Shown: positions 1 through 64,000 of the stretch, one piece after another
How the letters are laid out: each line of letters starts with the position of its first letter
Position numbering within the stretch: position 1 is the first letter of the stretch
Assembly: GCA_015140255.1 (NCBI GenBank)
Contig: CP043993.1
Location: 237,996 to 301,995 of the forward strand
Reading direction: 5' to 3'
DNA: 64,000 bases
From: Candidatus Stammera capleta
GTDB taxonomy: Bacteria; Pseudomonadota; Gammaproteobacteria; Enterobacterales; Enterobacteriaceae
Notes under the pieces: model-generated
What the model was told of the DNA's origin: nothing
Database searches by the model: none
What the model saw: only the letters and a program-made list of their open reading frames with translations
Program-made: the position numbers and the translations under genes

Positions 1-474
1 GAAAAAAATATTAATTGAGATATTTTAGATAATTTTTCTTTTATTTTATTAAGCATATTAAAAGCAATATTTTTATGAATTATTTCTCTACCTTTAAATT
101 TTATAATTATTCTAATTTTATTTCCTTTTTTTAATAAACGTTTAGTATTTTTAATTTTTATGTTAAAATCGTTTTTATTTGTAACAGGTCTAAATTTTAT
201 TTCTTTTATATTAATAGATTTATTTCTTTTAATTTTTTTTTTTTTTTTTATATAAAAATTTACCATAATTTAATATTTTACATATTGGAGGATTAGTATT
301 TGGATTTATTTCTACTAAATCTAAATTTTTTTTTTTAGCTAAATTTATTGCTTTATTTATATCAAATATTTTAATTTCTTCTTTTTTATCTCCAATAATT
401 TTTACTTTTAAAGATTTTATTTCATAGTTAATTCTATGTATTTTTTTATTTTTTTTTTTTATATTAATTTTAAT
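1..474 (-). CDS. infC: Translation initiation factor IF-3, 3' end outside window, frame interrupted by poly(A) tract
   Basis: IF-3 binds the 30S subunit and checks start-codon selection. Reading from an AUU codon at 474 gives a start ([18 protein letters not shown]) whose length to the RIN motif matches the E. coli protein exactly; E. coli infC also starts with AUU. The linker motif NTNPPICKILNYGKFLYK follows. A run of 17 A (233-249 on the complement) then puts the reading frame into UAA. One A fewer, or two more, restores a perfect continuation (INIKEIKFRPVT, then IIIKFKGREIIHKNIAF). The start overlaps the thrS stop by 5 bases, as part of the thrS-infC operon. The gene runs off the left edge. 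Identification is certain; whether the break is a real indel, transcriptional slippage or a sequencing error cannot be told here. Confidence 0.9.
233..249 (-). repeat. 17-base homopolymer (poly-A on coding strand) breaking infC
   Basis: The plus strand shows 17 consecutive T, so the infC coding strand reads TAT, 17 A, TT. The frame before the tract runs into UAA just after it, while the sequence after it encodes good IF-3 in the frame reached by removing one A. Long A runs are known sites of RNA polymerase slippage in A+T-rich symbionts. Confidence 0.9.
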
Positions 475-2275
475 AATTTACTCCTTCAATATTTGTTTTT
501 TTTTTAATTTTTTTAATTAAATTATTAATATTTGTTTTGAAAAATTTATTATTTAAAGTTTTTCTTACATTAATAGTATTAGAAAGAACTTCTTTATCGC
601 CGCATACTATCATGTAGGGTATCTTTTGTAAAGTATGTTTTCTAATTTTATAATTTATTTTTTTATTTTCAAAATCACTTATTGATCTAATATTATTTTT
701 ATTTAATATATGCAATATATTTTTACAATATTCTTTATGTTTTTTAGAAATACTCATTATTACTATTTGTATAGGAGTTAACCATATAGGTAATCATCCA
801 TTATTTTGTTCTAGTAATATACCTATAAATCTTTCTAATGATCCTAATATAGCTCTATGTATAATTATAATTTTTTTTCTAATATTTTTTTTATTTAAAT
901 AATTAATATTTAATTTTTCTGATAAATAAAAATCTAATTGTATAGTTCCACATTGTCATTCTTTATTATAGGAATCTTTAAGTGTGAATTCTATTTTAGG
1001 ACCATAGAAAGCTCCTTCTCCTTTTTTAATTTTAAATTTTATTTTTTTTTTTTTTAATATTTTTATTAATTTATTTTCTGATTTTTTTCATATTTTTTTA
1101 TTACCTAAATATTTTTTAGGTCTTGTTGATATATATATTTTAATATTTTTTAATTTTAAAAATTTATATATTTCTTGTATTATTTCAATACATTCAGATA
1201 TTTCTTTTTTAATTTGTTTTTGAGAACAAAATATATGTGCATCATCTTGAGTAAATGATCTAGTTCTCATTAATCCATATAAAGATCCAGAATATTCGTT
1301 TCTATGACATATACCAAATTCTGCTATTTTAATAGGTAAATTTTTATATGACCTTATTTTTTGTTTATATATTTCTATGTGTCCTAAACAATTCATTGGT
1401 TTAATACATAATTTTTTTTTTTCAGATTTTGTAGTAAATATAAATTTATTGAAATAATTTCAATGTCCACTATTTTTTCACATATTTTTATTAATTAAAT
1501 ATGCACTTTGTACTTCAATATAATTATATTTACGAATTTTTTTTCTTAATAATTTTTTAATATTTTTCAGGATTATAAATCCTTTATAATTTCAAAATAT
1601 CATTCCTGGAGTTTCTTTATTTATGTGATAAAAATTAATTTTTTTATTTATAATTCTATGGTCATTAATATTATATTTATTTTCTTCTGTTTTTTTTTTT
1701 TTAATTTTTATACATATTTTTAATATATATTGTTTTTTTATTTTTATATTAAATAAATTTATATTATTATATTTACTAAAATATTTTTTTATGAAATTTA
1801 GGTTCAATAATTTTTTTTTTTGATTTTTTTTATTTATTTTAATAAAATTATTTTTTTGTATATCTTTTTTAGATATTATATTTTTATCTATATTTATTTT
1901 TATATATTTATATATATTTTTTTTAATTTTTAATAGTATTTTTGTAGATATTTTTTTTTTATATTTTATATAAAAAAATAAATTATTATTTTTAATTTTT
2001 AATTTTATTAAACTAAAAATTTTTAATATTTTTTTAAGAGATTTAACTATTAAATATTGAAATATTTTATTAAGAATTTTTTTACCTAAAAAAGAATTAA
2101 TTTTTATTAAATTTAATTTTATATTTTTTTTAATTATATAATTTAAATTAACTATTTTTTTATTTATATAACCTGCTATATATTTATTGTTTTTTTTTTT
2201 TTTTTTTATAAATTCTAATATAGAAATATTTTTTTTAAATGAATATATTTTTCTTAAATATTTTATTTTAACCAT
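470..2275 (-). CDS. thrS: Threonyl-tRNA synthetase with degenerate editing domain
   Basis: Class II synthetase that charges tRNA-Thr; 601 residues against about 642 in E. coli. Catalytic motifs are clear: [12 protein letters not shown] (the Trp is UGA at 1592-1594), [32 protein letters not shown] (motif 2) and FTQDDAHIF. The anticodon-binding domain ends with [15 protein letters not shown]. The first 195 or so residues should hold the TGS and editing (N2) domains. A TGS-like [11 protein letters not shown] is visible, but the editing signature (HxxxH and CxxH) is absent: there is no His at all before residue 200. Start ATG at 2275; the stop overlaps the infC start. Aminoacylation is probably retained and editing of Ser-tRNA-Thr probably lost. 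Confidence 0.96.
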
Positions 2276-2378
2276 ATTAAATCCTTATATTATAATTATA
2301 TAATTATTATATAATAATAAGTGTTTCTTTATTAATTTTTATTAATGTATATATTTATTATTTATTTTGGTATATTTT

Positions 2379-2855
2379 GTGAATCGTAGAAATCATTTAT
2401 TTTTTTCTATTTTATTTATATTTTTTTTTATAAAAATATTTAATATCTTATATTATATAGATTTATGACATTTAATTTTTTTTAGTTTAATATCTTGTTT
2501 ATTACCAGATATAGATCATAAAAAATCCTTTTTAAGGAATAATTTTTTTTTTTTGTCTTGATTTATTTTTTTTAGTCATAGAAAAATTACTCATAGTTTA
2601 TTTTTATTAGTTATTCTATTTTTAATTTTATTTTATTTAAATTATTTAAATATTAATTTAAATTTAGATATTATAACTGGTACAATAATAGGTTATTTAA
2701 GTCATATTATAGCTGATATGTTTACATTTAGAGGAATATATTTTTTTTGACCTTTAAATATTAAAGTTAGATTTCCTTTATGATTTATTTTTTATAATAA
2801 AGTATTTATATATATTTTTTGTATTTTATTTTTTTTTTTATTATTATTTTTTTAA
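2379..2855 (+). CDS. ydjM: YdjM-family membrane-bound metal-dependent hydrolase-like protein
   Basis: A 158-residue inner-membrane protein of the YdjM (DUF457) family; the biochemical role of the family is unproven. Family motifs are present: LPDIDH at residues 42-47, HRKITHS at 67-73 and SHIIADM at 108-114, with hydrophobic segments between them. These His/Asp clusters resemble metal ligands. I chose the GTG start at 2379 because VNRRNHLFFSI aligns with the family N-terminus and no ATG lies in frame upstream. Several Trp are UGA. It is transcribed away from thrS and lies 8 bases before recC, so it probably leads that operon. In E. coli ydjM is LexA-controlled; I see no SOS box here. Confidence 0.85.
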
Positions 2856-2863
2856 AAATTTAT

Positions 2864-5800
2864 ATGTTTATATTATATCAATCAAATGATTTAGAAGTAT
2901 TACAACATGTAATGTTGTATAAATTTAAAAAAATAAAAAAACAAAGTTATACAATATTAGTATCTGATCATAATTCTTCTTTATTTTTAAAAATGTTTTT
3001 ATCTAAAAAATTAGGTATTTGTGCTAATTTTAATTTTATATTACCGGCAAAATTTATATGAAATATTTATAAAAAAATTATTCCTGAAATATCTGATAAT
3101 TATTTATTTAAAAGGAATAATCTAATATTTGTAATTATGAATTTATTACCTAAATTATTAAATTTAAAAGAATTTTTTATATTAAAAAAATATTTATCAA
3201 ATAATTTAGATAATATAAAATTATATGATTTATCTTATAAAATTGCAGATATTTACGATAAATATTTAATGTATAGAGTAGATTGATTATATAAATGAGA
3301 AAATTATGAATTAGTAGATAATTTAAGAAATAATATTCATCAATTATGACAATCAATTTTGTGAAGAGAAATAATTTTTTTCTATAATAAAAAATTTAAT
3401 TATATTTGAAATAGATGTAAAATTTATTATAATTTTTTAGATTTAATAAATAAAAATAATTTATTTTTTCTTAAAAAAAATTTATCTGAATTATTTATAT
3501 TTAATATTTCTTATTTACCTCCAATATATTTAAATACTATTTATTTATTATCTAAATATATTAATGTAAATTATTTTATAATTAATCCTAGTTCTAAATA
3601 TTGATATGATAATTTTATCTTTAATAAAAATATTTTAAATATTAATAATTTATATAATATAGATTCTTCTTTATATAAATTAAATCCTTTAATAATTAAT
3701 AATTGTGAGTTTTTTTTTGAATATTTGTCTTTAATTAAAAATTTTGATATCTATGAAATAGATTGTTTTGTTGAATTTAATAATAAAAATTTATTAAATA
3801 TCATTAAAAATGATATTTTAAATTTTAAAAATTCTTTTATTTCAAATAAAATTTCAATTAAGAAAAATAATTCAAATAGTTCTTTAACTATTAATACTTC
3901 TAATAATTATATTAATGAATTACTAAAATTAAAAAAATTTTTATTTTACTTGATAAAAAATAAGAAATATTACGTTAATGATATATTAGTATTAGTTACT
4001 AATATAGATATATATTACTCATATATACACACAATTTTTTCTGAGAAAAAATGTAAAAAATATTTACCTTATTATATAATGAATAAAAATTTAATTTTTG
4101 ATAATAAAATATTAGATTTATTTATAAATTTATTTAATATATCAAATACTAAATTTACATTTAGTAAAATTTTATATTTTTTAAAAAATGATGTTTTTTT
4201 AAAAAAATTTAATATTAGTAAAAATGAGTTTGATATTATTTCGAATATCATTAAAAACGATGGTATATGTAATGATATAAATAATTTTTTAATTAATGAT
4301 AAATTATGTGAATTTAATTATTCAATTTTATTAGATAGTATTAAACGTATATTATTAGGTTATGCTATTAATGATAAATATTGTTTTTGAAATAATATAG
4401 CTCCTTATTCTTTAATAGATAATAATTATTATCATAAATTAATAGGTAAATTAGCTGATTTTATATTTAAAATTATTTATTGAAGAAAAATTTTAAATAA
4501 AAAATATTTTTTAAATTCATGAATTGATATTTCTAGAAAATTTATAAATGTTTTTTTTTTAAAAAATATTGTAAGAAAAAATTTTTTCTTAAAAAGAAAA
4601 GTATGATTTAATTTTTATGAAAATTGTAAATTATTTTATTTAAAAAAAAAAATTGAAATAAATTTGTTTATTAAAATTTTTATTAATTTTATTAATAAAA
4701 AAAAATATAAATTATATTCTTTAAATCATATTAATTTTTCTTCTTTAATAACTTTGCATAATATACCTTTTAAAGTAATTTGTTTTTTAGGTATGAATGA
4801 TAATGTTTATCCAAATAAAGTAGTAAATTATAATTTTGATTTAATTCATTTTAATCCTAGATTAGGTGATAAAAATAAATTAAATTATGACAAATATGTT
4901 TTTATTAAATTTTTATTATCAGCTCAAAAAAAAATATATATAAGTTATTTAAATTATTCTTCTTTAAAAAATAATAAATTATTTCCTTCTATTTTAGTTA
5001 ATAATTTAATTAATTATTTAAATAAAAAAAAATATTTAAAATTTAATTATAAAAATAATTATATGAAATTTAATTTTTTAATTAAAAAAATTAATTATAT
5101 AAAAAAAAAAAAATTTAATTTTTTAATTAAATTTAAGAAAAAAAAAAAAATATTTCTTCATAAATTTTATTCTTTTTTATCACATCCAATTAGATATTAT
5201 ATGATTTATTTTTTTAAAGTTAATTATTTTTCGTTTAATACTACAGATTATTATAGTAATTTTTTTCAATTAAATATGAAAAAGTTTTATTCTTGTAGAT
5301 TAGATTTAATAAATATTTATTTAAAAAATAATGCTGTAAATGATAGTATAATGTTTTATTTACAAACTTTAAATTTATTTCCTATTAATTCTTTTGGAAA
5401 AATTATATGAGACAAAGAAAAAAAAAATATTTATTTTTTATTTAAAAAAATAGAAAAAATTTTTCCTAATATTAAAAAATATAATTTTTTTTGTAAAATA
5501 TATGATTTTGTGTTATATGGTACTATTAATATATGTAGTAATTATGGAGTTGTAAAATGATTACCTAAAAATATTAATTTAATAGATGCTTTAATTTTTT
5601 GAATAGAACATTTAATATATTGTTATTTAGGAGGTAAAAATCAAAGTATATTATATGGTTACAATGGTTCATGAAGTTTTTTATATGTAAATAAAAATTT
5701 ATCTGAAAAATTTTTATATAAATATATAATATATTATTATTATTTTAATAATAAAAATATATTTTTTTTACCTAAATCTAGTAATGTTTGAATTTTAAAT

Positions 5801-6031
5801 GCTTATCATTTAAAAAATAAAAAAATTTTAAATAGTTTTTGATGTGAAAAGGCTAAAAATAAGTTATTAAATACATTATATGGTAATTATTTTATTAGTG
5901 GAGAATTATATGATATATATATATTAAATTACTTAAAAAAATTTAATCTTAAAATTAGTTTAGATTTTATAATTTATAAATCTGAACAATGATTATATGA
6001 TATGTTTAGTTATTTAATTTTTGATATTTAG
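2864..6031 (+). CDS. recC: RecBCD subunit gamma (RecC)
   Basis: RecC is the non-catalytic subunit of the RecBCD helicase-nuclease; it splits the DNA strands and recognises Chi in E. coli. Encodes 1,055 residues (about 1,122 in E. coli). The N-terminus (MFILYQSNDLEVL) and the block KKLGICANFNFILPAKFIW, followed by NLLP, match the family closely. The central and C-terminal parts are much more diverged, with internal UGA Trp codons keeping one frame throughout. It ends in UAG, 4 bases before recB. Order recC-recB-recD lacks the ptrA that separates recC and recB in E. coli. Whether Chi recognition is kept cannot be judged by eye. Confidence 0.93.
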
Positions 6032-6035
6032 TATT

Positions 6036-9000
6036 ATGTATATAGAAAATAATTTTTTAAATATATATTTAGGTAGAAGTAATTTAATTGAATCATCTGC
6101 TGGTACTGGTAAAACTAATTTAATATCACTATTATATTTACGTTTATTATTTGGTATAAATATAGAAAAAAATTTTTTTAATCTATCATTGAATAATATT
6201 TTAATTGTTACTTTTACAGATGTAGCTACTTTAGAAATTAAAATTAGGATATTAAATAATATTAGAGATCTACGTTTATCTTGTATTAAAAAATATCCTA
6301 TTAATAATATTATAAAAGATTTTTATATATTTATTAAAGATATTCCTAATATAGTAAATTTATTAGTTAAATATGAATCTATTATAGATAATATTTCTAT
6401 TTTTACTATACACAGTTTTTGTAAAAGAATTATTTTTACTAATTTTATTGAATCTAAAATAAATTATAATAGTATTATTATAGATAATGAAAATAATTTA
6501 CTTTACAGAATAGTTATTATATTTTGACGTAAATTTTTTGGTCCTTTACATATTAATTTAATTAAAATTATTTCTAGTTATTGATTAAATCCAATAAATT
6601 TATTTAAATTTTTACTACCTATATGAAATTTAATGTTTTTTAATTTTAATATTAAAAATAAATATTTATCTATAGAAGATTGTTATAATAAAATAATATT
6701 ATTTATTGATAATTTTAAAAAATTATGATTATTAAATTATGAAAATATTTATGATTTTTTAATTTCTAAAAATAAAATTTTAAATTTATTAAAATTAAAA
6801 GATTTATTTATAGAAATTAATATTTGATGTAAAAATAAAACTATAGATTTTTATGTACCCTATAATTTAAAAAAAATAGGTTTTATAAATTTATATAAAA
6901 TATCTAATAAAATAAATTTTTTAAATTTTTATGATATATTTGTATATATAGATAAAATTTTTTTTAAAATAAAAGATTTAAAATTTTTTATTATTTTTTT
7001 ATGTATTAAATATATTAAAAAGAAAATTTTAAAAATAAAAAAAAAAAAATTGTATTTAAGTTTTAATGATTTAATTTTTAAATTAAATAAAATTATAATT
7101 AATGATCATAATAAAGTGTTAGTTAATTGAATAAGAAATAATTTTCCTATATTATTAATCGATGAGTTTCAAGACACAGATTTTTTACAATATAATATAT
7201 TTCGTAAAATATATATAAATCAACGTTTAAAATTAAATACTAAATTAATATTAATAGGTGATCCTAAACAATCAATTTATACATTTAGAGGTGCTAATAT
7301 ATTTAATTATATTAAATCTAAAAAAAACATAGATTTTTTATATACTTTAAATACTAATTGACGTTCTTCAATTAATTTTGTAAAAAGTATTAATTATTTA
7401 TTTAAAAGAATTAATAATCCTTTTATATTTAAGGATATAAAATATTTAAATACAAATTTTTCTTTAAAAAATAATTTTTATTTAATTAAAAATAATAATA
7501 TATGTCCTTCTATAAATTTTTATGTTTTAAATAATTTAGATAAAAGAAAATGGAGAGAGAATTTAGCTACAGTATGTGCTATTAAAATTTCTCAATTATT
7601 AGATTATAATAATAATTTTTTTATATTTAACAAAAAAAGTAAAAGATCTATTTTACCTTCTGATATAGCTATTTTAGTTCATACTAATTATGAAATTAAA
7701 TTAATTTTTAATATTTTTAAAAAATTTAATTTACCTATTAATACTTATCTAGAAAAAAGTAATATATTTCATACTCATGAAGCTAAAGAAATATTTTTTT
7801 TATTAAAATCTATATTAAATCCTGAATCTGTTACTTTATTAAGCAGTGCTTTATCTACTTCTTTTTTTAATTTAGATCTTATTTATATTAAAAATATCAT
7901 AAATAATGAATTTCTTTTAAATAAATGAATAAATAATTTTTATTTTTATAAAAATATTTGAGATAAAGATGGTATATCAGTAATGATGAATAGTATATTA
8001 AAAGTTAATAAAAATAATGTTTTTTTTTTAGAAAAAAATAAATTTTGATTAAATAATATACTTCATATAACTGAAATTTTAGAAAAGAAAAGTTATAGTT
8101 TTAAAAATAATTTTTTATTAATTTATTGATTAAATGATAATATTTCAGATGTAAACAAAGAAAAAAAAGATTTTTATATTAGATCTTTAAATAAAAATAA
8201 TGGTATAAAAATTTCTACTATACATAAATCTAAAGGTTTACAATATAATATTGTATGATTACCTTTTATAATAAATTTTAAAGTTAATAATTTTTATTTT
8301 ATATATCATAATAGAAAAAATTTTAGATTAAATATAGATTTATATAAATTACGTAAAAATTTATTTTTTGTTAATGAAGAAATTTATTCTGAAGAAATGC
8401 GTTTATTTTATGTAGCTATTACTAGATCAATATATCAATGCAATATTTTTTTGTATGAATTATTGAATAATAAAAATAAAAAATTTTGTTTTACATGTTT
8501 AGGTAGATTATTAAGTAATGATAGTAATTATAATTTTAGTAAAATTAATAAAATTATTAATAATAATATAAATTATAAACATATATATTTTAATTTTTTA
8601 GATTATATGTATTTGAAAGATAAAAAATTTATTTTTTTAAAAAATAATAATATTAAAAAAAAAACTAAAAAATATAAATATTATATAAATAAAAAATATA
8701 TATTAAATTTTTCAAAAATAATTTCTTTAAAATTTAAAAGGAAAAAAAAATTAAATATTGATAATTTATTTTTAATAAATAATAAAAAAAGTTTACCAAA
8801 AGGTAAAAAGGTAGGTAATTTTTTTCATAAGATATTAGAAAAAATTAATTTTTTAGATTTATTGGATAATAGTAATATTTTATATTATATGTTAAAATTT
8901 AGTATTTCTAAAAAATGATTTTTTTGTATTAAAAGAATTTTATTTAATTTTTTAAATGTTAATTTATTAAATAATTCTATTAATATTTTAAATAAAAAAA

Positions 9001-9503
9001 TTGTTTATTTTAAAGAATTTGATTTTTTTTTACCTATAGTAAATTTATTAAATTTACGTAAATTTATTAATATAATTAATAAATATAGTTTTGTACCTAA
9101 AATATATAAAAATATTGATTTTAATATAGATAGTATAAAAGGTTTTTTAAATGGTATTATTGATTTACTATTTATTTATAAAAATAAATATTTTATAATT
9201 GATTATAAATCTAATTGATTAGGTAATAGTTATATTAACTATAGTAATAAATGTTTATATAAAACTATTTATTTATATCGTTATGATCTACAATATCTAT
9301 TGTATGCAATAGCTTTACATAATTATTTAAAATTAAATATTAAAGACTATAATTATAATATTAATTTTGGAGGTATATATTATATATTTTTACGTGGATT
9401 ATTTTTAGATAATAAAAATAATTCAGTTACTGGTATATTTTATACCAAACCTAATTTTTTATTAATTAAAAAGTTAAATTATTTTTTTAAAATTAAAGTA
9501 TAA
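6036..9503 (+). CDS. recB: RecBCD subunit beta (RecB), helicase and nuclease
   Basis: RecB is the 3'-5' helicase and nuclease of RecBCD. Encodes 1,155 residues (about 1,180 in E. coli). Walker A is LIESSAGTGKT near the N-terminus. Other helicase motifs visible are ILIVTFTDVAT, LLIDEFQDTD, GDPKQSIYTFRGA, TIHKSKGLQY and LFYVAITRS. The C-terminal nuclease motif GIIDLLFIYKNKYFIIDYKS followed by NWLG (Trp = UGA) keeps the Asp-Asp-Lys active site, so nuclease activity is expected. The start MYIENN is an ATG at 6036. The stop UAA shares its last base with the ATG of recD, suggesting translational coupling. Confidence 0.96.
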
Positions 9504-11362
9504 TGTGCAATGAAATTAATTTATTTATATATAAATGTTTAGAAAGAAAAGAAATTAATTTAATAGATGTTTATTTTTCTCAGATATTTAAGTTTGGTAA
9601 TTTTAAATCTGATGTAGTAGTTTTGTTTACTATGTTGATTAGTTTATCTAGTAGATTAGGTAATACTTGTTTACCTATATGTAGATTACTATATGAAAAT
9701 ATATTTTCTAAATATATATTAGATTTTTTAAAATATTTTTTTAGTAGATATATATCTATTAGTAATTGTATAGAAATATTATTTGAATTTAATGTTTTGA
9801 GTAAATATTACTATTATAATAAGACTCCTTTAATTTTATATAATAATTGTATTTATTTATATAAATTTTGAGTATATGAAGAATTTATTGTTAATTTTAT
9901 TAATTTAAATTTTTTTAAAAAAAAAAATTTTAATATAGATAAATTGTTTTTGTTTAAATTTTTAAGTAAATTTTATTTAGATATATATCAGAAAATTTCT
10001 GTTTTAAATGTTATTTTAAATAAAATTTCTTTTATTTCTGGTGGACCTGGTACAGGTAAAACAACTTTAATATCAAAAATAATTTTAATTTTATATGAAA
10101 TATTTAAATTCAAATATAGTAATTGTATAAAAATTATTTCTTATACAGGTAAATCTGCTTCTAATATTACTTATTCTTTAAAAAAAAATTATGATATTTT
10201 AAATGTTAGTTATTCTTTAAAAAAAAAATTACCTTATAAAGCTACTACTATACATAAATTTTTAGGTTTTAACTATAATAAAAATATTTTTATAAATGAT
10301 AATACTAATACTAGTATTTTAATTATAGATGAAGCATCTATGATTGATATATCTTTAATGTATTATTTATTATCTTCATTAAAATATATTAAAAAAATTA
10401 TATTTTTAGGTGATAGTAATCAAATAAGTTCTATAGATTCAAGTTCATTATTTAATGAAATTTGTAATTTTTATATTAATAATTTTAAAATTAGAAATAA
10501 AATTCTTAAGAGAATATTTTTAAATATTTTAAATTTTAAAAAAAAGTATTATATATATTTATCTTATATTAGTAATATAAGTTTTTTAAGTAAAAATTAT
10601 CGTTTTAAAAAAAATATTTATTTATATAAGTTTATTAATTTCGTAAAATTAGGATATATAAAATATATAGATAAATTTTTATATAAAAATAATTTTAAAA
10701 ATAATTTTAATTTTTATGATTCTGAAAAATATAATTTTAATTTTTTATTAAATTTTTGTGTAAAAAATTATATGAAATATATTAATTTTATTAGATTTGA
10801 ATTTAATTTAAATAAAATATGAAATATATTTAATAAATTTCAAATTATTTCTGTTTTAAAAAAAACTTTTTATGGTGTTAATTTTTTAAATAAATATTTA
10901 AATAATTATTTTTTAAGTAATAATTTAGTTAAAAATATATTATATATTTCCAATTTAGATTGTTATCATTATTTAGGTGAACCTATAATTATTACTAAAA
11001 ATAATAATGATTTGAAATTATTTAATGGAGATATAGGTTTTTTTATTTTTAAAAAAAATAAGTTTAAATTGATGTTTTTAGATTATAATAAAAATAATAG
11101 ATTTATAAATTACTTAAATTTAACTGATTGAAAAAATAACTGAGTAATAACTGTTCATAAATCACAAGGTTCTGAATTTAAACATATATTATTAGTATTA
11201 CCAAATTATTTTTCTACTCTTTTAAATAGAGAATTAATTTATACAGCTATAACTCGTGCTAAAAGTAAAATTACTATTTATGCTAATAAAAATATTTTTT
11301 TGTCTAGTATAAATAAAAAAAAAAATGTTTTTACTAATGTATTAAATAAATTATTAATTTAA
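9503..11362 (+). CDS. recD: RecBCD subunit alpha (RecD), 5'-3' helicase
   Basis: RecD is the fast 5'-3' motor of RecBCD. Encodes 619 residues (about 608 in E. coli). Walker A is FISGGPGTGKTTLISKI near residue 180. Further motifs are YTGKSASN, TIHKFLGF, LIIDEASMIDISLM, FLGDSNQISS, NYRF and the C-terminal TVHKSQGSEFKH with YTAITRAKSK. All helicase motifs are therefore intact. Start ATG at 9503 overlaps the recB stop by one base (TAATG). Ends in UAA, 12 bases before the MarC-like gene, which may be co-transcribed. Confidence 0.96.
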
Positions 11363-11374
11363 TATTTAAAATTT

Positions 11375-11986
11375 ATGAATTATATACAATATATAAATTT
11401 GTTAATAAAATTATTAATATTAATTAATCCTATAGGGTTAATTCCTATTTATCTATCTTGTATAGATAAAATAAATAAAAATGAAAGAAAGAAATTTAAT
11501 ATTTATATTAATTTAATAATGTTTTTTATCCTAATAATTATGTTTTTATTAGGAAATAAATTTTTAAATTTTTTTGATTTAAATATTAATGTATTACAAA
11601 TAACAGGTGGTTTATTAATTTCTTTAAGTTCTTTTAATATAATTAATGATTATTCAGATATTAAAGAAAAAAGTAGTTCTCAAAAAAAAATTAATTTTAT
11701 AAAATTACTTACTCCTATATCATTTCCTTTAATGGCTGGACCTAGTTCTATTACAATGTTAATTTCTTATGGTAGTAATTATTGTAATAATTTTTTAGAA
11801 TATTTTTTTTCTATTTTTTTTATTGCTGTATTTAGTTTTTTTTGTTGATTTTTTTTTGAATTAATTTTGATTTTAAGAAATTATATTTCTGATTTTATTG
11901 TTATTTTTTTAAATAAAATATTTTCTATTATTTTATTAACTTATGGAATACAAATAATTTTATTAAATATAAAAAAATTTATTTAA
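11375..11986 (+). CDS. MarC/YchE-family integral membrane protein
   Basis: A 203-residue polytopic inner-membrane protein of the MarC (UPF0056) family, whose function is unknown. Recognised by ILINPIGLIPIYLS in the first membrane segment, QITGGLLISLSSF, and ISFPLMAGPSSITMLISYGS. About six hydrophobic segments are visible. It resembles E. coli YchE more than YhgN (PLMAGP, the Ser/Gly-rich loop and a Cys-Trp pair, with Trp as UGA), but the exact ortholog is uncertain. It follows recD by 12 bases and converges on holA, whose stop lies 2 bases away. Retention in so small a genome suggests a useful transport or envelope role, which is inference. Confidence 0.82.
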
Positions 11987-11988
11987 AT

Positions 11989-12723
11989 TTAATTATTAAT
12001 TCTTTTTATAATATATCAAGATATTATATTAAAATTAATTCAATTTATATTAATATTTTTTTTAATATTTATGTCATATTTTTTAATTAATTTTAAAATA
12101 TTTAAAAAATTTTTTTTATTAAATTTATTAACATTTTTTATAATAAATTTAAATAAGATATTTAAAATAATTAGTTTATTTAAATTATTTTTTTGTATTT
12201 TTTTTAGTATATATATATTTTTATATATGTTTTTTTTTTTAATTGATTTTATTCATAATTTTATTATTTTATTATTTTCATATTTATTTTTTGTAATTTC
12301 ATATTCTATTTCTTTTTTTTTTTGTTTACATTTTATTAATTTTACAAAATTATATTTTTTAAATTTATTTATTTCTTTTTTAAGTAAGAAATTTGTAAAT
12401 TCTATAATAAATATTATAAATATATTTGTTGTTTTTTTTATATAGAATTTGTGTATTATATTTTTAATAATCAATTTATTTAAATTATTAATTTTTTCTA
12501 TAATATTTAATATTATAATTCTTTTTTTGTAAAAAAAATTTTGAAAAAATATTTTTTCGTATATATATTTAAAATTTAAATTTTTATCTACTATTAAGTT
12601 TATAATTATAATTTTATTATATTTTTTTTGAATTTTTTTTTTTATATATTTTTTATATTTATTTTTTTTAATTATATTATTTCCATATATATAAAAAATA
12701 TTCTTTATTTTTTTTTTTTTCAT
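11989..12723 (-). CDS. holA: DNA polymerase III delta subunit, shortened
   Basis: Delta is the clamp-loader subunit that opens the beta clamp. Encodes 244 residues against about 343 in E. coli. The N-terminus IFYIYGNNIIKKNKYKKYI fits the family start, and the C-terminus (ILKLIKKYDINIKK, then WINFNIISWYIIK) fits the delta helical domain. Similarity is weak, and the call leans on context: it lies directly after leuS, as in the E. coli order leuS-lptE-holA, with lptE missing. Trp codons are UGA. The start ATG abuts the leuS stop (TAAATG). The frame is continuous through several A tracts. Confidence 0.75.
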
Positions 12724-15186
<2,463 letters not shown>

Positions 15187-15229
15187 TTTTATATACTATT
15201 TTTTTTTGGAAAATTTATATATTTTTTTT

Positions 15230-16966
15230 TTATTTTTTTTTTTTTCTGTTTAAAAAAATATTTTTATTATTTTTAATATTTTCTTTACATTTATAATCTA
15301 CTCTTTCTTTATATATATTATTTTTAATTCAATTTATAAATTTATTTATATTTTTATAAAATTTTTGTTTAATATTTACTAAAATATTCATTTCTTTTAT
15401 TTTTTTTTTAGTTATAAAATTATTATTATTATTATTTTCATTGCTTATTTTTTTTTTTTTGCATTTTTTTTTTTTTTTTTCTTTAATTACATGTTTAATA
15501 TTATTTCTTTTAATTCTAATTATAGAATAATTAGGTGTTTCAATTTTTTGATTAGGTATTATAATAATTTTTATTTTTTTTTTTTGTTTTTTTTCTATTT
15601 TATATAAATGATTTCTTTTTTTATTTAACAAATATGATGCTATTTTAATAGGTACTATAGCATGTATTTTCTTAGTATTTTCTTTAAAAGATTCTTCTTC
15701 TATTATTCTTAATATTGATAATGATAATGATTCATTATCTCTTATATTACCTGATCCGTTACATCTTGGACATATATAATGACTAGATTCTTTTAAAGAT
15801 GTATTTAATCTTTGTCTAGACATTTCTAATAAACCAAATTTAGATATATATCCTATTTGGGTTTTAGCTCTATCTTCTTTAATTATATTTTTTAATTTAT
15901 TTTCTACTTTTTTTTGATTTTTCGGTGTAGACATATCTATAAAATCTATAACTATTAATCCTCCTAAATCTCTTAATCTTAGTTGTTTAACTATTTCTTC
16001 TGTTGCTTCTAAATTTGTATTCAATGCTGTATTTTCTATATCTTTATTTTTAGTAGATTTAAATGAATTTACATCTATTGAAACTAGTGCTTCTGTTATA
16101 TCAATAGTTATTGATCCACCTGAAGGTAATCTTAGTTTTCTCTCAAAAGCAGATTGTATTTGTGTTTCTATTTGAAAATATATAAATAATGGTTTTTTTT
16201 TATTATAAAATTTAATTTTTTTTATAAAATCTTTTTTTCCTAATTCATGCATTTTATTTATAGCTGATTCATATATTTTATAATTATCTATAATAATTTC
16301 ATTTATATCATTATATAAATAATCTCTGAATATACGAGTAAAAATATTATTTTCTTGGCATATTAAATACGGTGCATTTTTTCTTTTAGATTTTTTTTTT
16401 ATATATTCTCAATGTTTTAATTTCAAATCTATATCTGATTTTAATGTTTCTAAAGATTTATTTATTCCTGATGTTCTTATTATTAAACCCATATTAGGAG
16501 GTAAATTTATTTTTTTTAATTTTAATTTTATTTTGTCTCTTTCTTTTCCTTCTATTCTACGAGATATTCCAATAGATTTAGGATTATCAGGTAATAATAC
16601 TAAATTATTTCCTACTAAACTAATAAATGTAGTTAAAGCTGCTCCTTTATTTTCTCTTTCATCTTTACATATTTGTACTATTAGTTCTTTTCCTTCATAT
16701 AAATCATTTTTAATATTTTTTTCTTTTTTATTAAAATATTTTTTTGAAATTTCTTTAATTGGTAAAAATCCATTTTTTTTTGACCCGTAATCTATAAATA
16801 CAGCTTCTAAACTAGGTTCTATTCTAATTATTTTACCTTTATATATATTTAATTTTTTTTTTTTATATTTAGTATTTTCTATATTAAGATCATATAATTT
16901 TTGTCCATCAACTAAAGCTATACGTAATTCTTCTTTTTGTGTTGCATTTATTAACATTCTTTTCAT
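15230..16966 (-). CDS. rne: Ribonuclease E, catalytic half with short tail
   Basis: RNase E starts mRNA decay and matures rRNA and tRNA. Encodes 578 residues, close to the 529-residue catalytic half of the 1,061-residue E. coli enzyme. Clear blocks: MKRMLINATQKEELRIALVD, the S1 domain NIYKGKIIRIEPSLEAVFID, the DNase I-like LRDLGGLIVIDFIDM (metal Asp), and the zinc link CPRCNGSG. The degradosome scaffold and membrane anchor are gone, leaving a Lys-rich tail that reads through one UGA and ends in UAA within an A-rich stretch. I took the ATG at 16966 (MKRML) rather than the TTG 12 bases upstream. Divergent from rluC, as in E. coli. Confidence 0.95.
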
Positions 16967-17103
16967 TTTACTTCTCAAATTTATTTTTATAAGTATTTTA
17001 TTAATTTTTATATTAATTTAATTTAAATATCTATTATTACATAAATTTTTTTATATATTTGTATATGTTTATTATTTTGTTTTAAATTATTTATAATATT
17101 AGA

Positions 17104-18024
17104 ATGATAAAAAAATTTTTTTTGAGTTTTATAACTGCTGATGTAAATTCTTTAAATCAAAGAATTGATAATTTTTTGTTTAAAAAGATAAAATGTTTAT
17201 CTAGAAATAAAATTTATTCTTTATTACGTAAAGGTAATATAAGAATTAATAAAAAACGTGTTTTACCTAAATATAAATTAAAAATTGGTGATATTATTCG
17301 TATTCCTTTAGTAGATTTAGATAATTATAATAAATATATATATATAAGTAAAAGAAATATTTTGAAATTTAAGAATAGTATTATATATGAAGATAATTTT
17401 ATATTAGTTTTAAATAAACCTTATGGTATAGCTGTACATAGTGGTACTGGTTTAAATATTAATGTTATTGATATATTAAGATATGGAATATATAATCATA
17501 AATATTTAGAATTAATACATCGTATAGATAAAAATTCTTCAGGAATATTATTATTAGCTAAAAATAGAGAAGTTTTATGTAAATTACAAAATAATTTTAA
17601 ATATAATAAAATAATAAAAAAATATTTTATTTTAGTACATGGATTTTGACCTAAAAATATTAAAATAATAAAGAAAAGTATATATAATAAAAAAGATAAA
17701 AAAAAAAATTCTAAAACTAAATTTAAAATTTTAAAATATATTAATAATTATACTTTATTATCTGTTCAGACATTAACAGGTCGTAATCATCAAATTAGAT
17801 TACATACTAGTTATACTGGTTTTCCTATTGTATTTGATAATATTTATGGTAATAAAGAATTAGATAAATTACTTTTTGATAAAGTTAAAATTAATAGGTT
17901 ATTTTTACATGCTTATTATATAAGTTATATACATCCTATTTTTAATATAAGAAATAAATTTATTATAAATTTAGATAAAAAATTAAATTTAATTTTAAAA
18001 AAAATTAACAAATTAAATTATTAA
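17104..18024 (+). CDS. rluC: 23S rRNA pseudouridine synthase RluC
   Basis: RluC makes pseudouridines 955, 2504 and 2580 of 23S rRNA in E. coli. Encodes 306 residues. An S4-like N-terminal domain (RIDNFLFKKI, RKGNIRINKKRV) precedes the catalytic motif LELIHRIDKNSSGILLLAKN, whose Asp is the nucleophile, then TLTGRNHQIRLHTSYTG. One Trp (HGFW) is UGA at 17647-17649. The position next to rne and before rpmF matches the E. coli rne-rluC arrangement and separates it from the second synthase at 29375-30337. Confidence 0.93.
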
Positions 18025-18038
18025 TTTGGAGTATATTT

Positions 18039-18188
18039 ATGGCAGTACAAAAAAGTAAAAAAAGTAGATCTAAAAGAGGTCATCGTAGATCACATAAAGG
18101 TTTAAAATTACCTAATTTATATTTTAATAAAGAGATAGGTAAATTTCATTTATATCATCATATTATAGATTTAAAAAAAAATAAATAA
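18039..18188 (+). CDS. rpmF: 50S ribosomal protein L32
   Basis: A 49-residue protein (57 in E. coli) beginning MAVQKSKKSRSKRGHRRSHK, the diagnostic L32 start. The tail FHLYHHIIDLKKNK corresponds to the family HLRHHI block. A purine-rich TTTGGAG lies 9 bases before the ATG. It follows rluC by 14 bases. The plsX-fab genes that sit between rpmF and acpP in E. coli are absent here. Confidence 0.95.
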   Translation: MAVQKSKKSRSKRGHRRSHKGLKLPNLYFNKEIGKFHLYHHIIDLKKNK

Positions 18189-18238
18189 ATATTATTTATA
18201 ATTATTATTTAATTAATTAAGTTAATTTTAAAATAATG

Positions 18239-18244
18239 TATAAT
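18239..18244 (+). promoter_or_regulatory. Possible -10 element for acpP
   Basis: A perfect TATAAT lies 47 bases before the acpP start in a 103-base gap. No good -35 sits 17 bases upstream. In sequence this A+T-rich such hexamers arise by chance, so this is a weak call. Confidence 0.35.
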
Positions 18245-18291
18245 ATCAATAAGTTTAATTTAAATTTTAGAGGTTAAAAGAATTATTGAAT

Positions 18292-18537
18292 ATGTCTAGT
18301 CTAGAGGAACGTATTAAGGAAATTATTAGTGATCAATTAGGTGTTAAAATAGATGAGGTAGAAAATAATAAATTTTTTATTAATGATTTAGGAGCAGATT
18401 CTTTAGATATTATAGAATTAATTATGGCTTTAGAAGAAGAATTTAATATTGAAATTTCAGATGAATTAGCAGAAAAAATAGATACTGTTCAGTCATGTAT
18501 TGACTGTGTTAAATCATTAAAAAAAACAATTATTTAG
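18292..18537 (+). CDS. acpP: Acyl carrier protein
   Basis: An 81-residue acidic protein. [19 protein letters not shown] and [20 protein letters not shown] match E. coli AcpP closely; the Ser in ADSLD carries the phosphopantetheine arm. The ATG at 18292 is preferred over the in-frame TTG six bases upstream because MSSLEER aligns with the family start. It ends in UAG. ACP serves fatty-acid and lipoate pathways and is also bound by other cell proteins. No fatty-acid synthesis gene is visible nearby, so its role here is open. Confidence 0.97.
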
Positions 18538-18557
18538 TTTAAATTAATTAAATTAAT

Positions 18558-20069
18558 TTAAATTTTTATTCTTAATAAGAATAGTATAGATATATAAATA
18601 ATACTACTAGTAGTAGCTGTAAATAGTAATTTCATTAATCTAAATTTAATGTTTAGGTTAATGAAATTTTCTAGTAAACTTTTAGATAGAAAATTTAAAT
18701 ATAACGAAATTATTATACTAGATAATAGTATTTTAAATATAAATAATTTTCAATTATATTTTTTATCTAATATTTTTTTCTTTTTTATTTGCATATATAA
18801 TATAATAGAATTTATATATGAAGATATACTTATTGATAGTGCTAATCCTGCATGTTTAAATATTTTTATAGTAAATATATTCATTAATTGGGTAATTATT
18901 AAATTAAATATTGCTATTTTAATAGGTGTTTTAATATTATATTGAGAATAAAAACATGGTGTTAATATTTTTATAAATATTAATCCTGTTAATCCTAATG
19001 AATATGTAGTTAATATTTTTGAAGTCATTTCAACATCTGTAAAATTAAATTTACCATATCTAAATAAAGTTATTACTATGTGTTTAGATAAAAATATTAA
19101 AAATATTGATATAGGTATACTTAATAGTAAAGTAATTTTAATATATTTATTAATTATTTTATTAAATTTACTACTATCTTTTTTATGATAACTATTAGAT
19201 AATTGGGTTAATAGTAAATTACTTATTGTAGTACCTATAATATTTAATGGTAATTCTATTAATCTATCAGCATAATATATTCATGAAACCGTTCCTTCTT
19301 GTAAGTATGAGATAATATTACTATTAATAATTTGTGATATCTGATACATTAACATACCTATAATTACTGGAAATATATTAATAAATATTTTTTTAATTCC
19401 TGGATGAAATAAATTTATTTTATTAAATTTTATTTTTAAAGGAGTATATTTCATATTGATTTTTTGATATATTAATTGTAATATTCCTCCGATAATAATT
19501 GATAAAGATAAACCATATATAGGTTTATTAAAATATTTTATGATAAATAAATTAAAAAATATTATAGTTATATTAAGTATTATTGGTATAAATGTTGGAA
19601 GTATAAATATATTTCATATGTTTAATATAGATGTTAGATAAGATGATAAAGATATTAATATAATGTAAGGGAAAGTTATTTGTAATATATTTACAGTTAA
19701 ATTAAATTTATTTTTGTTTTTTATAAAACCTGGTGACAGTAATTTGACTATTTGAGGAGAAATATATATTCCTATTATTGTTATTATTAATAATATTAGT
19801 AGTAATATATAATATACAGTTGATATTAATTCATTAATTTTTTTTTTTGAATATTTTTGTTTATATTCACTTAATATAGGAATAAAAACATATGAAAATG
19901 CACCTTCTGCAAAAATTTTTCTTAACATATTAGGTAATTTAAATGCAGTATAAAAACAATCAGTTTCTATATTAATACCGAAAATGTTTGCAATAATTAT
20001 ATCTCTTAAAAAACCTATTGTTTTTGATAAAAAAGCTGATAAACTAATTTTTATTATATTTCATAACAT
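18558..20069 (-). CDS. murJ: Lipid II flippase MurJ
   Basis: MurJ flips lipid-linked peptidoglycan precursor across the inner membrane. Encodes 503 residues (511 in E. coli) with many hydrophobic segments. Diagnostic blocks: FKLPNMLRKIFAEGAFSYVF, ITFPYIILISLSSYLTSILN, and SLGLTGLIFIKILTPCFYSQ with IKTPIKIAI. The start ATG at 20069 (MLWNIIK) contains UGA as its third codon. A gene directly upstream (sufE) reads the same way. Its presence implies that some peptidoglycan is still made. Confidence 0.95.
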
Positions 20070-20107
20070 ATACTTTATTTAAAGTAAGAACTAATTTTTT
20101 AAAAGTT

Positions 20108-20551
20108 TTATTTTATAATTAATTTATTTTTATTTTTTTTTTGTAAATTTAAAATTTTTTTTTCTATGTGAAATAAAATGAATTTTAAGTTTGTTAATTT
20201 ATGGAATGTGAGTTTTTTAAATAAACTTATTTTTTTAATAATACTTAATATTTTATATTTCATATTTTTTTTTATTTTTTTCTTTCTATAAATAGAAAGA
20301 ATTATAGCTAATCATCCTTTAATTATTAAACTATTACTATCGCAATTAATATTTAATATATTTTTTTTTTTTTTAATTTTTATTCATATATTACTTTGAC
20401 ATTTATATATGATATATTTTTTTTTACGTATATTTTCTTTATTTAAAGGAAGATTTTTACCTAAATCCATTATATAAATTAATTTTTCTTCATTATTTCA
20501 GCATAAGTTTAGATCATTTATTAAAATATCTTTATTTGGTAAATTATTCAT
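20108..20551 (-). CDS. sufE: Cysteine desulfuration protein SufE
   Basis: SufE accepts sulfur from SufS and passes it to SufBCD. Encodes 147 residues (138 in E. coli). MNNLPNKDILINDLN and LIYIMDLGKNLP match the family start; YKCQSNIW carries the acceptor Cys of the usual GCQS motif. Two Trp are UGA. The A+T-rich C-terminus is diverged. It is the last gene of the suf operon, 2 bases after sufS. Confidence 0.9.
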
Positions 20552-20553
20552 AA

Positions 20554-21786
20554 TTATTTAATTTTTTTAATTATTTTTTTTAGTACATAAATAAAAGTAT
20601 TTATATCTTTTTTTGAAGTATACATTGCTATTGAAATTCTACATACGCCTGGTATATTATATAATTTCATTAATGGTATACAACATTGATTACCAGTTCT
20701 TATAAAAATACCATATTGATCTAATAACATTCCTATATCATAACAATGTGAATTTTTTATATTAAATGATATTAAACTTGTTTTTTTTAAATTACCATAT
20801 ATTTTAATTTCTGGTATTGATTTTAATTTATTTAGTGTATAATTAATTATTTTTTTTTCATGTTTTACGATATTATTTATTCCTATATTATTAATATAAT
20901 CAATAGCTTTACTTAATCCTATAATAGATTCTAAATTATAAGTACCTGTTTCAAATTTTCATGGTGAATTAACAAATTGTATATTTTTAATATTGTTTTT
21001 TTTAATATTAATATTAGCTATTATACCTCCTCCTAATTTATATGGATTTATATATTTCATTATATTTTTTCTACAATATATTATTCCTGTTCCAGTAGGA
21101 GCATACATTTTATGTCCTGAAAAAATATAAAAATCGCAATTTATTTTTTTAACATTTATATTTTTATGTATTATTGCTTGTGATCCATCTATTATAGTTA
21201 TAATATTAAATTTTTTAGTGATTTTAATTATTTTTTTAATAGGGTTTTTTATTCCTAATACATTTGATATATGTGTAATAGTTAAAATTTTTGTATTTTT
21301 ATCAATTAAATTTTTAAGATTATTTATATCTATATTACCTTTTTTATCGATATTAATAATTTTAAGTTTACATCCTATATTTTTAGTTAATATATATCAT
21401 GGTATAAAATTAGCATGATGTTCAGTAATAGAAATTATAATATTATCTCTATAATTTAATTTTTTTTTACATATTGTATTTACTATTAAATTTATACCTT
21501 CTGTAGTATTTTGTGTAAAAATTATTTCTTCTGGTGATTTAGCATTAATAAATTTTGCTATTTTAATTCTTGTTTTTTCTATGTTATTTGAATTTTTATT
21601 ACTTAATGTATATATACTTCTGTATACAGAAGAATAGTAATTTTTATAAATTTTACTTATTGCATTTATAACTATTTTAGGTTTTTGTGTTGTTGATGCA
21701 TTATCTAAATAAACTATTTTATTACCATTTATTTTTTTTCTTAATATTGGAAAATCTAATTTAATTTTTTTAATTTCATAATTCAT
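20554..21786 (-). CDS. sufS: Cysteine desulfurase SufS
   Basis: PLP enzyme that takes sulfur from cysteine for Fe-S clusters. Encodes 410 residues (406 in E. coli). Landmarks: LDNASTTQKP, FTQNTTEGINLIVN, TEHHANFIPW, the PLP-Lys region FSGHKMYAPTGTGI, and the active-site Cys in IRTGNQCCIPLMKLYN. Both catalytic residues are present. It sits 5 bases after sufD and 2 bases before sufE, forming a tight operon. Confidence 0.96.
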
Positions 21787-21791
21787 ATATT

Positions 21792-22766
21792 TTATTTAAA
21801 TATTTTATTATATATATAATATATTTTATTATATATATATTTTTTTTTAATTTTTTTTAATATTTTTTTAATAAAATTTAAAATTAGAATTTTTTTGATT
21901 TTATTTAAATTTATGTTTCTTGTTAATAGATAAAATATTATTTCTTTATTAAAATTATTTATTTTAACGCTATGTTTACATTTTACATTTTTATTTCATA
22001 TTCCTATTTTAGGTGAACTATTTATTATTGATTTTTTATAAATATTTAAATTATTATTTATTATATTTGTTTTAGAATTAAAAGATTTTTTAAATATTTT
22101 AGTTCATGCATTAAAATTAATTATACCTTTTTCTATAGATATATTATTATGTTTAAGATAACTTTTTGCATTATTACTACAATGTAGTATATTTATTTTA
22201 TATTTTAAAAAATTTCTTTTTATAGTGGAAATATTATTAATATTAAGATTAGTTTTTTTTTTTAATTTTATTGTACTAAAAAAAAATATTTTTTTAAAAT
22301 TTATAAAAAAATTTTTTTTTTTTAATTTAGAATAAGAATGTAGTATTATATTATTTTTATAATTTAATATTGTTTTATCTTTTAAATTTATTAATCTAAA
22401 ATAATTTAAATAAGTTTTTTTTTTTATAGATAAATTTAATATACAATTAAAATATTTATTATTACTTATATTTATATATTCTTCAATTATGTTTATATAT
22501 GTATTTTTTTTTATTGATATGTTTATATTAAAATAATCTTTTTTTTTTTCTTTGATTAAAATTAGATGTATAGGAAATTTATTATAATTATTTTTAATAT
22601 TTTTATTTAAAAAAATTTTTTTTTTAGATTTTATTGAAATTAATTTATTTATATTAATATTTTGGTATAAAATTTTTCTATTACCTAAAATAATAATTTT
22701 ATTTGATTTAATATTTAATATTTTTTTATATATTTTTTTTAAAAAAAAATTTATTCTTTTTACCAT
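21792..22766 (-). CDS. sufD: Fe-S scaffold subunit SufD, shortened
   Basis: Partner of SufB and SufC in the Fe-S scaffold. Encodes 324 residues against about 423 in E. coli, the loss being mostly N-terminal. Recognised by the C-terminal pattern INILHCSNNAKSYLKHNNIS and IEKGIINFNAW (Trp = UGA at 22104-22106), then KCKHSVKI, which holds the conserved C..H pair of the family. The first 150 residues are Lys/Ile/Asn-rich and hard to align. Its position between sufC and sufS supports the call. Confidence 0.85.
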
Positions 22767-22806
22767 ATATTTTATTATAAATAATTATAAATTTTATTTT
22801 TATTTT

Positions 22807-23547
22807 TTAAAATATGTTGTATCCTTTTTTTTTTATTATTTTGATAATTTTTTTTTTACCTGAGGTAATTATTTTACCTTTTTTTAATATATGTACTTTA
22901 TTAATTTTTAAATAATCAAATATTTTAAAATTATGAGTTATAATCAAAAATGATTTTTTTTTTTTTATAAAATTTTTAATTATTTTTATTATTTTTTTAA
23001 TAGTATCTATATCTAATCCTGAATCAATTTCATCTAAAATAATTAATTTAGGTTTTAAAATCATCATTTGCAATATATCATTTTTTTTTTTCTCTCCCCC
23101 AGAAAAATTTTTATTTAATGATCTTAATAAAATTTTTTTGGATAAATTTATTTTTTTTAAATATTTTAAAATTTTTTTTTTAAATTCTATTAAGTTTATT
23201 TTTTTTTTTTTATAATATTGTTTTTTAGCATTGTAAGCTTGAAATAAGAAATATTGATTATTTAATCCTGGTATTTCTATATTTTTTTGAAAAGATATAA
23301 ATAAACCTTCTTTAGCTCTTTTATCTATCGAAAATTTATTAATTTTTTTTTTTTTAAAATATATATCACCTTTTTTTATTTTATATTTTTTATTTCCTGC
23401 TAAAGTCATGGATAAACTACTTTTACCAGAACCATTAGGTCCTATTAATGCATGTATTTCACCATATTTAATTTTAATATTTATATTATTAAGAATATTT
23501 TTATTTTTTGTTTTTACATATAATTTTTTTATATTTAATATATACAT
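22807..23547 (-). CDS. sufC: Fe-S assembly ATPase SufC
   Basis: ABC-type ATPase that drives the SufBCD scaffold. Encodes 246 residues (248 in E. coli). Walker A is ALIGPNGSGKSSLSMTLAG; the signature is FSGGEKKKNDILQMM; Walker B with the family's extended motif is LIILDEIDSGLDIDT; the His switch is IITHNF. All ATPase motifs are intact. It lacks Trp, so no UGA occurs. It lies 10 bases after sufB and 40 before sufD. Confidence 0.97.
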   Translation of the reverse strand: MYILNIKKLYVKTKNKNILNNINIKIKYGEIHALIGPNGSGKSSLSMTLAGNKKYKIKKGDIYFKKKKINKFSIDKRAKEGLFISFQKNIEIPGLNNQYFLFQAYNAKKQYYKKKKINLIEFKKKILKYLKKINLSKKILLRSLNKNFSGGEKKKNDILQMMILKPKLIILDEIDSGLDIDTIKKIIKIIKNFIKKKKSFLIITHNFKIFDYLKINKVHILKKGKIITSGKKKIIKIIKKKGYNIF

Positions 23548-23557
23548 ATTTAAATTT

Positions 23558-24916
23558 TTATTTAAATGTATTTAATATTTGTTTTATTTCAGGAATGAAT
23601 TCTATTGGTAATTTATTTAAAATATTTTGACAAAAACCATTAGTTATCATTAATAATGCATTATTTTTATTAATTCCTCTTTGTAATAGAAAAAGTATTT
23701 GATCTTTTTTAATATAAGAGGAAGTAGCTTCATGTTCTATATGAGATGATTTGTTATATGATTTTATATATGGTAGTGTAAATATAGAACATTTATTACC
23801 AATAATTAATGAATCACATTTAGTAAAATTTTTTGATTTCTTAGAATTTTTATTTATTTTAACTAAACTTCTATGAGTATTTTTACTTTTTTCTGTTGCT
23901 ATACTTTTAGCTAAAATAAATGATTTTGTATTATTACCGATATGAATCATTTTAGTTCCTGTATCCGATTGTTGATTTAATTTAGTTAATGATATAGAGT
24001 AAAAATTACCGTTAGAATTATTTCCTAATAATATTGCGCTAGGATATTTTCATGTTATTGTAGAACCAATTTCTAATTGTATTCATGATATATTACTATT
24101 TTTTCCTTTACATAAAGCTCTTTTAGTAACGAAGTTAAATACTCCTCCTCCTTTATAGTTACCTGGAAATCAATTTTGTATAGTAGAATATTTTATTTTG
24201 GCATTTTTGTATAAAATTATTTCAACTACTGCTGCATGTAATTGATTCTTTTTTTTTATTGATGCTGAACATCCTTCAAAATAATTTAAATAACTATTTT
24301 TTTTTAGTATTATTAAAGTTCTTTCAAATTGTCCAATATTAGAATTTATTCTAAAGTAAGAAGATAAATTTATTGGACATTTTACATTTTTTGGAATATA
24401 TATAAATGTTCCATCAGACAATACTGCTGTATTTAGTGTAGAAAAAAAATTGTCATTTATTGGTACTATTTTACAAAAATATTTTTTTACTAATTTTGGA
24501 TATTTATGAATTGCTTCATTAAATGAACAAAATATTATGCCGAATTTTTTAAATAATTTTTTTTTATATGTTGTTTTAATTGAAACTGAATCAAATATAG
24601 CATCTATAGCTATATTTTTTTTTTTATTTATAGGTATTCCTAATTTATCAAAAGTTTTTTTTATTTTTTTTTTAGAGTGTTTATTTTTTCTAGGAGAAGA
24701 ATAATATTTATATTTCTCATATTTAATTTTGTTATATTTAGCATTTAACCAATGAGGTTCTTTCATTTTTTTTCATATTTTATATGCTTTTAATCTTATT
24801 TTTAGTATTCATAATGGTTCTTTTTTTTTTTTTGATATTTGATATATTATTTTTTTATTTATTCCCTTTTTAAAAGAATCGTTTTTTATTTTTGTTATAA
24901 ATCCTTGTTGATACAT
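23558..24916 (-). CDS. sufB: Fe-S scaffold subunit SufB
   Basis: Scaffold on which Fe-S clusters form. Encodes 452 residues (495 in E. coli). Matches: MKEPHWLNAKYNKIKYEKY, VAIDAIFDSVS-like block, IIFCSFNEAIHKYPKLVKKY, DGTFIYIPKNVKCPINLSSY, and near the end KCDSLIIGNKCSIFTLPYI with SSHIEHEATSSYI. Start ATG at 24916, 12 bases after ldhA as transcribed on the same strand. Both UGA and UGG encode Trp in this gene. It heads the suf run; sufA is missing. Confidence 0.96.
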
Positions 24917-24928
24917 TTTAGTTTTTTT

Positions 24929-25921
24929 TTAAATAAAATCATTACATTCTAAATTATGTAATATTTTATATATGTTATTTAAAGTTATTTTTGCAATATT
25001 TATTAATGCTTCTTTAGTTAAAAATGCTTGGTGTCCAGTAACTAATACATTTTTATAAGATAAAAGTAAATTTAATTTATCATCTTTAATGATACTATTA
25101 GATTTGTTTTTAAAAAAATATTTTTTTTCATTTTCATAAACATCTATAGCTAATGAACCTATTTGTTTTTTTTTTATAGCATATATAATATGTTTAGTAT
25201 TTATTAGTTCACCTCTACTAGTATTAATTAACATAACATTTTTTTTCATTTTTTTTATATTTTTTTTATTTATCATATAATGATTTTCTTTATTATATGG
25301 ACAATGTAAACTAATAATATCTGATTTTTTATATATATTTTCTAATGAAGTATATTTAGCGCCAAATTTTAATATTTCATCAGATTTAACTATATCAAAA
25401 GCTAAAATTTTAGTATCAAAATTTTTTAATAATTTTATTACTATTTTACCTATTTTACCTGTACCAATTATACCAATAGTTTTATTTTTTAAATTAAAAC
25501 CAACTAAATTATTTAATATAAAATTTTTATTTTTTGTATTTTGATAAGATAAATGTATTTTTCTATTTAATGTTAATATTAACCCTAATGTATATTCAGC
25601 TATAGATTCAGGTGAATATGATTTTACATTTATTATTTTAATGTTATTTTGTTTTGCTAGTTGTAAATTTATATTGTTGTATCCTGTACATCTAAGTGCT
25701 ATTAATTTAACTCCAAATTTTTTTAATTTTAGAATTGTATTTTTTTTTGTTATATCATCATTAACAAATATACAAATGTATTTAAATCCTTTAACTTTAT
25801 TTACTGTATATTCATTTAATTGTTTTTTAGTATAAGTTATTTTGAAATTATATTTTTTATTTATTTTATTAAAATATTTTATTTCGTATTTTTGAGAACT
25901 AAAGAATAGTATTTTATTCAT
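24929..25921 (-). CDS. ldhA: D-lactate dehydrogenase (fermentative)
   Basis: Reduces pyruvate to D-lactate, regenerating NAD. Encodes 330 residues (329 in E. coli). The E. coli LdhA-specific pattern is clear: YICIFVNDDITKKN, VKLIALRCTGYNNINLQLAK, the NAD-binding GIIGTGKIGKIVIKLLK, INTSRGELINTKHI (catalytic Arg), and VLVTGHQAFLTKEAL with the catalytic His. No Trp codons. It is divergent from pntA and reads into sufB 12 bases downstream. It points to a fermentative mode of growth. Confidence 0.96.
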   Translation of the reverse strand: MNKILFFSSQKYEIKYFNKINKKYNFKITYTKKQLNEYTVNKVKGFKYICIFVNDDITKKNTILKLKKFGVKLIALRCTGYNNINLQLAKQNNIKIINVKSYSPESIAEYTLGLILTLNRKIHLSYQNTKNKNFILNNLVGFNLKNKTIGIIGTGKIGKIVIKLLKNFDTKILAFDIVKSDEILKFGAKYTSLENIYKKSDIISLHCPYNKENHYMINKKNIKKMKKNVMLINTSRGELINTKHIIYAIKKKQIGSLAIDVYENEKKYFFKNKSNSIIKDDKLNLLLSYKNVLVTGHQAFLTKEALINIAKITLNNIYKILHNLECNDFI

Positions 25922-26036
25922 TTTATTAATTTTAAAATTTACATTTTTAAAAGTTAGTAATATATTTATTATGTTATTATATATTTAATTCTATTTTTTT
26001 TCATTATTAATATAATTATATATTTAGGTAAATATT

Positions 26037-27506
26037 ATGTTATCAATAGGTATTATTAAAGAAAGAAAAAAAAATGAAAATAGAGTATCTTTAGTACCTA
26101 AAGATATTTTAAATTTATTTAAAATAGGTTTTAAAAAAGTTAATGTAGAAAAAAGTGCTGGTTTATTATCTGGTTATAGTGATAATAATTATATTAAGTA
26201 TGGTTCTATAATTAAAAATAAAAATGATATTTGAAATAGTAGTATAATTATATCAATTAATTTTCCTAAATTGAAATATTTATTTTTGTTGAAAAAAAAA
26301 TCTATATTGATATGTTTAGATAATAATTTAAATTATATTAGTAATTTAGATATTTTAAAGAAGAAAAAAATTACTTTAATAATTTTAAATTATACACCTA
26401 GAATTTCTAGATTACAAACTATGGATGTATTAAGTTCTATTTCTTATGTTTCTGGTTATAGATCTGTTATTGAGTCTATATATGAATATAAAAATTTTAT
26501 TAATAATCAAGTTTTTATTTCAGGTAGTATAAATCCTATTAATGTTTTAGTTATTGGTGCTGGTATTTTTGGATTATCTGCTGCTAGTTTATGTAAAAAT
26601 ATAGGTACTAATATATATGTTTATGATATTAATAAAAATGTTAAAGATGAAGTAATAAGTTTAGGAGCTAAATTTATAGATATAGGTAGTAATATTTTAA
26701 GTGATTATTTATTTAAAAAAATTAATAAATTTGATATTATTATTAATTCTATTATTTTTAAAAATAAAAATTTATCTTTAGTATGGAAAAAAAAAATATT
26801 AAATAATATAAAGTATGGTAGTGTAATAGTTAATTTAATAAATTTTAATATTAATAATGACATGTTTTATAAAGAAAAAAAAATATTAAAAATAAATAAT
26901 ATTAAAATTATTAATTGTAATGATTTTTCCAATTTAATGCCTAGATCAATTTCTAAATTATATAGTAATAATATGGTAAATATTTTGTCTTATATAGTAG
27001 ATAAAGAAAAAAATATTTATTTAAATTTAAAAGATATTTTTTTAAAAAATGTATTAATTCTATATAATGGAATAGAAAATAAAAAAAAAAAAATATTAAT
27101 TAAAAAAAAAATTAAAGTTTGTATATATAAGAATAATTTTTATTATTTAAATTTAATTTATAATTTTGTTAATATATTTATATTTTTTTTATTTTATTTT
27201 ATATTGTTATATTTTTTATATCAAAGTTATTTTTTAATTTATTTAAATAATTTATTCATTTTTTTATTTTCATATTTTTTAGGTTATACTAGTATTAATA
27301 AAATTAAAGATTTTTTACATACTCCTTTGATGTCTTTAACTAATTCTATATCTAGTATAGTAATTATAGGTTGTTTATTACAAATTAATGAAAATAATAG
27401 TTTATTAAATGTTTTTTTTTCTTTAGTTACTTTAGGTTTAGTAAATATTAATATATTTTCTGGTTTTTTAATTACTAAACGTATGTTAAAAATTTTTTTT
27501 AATTAG
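26037..27506 (+). CDS. pntA: Proton-translocating NAD(P) transhydrogenase subunit alpha
   Basis: With PntB it couples the proton gradient to NADPH formation from NADH. Encodes 489 residues (510 in E. coli). NAD-binding domain I: KNENRVSLVPKDI, SRLQTMDVLSSISYVSGYRS and VIGAGIFGLSAASLCKNIGT. The C-terminal membrane part keeps LHTPLMSLTNSISSIVIIGC and ends NIFSGFLITKRMLKIF. One UGA Trp occurs near residue 66. It ends in UAG; pntB starts 9 bases later. Confidence 0.96.
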
Positions 27507-27515
27507 GGATTTAAA

Positions 27516-28907
27516 ATGTTGTTAAATATTAATTTGTTTTTTTTATTAAATTTTTTTTCTATATTTTTTTTAGTATTGAGTTTATTATTTTTTTCTCAAA
27601 AAGATAGATATTTATATAGTATATATTTTGGTTTTTTAGGAATATTTTTACCCATTATATATTATATTTTTAATATTAAAAATATGTTTTTGTTTTTATG
27701 TACTTTAATAATAATTTTATTTACTAGTCTAATAGGTTGAATAATTTCTTTAAAAGTTGATATTACACGTGTACCTGAATTAATTACTTTAATGCATAGT
27801 TTTATAGGATGGAATGCTATTATTATAGGATATAATAATATTTTTTTATATAAATTAAATTTAAACAAATTTTATTTACTAGAAATATTTTTTAGTAATT
27901 TTATTGGTACTATTACATTTGTAGGTTCTATTATTTCTTATTTTAAATTAACTAATATTAGTTTTTTAAATAAATTTTCTTTTAAAAAAAGAAATTTTTT
28001 TTTGAGTATTATTTTAATAATTTTTTTATTATATTTTTTTTTAACATATTCTGTACTTAAATATTTAATTTTTATATATTTTTTAATTTTTTTAGTTAGT
28101 TCTTATTTAATTTTTAATATATTAAGTAATTTAGATTCTTCTGATATACCTATAATTATTTCTATGTTAAATGCATATTCTGGTTTATCAGCTGTAATAT
28201 CTGGTTTTATATTAAATAATAATTTATTAATTATAATAGGTTCTTTAGTTAGTTCATCTGGTTTTATATTATCTAAAAAAATGTGTTTATCAATGAATAA
28301 ATCTATTTATCAAATTATTTTCGGAAAAATATTTGTAGATAATTCATATTATAAAGAAAAAATAACTAAGCAAAATATTAATAAATTAAATATTTTAGAT
28401 GTTAAAAATAAAATAAGCATTTTTAAAGAAATTATTATAGTACCTGGTTATGGTATGGCTTTATCTAGATCTCAAAAATTAATTTATGATTTAATTAATA
28501 TATTAATTAATAAGTATTTATTAAAAATAAAATTTATTATACATCCTATAGCAGGTAGATTACCTGGTCATATGAATTTATTGTTAGCTGAAGCTAATAT
28601 AAATTATAAATATATATATTCTTTAGATAAAGTACATGATAATTTTATGAAAGATAAACTAGTATTAGTTATAGGTGCGAATGATATTATTAATCCTAGA
28701 GCTATATTAGATAAAAATTGTGTTTTATATGGTATGCCAATAGTAAAAGTATGAAAATCAAAGTTTGTTATAATTTTTAAGAAAAATATAAATTTATATA
28801 ATACTGGTTTTTCTAAGGTTTATAACCCAATTTTCTTTAAAGAAAATGTTGGTATTTTATTTGGTGATGCTAAATTAAATTTAAAAAAAATATTAAATAT
28901 TATTTAA
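27516..28907 (+). CDS. pntB: NAD(P) transhydrogenase subunit beta
   Basis: Membrane and NADP-binding subunit of transhydrogenase. Encodes 463 residues (462 in E. coli). Membrane region: ITLMHSFIGWNAIIIGY and IISMLNAYSGLSAVISGFIL. NADP-binding domain III: IIVPGYGMALSRSQKLIYDL, HPIAGRLPGHMNLLLAEANI and VIGANDIINPRA. UGA Trp codons flank the middle block. Functional residues look intact, so the complex is probably active and supplies NADPH in a cell with few other sources in view. Confidence 0.96.
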
Positions 28908-28962
28908 ATAGTAATTTAAGTAATTTTTTATAAATATATATTAATTCAAAATTTGAAATTTT

Positions 28963-29385
28963 ATGTTTATTATTGCTTTTGATTTTGGGATGAAAAATAT
29001 AGGAGTTGCTATAGGACAATTTTATACTAAAACTGCTAGTCCTATAATATCTTTAAATGCTAAAAAAGGAGTTCCTAATTGAATGGATATAAAGAAAATT
29101 ATTGATATTTGATTAATTAAAAAAGCAGTTATAGGTTATCCATATAATTTAAATAATGATGGTAAATATAAATTGATTACTTATTATATAGATAAGTTTG
29201 CTTTTTGTTTAATGAATAAATTTAATTTAAAAATTTTTTTTTCTGATGAAAGATTTACTTCTTGTGCAGCTCGTAATTTTATGAATTCTAACTTAAATTT
29301 TTATAATTCTTTTTATTCTAGTTATAATATACATGCTATTTCTGCTGTATTTATTTTAGAAAGATGATTAAAATCTAATTTTTAA
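28963..29385 (+). CDS. ruvX: RuvX/YqgF-family RNase H-fold nuclease
   Basis: YqgF takes part in 16S rRNA maturation and has been proposed as a Holliday-junction resolvase. Encodes 140 residues (138 in E. coli). AFDFGMKNIGVAIGQFYTKT, AVIGYPYNLN, FFSDERFTSCAARNFM and HAISAVFILERW match the family, including the acidic residues of the RNase H fold. Three Trp are UGA. Its last 11 bases overlap the 3' end of rluD on the other strand. Confidence 0.92.
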
Positions 29386-30337
29386 TTTTATCTAATCTAA
29401 ATTTATTAATTAAATTTAACATATCTCGTGGTAAATTAGAATTTATAATAATTTTATTTTTTTTTTTAGGATGTTTAAATTCTAATGAATATGCATGTAG
29501 AGCTTGTCTTTTAAAATTATCAATTTTTTTTTTTATTTTTTTAGAAATATTAATATTTTTAAAGATATTTTTTCTTGTGTATATTTTTTCTCCTATTATC
29601 GGATGTTTAATATAATTCATATGTACTCTAATTTGATGTGTTCTTCCTGTACCTAAATTTATTTTTAATAGTGTACAAAAAGAAAATTTTTCTATTATTT
29701 TAAAATATGTAATAGCTTTTTTACCATATTTATTTATAGACATAATTTTTCTTTGAAATTTATGTCTTAATATAGGTTTGTTAATATATCCATTAGATGC
29801 TAATTTACCTCATACTAAAGATATATATTTTCTTTTAATTTTTCTTTTTTTCATATAAAAAATTAATTTTTCATATGTTTTTATATTTTTAGCTATTATT
29901 AGTAAACCTGTAGTATTTTTATCTAATCTATGTATTATTCCACATCTAGGTACTTTTTTATATGTATCTGGATAATAATACATTAGAGTATTCATCAAAG
30001 TATTATTTATATTTCCAGATCCTGGATGTACAACTATATTATTTTCTTTATTAATTATCAATAGATCTATATCTTCATAAATTTTATGTAATTTTATATT
30101 TTTATTAGATTTATATATAATATTTTTATTAAATTTTTTAATTTTTATTAAATCACCTTTTTTAGTTTTTTTGTGTGGTTTTTTAATAATTCTATTATTT
30201 ATAGAAACTTTATTATTTTTAATAATTTTTTGTATTTTATTTCTCGAAATATTTTTGATTTTTTTTTTTAAAATTATGTCTATTCTTTTATTTGATATTT
30301 TTTTATTAATTTTAAAAGATATATTTTTTTTAATCAT
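29375..30337 (-). CDS. rluD: 23S rRNA pseudouridine synthase RluD
   Basis: RluD makes pseudouridines 1911, 1915 and 1917 in helix 69 of 23S rRNA in E. coli. Encodes 320 residues (326 in E. coli). S4-like N-terminus (RIDIILKKKIKNISRNKIQK), then VVHPGSGNINNTLMNTLMYY, catalytic GIIHRLDKNTTGLLIIAKN, and LGTGRTHQIRVHMNYIKHPI. The HRLDKNTTG form and overall pattern favour RluD over RluC, which is present elsewhere. Convergent overlap of 11 bases with ruvX. Confidence 0.93.
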
Positions 30338-30346
30338 TTTATAAAA

Positions 30347-31747
30347 TTATTTTCCTATACAAAAATTTTTAAATATTTTACGAATAATTTTTTTTGAAGT
30401 AAATTTTTTTTTTCCTAATATTTCATTTAAAAATTTTTGACTATTAAATAAATTGAAATATATTATATCTAAATTAATATTTTTTTTATTAGTATTGTTT
30501 TTTAATATTTTATTAATATTTTTTATTTCTTTAAAAGTTTTTTTAATTAGATTTAAATGTCTTTGTTGTATTAAAAAAATATTTTCTTTATTTAAATTAT
30601 TTATTTTGTTATTTATTTCAGATTTAATTTTATTAATTCCGTATTTTTTTTTTATGGATACATTTATAATTGTATATTTTTTTTTTTTTATAATTTTATA
30701 TTTTTCTTTTGAAATATCTATTTTATTACGTATTAAATATAATATTCTGTTCTTTTTCTTTATTTTTTTATTAATTATTTTATTATATAGATTATAAATA
30801 TTTTTTTCTGAAATATCAAATGCATTTTCTAAAAATAAAATTATTTTAGATTTATTAATTTTATTTCAAGTTTTTTTAATACCTATTTTTTCTATTTTAT
30901 TATTAGTTTTATGTATTCCAGCAGTATCATTTATTTCAATATTGAAATTATTTATATTTATATATTCTTTAATTATATCTGTTGTTGTTCCTGGTATATT
31001 AGTTATTATAGATGATTTTTTATTAGTTAAGAAGTTCATTAAACTAGATTTTCCTACGTTTGGTTTACCAATTATGGTAATACTAATTTTATTATTTATA
31101 AATTTACTTTTATTAGATTTTTTATAAATTTTTTTAATTTTTTTATATATTAAATTATTTTTTTTTTTGATTTTTTTAATTTTTTTAAAATTAATTTCTT
31201 TTTCTGAAAAACTAATTTCTTTTTCTATTTTAAATAGAAAATTTTTAATTAAACTAATAATTTTTTTAATTTTTTTAGAAAAAGATCCTTTTAAAGATTT
31301 TATTGCTGAAAATATGGTATTTTCAGATTTTGCATATATTAAATTATTTATAGTTTCTGCTTGTACTAGATCTATTTTTTTATTTAAGAAAGCTCTTTCA
31401 GTAAATTCTCCTGCTTCAGCAAGTCTAGTATTTTTTATTTTTAAATTAATTATAGATTTTATAATTAATTCAATAATTTTTTGACCTCCATGACACTGAA
31501 GTTCTAAAACATCTTCTCCTGTAAATGAATACGGTGATTTATAATATACAGCAATACCAAAATCTATTATTTTACCTTTTTTGTTTTTAAATGATGTATA
31601 TTTTGCTTGTCTTGATTTTAATTTTATATTTAAAATTTTCTTTGCTATTTTTTTAGTTTTTTTTCCTGATATTCTTATTATACCAATACCTCCATATCCA
31701 ATTGGAGTTGATTGAGCTAATATAGTTTCATAAAAATTTTTTATCAT
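30347..31747 (-). CDS. mnmE: tRNA-modifying GTPase MnmE
   Basis: With MnmG it installs cmnm5U at the wobble position of tRNAs reading two-fold A/G-ending codons. Encodes 466 residues (454 in E. coli). N-terminal domain: ILAQSTPIGYGGIGIIRISG and LQCHGGQKIIELI. G domain: IGKPNVGKSSLMNFL, IPGTTTDI, NDTAGIHKT, and RNKID. It ends with the diagnostic KNFCIGK, whose Cys is needed for modification. UGA Trp at 30866-30868. It lies 18 bases after yidC, in the conserved rpmH-rnpA-yidC-mnmE order. Confidence 0.96.
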
Positions 31748-31764
31748 GTTATTTAATATTATAA

Positions 31765-33144
31765 TTATGGTATATATTTTTGTTGTATAAAAGTAATTAA
31801 ATTATTTGTTGTATAATATATTAATATACCGCTAGGAAAATATATTGATAGTATTGTAAAAATTAATGGTGTAAGAAAAGTATTTTTATTGTGATTTTGT
31901 TTTTGTACTAACATCATTGATAAACCCATAATAATAGGTAAAATATAGTATTTATCATAAGTAGATAAATCTTTAATTCAAAATAAAAATTTTGAGTTTT
32001 TAAATTCTACTGATTGAGAAATAATATTATATATAGATATAAAAATAGGTATTTGTATTAAGATAATTATAAAACCTAATATAGGATTTATTTTATGTTT
32101 TTTATATAAATAAATAATTTTTTTATTTATTTTTTCTTTGTTATTTTTATATTTTATTTTTATTTTTTTAATTTTTGGTTGTATATTTTTAATTTTTGTA
32201 ATTATTTGAGATTGTATTCTACTTAAAGGATAAGTTAATATTTTAAATATTATTGTTATAATAATTATGGAGTAACCAAAATTTTTTACTAATTTATTTA
32301 TATAAATTAATAATTTTAAAATTGGTTTAGAAATAAACGTTAATTTTCCGTAATTTATATTTAAATCTAGATTTTTAGACAAATGATTTAATTTATTTAT
32401 TAAATTAGGTCCTATTCATAATTTAAAATTAATTTTTTTATTTTGGTTTGGTTTTATATTAATATTATTAATATATTTAATTACTATTTTATTATTATTT
32501 TTTTTTATATATAAATTATTAATTGTATTATTTTTTTGAGGTATTAATATAGTTGAAAAGTATTTTTCATATATTGAAGTTCAATTTAAATTAGTTTGAA
32601 ATATTTGAGAATTTTTTATTTCATTAATGGAATATTTATTAAATTTGTTATTTTTATTTAAAAATGAAATATTATTAAGATTTTTTTTAGAACTTTCTTT
32701 GTTTATTAATTTATTATATATTTTGTAATAAATAGTTTTGTTTGTTTTATTTTTAATTTTGAAATATATATTTCATTTATATGAATTTTTATTTAATATA
32801 ATATATTTACTATATTCAATATTATTAATATTATTTTTTCATATTATTTTGATATATTTTTTATTAATGTAGATATTTTTTTTTTTAAAATCTATTTTTT
32901 TTTTTATATTATTATCTATTTTATAAATATTTATATTAATTAAATTATTTATTTTTTTTTTAATATTATTATCTTTATATTTTAATAACTTTATTTTATT
33001 TATATTACCGTTTAATTTATTTATTTTTGATATTAATACATTATTTTTTATATATACAAATTGATTTAAATAATTTATTTTAGCTTGTGTTAGTGTATTT
33101 AATATAATTATTATTAATACAATAATTTTATTTATGAAGTTCAT
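31765..33144 (-). CDS. yidC: Membrane protein insertase YidC
   Basis: Inserts inner-membrane proteins with or without Sec. Encodes 459 residues (548 in E. coli); the periplasmic P1 domain is shortened and diverged. One N-terminal membrane segment, then LWIGPNL (UGA Trp), ISKPILKLLIYINKLVKNFG, YSIIIITIIFKILTYPLSRI, NPILGFIIILIQIPIFISIY and a C-terminal IYFPSGILIYYTTNNLITFI. The conserved Arg of the core (TYPLSRIQ region) is kept. The start overlaps the 3' end of rnpA by 13 bases. Confidence 0.94.
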
Positions 33145-33464
33145 TTTTTTATATTTAAAATTATAGTTTTATTTATAGTATTTTTTTCATATTTTTTTAA
33201 AAAAAAAAAAATATTTTTAATATTTAGTATATTTTTATTTATTATTAATAAATAATCTATGTTTTTTATTTTATATTGTTTTAATCTAAAAGTTTCATAT
33301 ATTATTCTTCTAATTTTGTTTCTTTTTACTGCAAGTTTTATATTTTTTTTTTTAATTATTATTCCTATTCTAGAGTAAGAAAATTTATTATGTTTATTTT
33401 TAATTATTAAATATTTAAATTTTTTTTTTTTATAAAAATAACCATTTAATTTTTTAAGTTTCAT
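33132..33464 (-). CDS. rnpA: RNase P protein component
   Basis: Protein subunit of RNase P, which trims tRNA 5' ends. Encodes 110 residues. The RNA-binding block IGIIIKKKNIKLAVKRNKIR, followed by RIIYETFRLKQ, is diagnostic. I use the ATG at 33464; the N-terminal alignment with relatives would allow a slightly longer protein, but no standard start lies upstream outside rpmH. A UGA at 33141-33143 would be the stop under the standard code; read as Trp, it adds Trp-Thr-Ser before UAA at 33132. Lies between rpmH and yidC, with yidD lost. Confidence 0.9.
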
Positions 33465-33486
33465 TTTTTTGGAAAAAAAAAATTTT

Positions 33487-33621
33487 TTATAAAGATATTT
33501 TTTTTCTACCTTTTTTTCTTTTGTTTGATATAATTTTTCTACCTTTTTTTGTTGACATTCTTTTTCTAAAACCATGAGTACGTTTTTTTTTAATTTTTGA
33601 TGGTTGATATGTTCTTTTCAT
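33487..33621 (-). CDS. rpmH: 50S ribosomal protein L34
   Basis: A 44-residue basic protein (46 in E. coli). [20 protein letters not shown] followed by [10 protein letters not shown] is the diagnostic L34 sequence. It ends in UAA and is 22 bases before the rnpA start. It is divergent from dnaA, the classic arrangement near the chromosomal origin of many bacteria. Confidence 0.96.
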
Positions 33622-33706
33622 ATTTTATATTAATATTTAAAATTTTTATTGTTTATGTATAATAATTATACTATTATATTAATTTATATTAAATGAGGTA
33701 TGTATA
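33622..33706 (+). promoter_or_regulatory. Divergent rpmH/dnaA promoter region
   Basis: This 85-base gap must hold promoters for both rpmH (minus) and dnaA (plus). TATAAT occurs on plus at 33658-33663, and a similar hexamer can be read on minus. A GAGG at 33695-33698 lies 8 bases before the TTG used as the dnaA start. No DnaA box close to the TTATCCACA consensus is visible, so there is no support for an origin here. Confidence 0.4.
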
Positions 33707-35050
33707 TTGTTACAAAAATTATGACAAAAATGTTTAGATAAATTAAAATCTTTTTTATCTAAAAAAAAATTTAATATGTGAATATTACCTTTACAAGTAA
33801 TATTACGTAGTAATTCTATAGATATATATGCTCCTAATTACTTAGTTCTTAACTATGTTAAAATTAATTATTTAGAATATATTAATAATTTTTTTTTAAG
33901 TTTAAATATTGATTTAAATTCAATTAATTTTTTAATTGGTAGTGGATTAAATAAAAAAAATAAACAAAATATTTTATTAAATTTTGGTAATTGTATTTTA
34001 TCTAAAAAATATGTATTTAATAATTTTATTTATAGTAAATCTAATTTATTAGCTTATCGTACTTCACTTAATTCATGTTTTTTTATTCCCAAAAAATGTA
34101 AATTATTATTTTTATATGGTTGTACTGGATTAGGTAAAACTCATTTAATTAATTCTATTGGTAATAAGATTAACGATATATATAAATATGATAAGAAAAT
34201 AGTTTTTTTTGAAACAGAAAAATTTATTAGTAATATAAAAATTTATTCTTTTAAAAATAATATAGAAATTTTTAGAGGTTATTTAAAATCAGCTAATGTA
34301 TTATTAATGGACAATATTCATCATTTAGAAAAAGATAAATTGTCACAAAAAGAATTTATATATATATTAGATTATTTTTTAAACAAAGAATGTATATTAG
34401 TTTTTACTTCATATAAAAATATTTATAATTTAAATTTATATAATAAAATTATTTCTAAAATTTCTTCTGGTTTAATAATTAAAATTAATAATATTGATTA
34501 TAATATTAGATATAAATTTTTATATTTAAATTTTAAAAAAAATAATTTTTTTTTAAGTAATAAAAATATTATTTTTATATCTAAATTAAATATTTTAAAT
34601 GTATACAAATTAAAAGGTATTTTAAAAATATTATTTATTTATAGAGACTATTTGAATTTATCTGATCGTATTAATATTGATTCTATAAAATATATGTTAT
34701 ATAATTATTTTGATTTAGATAAAAATTTTTTTTTAGTTTGTATTATACAAAATATAGTTTCTAATTATTTTAAAATTAGAATTGTTGATTTGTTATCTAA
34801 ATTTCGTTATAAATATTTGATTTATCCTAGACAAATATCTATAGCTATTAGTAGAAAATTAACTAATTTTAGTTTATCTAAGTTAGGTTTTTTTTTTAAG
34901 GTAAATCATTCTACTATAATATATTCTTGTAAAAAAATTAATAAGTTGTGTATTATAAATAATTATATTAAATCTGAATTTAATAATTTAATTAAACTAG
35001 TTTTAATGTCTAAATATGAAATTTTTTATAAAAAAAAAAAAAATATTTAA
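33707..35050 (+). CDS. dnaA: Replication initiator DnaA, diverged AAA+ core
   Basis: DnaA binds the origin and opens it in an ATP-controlled way. Encodes 447 residues (467 in E. coli). Domain I: LWQKCLDKLK and FNMWILPLQV (Trp = UGA). Walker A is GCTGLGKTH at residues 138-146 (usually GGTGLGKTH). Walker B reads LLMDNIHH instead of LLIDDIQ. The arginine-finger stretch (SRFGWGL in E. coli) reads SKISSGL. Sensor II RELEGAL reads YKLKGIL. Domain IV keeps YPRQISIAISRKLTNFSLSK, but DHTT reads NHST. The TTG at 33707 is the only reasonable start, with GAGG before it. The gene overlaps dnaN by 35 bases. Confidence 0.93.
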
Positions 35051-36155
35051 TATTTTAAGTAAATTAAATGCTCATGTTAGTGTTTCTAATAAAAATATTG
35101 TTTTAACTCATGTTTTAATAAAATTAGAAAATTCCATTTTAAGTTTTATAGTTACTGATTTAGATATAGAAATTAATTGTTATGTTAAATTAAGTAAAAA
35201 AAATATTTTTTCTAATGGTTGTTTTACTGTTAGTTTACATAATTTATATGAATTATTTCGTACTTATTCTGAAGATAATTTTATTTTTTTAAATTTGTAT
35301 AAAAATAGGTTAAAAATAATTTATTTAAGAAGTACTTCTTTATTAAATATTTTACCAGTATCTCAATTTCCTATTCTAGATAAAAATTTTTCTTTTTATT
35401 ATAAATTTTCTATTTTAAGTAATATATTAAAAAAAGTAATATTTTCTATATATTTTTCTATAGGTAATCAAGATATATATTATTATTTAAATGGTATGTT
35501 AATAGAGTACGATAGTAAAAACGGTTTTTTTTTTTTTGTTACTACAGATAGTTATCGTATTTCAATTTATAAGTTAATTTCTAAAAATTTTTCTTTATTA
35601 AATAAAAAAAAAGATTTTTCTTTAATTATTTCTCGTAAGTTAGTTATGGAATTATTTAAATTTTTAGATTTATTAGATAATGAACTAGTATATTTTGAAG
35701 TTAGTACTAATATAATAAAAATTTCTTTTAGCAAATATGTTATATATGCAAGTTTAATAAATGGTTCTTTTCCTGATTATAAAAATATTTTTTTATTTGT
35801 TAAAGATTATTTTTTTGTAGATTTAGATTTATTCTTATTTAAGAATGCTTTATTACGTTCTTATATTATAAGTAGTGATATATTAAATTATGTTAATTTA
35901 AATTTTAAAAAAAATTATCTTATATTATCATCTAATGATTCTAATAATAATGAAATAAAAGAAAAAATTTTTATTAACTATAATGGTGATAATATAAATA
36001 TAAATTTGAATATCAGATTTATTTTAGATGTTTTAAATACTATTAAAAATAGTGATAAAATACGTATTTATTTTAAAGATAATAATTCTATTGTAAAAAT
36101 TTTAAATATTAAAAATAAATTTGTTAATTATATGATTATGCCAATTCAATTATAA
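35016..36155 (+). CDS. dnaN: DNA polymerase III beta subunit (sliding clamp)
   Basis: Ring-shaped processivity clamp. Encodes 379 residues (366 in E. coli). MKFFIKKKKIFNILSKLN matches the start; FIVTDLDIEINC, RYYLNGMLFE-type block (YYYLNGMLIEYDS), TTDSYRISIYKL, NGSFPDYKNIF, IRFILDVLNTI and the C-terminal YMIMPIQL (clamp end MPMRL in E. coli) follow. The start lies inside dnaA. A 14-A run just after the start codon is read in frame. recF, which follows dnaN in E. coli, is missing; gyrB starts 19 bases later. Confidence 0.95.
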   Translation: MKFFIKKKKIFNILSKLNAHVSVSNKNIVLTHVLIKLENSILSFIVTDLDIEINCYVKLSKKNIFSNGCFTVSLHNLYELFRTYSEDNFIFLNLYKNRLKIIYLRSTSLLNILPVSQFPILDKNFSFYYKFSILSNILKKVIFSIYFSIGNQDIYYYLNGMLIEYDSKNGFFFFVTTDSYRISIYKLISKNFSLLNKKKDFSLIISRKLVMELFKFLDLLDNELVYFEVSTNIIKISFSKYVIYASLINGSFPDYKNIFLFVKDYFFVDLDLFLFKNALLRSYIISSDILNYVNLNFKKNYLILSSNDSNNNEIKEKIFINYNGDNININLNIRFILDVLNTIKNSDKIRIYFKDNNSIVKILNIKNKFVNYMIMPIQL

Positions 36156-36174
36156 AATGAATATTTAATTTTAA

Positions 36175-38595
<2,421 letters not shown>

Positions 38596-38668
38596 CTCCT
38601 CCGACTGGATTCGAACCAGTGACATACGGATTAACAGTCCGGTGTTCTACCAACTGAACTACAGAGGA
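38596..38668 (-). tRNA. tRNA-Asn (anticodon GUU)
   Basis: On the minus strand the sequence starts TCCTCTGTAGTTCAGTTGGT, has the anticodon loop CUGUUAA, a T arm with GGTTCGAATCC, and an acceptor stem TCCTCTG/CGGAGGA (one T-G pair) with discriminator G. The 3' CCA is not encoded. A consensus promoter lies just upstream. Confidence 0.96.
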
Positions 38669-38678
38669 ATATAGGGAT

Positions 38679-38707
38679 AGTATAATTAAAATGTTTTAAA
38701 ATGTCAA
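38679..38707 (-). promoter_or_regulatory. Sigma-70 promoter for tRNA-Asn
   Basis: On the minus strand, TTGACA (38707-38702) is followed after exactly 17 bases by TATACT (38684-38679), ten bases before the mature tRNA 5' end at 38668. This is a near-perfect consensus in a background where G and C are rare. Confidence 0.75.
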
Positions 38708-38753
38708 AAAATTTTATTTTAGTATATAATATATTTATATTTTGTATTTAATT

Positions 38754-38837
38754 AGTGGGGTGTCTGAGTGGTTTAAAGAGCACGTTTGGAAAATGTGTAT
38801 ACTTAATGTATCAAGGGTTCGAATCCCTTTCCCACTG
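38754..38837 (+). tRNA. tRNA-Ser (anticodon GGA)
   Basis: Acceptor AGTGGGG pairs with TCCCACT, discriminator G. The D arm TGTCTGAGTGGTTTAAAGAG, anticodon stem-loop with UUUGGAAAA, a long variable arm (TGTATACTTAATGTATC) and T arm GGGTTCGAATCCC match class II tRNA-Ser. Anticodon GGA. CCA not encoded. TATAAT at 38725-38730 is a possible -10. Confidence 0.95.
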
Positions 38838-38876
38838 TTTATGTAACTTAAATTTTAATTTGGATTGAGGTTATTT

Positions 38877-39137
38877 ATGATAGTTATACGTTTAGCTCGT
38901 TATGGAAGAAAAAAATTTCCTTTTTACCATATAGTAGTAGCTGATAGACGTAGATTTCGTAATGCTAAATTTATTAAAAAATTAGGTTTTTATAATCCTT
39001 TTGATGTATTTATACCCTATAAAGGTGTATATATAGATATTAATAATATTAATTTATGAATTAAAAAAGGTGCTTATTTATCTAAAAGAGTTTTGAATTT
39101 ATTTAATAAATATAAAAAAATTAATTTTATTAGTTAA
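38877..39137 (+). CDS. rpsP: 30S ribosomal protein S16
   Basis: An 86-residue protein (82 in E. coli). [20 protein letters not shown] followed by [20 protein letters not shown] is diagnostic. One Trp is UGA at 39057-39059. The ATG at 38877 ([10 protein letters not shown]) is preferred over the codons just upstream. It heads rpsP-trmD-rplS, with rimM missing. Confidence 0.96.
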
Positions 39138-39182
39138 TTATTTTACTAATGTGATTTTAAAAATTTACTTATTAATTTAAAT

Positions 39183-39917
39183 ATGATTTTTAATATTATT
39201 ACTTTGAATCCTGATTTTTTTATTTCTCCACTTAAAAGTGGTTTAATAAATAAAGGTATTAAAAAAAAAATTATTAATTTTAATTTTTGAAATTTAATGG
39301 ATTTTAAAAATAAATCTAATATAGATGGTAAAATTTATGGTGGTGGTCCTGGTTTATTAATGCATCCTGAACCTTTATATTTAATAATTAAAAAAATACG
39401 TAGTTTATATAAAGAATCTTTTGTAATACATTTATCTCCTCAAGGTCAAATTATTAATTCTAATTTAATTAATCAATTATTATATTATGATTCTTTAATT
39501 TTTATATGTAGTCGTTATAGTGGTATAGATCAAAGAATTATTGATAATTATATAGATATGGAAATATCTATAGGAGACTTTATTTTAAGTTGTGGTGAAA
39601 TATCTGTTTTAGTAATTATAGATCTTATAATAAGATATATACCAGGTATATTGAATAATATAGATTCTTGTAAGAATGATTCTTTTAATTTTAAAGGTTT
39701 ATTAAGTTATCCTAATTATACTAGACCATGTAAATTTAATAATTTTCTTGTACCTGAAGTTCTTTTATCTGGTAATCATAAAAATATAAATTTATGAAGA
39801 TTTAAACAATCTTTAATAAAAACTTTAATTTTAAAACCTTATTTGTTAGATAATTTATTCTTAGATAAGAATTTGTTGAAATTTTTTAAAAAATTTAAAA
39901 AATATTTAAAGTATTAA
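39183..39917 (+). CDS. trmD: tRNA (guanine-37-N1)-methyltransferase
   Basis: TrmD methylates G37 of tRNAs with G at position 36, preventing frameshifts. Encodes 244 residues (255 in E. coli). KIYGGGPGLLMHPEPL, the trefoil-knot SAM site VIHLSPQGQIIN and CSRYSGIDQRIID, SIGDFILSCGEISVL, and LSGNHKNINLWRFKQS (UGA Trp) are all clear. Usually GGE in the knot; here CGE. It lies between rpsP and rplS, as in most bacteria. Confidence 0.95.
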
Positions 39918-39930
39918 TTTTGAGGATTTT

Positions 39931-40266
39931 ATGAAAAATAAACTAATTGATTTTGTTGAAAAAAAATATTTTAAAAAGGATATACCTATATTAAAATCTG
40001 GATATTTAATAGAAATAAAATTGTGAATTATAGAAAGTTCTAAAAAAAGATTACAAACTTTTAAAGGAGTTATTATTTCTGTAAAAAATAAAGGTTTAAA
40101 TTCTTCTTTTATATTAAGAAAATTATCTTATGGAGAAGGAGTAGAAAGATTATTTTTGATTCATTCACCACTTATATATTCTATATTAATAGTAAAAAAA
40201 TTTTTTTTTAATAAATCTAAATTATATTTTTTACGTAAAAAGAAAAAAAATTTTTATGTTAAATAA
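39931..40266 (+). CDS. rplS: 50S ribosomal protein L19
   Basis: A 111-residue protein (115 in E. coli). SGYLIEIKLWIIESSKKRLQ with TFKGVIIS, ILRKLSYGEGVERLFLIHSP and KLYFLRKKKK match L19. Trp is UGA. A TGAGG precedes the ATG by 4 bases. The last 11 bases overlap the start of truA. Confidence 0.95.
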
Positions 40267-41020
40267 AAAATATAGATTATTAGTTTGTGTGGAATATTGT
40301 GGTTATAATTATATTGGTTGACAAAAACAACTACATAGTAAATTAAGTATTCAAGAAATTATTGAAGAATGTTTATCTAAAATAGCTAAACATAAAATAA
40401 AAATTTTTTCTTCTAGTAGAACTGATTCTGGTGTAAATAGTTTAGGACAGATGTTTCATTTTGATACTTTTTGTTATAAAAAAGAAAAGGAATGATTATT
40501 AATTTCTAATTTTAATTTACCTCGTGATATAACTTTTAAATCAGTAAAATATGTCAAAAGTAATTTTCATGCTCGTTATAATGTTTATTCTAGAAGATAT
40601 TTATATATTATTTTAAATTCTAATATTAGATCAAGTTTTTTAAATAATAGGGTTATGTATTATTTAGGTAAAATCAGTATTAGTTTAATGTTAAAAGCAT
40701 CAAAATTTTTATTAGGTAAGCATAATTTTATTTCTTTTCAATCTTCTGGTTGTGAATCTAAAAATACTTATAAAAATATAATGCATTTAAATATTTTTAG
40801 AATAAATAGATATATTATTTTTGATATTAAAGCAGATTCTTTTTTGTATCGTATGATACGTAATATTATTAGTAATTTATTATTAATAGGTATGAGAAAA
40901 TTTTCTGTAAATTGAATTAAATATGTTTTATCTATTAAAAAAAAAGGTTTTTCAAAAAATTTATTAGTTAAACCATATGGTTTATATTTATATAAAATAG
41001 AATTTTTTGATTTTTTTTAA
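40256..41020 (+). CDS. truA: tRNA pseudouridine(38-40) synthase TruA
   Basis: Makes pseudouridine at tRNA positions 38-40. Encodes 254 residues (270 in E. coli). YCGYNYIGWQKQ (UGA Trp), catalytic SSSRTDSGVNSLGQMFHF with the nucleophilic Asp, FHARYNVYSRRYLYIILNS, NFISFQSSGCESKNTYKNIM and FLYRMIRNIISNLLLIG match the family. The ATG at 40256 lies inside rplS, so translation is probably coupled. Confidence 0.94.
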
Positions 41021-41059
41021 ATTGTTTTTTTATGAATTTAGTTTATTATTAAAATAATT

Positions 41060-41446
41060 ATGAATTTTACTAAAATTATTTATATAACAAGTTATTTAAT
41101 TATATTATTATCTATTTTAAATAGTTTTAAAAGAAATATTTTAAGAGAATTATTTTCTTTATTTTTTTTTTGTTTTTTTTATTTTTTTTTAAGTAAAGTT
41201 TTTTATTTTTATTTTAAAAAATATTTATTTATTTTTTTTAAGAAAAGAATTATTTTTTTAATATTTTTTTTATTTTTAATATTTATAATTTTTATTATAG
41301 AAAATTTTTTGTTTTTTTTAATAAAAAATTTTTTTTTAATTTTTATTGATTTTTTAAGTTTTTTTTTGAATATAATGTTAGGATTTATAAAAGGTATATT
41401 AATAATATATTTTTTAAGTTATTTATATAAAAATTTTTTTTTATAA
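41060..41446 (+). CDS. cvpA: CvpA-family membrane protein
   Basis: A 128-residue protein with about four hydrophobic segments. FKRNILRELFSLFFFC corresponds to the family G-F-x-R-E-x-x-S-L motif, and LSFFLNIMLGFIKGILIIY to the DRxLG...GxxRGxLIV block. E. coli CvpA (162 residues) is required for colicin V export and affects envelope behaviour; its molecular activity is unknown. In E. coli it lies in the same neighbourhood, downstream of truA, which supports the call. Phe/Ile richness makes similarity by composition a risk. Confidence 0.7.
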   Translation: MNFTKIIYITSYLIILLSILNSFKRNILRELFSLFFFCFFYFFLSKVFYFYFKKYLFIFFKKRIIFLIFFLFLIFIIFIIENFLFFLIKNFFLIFIDFLSFFLNIMLGFIKGILIIYFLSYLYKNFFL

Positions 41447-41518
<72 letters not shown>

Positions 41519-41680
41519 AAATGTTTCTATATTATCATATATACATGTATATGTAAATTAATTTTTTTAATTTTTATTAATTTAATTTTTTTTTAAAAAT
41601 TATATTTTATTAATATATATATTGTGTCTATTTAATTTTTTAATTTTTAAAAAAAAAATAAAATTATTTTAAATAATAGT

Positions 41681-41709
41681 TTGATAGTTTTATGAATGCA
41701 TTTTATAAT
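41681..41709 (+). promoter_or_regulatory. Sigma-70 promoter for eno
   Basis: TTGATA at 41681-41686 and TATAAT at 41704-41709 are separated by exactly 17 bases, about 45 bases before the eno ATG. An AAAGGTG ribosome-binding site lies at 41741-41747. This is one of the clearest promoters in the window. Confidence 0.72.
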
Positions 41710-41753
41710 TAAAATATAGATATTAATATTTTGAATATTTTAAAGGTGTTTAT

Positions 41754-43046
<1,293 letters not shown>

Positions 43047-43057
43047 TTTTAAATTTT

Positions 43058-43792
43058 ATGAAATGAATTAAAAATAGAGTAATTAAAATTAAAAAATGAG
43101 ACAAAGATTACTGTAGTATTTTTTTAAAAAATAATATATCCTCATTTTTAGGTGGTCAATTTACAAAATTAGCTTTTAAAAGTAATGATAAGTTTGATTA
43201 TAGATATTATTCTTTTATAAACTCTAATAAAGATAAAAATTTAGAATTTTTTTTAAAAAAAATCAAAAATAGTTATTTTAGTAATTTATTATTTAATTTA
43301 ATTCCAAATGACATTATTTATATATCTAAATATTCTTATGGAAATTTTATTATCAATAATATTAATAAAAAAAAAATTTTATGAATGTTAAGTATAGGAA
43401 CATCTATATCTCCTTTATTATCTATTCTTAAAAGTAATTTAAGTTATATAAAAGAAAATTTTAAAAAAATATTTTTTTTATATGGTATAAAATATATGGA
43501 TAAAATTTTTTATTTAAATGATTTATTATATTTAAAAAAAAAATATGGTTTTAATTATTTAAATTTATTTTTCTCTCTTAGCAGAGAGAAAAAAAAACTT
43601 AATGTGAAAAAATTTAATTTTATTAATGGTTATATAAATGATTTTTTTTTAATGAAATCTTTAGGTAAATATATTAATAATAATAATTATTATATGGTTT
43701 CTGGTAATTTTAAAATGGTAAATAATATATGTGATATTTTAAAAAATAATTTTTTAATTAAAAAAGAAAATATATCTATAGAAAAATATTAA
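43058..43792 (+). CDS. fpr: Ferredoxin/flavodoxin-NADP reductase
   Basis: FAD enzyme that moves electrons between NADPH and ferredoxin or flavodoxin. Encodes 244 residues (248 in E. coli). FLGGQFTKLAFKS, the FAD-binding RYYSFINSNKDKNLEFFL, ILWMLSIGTSISPLLSILKS (NADP site) and SREKKK match E. coli Fpr. Several Trp near the start are UGA. The C-terminal WRRPGHM...YW tail of E. coli is replaced by a short IEKY. It probably feeds electrons to Fe-S or radical-SAM enzymes. Confidence 0.9.
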
Positions 43793-43798
43793 TAGCAT

Positions 43799-45049
43799 TT
43801 ATTTTCATTTAATTAGGAAAAAATTTTTTTTACCTTTATTAATTAAAGTGAAGGTATTAAAAAATTTATCTTTTTTTTTAATTTTATATTCTGTATTCAT
43901 TATTATATTATAATTTATATATATAGATTTATTTATAATTAAATTATGTGCTTGTGTTTTAGAATTTGTTATTTTAGTAATTATTAATATTTCTTTAATA
44001 CTTAGTATATTTTTAGATATACTAAATTTAGGTATATTTAATTTGAATATTTTATAAAAGTATTTTTTTTCTTTTTTTCATTTTTTTTTAAAAAAAAAAT
44101 TTGATATAAATATTGCATTTTTTAATTCTTTTTTACCATGTACTATGGTAGTTATTTCTTTTGCTAAAATATTTTTAATTTTATATATATTTTTATTTTT
44201 TATAATATTATTAATATTATTAATTTTTAAAAAAGTTATTTGTTTTAATAAATTATTTACTTGATTATCTGATATATTTAATCAGAATTGATAAAATTTA
44301 TAAGGGCTAGTTTTTTTAGGATTTAATCATAATGTATTACTTCCTGTTTTACTAAATTTAATACCATTTTTTCTAGTTATTAATGGTAAAGTTATTGCAA
44401 ATGTTTCTTTTTTATGAACTTTTTTAATTAATTCTATTCCTGATATAATATTACCTCATTGATCTGATCCTCCTATCTGTATATTTACTTTAAATTTTTC
44501 ATATAGATACAAAAAATCATATCCTTGTAATAAACAATATGATAGTTCTGTAAATGTAATACCTTTTTTTTTTGTTGTATTTCTTTTTTTTATAGCTTCT
44601 TTATTTAAAATTTGATTTATATTAAAATATTTACCTATTTTTTGAAAAAAAAATAATATTTTCATATTATTAAATCATTTTTTATTATTTAATATTAAAA
44701 TATTTTTATTATTTCTAAAAAATAGATTAATTTGTAAAATAATTTTTTTAGTAAATTTATTTATATCTTTTATTGAATTTAGGGTTCTTTTTTTTTCTTT
44801 AAAACTAGGATCTCCTATAATTGAAGTTATTCCTCCTATCAAAATAATAATTTTATATCCATAATTTATAAATCTTTTTAGTGTTATTAAAGGTATTAAA
44901 TGTCCTAAATGTAGGCTATCACTTGTAGGATCAAAACCACAATATACATATATTTTTTTTTTTTTTATTTTTTTAATAATTTTTTTTTTATTTGATATTT
45001 GAATAATTAGTTTTCTTTCTATTAATTCTTTTATAATATTTTTTATCAT
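43799..45049 (-). CDS. tyrS: Tyrosyl-tRNA synthetase
   Basis: Class I synthetase for tRNA-Tyr; 416 residues (424 in E. coli). VYCGFDPTSDSLHLGHLIPL (HIGH-type HLGH), LIGGITSIIGDPS, LSYCLLQGYDFLYLYE, IQIGGSDQWGNIISG (UGA Trp), and KFSKTGSNTLWLNPKKTSPY holding the KMSKS-equivalent KFSKT. The C-terminal S4-like domain ends INKGKKNFFLIKWK, with UGA two codons before the end. It converges on fpr with a 6-base gap. Confidence 0.96.
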
Positions 45050-45125
45050 TTTAAAATTTTTAAAGTTTTAATTTATTATATGATACTATATAATAGTAGT
45101 ATAGTATTAAATTTAAATTTATTTT

Positions 45126-45197
45126 GCGTTCTTAACTCAGAGGTAGAGTGCCATTTTGACGTGATGGAAGTCAGTGGTTCGATTCCACTAGAACGCA
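45126..45197 (+). tRNA. tRNA-Val (anticodon GAC)
   Basis: Acceptor GCGTTCT pairs with AGAACGC, discriminator A. The D arm is ACTC-AGAGGTA-GAGT; the anticodon stem CCATT/GATGG closes a UUGACGU loop, giving anticodon GAC; the T arm is AGTGG-TTCGATT-CCACT. Position 37 is G rather than the A of E. coli tRNA-Val(GAC). TATAAT at 45089-45094 is a possible -10. Confidence 0.88.
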
Positions 45198-45233
45198 TAT
45201 TTAAGAAAATTATTATTTAAAGTGTAAATATAT

Positions 45234-46646
45234 ATGAAAAAAACTAAAATAGTTTGTACTATGGGTCCAAATATAAATAATGTAGATATGTTAACAAAAT
45301 TAGTTTATTCTGGTATGGATGTTGCTAGATTAAATTTTTCTCATGGAGATCATAGTATTCATCAAAAATCTATATTAAATCTTAAAAAAGTTATGAAAAT
45401 TACAGGTAAAATAATATCTATTATATTAGATACTAAAGGTCCTGAAATACGTACTTGTAAATTAGAGAATTCTAAAGAAGTTTATTTAAAAAATGGGCAG
45501 TTATTTAGTTTTATTTACGACAAAAAATTTATAGGAAATAAAAATATAGTAAGTATATCATATAAAGATTTTATTAAAGATCTTAGTATTGGTGATAATA
45601 TTTTAGTTGATGATGGTTTGATTTCTATGGAAGTTATTAGTAAAACTGAATATAAGTTGATTTGTAGAGTTAAGAATAGTGGTTGGTTAGGTGAAAATAA
45701 AGGTATTAATTTACCTAATATTTCTATTAATTTACCTTTTTTATCTAAAAAAGATAAAAGTGACTTAATTTTTGGTTGTAAAAATAATGTTGATTTTGTA
45801 GCTGTGTCTTTTGTAAGAAATAGTTATGATGTTTTAGAAATAAGAAAATTTTTGGATATTAATGGAGGCAATAAAATACAGATTATTTCTAAAATAGAAA
45901 ATAGAGAAGGATTAAGTAATTTTGATAAAATTTTAAATATGTCTGATGGAATTATGGTAGCCAGAGGAGATTTAGGTGTAGAAATACCTGTAGAAGATGT
46001 TATTTTTGCTCAAAAAATGATGATTAAAAAATGTAATTATGCTAGAAAAGTAGTAATTACGGCTACTCAAATGTTAGAATCAATGATTTATAATCCTAGA
46101 CCTACTAGAGCTGAAGCAGGTGATGTAGCTAATGCTATATTAGATGGAACTGATGCTGTAATGTTATCTGCTGAAAGTGCTAAAGGTAAATATCCTATTG
46201 AATCAGTTAAAATTATGTCTACAATATGTAAACGTACTGATGATTCTATGGAATATAATTTTTCTAATTATAAAAAAGATAAACATTTACCTATTAGTGA
46301 AGCTATTTGTAGAAGTTCAGTAGATATTTCTAGAAAATTAAATTCTCCTTTAATTTTAGTTTTTACTAGAGCAGGTAAATCAGCTAAATTTATAAGAAAA
46401 TATTTTCCGAAATCTTTAATTTTAGCTTTAACTAAAAATGAGTATGTAGCTAAACAATTAATTTTAAGTAAAGGAGTTATACCTATGGTAGTTAATTCTA
46501 TTGATTCTACTGACGATTTTTATCGTATAGGAAAAGAATTATCCATTTCTACAGGATATGCTAAAGTTGGTGACATAGTGGTTATGATTTCAGGTGCTTT
46601 AGTTTGTTCTGGTACTAGTAATACTACATCTGTGCATGTTTTATAA
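45234..46646 (+). CDS. pykF: Pyruvate kinase I
   Basis: Converts PEP and ADP to pyruvate and ATP. Encodes 470 residues, the same as E. coli PykF, with high identity: [86 protein letters not shown], and [20 protein letters not shown]. The C-terminal effector domain ends [12 protein letters not shown]. PykF-type features suggest fructose-1,6-bisphosphate activation, as in E. coli. Convergent with gyrA (3-base gap). Confidence 0.97.
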
Positions 46647-46649
46647 TTT

Positions 46650-49085
46650 TTATATTTTTTGCATATCTATAACTTTTTCATGTTTTTTAAGTCTAATTAA
46701 TATTACTCCTTGTGTATTTCTTTTTAAAGTTTTAATTTCTTTTACATGTATGCGAATTATATTTCCTTTATTTGTCAAAATGAATATTTGATTATTATTT
46801 TTAATTTGTATTACTTTTATAACATTTCCATTTTTAAAATTATTTTTTATGTATTTTATACCTTTTATTGCTCTAGATTTAGTTAAAAATTCATTTAGTA
46901 ATGTTGTTTTACCATAACCTTTTTTAGTTACTATAAGGATTTTTTTTTTATTTTTAGGTATTAATGAAGATATAATTTTATCTTTATTATTTAATTTAAT
47001 TGCTTTTATTCCAGAAGATATTCTTCCGGTTTCTCTAATTAATTTTATTTTAAATCTTATTGCTTTTCCTAATTTAGTAAATAACATTATATCTTTATTT
47101 TTATATATTAAACTAACATTAATAATTTTATCTTTTTTTTTAAGATTTATTATATTAATTCCATTTTTTTTAAAATTATTTATTTTAATTTTTTTTATTA
47201 GTCCTTTATAAGTTACTATTATAAAATATTTATATTTTTTTTTATTTTTTATTAAACAAGTAATTTTTTCATTTTTTTTTAGTTTTATTAAATTATTTAA
47301 TAATTGATTATTTATATTATTTTTCTTTAGTAATTTATATATTTTAATTTTAAAAAACCTTCCTTTATTAGAAAATAAAAATATAATGTCATGTGTATTA
47401 CATATTAAACTTTTTTTAATAGTATCATTTGATTTAATTATATTTTTACCTTTTCCTCCTTTATGTTGAATATTATATTTATTTAATTTTTTATATAATA
47501 GGTAGTTAGATTTATTTATAAAGATTATTATTGATTCTTTTTTAATAAGATCTTTTGTTTTAATTTTTTTATATTTTTTACTTATTTTAGTTATTCTTTT
47601 ATCACCATATTTTTTTTTTATATTAAGAAATTCTTTTTTTATAATATTTATTAATATATTTTTATTAATAAGAATATTTTTAAGAATATATTTTTTTTTA
47701 GTTAAATATTTATATTTTTTTTTAATTTTATTTTGTTCTATATGGGTTAATTTACTTAAATTTAATTTAAGTAATGAAGATATTTGTTCGTTACTTAATT
47801 TATATTTTTTTTTTTTAATTTTTAAAATTTTATTTATATTAAAATCTATTTTAGATAATTTTTTTTTAACTTCATTTATTTTTTTAGAATTTTTAATAAT
47901 ATTTATAATATTTTTTATATAAAAAGAACTTATTATTAATCCTTTTAGGATATGTATTTTTTTTTTAATTTTTTTAAGTTTAAAGATAGTTTTATTTTTT
48001 ATAATTTTTTTTCTGTGTTTTATAAATATATAAAATATTTTTTTGAGATTAAATTTTTTTGCTATACCATCATGTATAGCTACCATATTTATGGTATAGC
48101 TTATTTCTAAATTAGTAAGATAGAAAAGTTTATTAATTAGAATTTTTCTTTTTGCATCTTTTTTTGTTTCTATTACTATTCTAATACCATCTTTATTAGA
48201 TTCATCTCTAATATTATTTATTCCTTCTATTTTTTTATTTTTTATAAGTTCTACTATTTTTTCTATTATTTTAACTTTGTTAGATTGGTATGGTAATTCT
48301 TGTATAATAATTAATTTTTTATTATTTTTTTTATCTTTTTCAAAATTTATTTTGGATTTTATTTTTATTGTACCTTTACCAGTTTTATACGCTTTATATA
48401 TTTCTTTATAATTTTCTATTATACCTCCAGTAGGAAAATCTGGTCCTTTAATATAATTCATTAATTTTTTGGTAGATATATTTTTATTTTTTATAAATTT
48501 TATACATGCATTTATTATTTCATTAATATTATGTGGTGGTATATTGGTAGCCATTCCTACTGCTATACCAGTGGATCCATTAATTAATATATTTGGTATT
48601 TTACTAGGTAGTATTTCTGGTATTATTTCAGTAGAATCATAATTTGGTAAAAAATTAACTGTATTTTTTTCTATATCTTTTAATAGTTCTGAAGTTATTC
48701 TTGACATTCTTATTTCTGTATATCTCATAGCTGCAGCAGGATCACCATCTATAGAACCAAAATTACCTTGTCCATCTATCAAAGGATATCTTAATGAAAA
48801 ATTTTGTGCCATTCTAACTATAGATTCATATACTGCATTATCTCCGTGAGGATGGTATTTACCTATTACATCTCCTACTATTCTTGCAGATTTTTTATAT
48901 GGTTTATAAAAATTATTTTTTAATATATACATTGCATATAATATTCTTCTGTGCACTGGTTTTAAACCATCTCTAATGTCAGGTAAAGCTCTATCTATTA
49001 TTACAGACATAGCATAATCTAGATATGATTTTTTTAATTCTTTATCTATATTTATTATTTTTTGATCATAGTTTTTTTTTTTCAT
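46650..49085 (-). CDS. gyrA: DNA gyrase subunit A
   Basis: DNA-cleaving subunit of gyrase. Encodes 811 residues (875 in E. coli). [40 protein letters not shown], and [12 protein letters not shown] with catalytic Tyr122 are clear. The GyrA box appears as IQHKGGKGK (QRRGGKG in E. coli). The quinolone-region positions corresponding to Ser83 and Asp87 are Asn and Glu. The coiled-coil and beta-pinwheel parts are very Lys/Ile/Asn-rich but colinear. No Trp, so no UGA. The acidic C-terminal tail of E. coli is missing. Confidence 0.96.
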
Positions 49086-49221
49086 TAATTTTATTTATCT
49101 TAAAATAATTTACTTTAATAATTTAAATTTTTTAATACTGTTTATTAGTTATTTAAAAAAATTTTTTGATTAATTTAGTTAATTTAAATAATTTTTTAAA
49201 TTATTACTAATTTTTTATATT

Positions 49222-49248
49222 AAACCCATATTTTTTAAATATGGGCTT
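49222..49248. terminator. Hairpin between gyrA and the ElaB/YqjD-like gene
   Basis: CCCATATTT pairs with AAATATGGG around a 3-base loop, a 9-bp stem with a mismatch and two further pairs outside it. On plus it is followed by a long T run that is part of the neighbouring coding region. On minus it directly follows the stop of the ElaB/YqjD-like gene, where the trailing T tract is weak. It is most likely the terminator of the man operon on minus. Confidence 0.55.
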
Positions 49249-49471
49249 ATTTTTTTTTTTTTGATATTAAAATACCTAATATATATCCTATTGACATTGA
49301 GATTAGGACTGAAATTATAGGTTGTTTTTGTATTTTTTTAGATACTAATTGTATAGTTTCATATATTAGTTCTTTGTTTTTATTGTAATTTTGTTGTTCT
49401 TTATAGTTTTTTTCTTTATTATTATTAATATCTTTTTTATTTTTTTTTTCTATTTTTTCTTTATTATTCAT
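49247..49471 (-). CDS. ElaB/YqjD-family (DUF883) tail-anchored protein
   Basis: A 74-residue protein with a highly charged, probably helical N-terminal half (Lys, Glu, Asn) and a C-terminal hydrophobic segment PIISVLISMSIGYILGILIS ending in Lys residues. That layout, with a QP before a Gly-containing membrane helix, fits ElaB/YqjD/YgaM, inner-membrane proteins that bind ribosomes in stationary-phase E. coli. Identity is mostly in the membrane segment, so the subfamily is uncertain. It starts 4 bases after manZ ends and is probably the last gene of that operon. Confidence 0.62.
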   Translation of the reverse strand: MNNKEKIEKKNKKDINNNKEKNYKEQQNYNKNKELIYETIQLVSKKIQKQPIISVLISMSIGYILGILISKKKK

Positions 49472-49475
49472 ATTT

Positions 49476-50309
49476 TTAATTTTGAAGTATTTGAAAATAA
49501 TTACCTAGAATACTAATTAAGAAAATAAACATCATAATTGATAATGGATTAATTTTCTTTTTTAATAATCACATACAAGTTAATGTTAATAGTAACGGTA
49601 TTAAACCAGGTATAAGTTGATCAAAAATATTTTGTATAGTAGTTATTTTAATAATATTACTTTGATATTCTTTTATTTTTGATACAACTACAGGTATATT
49701 AATTTTTGTTCATTTACTTACTAAGGCTCCCATAATGAATAATCCTAATATAGAAGATCCTTCAGTTAATTTTTTAAGTAAATTTTCATTTAATTCTTTA
49801 ACAATATTTAGTCCTTTTTTATATCCATAGTGGATACCATAATATAATGTAGATAATCTAATTATATTAAATGATAAAAAAAATATTATCGGTCCTAGTA
49901 TACTTCCATTAATTGATAAACTTGCTCCTAAGGCAGATAAAATTGGTCTTATTGTACCTCAAAATATAGGATCACCTATACCAGCTAATGGTCCCATTAA
50001 ACCTATTTTAATACTGTTAATTACACTTTTATTTATTTTTGAATTATTAGCTTTTTTTTCTTCCATAGCTATGACTACTCCTAATATTGGAGCTACCATA
50101 TATGGATGAGTATTAAAAAATTCTAAATGTCTTTGTACAGCTTTTTTTTTTTCTTTTTTATTATCATAATAGAGTTTATTAATTACTGGTATCATAGCAT
50201 AACAAAACCCTAATGCTTGCATTCTTTCAAAATTTCATGATCCTTGTAATAAGGTACTACGTAAAAATACTTTATTTAAATCTGTGTTATTTATTTTTTT
50301 TTTATTCAT
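49476..50309 (-). CDS. manZ: Mannose-type PTS membrane component IID
   Basis: Membrane subunit of the mannose/glucose PTS. Encodes 277 residues (about 283-286 in E. coli). LLQGSWNFERMQALGFCYAM (UGA Trp), RHLEFFNTHPYMVAPILGVV, IKIGLMGPLAGIGDPIFWGT, IRLSTLYYGIHYGYKKGLNI, and KLTEGSSILGLFIMGALVSK match ManZ closely. The start ATG is at 50309; manY ends 9 bases upstream. Conservation is well above that of its neighbours, suggesting strong selection. Confidence 0.96.
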
Positions 50310-50318
50310 TTATTTTTC

Positions 50319-51125
50319 CTAATCTAATTCATTTTCTTTAGTAATTTTTTTTTTATTATTTATATTATTATTTAATTCTTCAATATAATATTTAGGAGAT
50401 AATTGTATATATAATATTGCTAAAATTATTGCTATAATACCTAAACCTACTAAATTAAATTTAGTAAATGCTGCTATTGTAAAACCTAAATAAAAAAAAG
50501 GCATTAGTGATTTAGTTTTCATCATATTTATTACCATAGCATAACCTACTACTACTATTATTCCTCCTGCAATATTTAAACCATTAGTTATCACTAATGG
50601 GATGGAATTTAGTGTTTTTTGTATTATTTCTGTTCCCATTGATAATAATATAATTAATGTAGGTATAGATGTTCTCATAGATTGTAATAATAATGCAAAT
50701 ATATGTATACATGATATTAAAAATAAATTTTGATTTTTTTTAATTGTTTTATCTGCTAAATGTTGTAATCCAATAGTTAAACTACGTACTAATATAGTAA
50801 GTATTTGTCCTGTAGCAGATAATGGTAAAGCAAGAGCTATTCCTGATCCAATATTTTGTTTACTAGATATTACTAAAATTGTTGATATTATTGAAGCTAA
50901 AGCAGTATCTGGTGATACAGCTGCTCCTATATTCATTCAACCTAAAGAAATTACTTCTAGTGTGCTACCTAACATAATTCCTGTTTTTAAGTCATTTAAT
51001 ATTCATCCTATTAAAGAACATGCTAAAATTGGTCTGTGTATTTGAAATTCATCTAATATAGATTCTGCTCCTATTAAACAACTAGCTAAAAATATTAATA
51101 TAATTTGTGATAAAGTAATTTCCAT
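50319..51125 (-). CDS. manY: Mannose-type PTS membrane component IIC
   Basis: Sugar-conducting subunit of the mannose PTS. Encodes 268 residues (266 in E. coli). MEITLSQIILIF at the start, LGWMNIGAAVSPDTALASII (UGA Trp), GIALALPLSATGQILTILVR, GLNIAGGIIVVVGYAMVINM and LMPFFYLGFTIAAFTKFNLV are near-identical to ManY. It ends in UAG. Lies 10 bases after manX and 9 before manZ. Confidence 0.97.
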
Positions 51126-51135
51126 TTTTTTCCTA

Positions 51136-52089
51136 TTATTTTTTTTTGTTTATTATATTATCTAATATATCTATTAAATTCATTTTTTTATCATTAGGTA
51201 CTTTTCTAATTTCTAATTCTATATTCATTTTGTGTAATTCATAAAATGATTTTATATCTTTTTTATCTACAGATATTGCGTCTGTAATTTGTTTTTTTCC
51301 TTTTTTATAAGACATTCCTCCTATATTTACAGAATTTATTTTTACTCCTTTTTTGATAATTCTAATTATATCTTTTGGATTTGTAAATAATAATAAAACT
51401 TTTTCTCCAAAATATTTTGGATTGTTATAGACTTTAACAAATTTTTTTATATTTACAACATGAGAATTAATATTTGGAGGAGAAACTTGTTTTAATAATT
51501 TAACTCTTATTTTATCTTTTGATATATCATCATTTATTACTATAATTCTAGATATTTTAAATTCTTTACTTCAACCTGTTGATACTTGACCATGTATCAA
51601 TCTGTCATCTATTCTTACTAACATTAATTTCATGTATTTATAATTTATTTTTTTATTTTTTTTTTGAATATTATTATTTTTAATTTTTTTAATTTTTTTT
51701 ATATTAGTAATACTTTTTTTACCTGTATTTAAAGCTATATGTATTAATTCATCAAATTTTTTATTTTCTTCTCTTGACATACATACTTCTAAAAGCATAG
51801 GTATATTTGTACCAGAAATAATATCACATTTAATTTTTTTATTATTTAATATTTTATTAGCTGCATTAAATGGACTTCCACCCATAATATCTACAAAAAA
51901 TATTATTTTTTTATGTATATTATTTGTTTTTATAATTTTATTATATTTATTTATTAAATTATCTATATTTTCTCCAGGTAAAAATGATACTGTAAAAATA
52001 TTTTTTTGTTTTCCTATGATTAATTCTATGGTTTTTAATATTTCTATACCTAAATTACCATGCATACATATTATTATTATAGTGTTCAT
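51136..52089 (-). CDS. manX: Mannose-type PTS component IIAB
   Basis: Cytoplasmic fusion of domains IIA and IIB, which pass phosphate from HPr to the incoming sugar. Encodes 317 residues (323 in E. coli). IIA: MNTIIIICMHGNLG with the phospho-His at residue 10, FLPGENIDNLINKYN, DIMGGSPFNAANKIL. IIB: MLVRIDDRLIHGQVSTGW with its phospho-His (UGA Trp), VKVYNNPKYFGEKVLLLFTN, and SVNIGGMSYKKGKKQI. The Ala/Pro linker of E. coli is a Lys/Asn-rich one here. I take the ATG at 52089 (MNTIII), with GGAGA just upstream, over the ATG at 52101. Confidence 0.96.
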
Positions 52090-52115
52090 TATTTTCTCCA
52101 TTATTTTAAAGATTT

Positions 52116-53540
52116 TTATTTTTTGATTATTCTATTTAATATAGGGGTTAGTATTAACATTATTATTGATATTAACATACTATACAATCCTATTCTTAAA
52201 AAAAAATTTGAATATATATTAATTGATTGTAATGTATGTATGTTTTTATTAAATGTTATTAAATTAGCTATGTTACCTGATATTATAATAGATGTTGATG
52301 TTATTAAAAATCATACTCCTATAGTAAATCCAATTAATTTTTTTGGTACTAATTGTGTTATCATAGATAATCCTAATCCGGATATCATAAGTTCACCAAT
52401 ACTTTGAAATGCATAACTTAAAATTAATCATATTGGTGATATTAAACCTTTATTATTTGTATTTAAATATATACCGATAGGTAATATAATAAATGATATT
52501 GAACTAAGAAACATTCCTATTGTAAATTTATTTATAATTGATATTTGTTTTTTAAATTTTTTATATATATAAGATAATATAGGACTGAAAATTATTATTC
52601 AAAAAGGATTTAATGCTTGTAATTGTTCTGGAATAAAATTTATTCCAAATATTGTATGTTTTACATTTTTTTTAGCAAAAAAATTTAATGAAGTAGGTAT
52701 TTGATTATATAATATAAAAAATATTGTTGCTTCTATTATTAGAATAGATGTTACTAATATTTTTTTTTTTTTTTTTTTATTTAATAGAAAAATTTTTTTA
52801 ATAAATATTAATAAAGTTAAAAAAATTATTAATTTAGTAATTTTTTTAATAATATATTGTTTATTTAGTAGATTGAAAATCATTATTAAAATAATGATTA
52901 AAGTTACTGCAAGTATAGTAATATTTTTTTTTTTTATTTTTTTAAAATCTGGTTTTGAACCGTAATTTTTAATTTTTTTTTTAAATAGTATATATATTAT
53001 TAAATTAATAATTAATCCTAATACAGGTAATATAAATGTTATTTGTCATCCAAATTTTTTAACTATTAATGGTGTTAATATTGTAGATAATAATGATCCT
53101 ATATTAATAGACATATAATACATAGTAAAACCTGTATCAGGTGAAAGAGATTTTTTTTGATATATATCTGCTAGTAATGATGATATATTTGGTTTAAATA
53201 AGCAACTTCCTAATGATATTAGAGATATTCCTAAATATAATATGTTAATATTTTTATTTGATAAAAAAATGTTACTATAACCTATAAGTAATATTATTAT
53301 TCCTATAAATAATGCTCTTTTGTATCCTATAATTTTATTACCTAATCAACTTCCTATTATTATCAATCCATAAGTTATAGCATTAAATGAAGTTAATATA
53401 TTTACAGCTTCTTCTTCTATTAGTAATACTTTTTTGATTAAATATAGAATAATTATAGATTGTAAACTATAAAATCCAAAACGTTCTAATAATTCTATTA
53501 TTAATATAATATAAACTGATTTGGGTTGTTTAAATATCAT
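52116..53540 (-). CDS. dtpA: Proton-dependent di/tripeptide transporter
   Basis: POT-family MFS importer. Encodes 474 residues (500 in E. coli DtpA). [20 protein letters not shown] holds the ExxER proton site; then [64 protein letters not shown] (UGA Trp) and [20 protein letters not shown]. Closest by eye to DtpA/DtpB; the exact paralog is not certain. It lies 26 bases upstream of manX on the same strand, so sugar and peptide uptake may be co-expressed. Confidence 0.92.
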
Positions 53541-53554
53541 TTTTTTTTAAATAA

Positions 53555-54565
53555 TTAATTTTTATTTATCATTATATGAATAATATCATTTTTTTTTATA
53601 ATATATTTTTTACCTTTTATTTTAATTTTACCTTTTTTTTTAGAATTATTTCAACCTTTATATTTAATAAATTTTTTAAAATTTATTACTTGTGCTTTAA
53701 TAAATTTTTTAACGAAATCACTATGTATTTGTTTAATACTTTTTAAAATTGTTTTTTTTTTTTTTGTTAGTCATAAAGATAATTTACTATTAGTAATAGT
53801 AAAGAAATTTATTAAATTTAATTTTTTTAAAATTAATTTATTAATTTTATATTTAATATATTTATTTTTTTTAAAATATTTTTTAATGTTTATTGTTAAT
53901 ATTTTAGGTTTATTTTCTATTTTATTAAGATATTTTTTTATTTTATATTTTTCTTTTTCATATTTTGATTTACCATCTATATTTATTATATAAATATTTT
54001 TTTTATTAGTTAATAAATTAATTTTTTTAATTAATTTATTTTTTTTTTTATTAACATTTGTTTGTGTTTCTAATATTTTTATATGTGAATTAATTTTTTT
54101 TATGTATTTTTTATTTTTTTCTTTATTTTTTTTTATTATATTTTCTAAAAGAATTAAATCAGATAATATTATTTCATTTTTTATTGTTTTAATATCATAT
54201 ATAGGATCTATTTTATTATTAATATTTATTATTTTGGGATTTTTAAATACTCTAATTATATGTATTAAAATATCTGTTTTTCTAATATCTTCTAAAAATT
54301 GATTTCCTAAACCTAAACCTTTGTGAGATCCTTTTATTAATCCAGCTATATCAAAATATTTTATTTTAGGTAAAATAATTTTTTTTATTTTTGTAATTTT
54401 TATTATTTTATTTATTTTTTTATTTTTTATATATGAATGACCTATGTTAGGTTTGATAGTACAAAAAGGAAAATTTTTGTTTTTAACATTTTGTTTTGTT
54501 ATTAAATTAAATAAAGTTGATTTACCTATATTAGGTAATCCAATAATGCCACATTTTATAATCAT
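53555..54565 (-). CDS. ychF: Ribosome-binding ATPase/GTPase YchF
   Basis: Obg-related P-loop protein that binds ribosomes; E. coli YchF prefers ATP. Encodes 336 residues (363 in E. coli). G1 is IIGLPNIGKSTLFNLIT, FPFCTIKPNIG the switch I region, FDIAGLIKGSHKGLGLGNQF the G3 region, then HIIRVFKNP. The TGS-like C-terminus ends GKIKIKGKKYIIKKNDIIHI. UGA Trp at 53771-53773. In E. coli it lies beside pth; here pth is about 2.3 kb away. It starts the run that continues into dtpA 14 bases later. Confidence 0.94.
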
Positions 54566-54796
54566 TTATGTTATATTTTTTTATGTTAAATTAAGTTTTA
54601 ATTTTGATTAAATTTTTATTTAAAATTAATTATATAAATTTTATTAATTTAAAATTTTTTAATTTTATTATATAATTATTTCGAATATTATTTAAATTAT
54701 TTTATTATTAGTAATAATTTTTAAAAATATTAATTATTTAAAAATATAAAAATTTATTTTTATTAATTTTTTTTAAAATATTAATTTTATTTAAAT
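54566..54796. other. Divergent gap between ychF and mutH, no feature seen
   Basis: One of the two longest gaps in the window (231 bases; the other is 41519-41753). It is almost pure A+T, with scattered short palindromes expected from composition. It should carry promoters for ychF and mutH, but I cannot single one out, and I see no tRNA or small structured RNA. Confidence 0.5.
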
Positions 54797-55441
54797 ATGA
54801 GTAATTATTTTCAAAAAGAAATTTTAAAATATATATTAATATTAGTTAAAAATATTTCTGGTTTATATATATATGAATTAATGGATTTTTTAGGTATATC
54901 TTATAGTAATAAATATATTATAGATAAAGGTTGAATTGGTCGAGTAATAGAAAATTATATAATAAAAAAAAAATTTAAAGGTAAAATATGTGATTTAAAT
55001 TTTTTAAATTTAGAACTTAAAACAATTTCTTTAAATTATTTTAATATTCCTAATAATGAAGTATTATTAATGTCTTTTAAATTATGTAATTTTTTTAAAA
55101 TTAATTTTATAAATTTATTTTTTAAAATTAAAAAAATTTTATGATTACCTATTATAGGAAAAAAAAACACTTTTTTTTTGTATAGAATTGTAGGTAATTA
55201 TTTTATTACTATTTTAAATAAAAAAAATATGTGTATTTTATTTTATGAATTAGAAAATATTTTTAATTATATACTCGAAAAAAAAATTATTTTAAACAAT
55301 TATCTAAGTAAAAATTTTAAAATACAATTTATTTTTTTAAATAAAAATAAAAAACATTTTTTTAATTTAAATAATTATTATGTTAGATTATATTTCAATA
55401 AAAATTTTTTAAAAAATATTCTTTTAAATAGATTATATTAA
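54797..55441 (+). CDS. mutH: DNA mismatch repair endonuclease MutH
   Basis: MutH nicks the unmethylated strand at hemimethylated GATC sites after MutS and MutL find a mismatch. Encodes 214 residues (229 in E. coli). DKGWIGRVIENYI (UGA Trp) matches the conserved DKGWIG. DLNFLNLELKTI keeps Asp66, Glu73 and Lys75 at exactly the spacing of the E. coli catalytic Asp70, Glu77 and Lys79. YFNKNFLKNILLNRL matches the C-terminal KKNF block. It converges on lysS with a 4-base overlap. Function implies Dam methylation elsewhere in the genome. Confidence 0.9.
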
Positions 55442-56835
55442 TTTTTTTTTAATGTAGGAAAAAAAATTACTTCTTTAATAGAAAAATTATTAGTAATTAA
55501 CATTACTAATCTATCTATACCTATTCCTACTCCTGATGTAGGAGGTAATCCATATTTTAAAGCGTGAATATATTTTTTATTTAGAAAATTTTTATTTTTA
55601 TTTTCTTCTTTTAATTGTTGTGTAAATTTTTTTTTTTGTTTTTTATGATTATTAAGTTCTGAAAAACCATTTGCTATTTCCATTCCTCCTATGAATAATT
55701 CAAATCTTTCAGCAATATTTTTATTTTTTTTATTTTCTTTTGCTAAAGGAGATATATTTGAAGGATAATCAATAATAAATGTTGGTTGAATAAGTTTTTT
55801 TTCTACCTTATTTTGAAATATTTTAAATATAATTTTTTCTGTTGATATATTTAAAGTATTTATACCTATTTTTTTTGCTGCATATATAATTTTTTTTTTA
55901 TTTTCTAAATCTTTTATAGATTTAAATAAATTAGTATATTTATATATAGATTTTTTAAGTGATATTTTTTTGTATGGTATTTTAAAATTAATTTTTTTTT
56001 TTTTAAATATAATATTTTTATTCTTTAAAAATAAAGAATTAATGATATATAAAAACATTTTTTCTATTAATTCTATCATATTTTTATAATTAGAATAAGC
56101 TTGATAAATTTCTATCATTGTAAATTCTGGATTATGTTTAGTTGATATTCCTTCGTTTCTAAAATTTCTGTTTAATTCAAATATTTTAGTAAATCCACCA
56201 ATAATTAATTCTTTTAGATATAATTCTGGTGCAATACGTAAATACATTTTAGTATTTAATTTTTTATGATATGTATAAAATGGTTTAGCTGTAGCACCTC
56301 CTGGAATTAAATGTAACATAGGAGTTTCTACTTCTAAAAAATAATTTTTATTTAAAAATTTTCTTATTAAATAAATTATTTCAATTCTTTTTAAAAAAGT
56401 TTTTCTTGTTTTTGGATTTATTATTAAATCTAAATATCTTTTACGAAATTTTGACTCTTTGTTTTTTAATTTATGAAATTTATCTGGTAAATATTTATAT
56501 ATTTTATTAAGTATTTTTATTTCAGTACATTTTATTGTTAATTCTTTCGTATTAGTTTTAAATAATTTTCCTTTTACATAAATTATATTTCCAATTTTAA
56601 TATCTTTAATAATTTTATTTTTTTTTTTTTTATATAGATATTTTTTATTAATTAATATTTGAATATTATTATATATATCTTGTATATTAATAAATATATT
56701 TTTTCCCATATCTCTTTTGGAAATTATTCTACCTGAAATTTTTTTATATATATTTTTTTTTTCAATTATTTGTTTAGTTTTTTTAGAATAACATTTTATT
56801 ATATTATTAATGTCATCTAATTTATTTATATTCAT
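55438..56835 (-). CDS. lysS: Lysyl-tRNA synthetase (class II)
   Basis: Charges tRNA-Lys; 465 residues (505 in E. coli). The OB-fold anticodon domain has ISGRIISKRDMGKNIFINIQ. Class II motifs: KFRKRYLDLIINPKTRK, EVETPMLHLIPGGATAKPF, LRIAPELYLKELIIGGFTKI, FRNEGISTKHNPEFTMIEIY, ELFIGGMEIANGFSELNN and GLPPTSGVGIGIDRLVMLIT. No Trp codons. In enterobacteria prfB lies directly upstream of lysS; here the upstream neighbour is pth. Confidence 0.96.
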   Translation of the reverse strand: MNINKLDDINNIIKCYSKKTKQIIEKKNIYKKISGRIISKRDMGKNIFINIQDIYNNIQILINKKYLYKKKKNKIIKDIKIGNIIYVKGKLFKTNTKELTIKCTEIKILNKIYKYLPDKFHKLKNKESKFRKRYLDLIINPKTRKTFLKRIEIIYLIRKFLNKNYFLEVETPMLHLIPGGATAKPFYTYHKKLNTKMYLRIAPELYLKELIIGGFTKIFELNRNFRNEGISTKHNPEFTMIEIYQAYSNYKNMIELIEKMFLYIINSLFLKNKNIIFKKKKINFKIPYKKISLKKSIYKYTNLFKSIKDLENKKKIIYAAKKIGINTLNISTEKIIFKIFQNKVEKKLIQPTFIIDYPSNISPLAKENKKNKNIAERFELFIGGMEIANGFSELNNHKKQKKKFTQQLKEENKNKNFLNKKYIHALKYGLPPTSGVGIGIDRLVMLITNNFSIKEVIFFPTLKKN

Positions 56836-56889
56836 TATTTTATTATATTTGTATGTATGATTCTATTTTAAATTTAATTTATGTTTAAT

Positions 56890-57441
56890 TTAATTTAAAA
56901 AATTTTGTATTTGATTTAATTTTTTATTTTTTATTCATAAATTAATATAATATATAGATTTTTTTATAGATTTATATATTAATTTTTTTTGTTCTTTATT
57001 TGGTGAAGATAAAACAAATTTTTTTAAATTAATTTTTGTTTTTGGTCTTCCTATACCTATTCTAAGTTGGTAAAAATTGTCTTTTTTAAGATATTTAATT
57101 ATATTTTTTATTCCATTATGTGTACTTTTTTTTCCTATATGATTTTTAATTTTTGTTTTTCCAGGTTTTAAATTTATTTCATCATGTACTATTAATATTT
57201 CTTTATTTTTAATTTTTTTTTTTTTTTTAATATTATATATATTTTTTCCACATAAATTTATATATGTTTTAGGAATGTATAAAAAAATATTTTTTTTTTT
57301 TATTTTTTTTTTATATATTTTATTGAATTTAATATTTTTTATATTTAAAAATTTTTTTATAAATCATACTCCTACATTATGTCTAGTATCAAATAATTTT
57401 TTGTTTATATTTCCTATACCTATAATAATTTTTATACACAT
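56890..57441 (-). CDS. pth: Peptidyl-tRNA hydrolase
   Basis: Releases tRNA from prematurely dropped peptidyl-tRNA. Encodes 183 residues (194 in E. coli). IKIIIGIGNINKKLFDTRHN carries the catalytic His and the conserved Asn; KTYINLCGKNIYNI, ILIVHDEINLKPGKTKIK (catalytic Asp) and YQLRIGIGRPK follow. Two Trp are UGA. A 16-A run in the middle is read in frame. Reads toward lysS, 54 bases away. Confidence 0.93.
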
Positions 57442-57624
57442 TTGTTTATTATAAAATTTATTTAATTGATATTTTAAAATTTTAAACTTATATATTATAA
57501 TATGTTTATAAATTTAAATTAAAGTTATTATTAATATTATATATTTTTTTTAAATATTTTATTTTAATATTATAATATTTATATTTTAATTTTACATAGA
57601 AATATTTAAATATTTGGTGATGCT

Positions 57625-58692
57625 ATGGATGATAATTTTATTAAATATAAAATTAATAAAATTAGTAATAAATTAAATAAATTAAATAAAATTATAAATT
57701 TAAATTTTAATTATAAAAATAAAAAGTATTTGTATTTAATAAAAAAATATAAAAATTTATATAAAATTAAAGTTTGTTTTGATAATTGAATTAAATATAA
57801 TAAAGAACTTAATTCAGCTAAATTATTAATTAATGATAGTGAATTAGGTTTATTAGCAAAAGATGAAGTTAAAAAATTAAATATTTTGGTATTAAATTAT
57901 TATAAAAAATTAAAAGATTATTTAATAAACTTAAATAAAGATTCTAAAGATACTTTAAATGTATATTTAGAAATATATGCTGGAACAGGTGGTCATGAAG
58001 CTTCTTTATTTGTTGGCGATTTATTTAAGATGTATATAAAATATTGTGAATTGATGAATTGAAAAGTAGAATTAATTAATGTAAATAGCACTGATTTAAA
58101 TGGTGGATATAAAGAAATAATTATGAAAATTATTGGTAAAAATGTTTATGGTAAATTAAAATTTGAATCTGGTGGTCATAGAGTTCAAAGAATACCTATA
58201 ACTGAATCACAAGGTAGAGTACATACTTCTACATGTATAGTTGCAGTTATACCTGATATTCCTAGTAAAAATTTATTAGTAATTCGTAATGAAGATATTA
58301 AAATAGATACATTTAGATCATCTGGTGCTGGTGGTCAACATGTTAATACTACTGATTCTGCTGTACGTATTACTCATTTACCTACTAAAATAGTAGTTGA
58401 ATGTCAACAAGAAAGATCTCAACATAAAAATAAATCTAAAGCTTTAGAAGTTTTAAAAGCTAGAATTTATTCTTATAAATTAGAAGAGAAAAATAAAAAG
58501 AAAATAAAAGAAAAGAAAAAGTTATTAGGTACTGGTTATAGAAATGATCGTAATCGTACTTATAATTTTACTCAAAATCGTGTTACTGATCACAGAATAA
58601 ATTTAACTATTTATTCTTTAAATGAAATTTTAAATGGTAAATTAGATTTATTAATTAATCCTTTATTAGAAAAAATTAATAAAAATATATAA
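57625..58692 (+). CDS. prfA: Peptide chain release factor 1
   Basis: RF1 ends translation at UAA and UAG. Encodes 355 residues (360 in E. coli). The domain 2 recognition loop is [18 protein letters not shown], with a PxT motif as in RF1 (RF2 has SPF). The GGQ catalytic motif is [40 protein letters not shown] is typical. UGA Trp codons occur in domain 1. Its stop codon is followed immediately by prmC. As the only release factor seen, it fits a code without UGA stops. Confidence 0.96.
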
Positions 58693-59538
58693 ATGAATAT
58701 TATTGAATGGTTTAATTATATTAATATTTATAAAAAATATACTTATATAAGTTATAGTGATATTTTAATAATTTTAGAATATATATTTAAAAAAAATATT
58801 TTATGAATTTTATCTAATTTAAATTTTAAAATTAATAATTTTAAGTTAAATATGTTAAATATTTTTTTAATTAAAAGATTACGTGGTGAACCAATATTTT
58901 ATATTATTAATAAAGGTTTTTTTAGATATATATCTTATACTATATATCCTGATATATTTATACCTCGTTATGATACTGAAATAATGGTAAATTATGCTAT
59001 AAATTTAATTAAAATAAATAATTTTTCAAATATATTAGATTTAGGTACAGGTTCAGGAGTAGTAGCTTTATCTATTGCTAAGTCTTGTATTTATTCTTTT
59101 GTTATAGGTATAGATATAAATATGTTATCTATCAATTTATCTAAATATAATGCTTTAAAATTGAATATTAAAAATGTTTTGTTTATTCAAAGTAATTGAT
59201 TTTCAAATTTAAAAGGTAAAAAAAAATATTTTGATATTATAATTAGTAATCCTCCATATATTGATAAAAATAATATTTATTTTAGTAATTTTAGTGATTT
59301 ACGTTTTGAATCTTATTTTTCTTTGTTTTCAAATTTTAATGGTATTAAAGATATTTTATTTTTAATAAAAAAATCTTATTATTTTTTAAAAGATAAAGGT
59401 TGATTAATTATAGAGCATTCTTCTAGTCATATAGATATAGTTAGATATCTATTTTCAAAAAAATATTATAATGTTTTTAGTTATAAAGATTATAATAATT
59501 TATATCGTTTTACAGTAGGTCAAAAAAATATTTTCTAA
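58693..59538 (+). CDS. prmC: Release factor glutamine methyltransferase
   Basis: Methylates the Gln of GGQ in release factors. Encodes 281 residues (277 in E. coli). LRGEPIFYIINKGFF, FIPRYDTEIMVNYAI, SAM-binding NILDLGTGSGVVALSIAKS and the catalytic ISNPPYID are clear. Several Trp are UGA. The ATG follows the prfA stop directly, the usual prfA-prmC pair. The 3' end overlaps argS by 4 bases, converging. Confidence 0.94.
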
Positions 59539-61244
59539 ATTTTATTTAATACTTGTATACCTAATAATTTTAAACATATTTTAATTATTTTTGCTATTAT
59601 TGCTATTAATTTTAATTTACTATTTTTTATTTCTATATTTTTAATTTTATTTATTCTATTTGTTTCATAAAAATTAGAAAATAATAATGTTATTTTATAT
59701 AAATAATGACACATTATATGTGGATAACCTTTAGATGATAATATAATAATTTCTTCTAAGTTCATTATTTCTTTACAAATTTTAAATTCTGTGTTGTTTA
59801 ATATTTTAAATTTATTAAATTGAATACTCTTTGTTATATTAGTATTATTTTTTTTTAATATAGATATTATTCTTGTATAGGCATATTGCATATATGGTCC
59901 AGTATTTTCTTTTAATGATAGCATTTTATTAATATCAAAAATATAATTTTTAATTCTATTTTTTGATAAATCATAATATTTTATAGCACTTATAGCTACT
60001 TTAAGTGATATTTCTTTAATTTTTTTTTTATTATATTTTTTTTTATTAGAAATAATTTTTTTTGTTACTGAAATAGTTTTTTTAATTATTTTTTTTAATT
60101 TTATATTTTTTCCTTTTCTTGTTTTAAATGGTTTACCTTTTTTATTTAATATTGTACCGAAATTATAATGTATTAGTTTAGTTTTTTTAGGAATATATTT
60201 AGCTTTTTTAACGATTGAAAATATTTGATTTAAATATAATTTTTGTCTTGAGTCTATTAAATATATAATTTTTTGTGCATTAAATTTTTTACATCTATAT
60301 TTTATAGATGCTATATCAGTAGTACTATATAGATAACCACCATCTTTTTTTTTTATAACTATTGCATTTGTTTTTTTTTTGTTTTTTGTAAAAACTAATA
60401 CAGTTTTATTTTTTTTTTTAGCTATTTTTTTTTTTAATAAGTCTTTTATAATATTAGGTAAAAATTTTTGATAAAAACTTTCTCCTATTATATTTTTTTT
60501 TTTAAGTTTTATATTTAATTTTTTATATATTTTTTGGTTTTCTCTAATTGTTAATTTTATAATTTTTTTTCATATTTTTATTACATTAGATTTTTTATTT
60601 TGTAATTTAACTACATATTTTCTTGAAATTTTTGCAAATTTTTTATTTTTAGAAAATTTTTTTTGTGCTTTTTGATAAATTTTTTCTATTGAAATGATAT
60701 TATTTATTTTTTTATTTTTTTCATATTTTTTAATTCATGCTATTATCATACCGAATTGTGTACCTCAATCTCCTATATGATTTATTCTAATTATTTTGTT
60801 TCCTAAAAATTTTAATATATTTGCTATACTATCACCTAATATTGTAGACCTTAAATGTCCTATATGCATTTCTTTAGCAGCATTTGGTGATGAATAATCA
60901 ATTACTATATTTTGTTTTTTTTTATTTTTTATTCCAAAATTTTTTATTTTTGTATATTTATTAATTATTTTTTCTATCTCTTTTTTATTAATAAAAATAT
61001 TTATAAATCCTGGTTCAATAATATTAATTTTTTTAAATATTTTTTTTTTTTTAAATTTTTCTTCGATAATTTTAAATATATATTCTTTATTAATTTTTTG
61101 TTTTTTAATTATTTCTATAATTCCATTTATTTGATAATCACTAAATTTTTTATTTTGTTGTATTTTATAATCATATTTTTTATTTATTTTGATATATTTA
61201 AAGATTTTATTTAATTCTTTATAGATTTTTTTTTTAATGTTCAT
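59535..61244 (-). CDS. argS: Arginyl-tRNA synthetase
   Basis: Class I synthetase for tRNA-Arg; 569 residues (577 in E. coli). VIDYSSPNAAKEMHIGHLRS holds the HIGH motif; [20 protein letters not shown] (UGA Trp), YSTTDIASIKYR, HYNFGTILNKKGKPFKTRKG (KMSKS equivalent), and KENTGPYMQYAYTRIISIL follow. It ends in UAG. The central part is Lys-rich but colinear. It shares a 96-base gap with aspS on the other strand. Confidence 0.96.
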
Positions 61245-61339
61245 ATTAATTTAAAATATTTTTGTCTTATATATTAAATGTTATATACTTATTATATAGT
61301 TAAATATTTAAATTAACATTTAAAGCAGATAAATAATTT

Positions 61340-63010
61340 ATGCATAAAAGTTATTGTAGTTCTTTAGATATTAAAAATATTAATAAAAAGGTTAAATTAT
61401 TTGGTTGAGTGAACAATATAAAAATTTTAAAGAATATTATTTTTATTGATTTACGTGATAAAACTGGTATTGTACAATGTTTTATAAAAAAAGATCAAAA
61501 AAAAATATGAAAATTAGCTATTTCTTTAACTATTGAATCTTGTATTAATGTTTATGGTAAAATTTTAAAAAAAAAAGTTTATAAATCAAATATAAATTTA
61601 ATTGAAATTTTTATATATAAATTAATTATATATAATTATTCTTTTTCTTTACCTATAAATATTCATGCTGATAATTCTGAAAAAATTAGATTAAAATATA
61701 GATATTTAGATTTAAGAACTACTAAAATGTTTAATCTTATGAAGATGAGATCTAAAATTAAATATTTAGTACATAATTTTTTATATAAACATGATTTTCT
61801 AGATATAGAAACTCCTTTTTTATCTAAATCATTTCCTGAAGGTGCTCATGATTATGTAGTGCCTAGCAGAATATATAAGGGTATGCATTATTCTTTACCA
61901 CAATCTCCTCAAATATTTAAACAATTATTAATGATTTCTGGTATAGATAAATATTATCAAATTGTAAGATGTTTTCGTGATGAAGATTTACGTTCTGATC
62001 GTCAACCTGAATTTACTCAAATTGATATAGAATTATCTTTTGCTGATTTTAAAGATATTAAATTATTAATAGAGAATATTTTAATTAATATTTTTAATTT
62101 TTTTAAAGGTATTAATTTATCTAAATGTTTTAGTTTAATAGATTATAAAGATTCTATTAATTTTTATGGTACTGACAAGCCTGATTTACGTAATCCTGTA
62201 AAATTTAATGTAAAGATTTCTAGTTTTTTAAAGCAATATTTTAAAAATTATTTAGATATACTTAGTATAGTTCTATCATATAGAAGTAGTGATGATATTG
62301 ATAATTGTTATAGAAAATTATTTTCTTATTTAAAATTATATTTTAAATGTGATTTAATTTGTATTAAAATAATTAGTTTTAAAAAAGATAAATATATATA
62401 TAAATTATATGGTAATACTTTATTTTTATGTGATGATTTAATACAAAATTTTATTTTAAAATATAAATTATGTGATAAAAATTTGATTTTTTTATTCTTT
62501 TTAAAGGAAAAAATATTACCTAATGATTTTAATAAAATTAGAAATTTTGTTTGTAATTTATTTTTTTTATTTAAAAAAAATGATTATCTTCCTGTTTGGA
62601 TAATCAATTATCCAATGTTTTATTTTGATAAATATAATAATATAAAAACTTTTCATCATCCTTTTACTATGCCTTTAGATTACAACAATATAAATAATTA
62701 TACTAATATTTTATCTAAAGCTTATGATTTAGTTATTAATGGTTATGAAGTTGGTAGTGGTTCAGTTAGAATACATGATTATAAAACACAATGTGAAATT
62801 TTTCGTATATTAGGTATTTCTTGTTCTCATAATAGTAGATATAATTTTTTTTTAGAGTCTTTAAAATATGGTGCTCCACCACATTTAGGTATAGCTATGG
62901 GTTTAGATCGTCTTGTAATGTTATTAAATAATATAGAAAATATTAAGGATGTTATAGCTTTTCCAAAAACTACATCTGGTTTATGTTTATTAACTAATTC
63001 TCCTGATTAA
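61340..63010 (+). CDS. aspS: Aspartyl-tRNA synthetase
   Basis: Charges tRNA-Asp; 556 residues (590 in E. coli). The OB domain has LFGWVNNIKILKNIIFIDLR. Class II motifs: RYLDLRTTKMFNLMKMRSKI, DIETPFLSKSFPEGAHDYVV, SLPQSPQIFKQLLMISGIDK, RCFRDEDLRSDRQPEFTQID, and GAPPHLGIAMGLDRLVMLL. The bacterial GAD insertion is shortened. UGA and UGG are both used. It is followed 23 bases later by ruvC, a compressed form of the E. coli aspS-nudB-yebC-ruvC order. Confidence 0.96.
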
Positions 63011-63033
63011 ATTTTATTTAATTAATATTTATT

Positions 63034-63504
63034 ATGGTTAAAAGAATTATAGGTATAGATCCTGGATCTTATTGTACAGGTTATGGAATAATAGAATTAA
63101 ATAATTCTAAAGTTATTTATATTGATAGAGGTTGTATTAAGACTAAATCTAATGTATTTTTTGATAGATTAAAATTAATTTATTTGAATGTATTTAATAT
63201 TTTAATTAATTTTAAACCTAAATATTTAGCAATAGAAAAAACATTTATTTGTAAAAAATATGTTTCTGTAATTCGTTTAAATCAAGTTATTGGAGCTATA
63301 ATATTAGCTGCTTTAAATAATTTTATACCTATATTTGAATATTCTGTAAGTGAAATTAGAAAATCTGTAGTAAATAAAGGTAATGTTAGTAAGAAATTTA
63401 TTAATAAAAATATATGTAAATTATTTAAAATAAATGAATTAAATTTTAATATTACTGATGCTTTAGCAACTGCTTTAACACATAGTAATTATTTAATTAA
63501 TTAA
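63034..63504 (+). CDS. ruvC: Holliday junction resolvase RuvC, one catalytic Asp replaced
   Basis: RuvC cuts Holliday junctions together with RuvAB. Encodes 156 residues (173 in E. coli). RIIGIDPGSYCTGYGII has the first catalytic Asp; YLAIEKTFICKKYVS the Glu; VFEYSV-like block (IFEYSVSEIRKSVV) follows. The third site, DAADALA in E. coli, reads NITDALATALTH: Asp138 is Asn139, while the Asp141 equivalent (Asp142) is kept. In E. coli all four acidic residues are needed for cleavage. No ruvA or ruvB is in the window. Confidence 0.94.
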   Translation: MVKRIIGIDPGSYCTGYGIIELNNSKVIYIDRGCIKTKSNVFFDRLKLIYLNVFNILINFKPKYLAIEKTFICKKYVSVIRLNQVIGAIILAALNNFIPIFEYSVSEIRKSVVNKGNVSKKFINKNICKLFKINELNFNITDALATALTHSNYLIN

Positions 63505-63540
63505 ATTAATTTTATTATATATAATTTTTTTTTTTTCTTG

Positions 63541-63546
63541 TATAAT
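63541..63546 (+). promoter_or_regulatory. Possible -10 element for cspE
   Basis: A perfect TATAAT lies 73 bases before the cspE start after a pyrimidine-rich stretch (T run, then CTTG). The -35 position is only A+T. An AGAAAGG ribosome-binding site lies at 63605-63611, 7 bases before the ATG. The implied leader of about 65 bases is short for a cold-regulated csp gene. Confidence 0.4.
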
Positions 63547-63618
63547 ATTTAGAATTAGTTAATTATTTGCTAGTTTAAATTTTAAGTAAAATTAAGTTTT
63601 TTATAGAAAGGTAATATA

Positions 63619-63831
63619 ATGTCTACAAGAGTTAAAGGTAGTGTAAAGTGGTTTAATGAATCAAAAGGTTTTGGTTTTATTACACCAGATAATGGTGATA
63701 AAGATGTTTTTGTACATTTTTCTGCAATTCAAAGTAGTGGTTTTAAAACTCTTACTGAAGGTCAATCTGTTGAATTTGAGATTACTGATGGAGCTAAAGG
63801 TCCTTCAGCTACTAATGTAGTACCTTTATAA
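63619..63831 (+). CDS. cspE: Cold-shock-domain RNA chaperone, CspE-like
   Basis: A 70-residue OB-fold nucleic-acid-binding protein. [20 protein letters not shown] carries RNP1 (KGFGFIT) and [10 protein letters not shown] carries RNP2. The start [22 protein letters not shown] and overall pattern are closest to E. coli CspE, with CspC the alternative. Its Trp is UGG. It is among the least diverged proteins in the window, which suggests high expression. CspE melts RNA hairpins and acts as an antiterminator in E. coli. Confidence 0.93.
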
Positions 63832-63896
63832 GGTTATTTTAAAATTATTTATATTTGAAAAATATTTAAATAATTTTCATAATTTATTAGTATTTA

Positions 63897-63921
63897 AATG
63901 AATTATTTTAAATAATTCATT
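63897..63921. terminator. Palindrome between cspE and a convergent gene end
   Basis: AATGAATTATTT and AAATAATTCATT form a 12-bp inverted repeat with almost no loop, 66 bases after cspE and overlapping the stop of the minus-strand gene at the right edge. Its placement between convergent genes suggests a two-way terminator, but no clear T run follows on either strand. Confidence 0.45.
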
Positions 63922-64000
63922 TATTACTAATAATTTTGTATCTACCTTTTATTTTTTTTTGATATATATATTTAGAAATAAATTTTATATATCTTTGTAT
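63908..64000 (-). CDS. C-terminal end of an unidentified gene (partial)
   Basis: The last 93 bases are open on the minus strand in one frame only and encode 30 residues, IQRYIKFISKYIYQKKIKGR then YKIISNKWII, ending in UAA. The penultimate-region Trp would be UGA. The tail is basic and aromatic. I do not recognise the family, and the piece is too short to be sure it is a gene; the tight genome and the open frame make it likely. Confidence 0.4.

Follow-up and report, generated by a model that had tools for sequence, protein, structure and literature searches.

In-frame UGA codons and gene ends

The window, the whole 64,000-nucleotide stretch analysed here, belongs to a strongly reduced, AT-rich genome of 307,816 bp in two contigs, and its genes carry UGA codons throughout otherwise open frames, as in the following examples.

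470-2275, minus strand: thrS, with an in-frame UGA (Trp) at 1592-1594, minus strand, motif GMIFW
2819-6031, plus strand: recC, with 18 in-frame UGA codons and a TAG end
12724-15186, minus strand: leuS, with 22 in-frame UGA codons and one UGG
13819-13821: in-frame UGA (Trp) in LeuRS, motif ESSW
14716-14718: in-frame UGA (Trp) in LeuRS, motif NWCP
33722-33724: in-frame UGA (Trp) in DnaA, motif LWQ
36175-38595: gyrB, with four UGA codons and one UGG; in-frame UGA (Trp) at 36961-36963, plus strand, motif ALQW
52599-52601: in-frame UGA (Trp) in DtpA, motif LNPFW
54932-54934: in-frame UGA (Trp) in MutH, motif DKGWIG

The first-pass annotation had pointed to UGA at tryptophan sites of ThrRS, GyrB, a peptide transporter, MutH, LeuRS and DnaA, all of which were found in place, and had concluded that UGA encodes Trp in a gammaproteobacterium. 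Among 49 frames selected from the 59 table-4 ORFs of at least 100 aa, shorter genes being left out, UGA accounts for 155 of 166 Trp codons (93%). For the 41 frames with a fetched E. coli partner (the other eight were excluded), alignment after replacement of UGA by X places E. coli W opposite 104 of the 138 in-frame UGA codons, another residue opposite 33 and a gap, kept within the 138, opposite one; read the other way, the 209 aligned E. coli Trp residues fall on 104 UGA, 7 UGG and 98 other codons. This is the signature of genetic code 4, UGA at conserved Trp positions, and the alignments bear out the Trp reading for the window genome.

The 49 frames end in TAA (44) or TAG (5), which proves nothing alone because table-4 frames exclude UGA by construction; recC, pntA, manY, argS and acpP end in TAG, as previously claimed. 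With UGA read through, 5 of the 41 genes extend beyond the E. coli end, the longest overrun being the 10 residues of sufE, and none of these five has UGA among its last 30 codons. Such late UGA codons occur in four genes: those of tyrS and pth align with an E. coli W, that of recC lies 13 codons from the end opposite F, and that of rnpA lies three codons from the end opposite R and could conceivably be an old UGA stop. Given the small overruns, the earlier statement that no gene needs UGA as a stop holds across the 41 genes, with rnpA as the one unclear case. UGG persists, as noted before, in enolase, pyruvate kinase and a csp-like gene, and makes up 11 of the 166 Trp codons; this share (6.6%) compares with 3.9% G in six other A/G-ending codon pairs (Fisher p = 0.10) and is about what AT bias alone gives. 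Preferential retention of UGG on the grounds that a CCA anticodon reads it better was therefore set aside, the difference not being significant.

Judged by its genes, the source is Candidatus Stammera capleta, a tiny leaf-beetle symbiont, so the gammaproteobacterial host proposed at first pass is upheld: Stammera supplies the five closest named GyrB relatives (62-75% in protein sequence comparison), and 12 Stammera genomes form one clade with support 100/100. A GH28 polygalacturonase (PF00295, E 6e-61), with a GH67 enzyme gene adjoining it, lies on the small 5.8-kb contig; polygalacturonase is described as encoded by all sequenced S. capleta (PMC12905250), and the window genome has it too. A survey that cites Salem et al. 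2017 enters the tortoise-beetle symbiont in its Table 1 as UGA Stop-to-W (PMC8629427). The published S. capleta and the window genome share genus, UGA reassignment, GH28 polygalacturonase, a size of about 0.3 Mb and very low GC; the window genome is thus a member of published S. capleta with no difference of kind, and the UGA=Trp code of the genus, being already published, is no news. What is added here is the RF2 history and the CCA-only state of tRNA-Trp across 12 Stammera genomes. No report of the RF2 (prfB) pattern of Stammera was found in the open-access literature searched; the main text of NAR 2026 has S. capleta among its 5-bp tRNA-Trp(CCA) entries.

Release factors and tRNA-Trp

The genes concerned with termination and with the anticodon arm are these.

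40256-41020, plus strand: truA, tRNA pseudouridine 38-40 synthase, which modifies the anticodon arm
55438-56835, minus strand: lysS, which followed prfB in the ancestral prfB-lysS pair
56836-56889: 54-bp gap between pth and lysS, the prfB site in the sister species (pth-prfB-lysS), with the gene gone here
56890-57441, minus strand: pth, upstream neighbour of the lost prfB
57625-58692, plus strand: prfA (RF1), the only RF-1 domain match in the genome, with two in-frame UGA codons
58693-59538, plus strand: prmC-like methyltransferase (GGQ methylation of release factors), passing the hemK_fam cut-off, with 191.8 bits against a PrmC cut-off of 199.1

A check for prfB (RF2), already suggested at first pass, did not find it in the window genome, where the single RF-1 domain match is prfA; prfA without prfB is the pattern of RF2-less UGA=Trp genomes. 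A sample of 60 genomes was drawn from a larger group in the same GTDB family, with a single genome per genus; 58 of them have a prfB above the curated cut-off, the other two being the window genome and a 49%-complete genome with partial matches. Within Stammera the RF-1 domain search recovers prfB in one genome of 12, CP043991, and finds none in the other 11, window genome included. In these 11, a tblastn search with the intact RF2 as query matched nothing but prfA in the pth-lysS-prfA regions; outside those regions remnants were sought by the RF-1 domain search.

The CP043991 gene is open and intact (358 aa), lies between pth and lysS, and scores 342 bits against TIGR00020, short of the curated cut-off (370) but well beyond what prfA scores. 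Its product keeps the SPF, HTSF and GGQ motifs and is 38% identical to E. coli RF2, as against 51-54% for RF2 of the sister group Lightella. Across the aligned portions of 27 orthologues, CP043991 itself has 58 UGA and 6 UGG codons, and 45 of these UGA face a UGA in the window; in this comparison the rluC rows of other genomes, retained, are probably the rluD paralogue (35-37% identity), and Lightella counts come from 5 or 6 genes each. The first-pass annotation had taken prfB together with tRNA-Trp(CCA) only as evidence against the reassignment, a rule that fails in CP043991, which has this pair and yet carries UGA at Trp positions. In Lightella, gyrB has TGG and no TGA (5/5 genes), two release factors are present in 5/5, and glyQ of one Lightella has UGA at its natural end.

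A tRNA-Trp with anticodon UCA had been expected at first pass; the only tRNA-Trp found reads CCA. No UCA anticodon occurs among the 29 tRNAs over cut-off in the scan of the window genome, and each of the 12 Stammera genomes has exactly one tRNA-Trp gene, always CCA (E<=1e-15), the full tRNA scan covering the window genome and the tRNA-Trp model the other 11. Cognate reading by tRNA-Trp(UCA), as in Mollicutes and Hodgkinia, was accordingly rejected, and selenocysteine at UGA was set aside, since Trp is the residue there and the searches gave no UCA tRNA. The 4-bp anticodon stem of the Blastocrithidia, Zinderia and XS4 type was rejected likewise: the stem has 5 bp in 12/12 genomes, with 27-43 paired as A-U or G-U. 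All 12 tRNAs carry the 'Hirsh' base A24, paired with U11, along with a U13-G22 wobble and a 9-nt D-loop. A24 also occurs in Lightella (5/5) and, across the same GTDB order, at 10 of 29 tRNA-Trp loci (6/20 parsed by script and 4/9 read by eye; 40 genomes were searched, 36 gave a match, and the loci come from these, the usual code being assumed), and because such relatives carry it too, A24 is not sufficient alone for UGA reading. Every Stammera genome retains trpS and miaA (12/12 each), and tmRNA is present in the window genome.

Order of events and alternative readings

We posit, at a probability of about 0.78, that tRNA-Trp(CCA) reads UGA as a near-cognate codon and that UGA became Trp on the Stammera stem before RF2 was lost, a loss that would have followed at least two times. 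This one tRNA-Trp(CCA), with TrpRS to charge it and a probably modified A37, would pair normally with UGG and would decode UGA by a C34-A mispair at the third position, and once competition from RF2 was gone this near-cognate reading could be enough. It would be a demanding arrangement, with 93% of Trp codons (155/166) served by a near-cognate tRNA. As to the order, the CP043991 prfB is intact and contains UGA=Trp codons of its own, three in-frame UGA aligned to E. coli Trp; UGA was therefore probably reassigned before RF2 loss, on the stem branch, while RF2 was still encoded. The window genome and CP043991 group together with support 100/100, so tree and synteny would put one deletion in the window lineage after the CP043991 split; RF2 was probably lost at least twice within Stammera, and three times on the best tree. 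Going by its motifs, the RF2 of CP043991 should still recognise UGA, and this is difficult to reconcile with UGA=Trp in that species. A more specific account, which we hold with slightly less assurance but still consider likely, is that a tRNA-Trp whose CCA anticodon was unaltered took over UGA at a time when RF2 was still encoded; that CP043991 keeps a selected, full-length RF2 with SPF intact, whose gene needs three UGA=Trp, so that the factor would be UAA-only or self-limiting; and that RF2 has since disappeared from the other lineages, the window's among them, in two or three independent events, with no UCA anticodon evolving. A neutral simulation modelled substitutions only, with no indels and an assumed composition.

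C-to-U editing of tRNA-Trp occurs in trypanosomatid mitochondria, and a comparable change in Stammera is the alternative to an unaltered anticodon: the tRNA would be encoded as CCA and its first anticodon base altered after transcription, by editing or by a modification that lets C34 pair with A, giving cognate UGA reading. The finding of CCA only in 12/12 genomes, despite the dominance of UGA among Trp codons in the 49 frames, fits this proposal, but RNA-seq in NAR 2026 revealed no anticodon editing in the bacterial 4-bp CCA tRNAs examined, Stammera not being among those named there, and we regard it as unlikely. If UGA were instead ambiguous, part Trp and part slow or rescued stop, with many proteins truncated and the reassignment incomplete, then the near-cognate tRNA as the only one found, the tmRNA and the RF2 of one sister species would all be at home; this is very improbable, because UGG and UGA stand near the balance set by AT bias, also in synthetase genes, gyrB and prfA, and, as no RF2 match turned up in the window genome, there is no known factor to terminate at UGA.

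The order of events could be reversed if CP043991 had re-acquired prfB after the Stammera ancestor lost RF2 once, before or with the code change, and both the presence of the gene in only 1/12 genomes and the greater distance of its product from E. coli RF2, compared with Lightella RF2, would agree with that. The gene nevertheless lies between pth and lysS, immediately before lysS just like prfB of E. coli, and with 16% GC and UGA at three E. coli Trp sites it looks native; we give re-acquisition little credence. A strongly reduced, AT-rich genome might also harbour nonsense mutations in decaying genes, but the counts leave practically no room for taking the UGA codons as such and exclude the idea: 104 of 138 lie on E. 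coli Trp, apart from UGA the frames stay open almost as far as the E. coli end, and gyrB holds two to four in-frame UGA codons in 12/12 Stammera.

Stammera among recoded lineages

Several known systems stand close to Stammera. XS4, a dinoflagellate symbiont of the Fastidiosibacteraceae, is likewise a gammaproteobacterium with UGA=Trp and tRNA-Trp(CCA) only, and still encodes an RF2 with conserved codon-contacting residues, as CP043991 does; its tRNA-Trp stem has 4 bp in contrast to the 5 bp of all 12 Stammera, and the window genome has lost RF2 (PMC12213064). Candidatus Zinderia insecticola shares UGA=Trp, CCA only and loss of prfB with the window genome but is a betaproteobacterium with a 4-bp anticodon stem (PMC13092985, PMC10333215). 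Candidatus Hodgkinia cicadicola and Mollicutes also combine UGA=Trp with prfB loss, whereas they use a UCA anticodon, not found on tRNA-Trp in the 12 Stammera (PMC2704378, PMC4014445). The A24 of Stammera tRNA-Trp(CCA) corresponds to the G24A change of the Hirsh UGA suppressor tRNA-Trp (PMC13092985), to which Stammera adds the U13-G22 wobble and the 9-nt D-loop, and relatives that use the usual code have A24 as well.

Whether RF2 loss or UGA capture by tRNA-Trp comes first is a standing question; McCutcheon 2009 described RF2 loss as the unifying force in UGA recoding and a distal tRNA-Trp mutation as the enabling first step (PMC2704378). UGA=Trp is commonly expected to come with a UCA tRNA and without prfB; Stammera departs from this, as XS4 had already done. 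Within the genus, close relatives with and without RF2 share one reassigned code, and the tRNA-Trp gene is letter-for-letter identical in the window genome and its sister CP043991. If the proposed order of events is true, Stammera would be a natural time series of codon reassignment.

UGA at tryptophan positions

The first-pass annotation had proposed that UGA is read as tryptophan, and the UGA coordinates that it gave were exact on re-checking. Many of the 59 table-4 open reading frames of at least 100 aa are broken under table 11. From these 59 we picked 49 genes, 47 of whose proteins match NCBIfam families at E <= 0.001, some below the curated cut-offs; at that threshold the scan of the 49 gave no match for 11989-12723 and 41060-41446. 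We aligned 41 of the 49 to their E. coli K-12 counterparts after replacing every UGA by X; E. coli Trp stood opposite 104 of 138 in-frame UGA codons, and the other 34 (one gap and 33 scattered residues) are as expected for identities to E. coli of 19-64%. Counted from the E. coli side, the 209 aligned Trp residues fall on UGA (104), UGG (7), and other codons (98). Since table-4 frames by construction never end in UGA, gene ends were tested separately against those of E. coli, which are exceeded in 5 of the 41 genes, by at most 10 residues each. Four genes have UGA within their last 30 codons, opposite an E. coli W in tyrS and in pth, an F in recC, and an R in rnpA; the rnpA codon, three before the end, is the one ambiguous case. 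GC content is 13-21% along the window in 4-kb steps, and UGG versus UGA usage across the 49 frames lies near the AT-bias balance, thus giving no sign of UGA avoidance. The UGA = Trp code is real, and in the genus Stammera it is already known.

The genome comprises 307,816 bp in two contigs (the window is C1 237,996-301,995; listed completeness, 91.51%). In a scan of one genome per GTDB species (84,980 species), the top GyrB matches were five Candidatus Stammera capleta records (62-75%), followed by five of Candidatus Lightella (54-55%). A tree built on GyrB, PrfA, LysS, and Pth (Pth missing for Lightella and Sodalis) unites 12 Stammera genomes in a single clade (100/100) with Lightella as its sister (100/100). 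recC, recB, and recD (window 2819-11362) each have an open frame of nearly complete length, with 36 in-frame UGA codons together; a full set seems unusual in a symbiont of 0.3 Mb. GH67 is the alpha-glucuronidase family, and two enzyme genes bear on the place of this genome within S. capleta:

Small contig, 5,821 bp: GH28 polygalacturonase (PF00295, E 6e-61)
L032 (a stretch with its own coordinates) 2370-4307, minus strand, 5.8-kb contig, beside the polygalacturonase: GH67 enzyme, both Pfam domains, 16 in-frame UGA codons

A passage of PMC12905250 describes S. capleta as combining polygalacturonase with one of two further enzymes, rhamnogalacturonan lyase or alpha-glucuronidase; the genome fits the second kind.

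Release factors and tRNA-Trp

57625-58692: prfA (RF1), the sole RF-1 domain match in the genome, above the TIGR00019 cut-off
Directly after prfA: prmC-like gene
C1 158,749-158,821, outside the window: tRNA-Trp, anticodon CCA, the only one in the genome

An RF-1 domain search of the whole genome found no prfB. The gene lies directly upstream of lysS in E. coli; here, a 54-bp gap separates pth from lysS. Among 60 same-family genomes (one per genus), prfB scored above the curated cut-off in 58, the exceptions being this genome and a 49%-complete one with partial prfB matches. The genome has 29 tRNAs above the Rfam cut-off, none with a UCA anticodon, and a tmRNA. All 12 Stammera genomes carry trpS, miaA, and one tRNA-Trp gene (E <= 1e-15), always CCA. 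Because only a CCA tRNA-Trp was found, UGA would be read through a C34-A mispair or else by an altered C34.

In all 12 tRNAs the anticodon stem has 5 bp and the D-loop 9 nt, with A24 and U13-G22, whereas in E. coli and Sodalis an 8-nt D-loop goes with G24 and C13-G22; Lightella has A24, as in Stammera, but C13-G22 and an 8-nt D-loop. A24 is a known UGA-suppressing base of tRNA-Trp, according to PMC13092985. Because Lightella has it too, as do 10 of 29 tRNA-Trp loci of the same GTDB order, A24 is not a sufficient cause of UGA reading, though it could represent a pre-adaptation. Candidate determinants are the U13-G22 wobble and the lengthened D-loop, both Stammera-specific among the Stammera, Lightella, E. 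coli, and Sodalis sequences compared. The tRNA-Trp of the window genome (L011 1425-1499, minus strand) is apparently one base shorter than that of E. coli in the T-arm or variable loop, so that its T-stem would be imperfect.

An intact prfB in a sister genome

A single RF-1 domain match, prfA, was found in 11 of the 12 Stammera genomes, absence of RF2 being judged on assemblies listed as 86-98% complete. The twelfth has two, identical in place and score to those of the named record CP043991, which the tree places as sister to the window genome (100/100):

L181 832-1908; L194 6742-7815 (two stretches with their own coordinates): prfB of CP043991, open, 358 aa, three in-frame UGA codons

This prfB lies between pth and lysS, overlapping the start of the latter. 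It scores 342 bits on TIGR00020, below the curated 370 (prfA gets 191), and its product has RF2 as its best solved-structure matches. SPF, HTSF, and GGQ are kept, but of the 89 positions that do not vary among nine other RF2s (one a fragment), 16 are changed. Its UGA codons (137, 148, and 307) all stand opposite Trp of E. coli RF2, and it has no UGG. The aligned parts of 27 orthologues in CP043991 hold 58 UGA and 6 UGG codons, 45 of the UGA opposite UGA in the window; the tRNA-Trp genes of the two genomes are identical. The two genomes differ at 28/71 (lysS), 48/141 (gyrB), and 23/77 (prfA) fourfold sites. In a neutral, substitutions-only simulation of this prfB, with 2000 frames per setting, the frame survived 3 times when each site received 0.1 draws and never at 0.15; thus, selection has probably maintained prfB through most of the interval since the two lineages separated.

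Proposed order of events

In-frame UGA is present in gyrB of all 12 Stammera genomes (2 to 4 each). Lightella gyrB has five UGG and zero UGA in 5 of 5 genomes, and one Lightella glyQ (PF02091) terminates in UGA and is followed by glyS-like sequence; Lightella therefore seems to retain the usual code, which, on these sequences, would place the reassignment on the Stammera stem branch. In Lightella RF2 (L175 and L177-L180, five stretches), NPI replaces the codon-reading tripeptide SPF in 5 of 5 genomes examined, and a Nardonella RF2 fragment has NLL there; AT-rich symbionts with the usual code may be undergoing a drift in RF2 specificity.

As the simplest account, we posit that UGA already meant Trp in the ancestor of Stammera when its genome still encoded RF2, and that the loss of RF2 came afterwards. 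The prfB of CP043991, present in 1 of 12 genomes, could in principle be a re-acquisition, and its RF2 motifs look able to recognize UGA, which counts against a code change with RF2 kept; a precedent for RF2 retained under UGA = Trp is XS4, a Fastidiosibacteraceae symbiont of a dinoflagellate, as a passage of PMC12213064 has it. If prfB was never regained, the 100/100 pair implies that RF2 was lost at least twice. The best tree, whose deepest Stammera nodes are moderately supported, gives three losses, the third hanging on a node of 84.4/81 support. Against the model of McCutcheon 2009, as set out in part of PMC2704378, Stammera fits step 1 (distal tRNA-Trp change) and step 2 (RF2 loss) but is missing step 3 (UCA anticodon). 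We found no description of this combination of RF2 and tRNA in the searchable open-access literature, and regard it as a variant. For the Stammera lineage only, the proposed order, with the code change before the loss of RF2, argues against RF2 loss as the trigger of UGA recoding.
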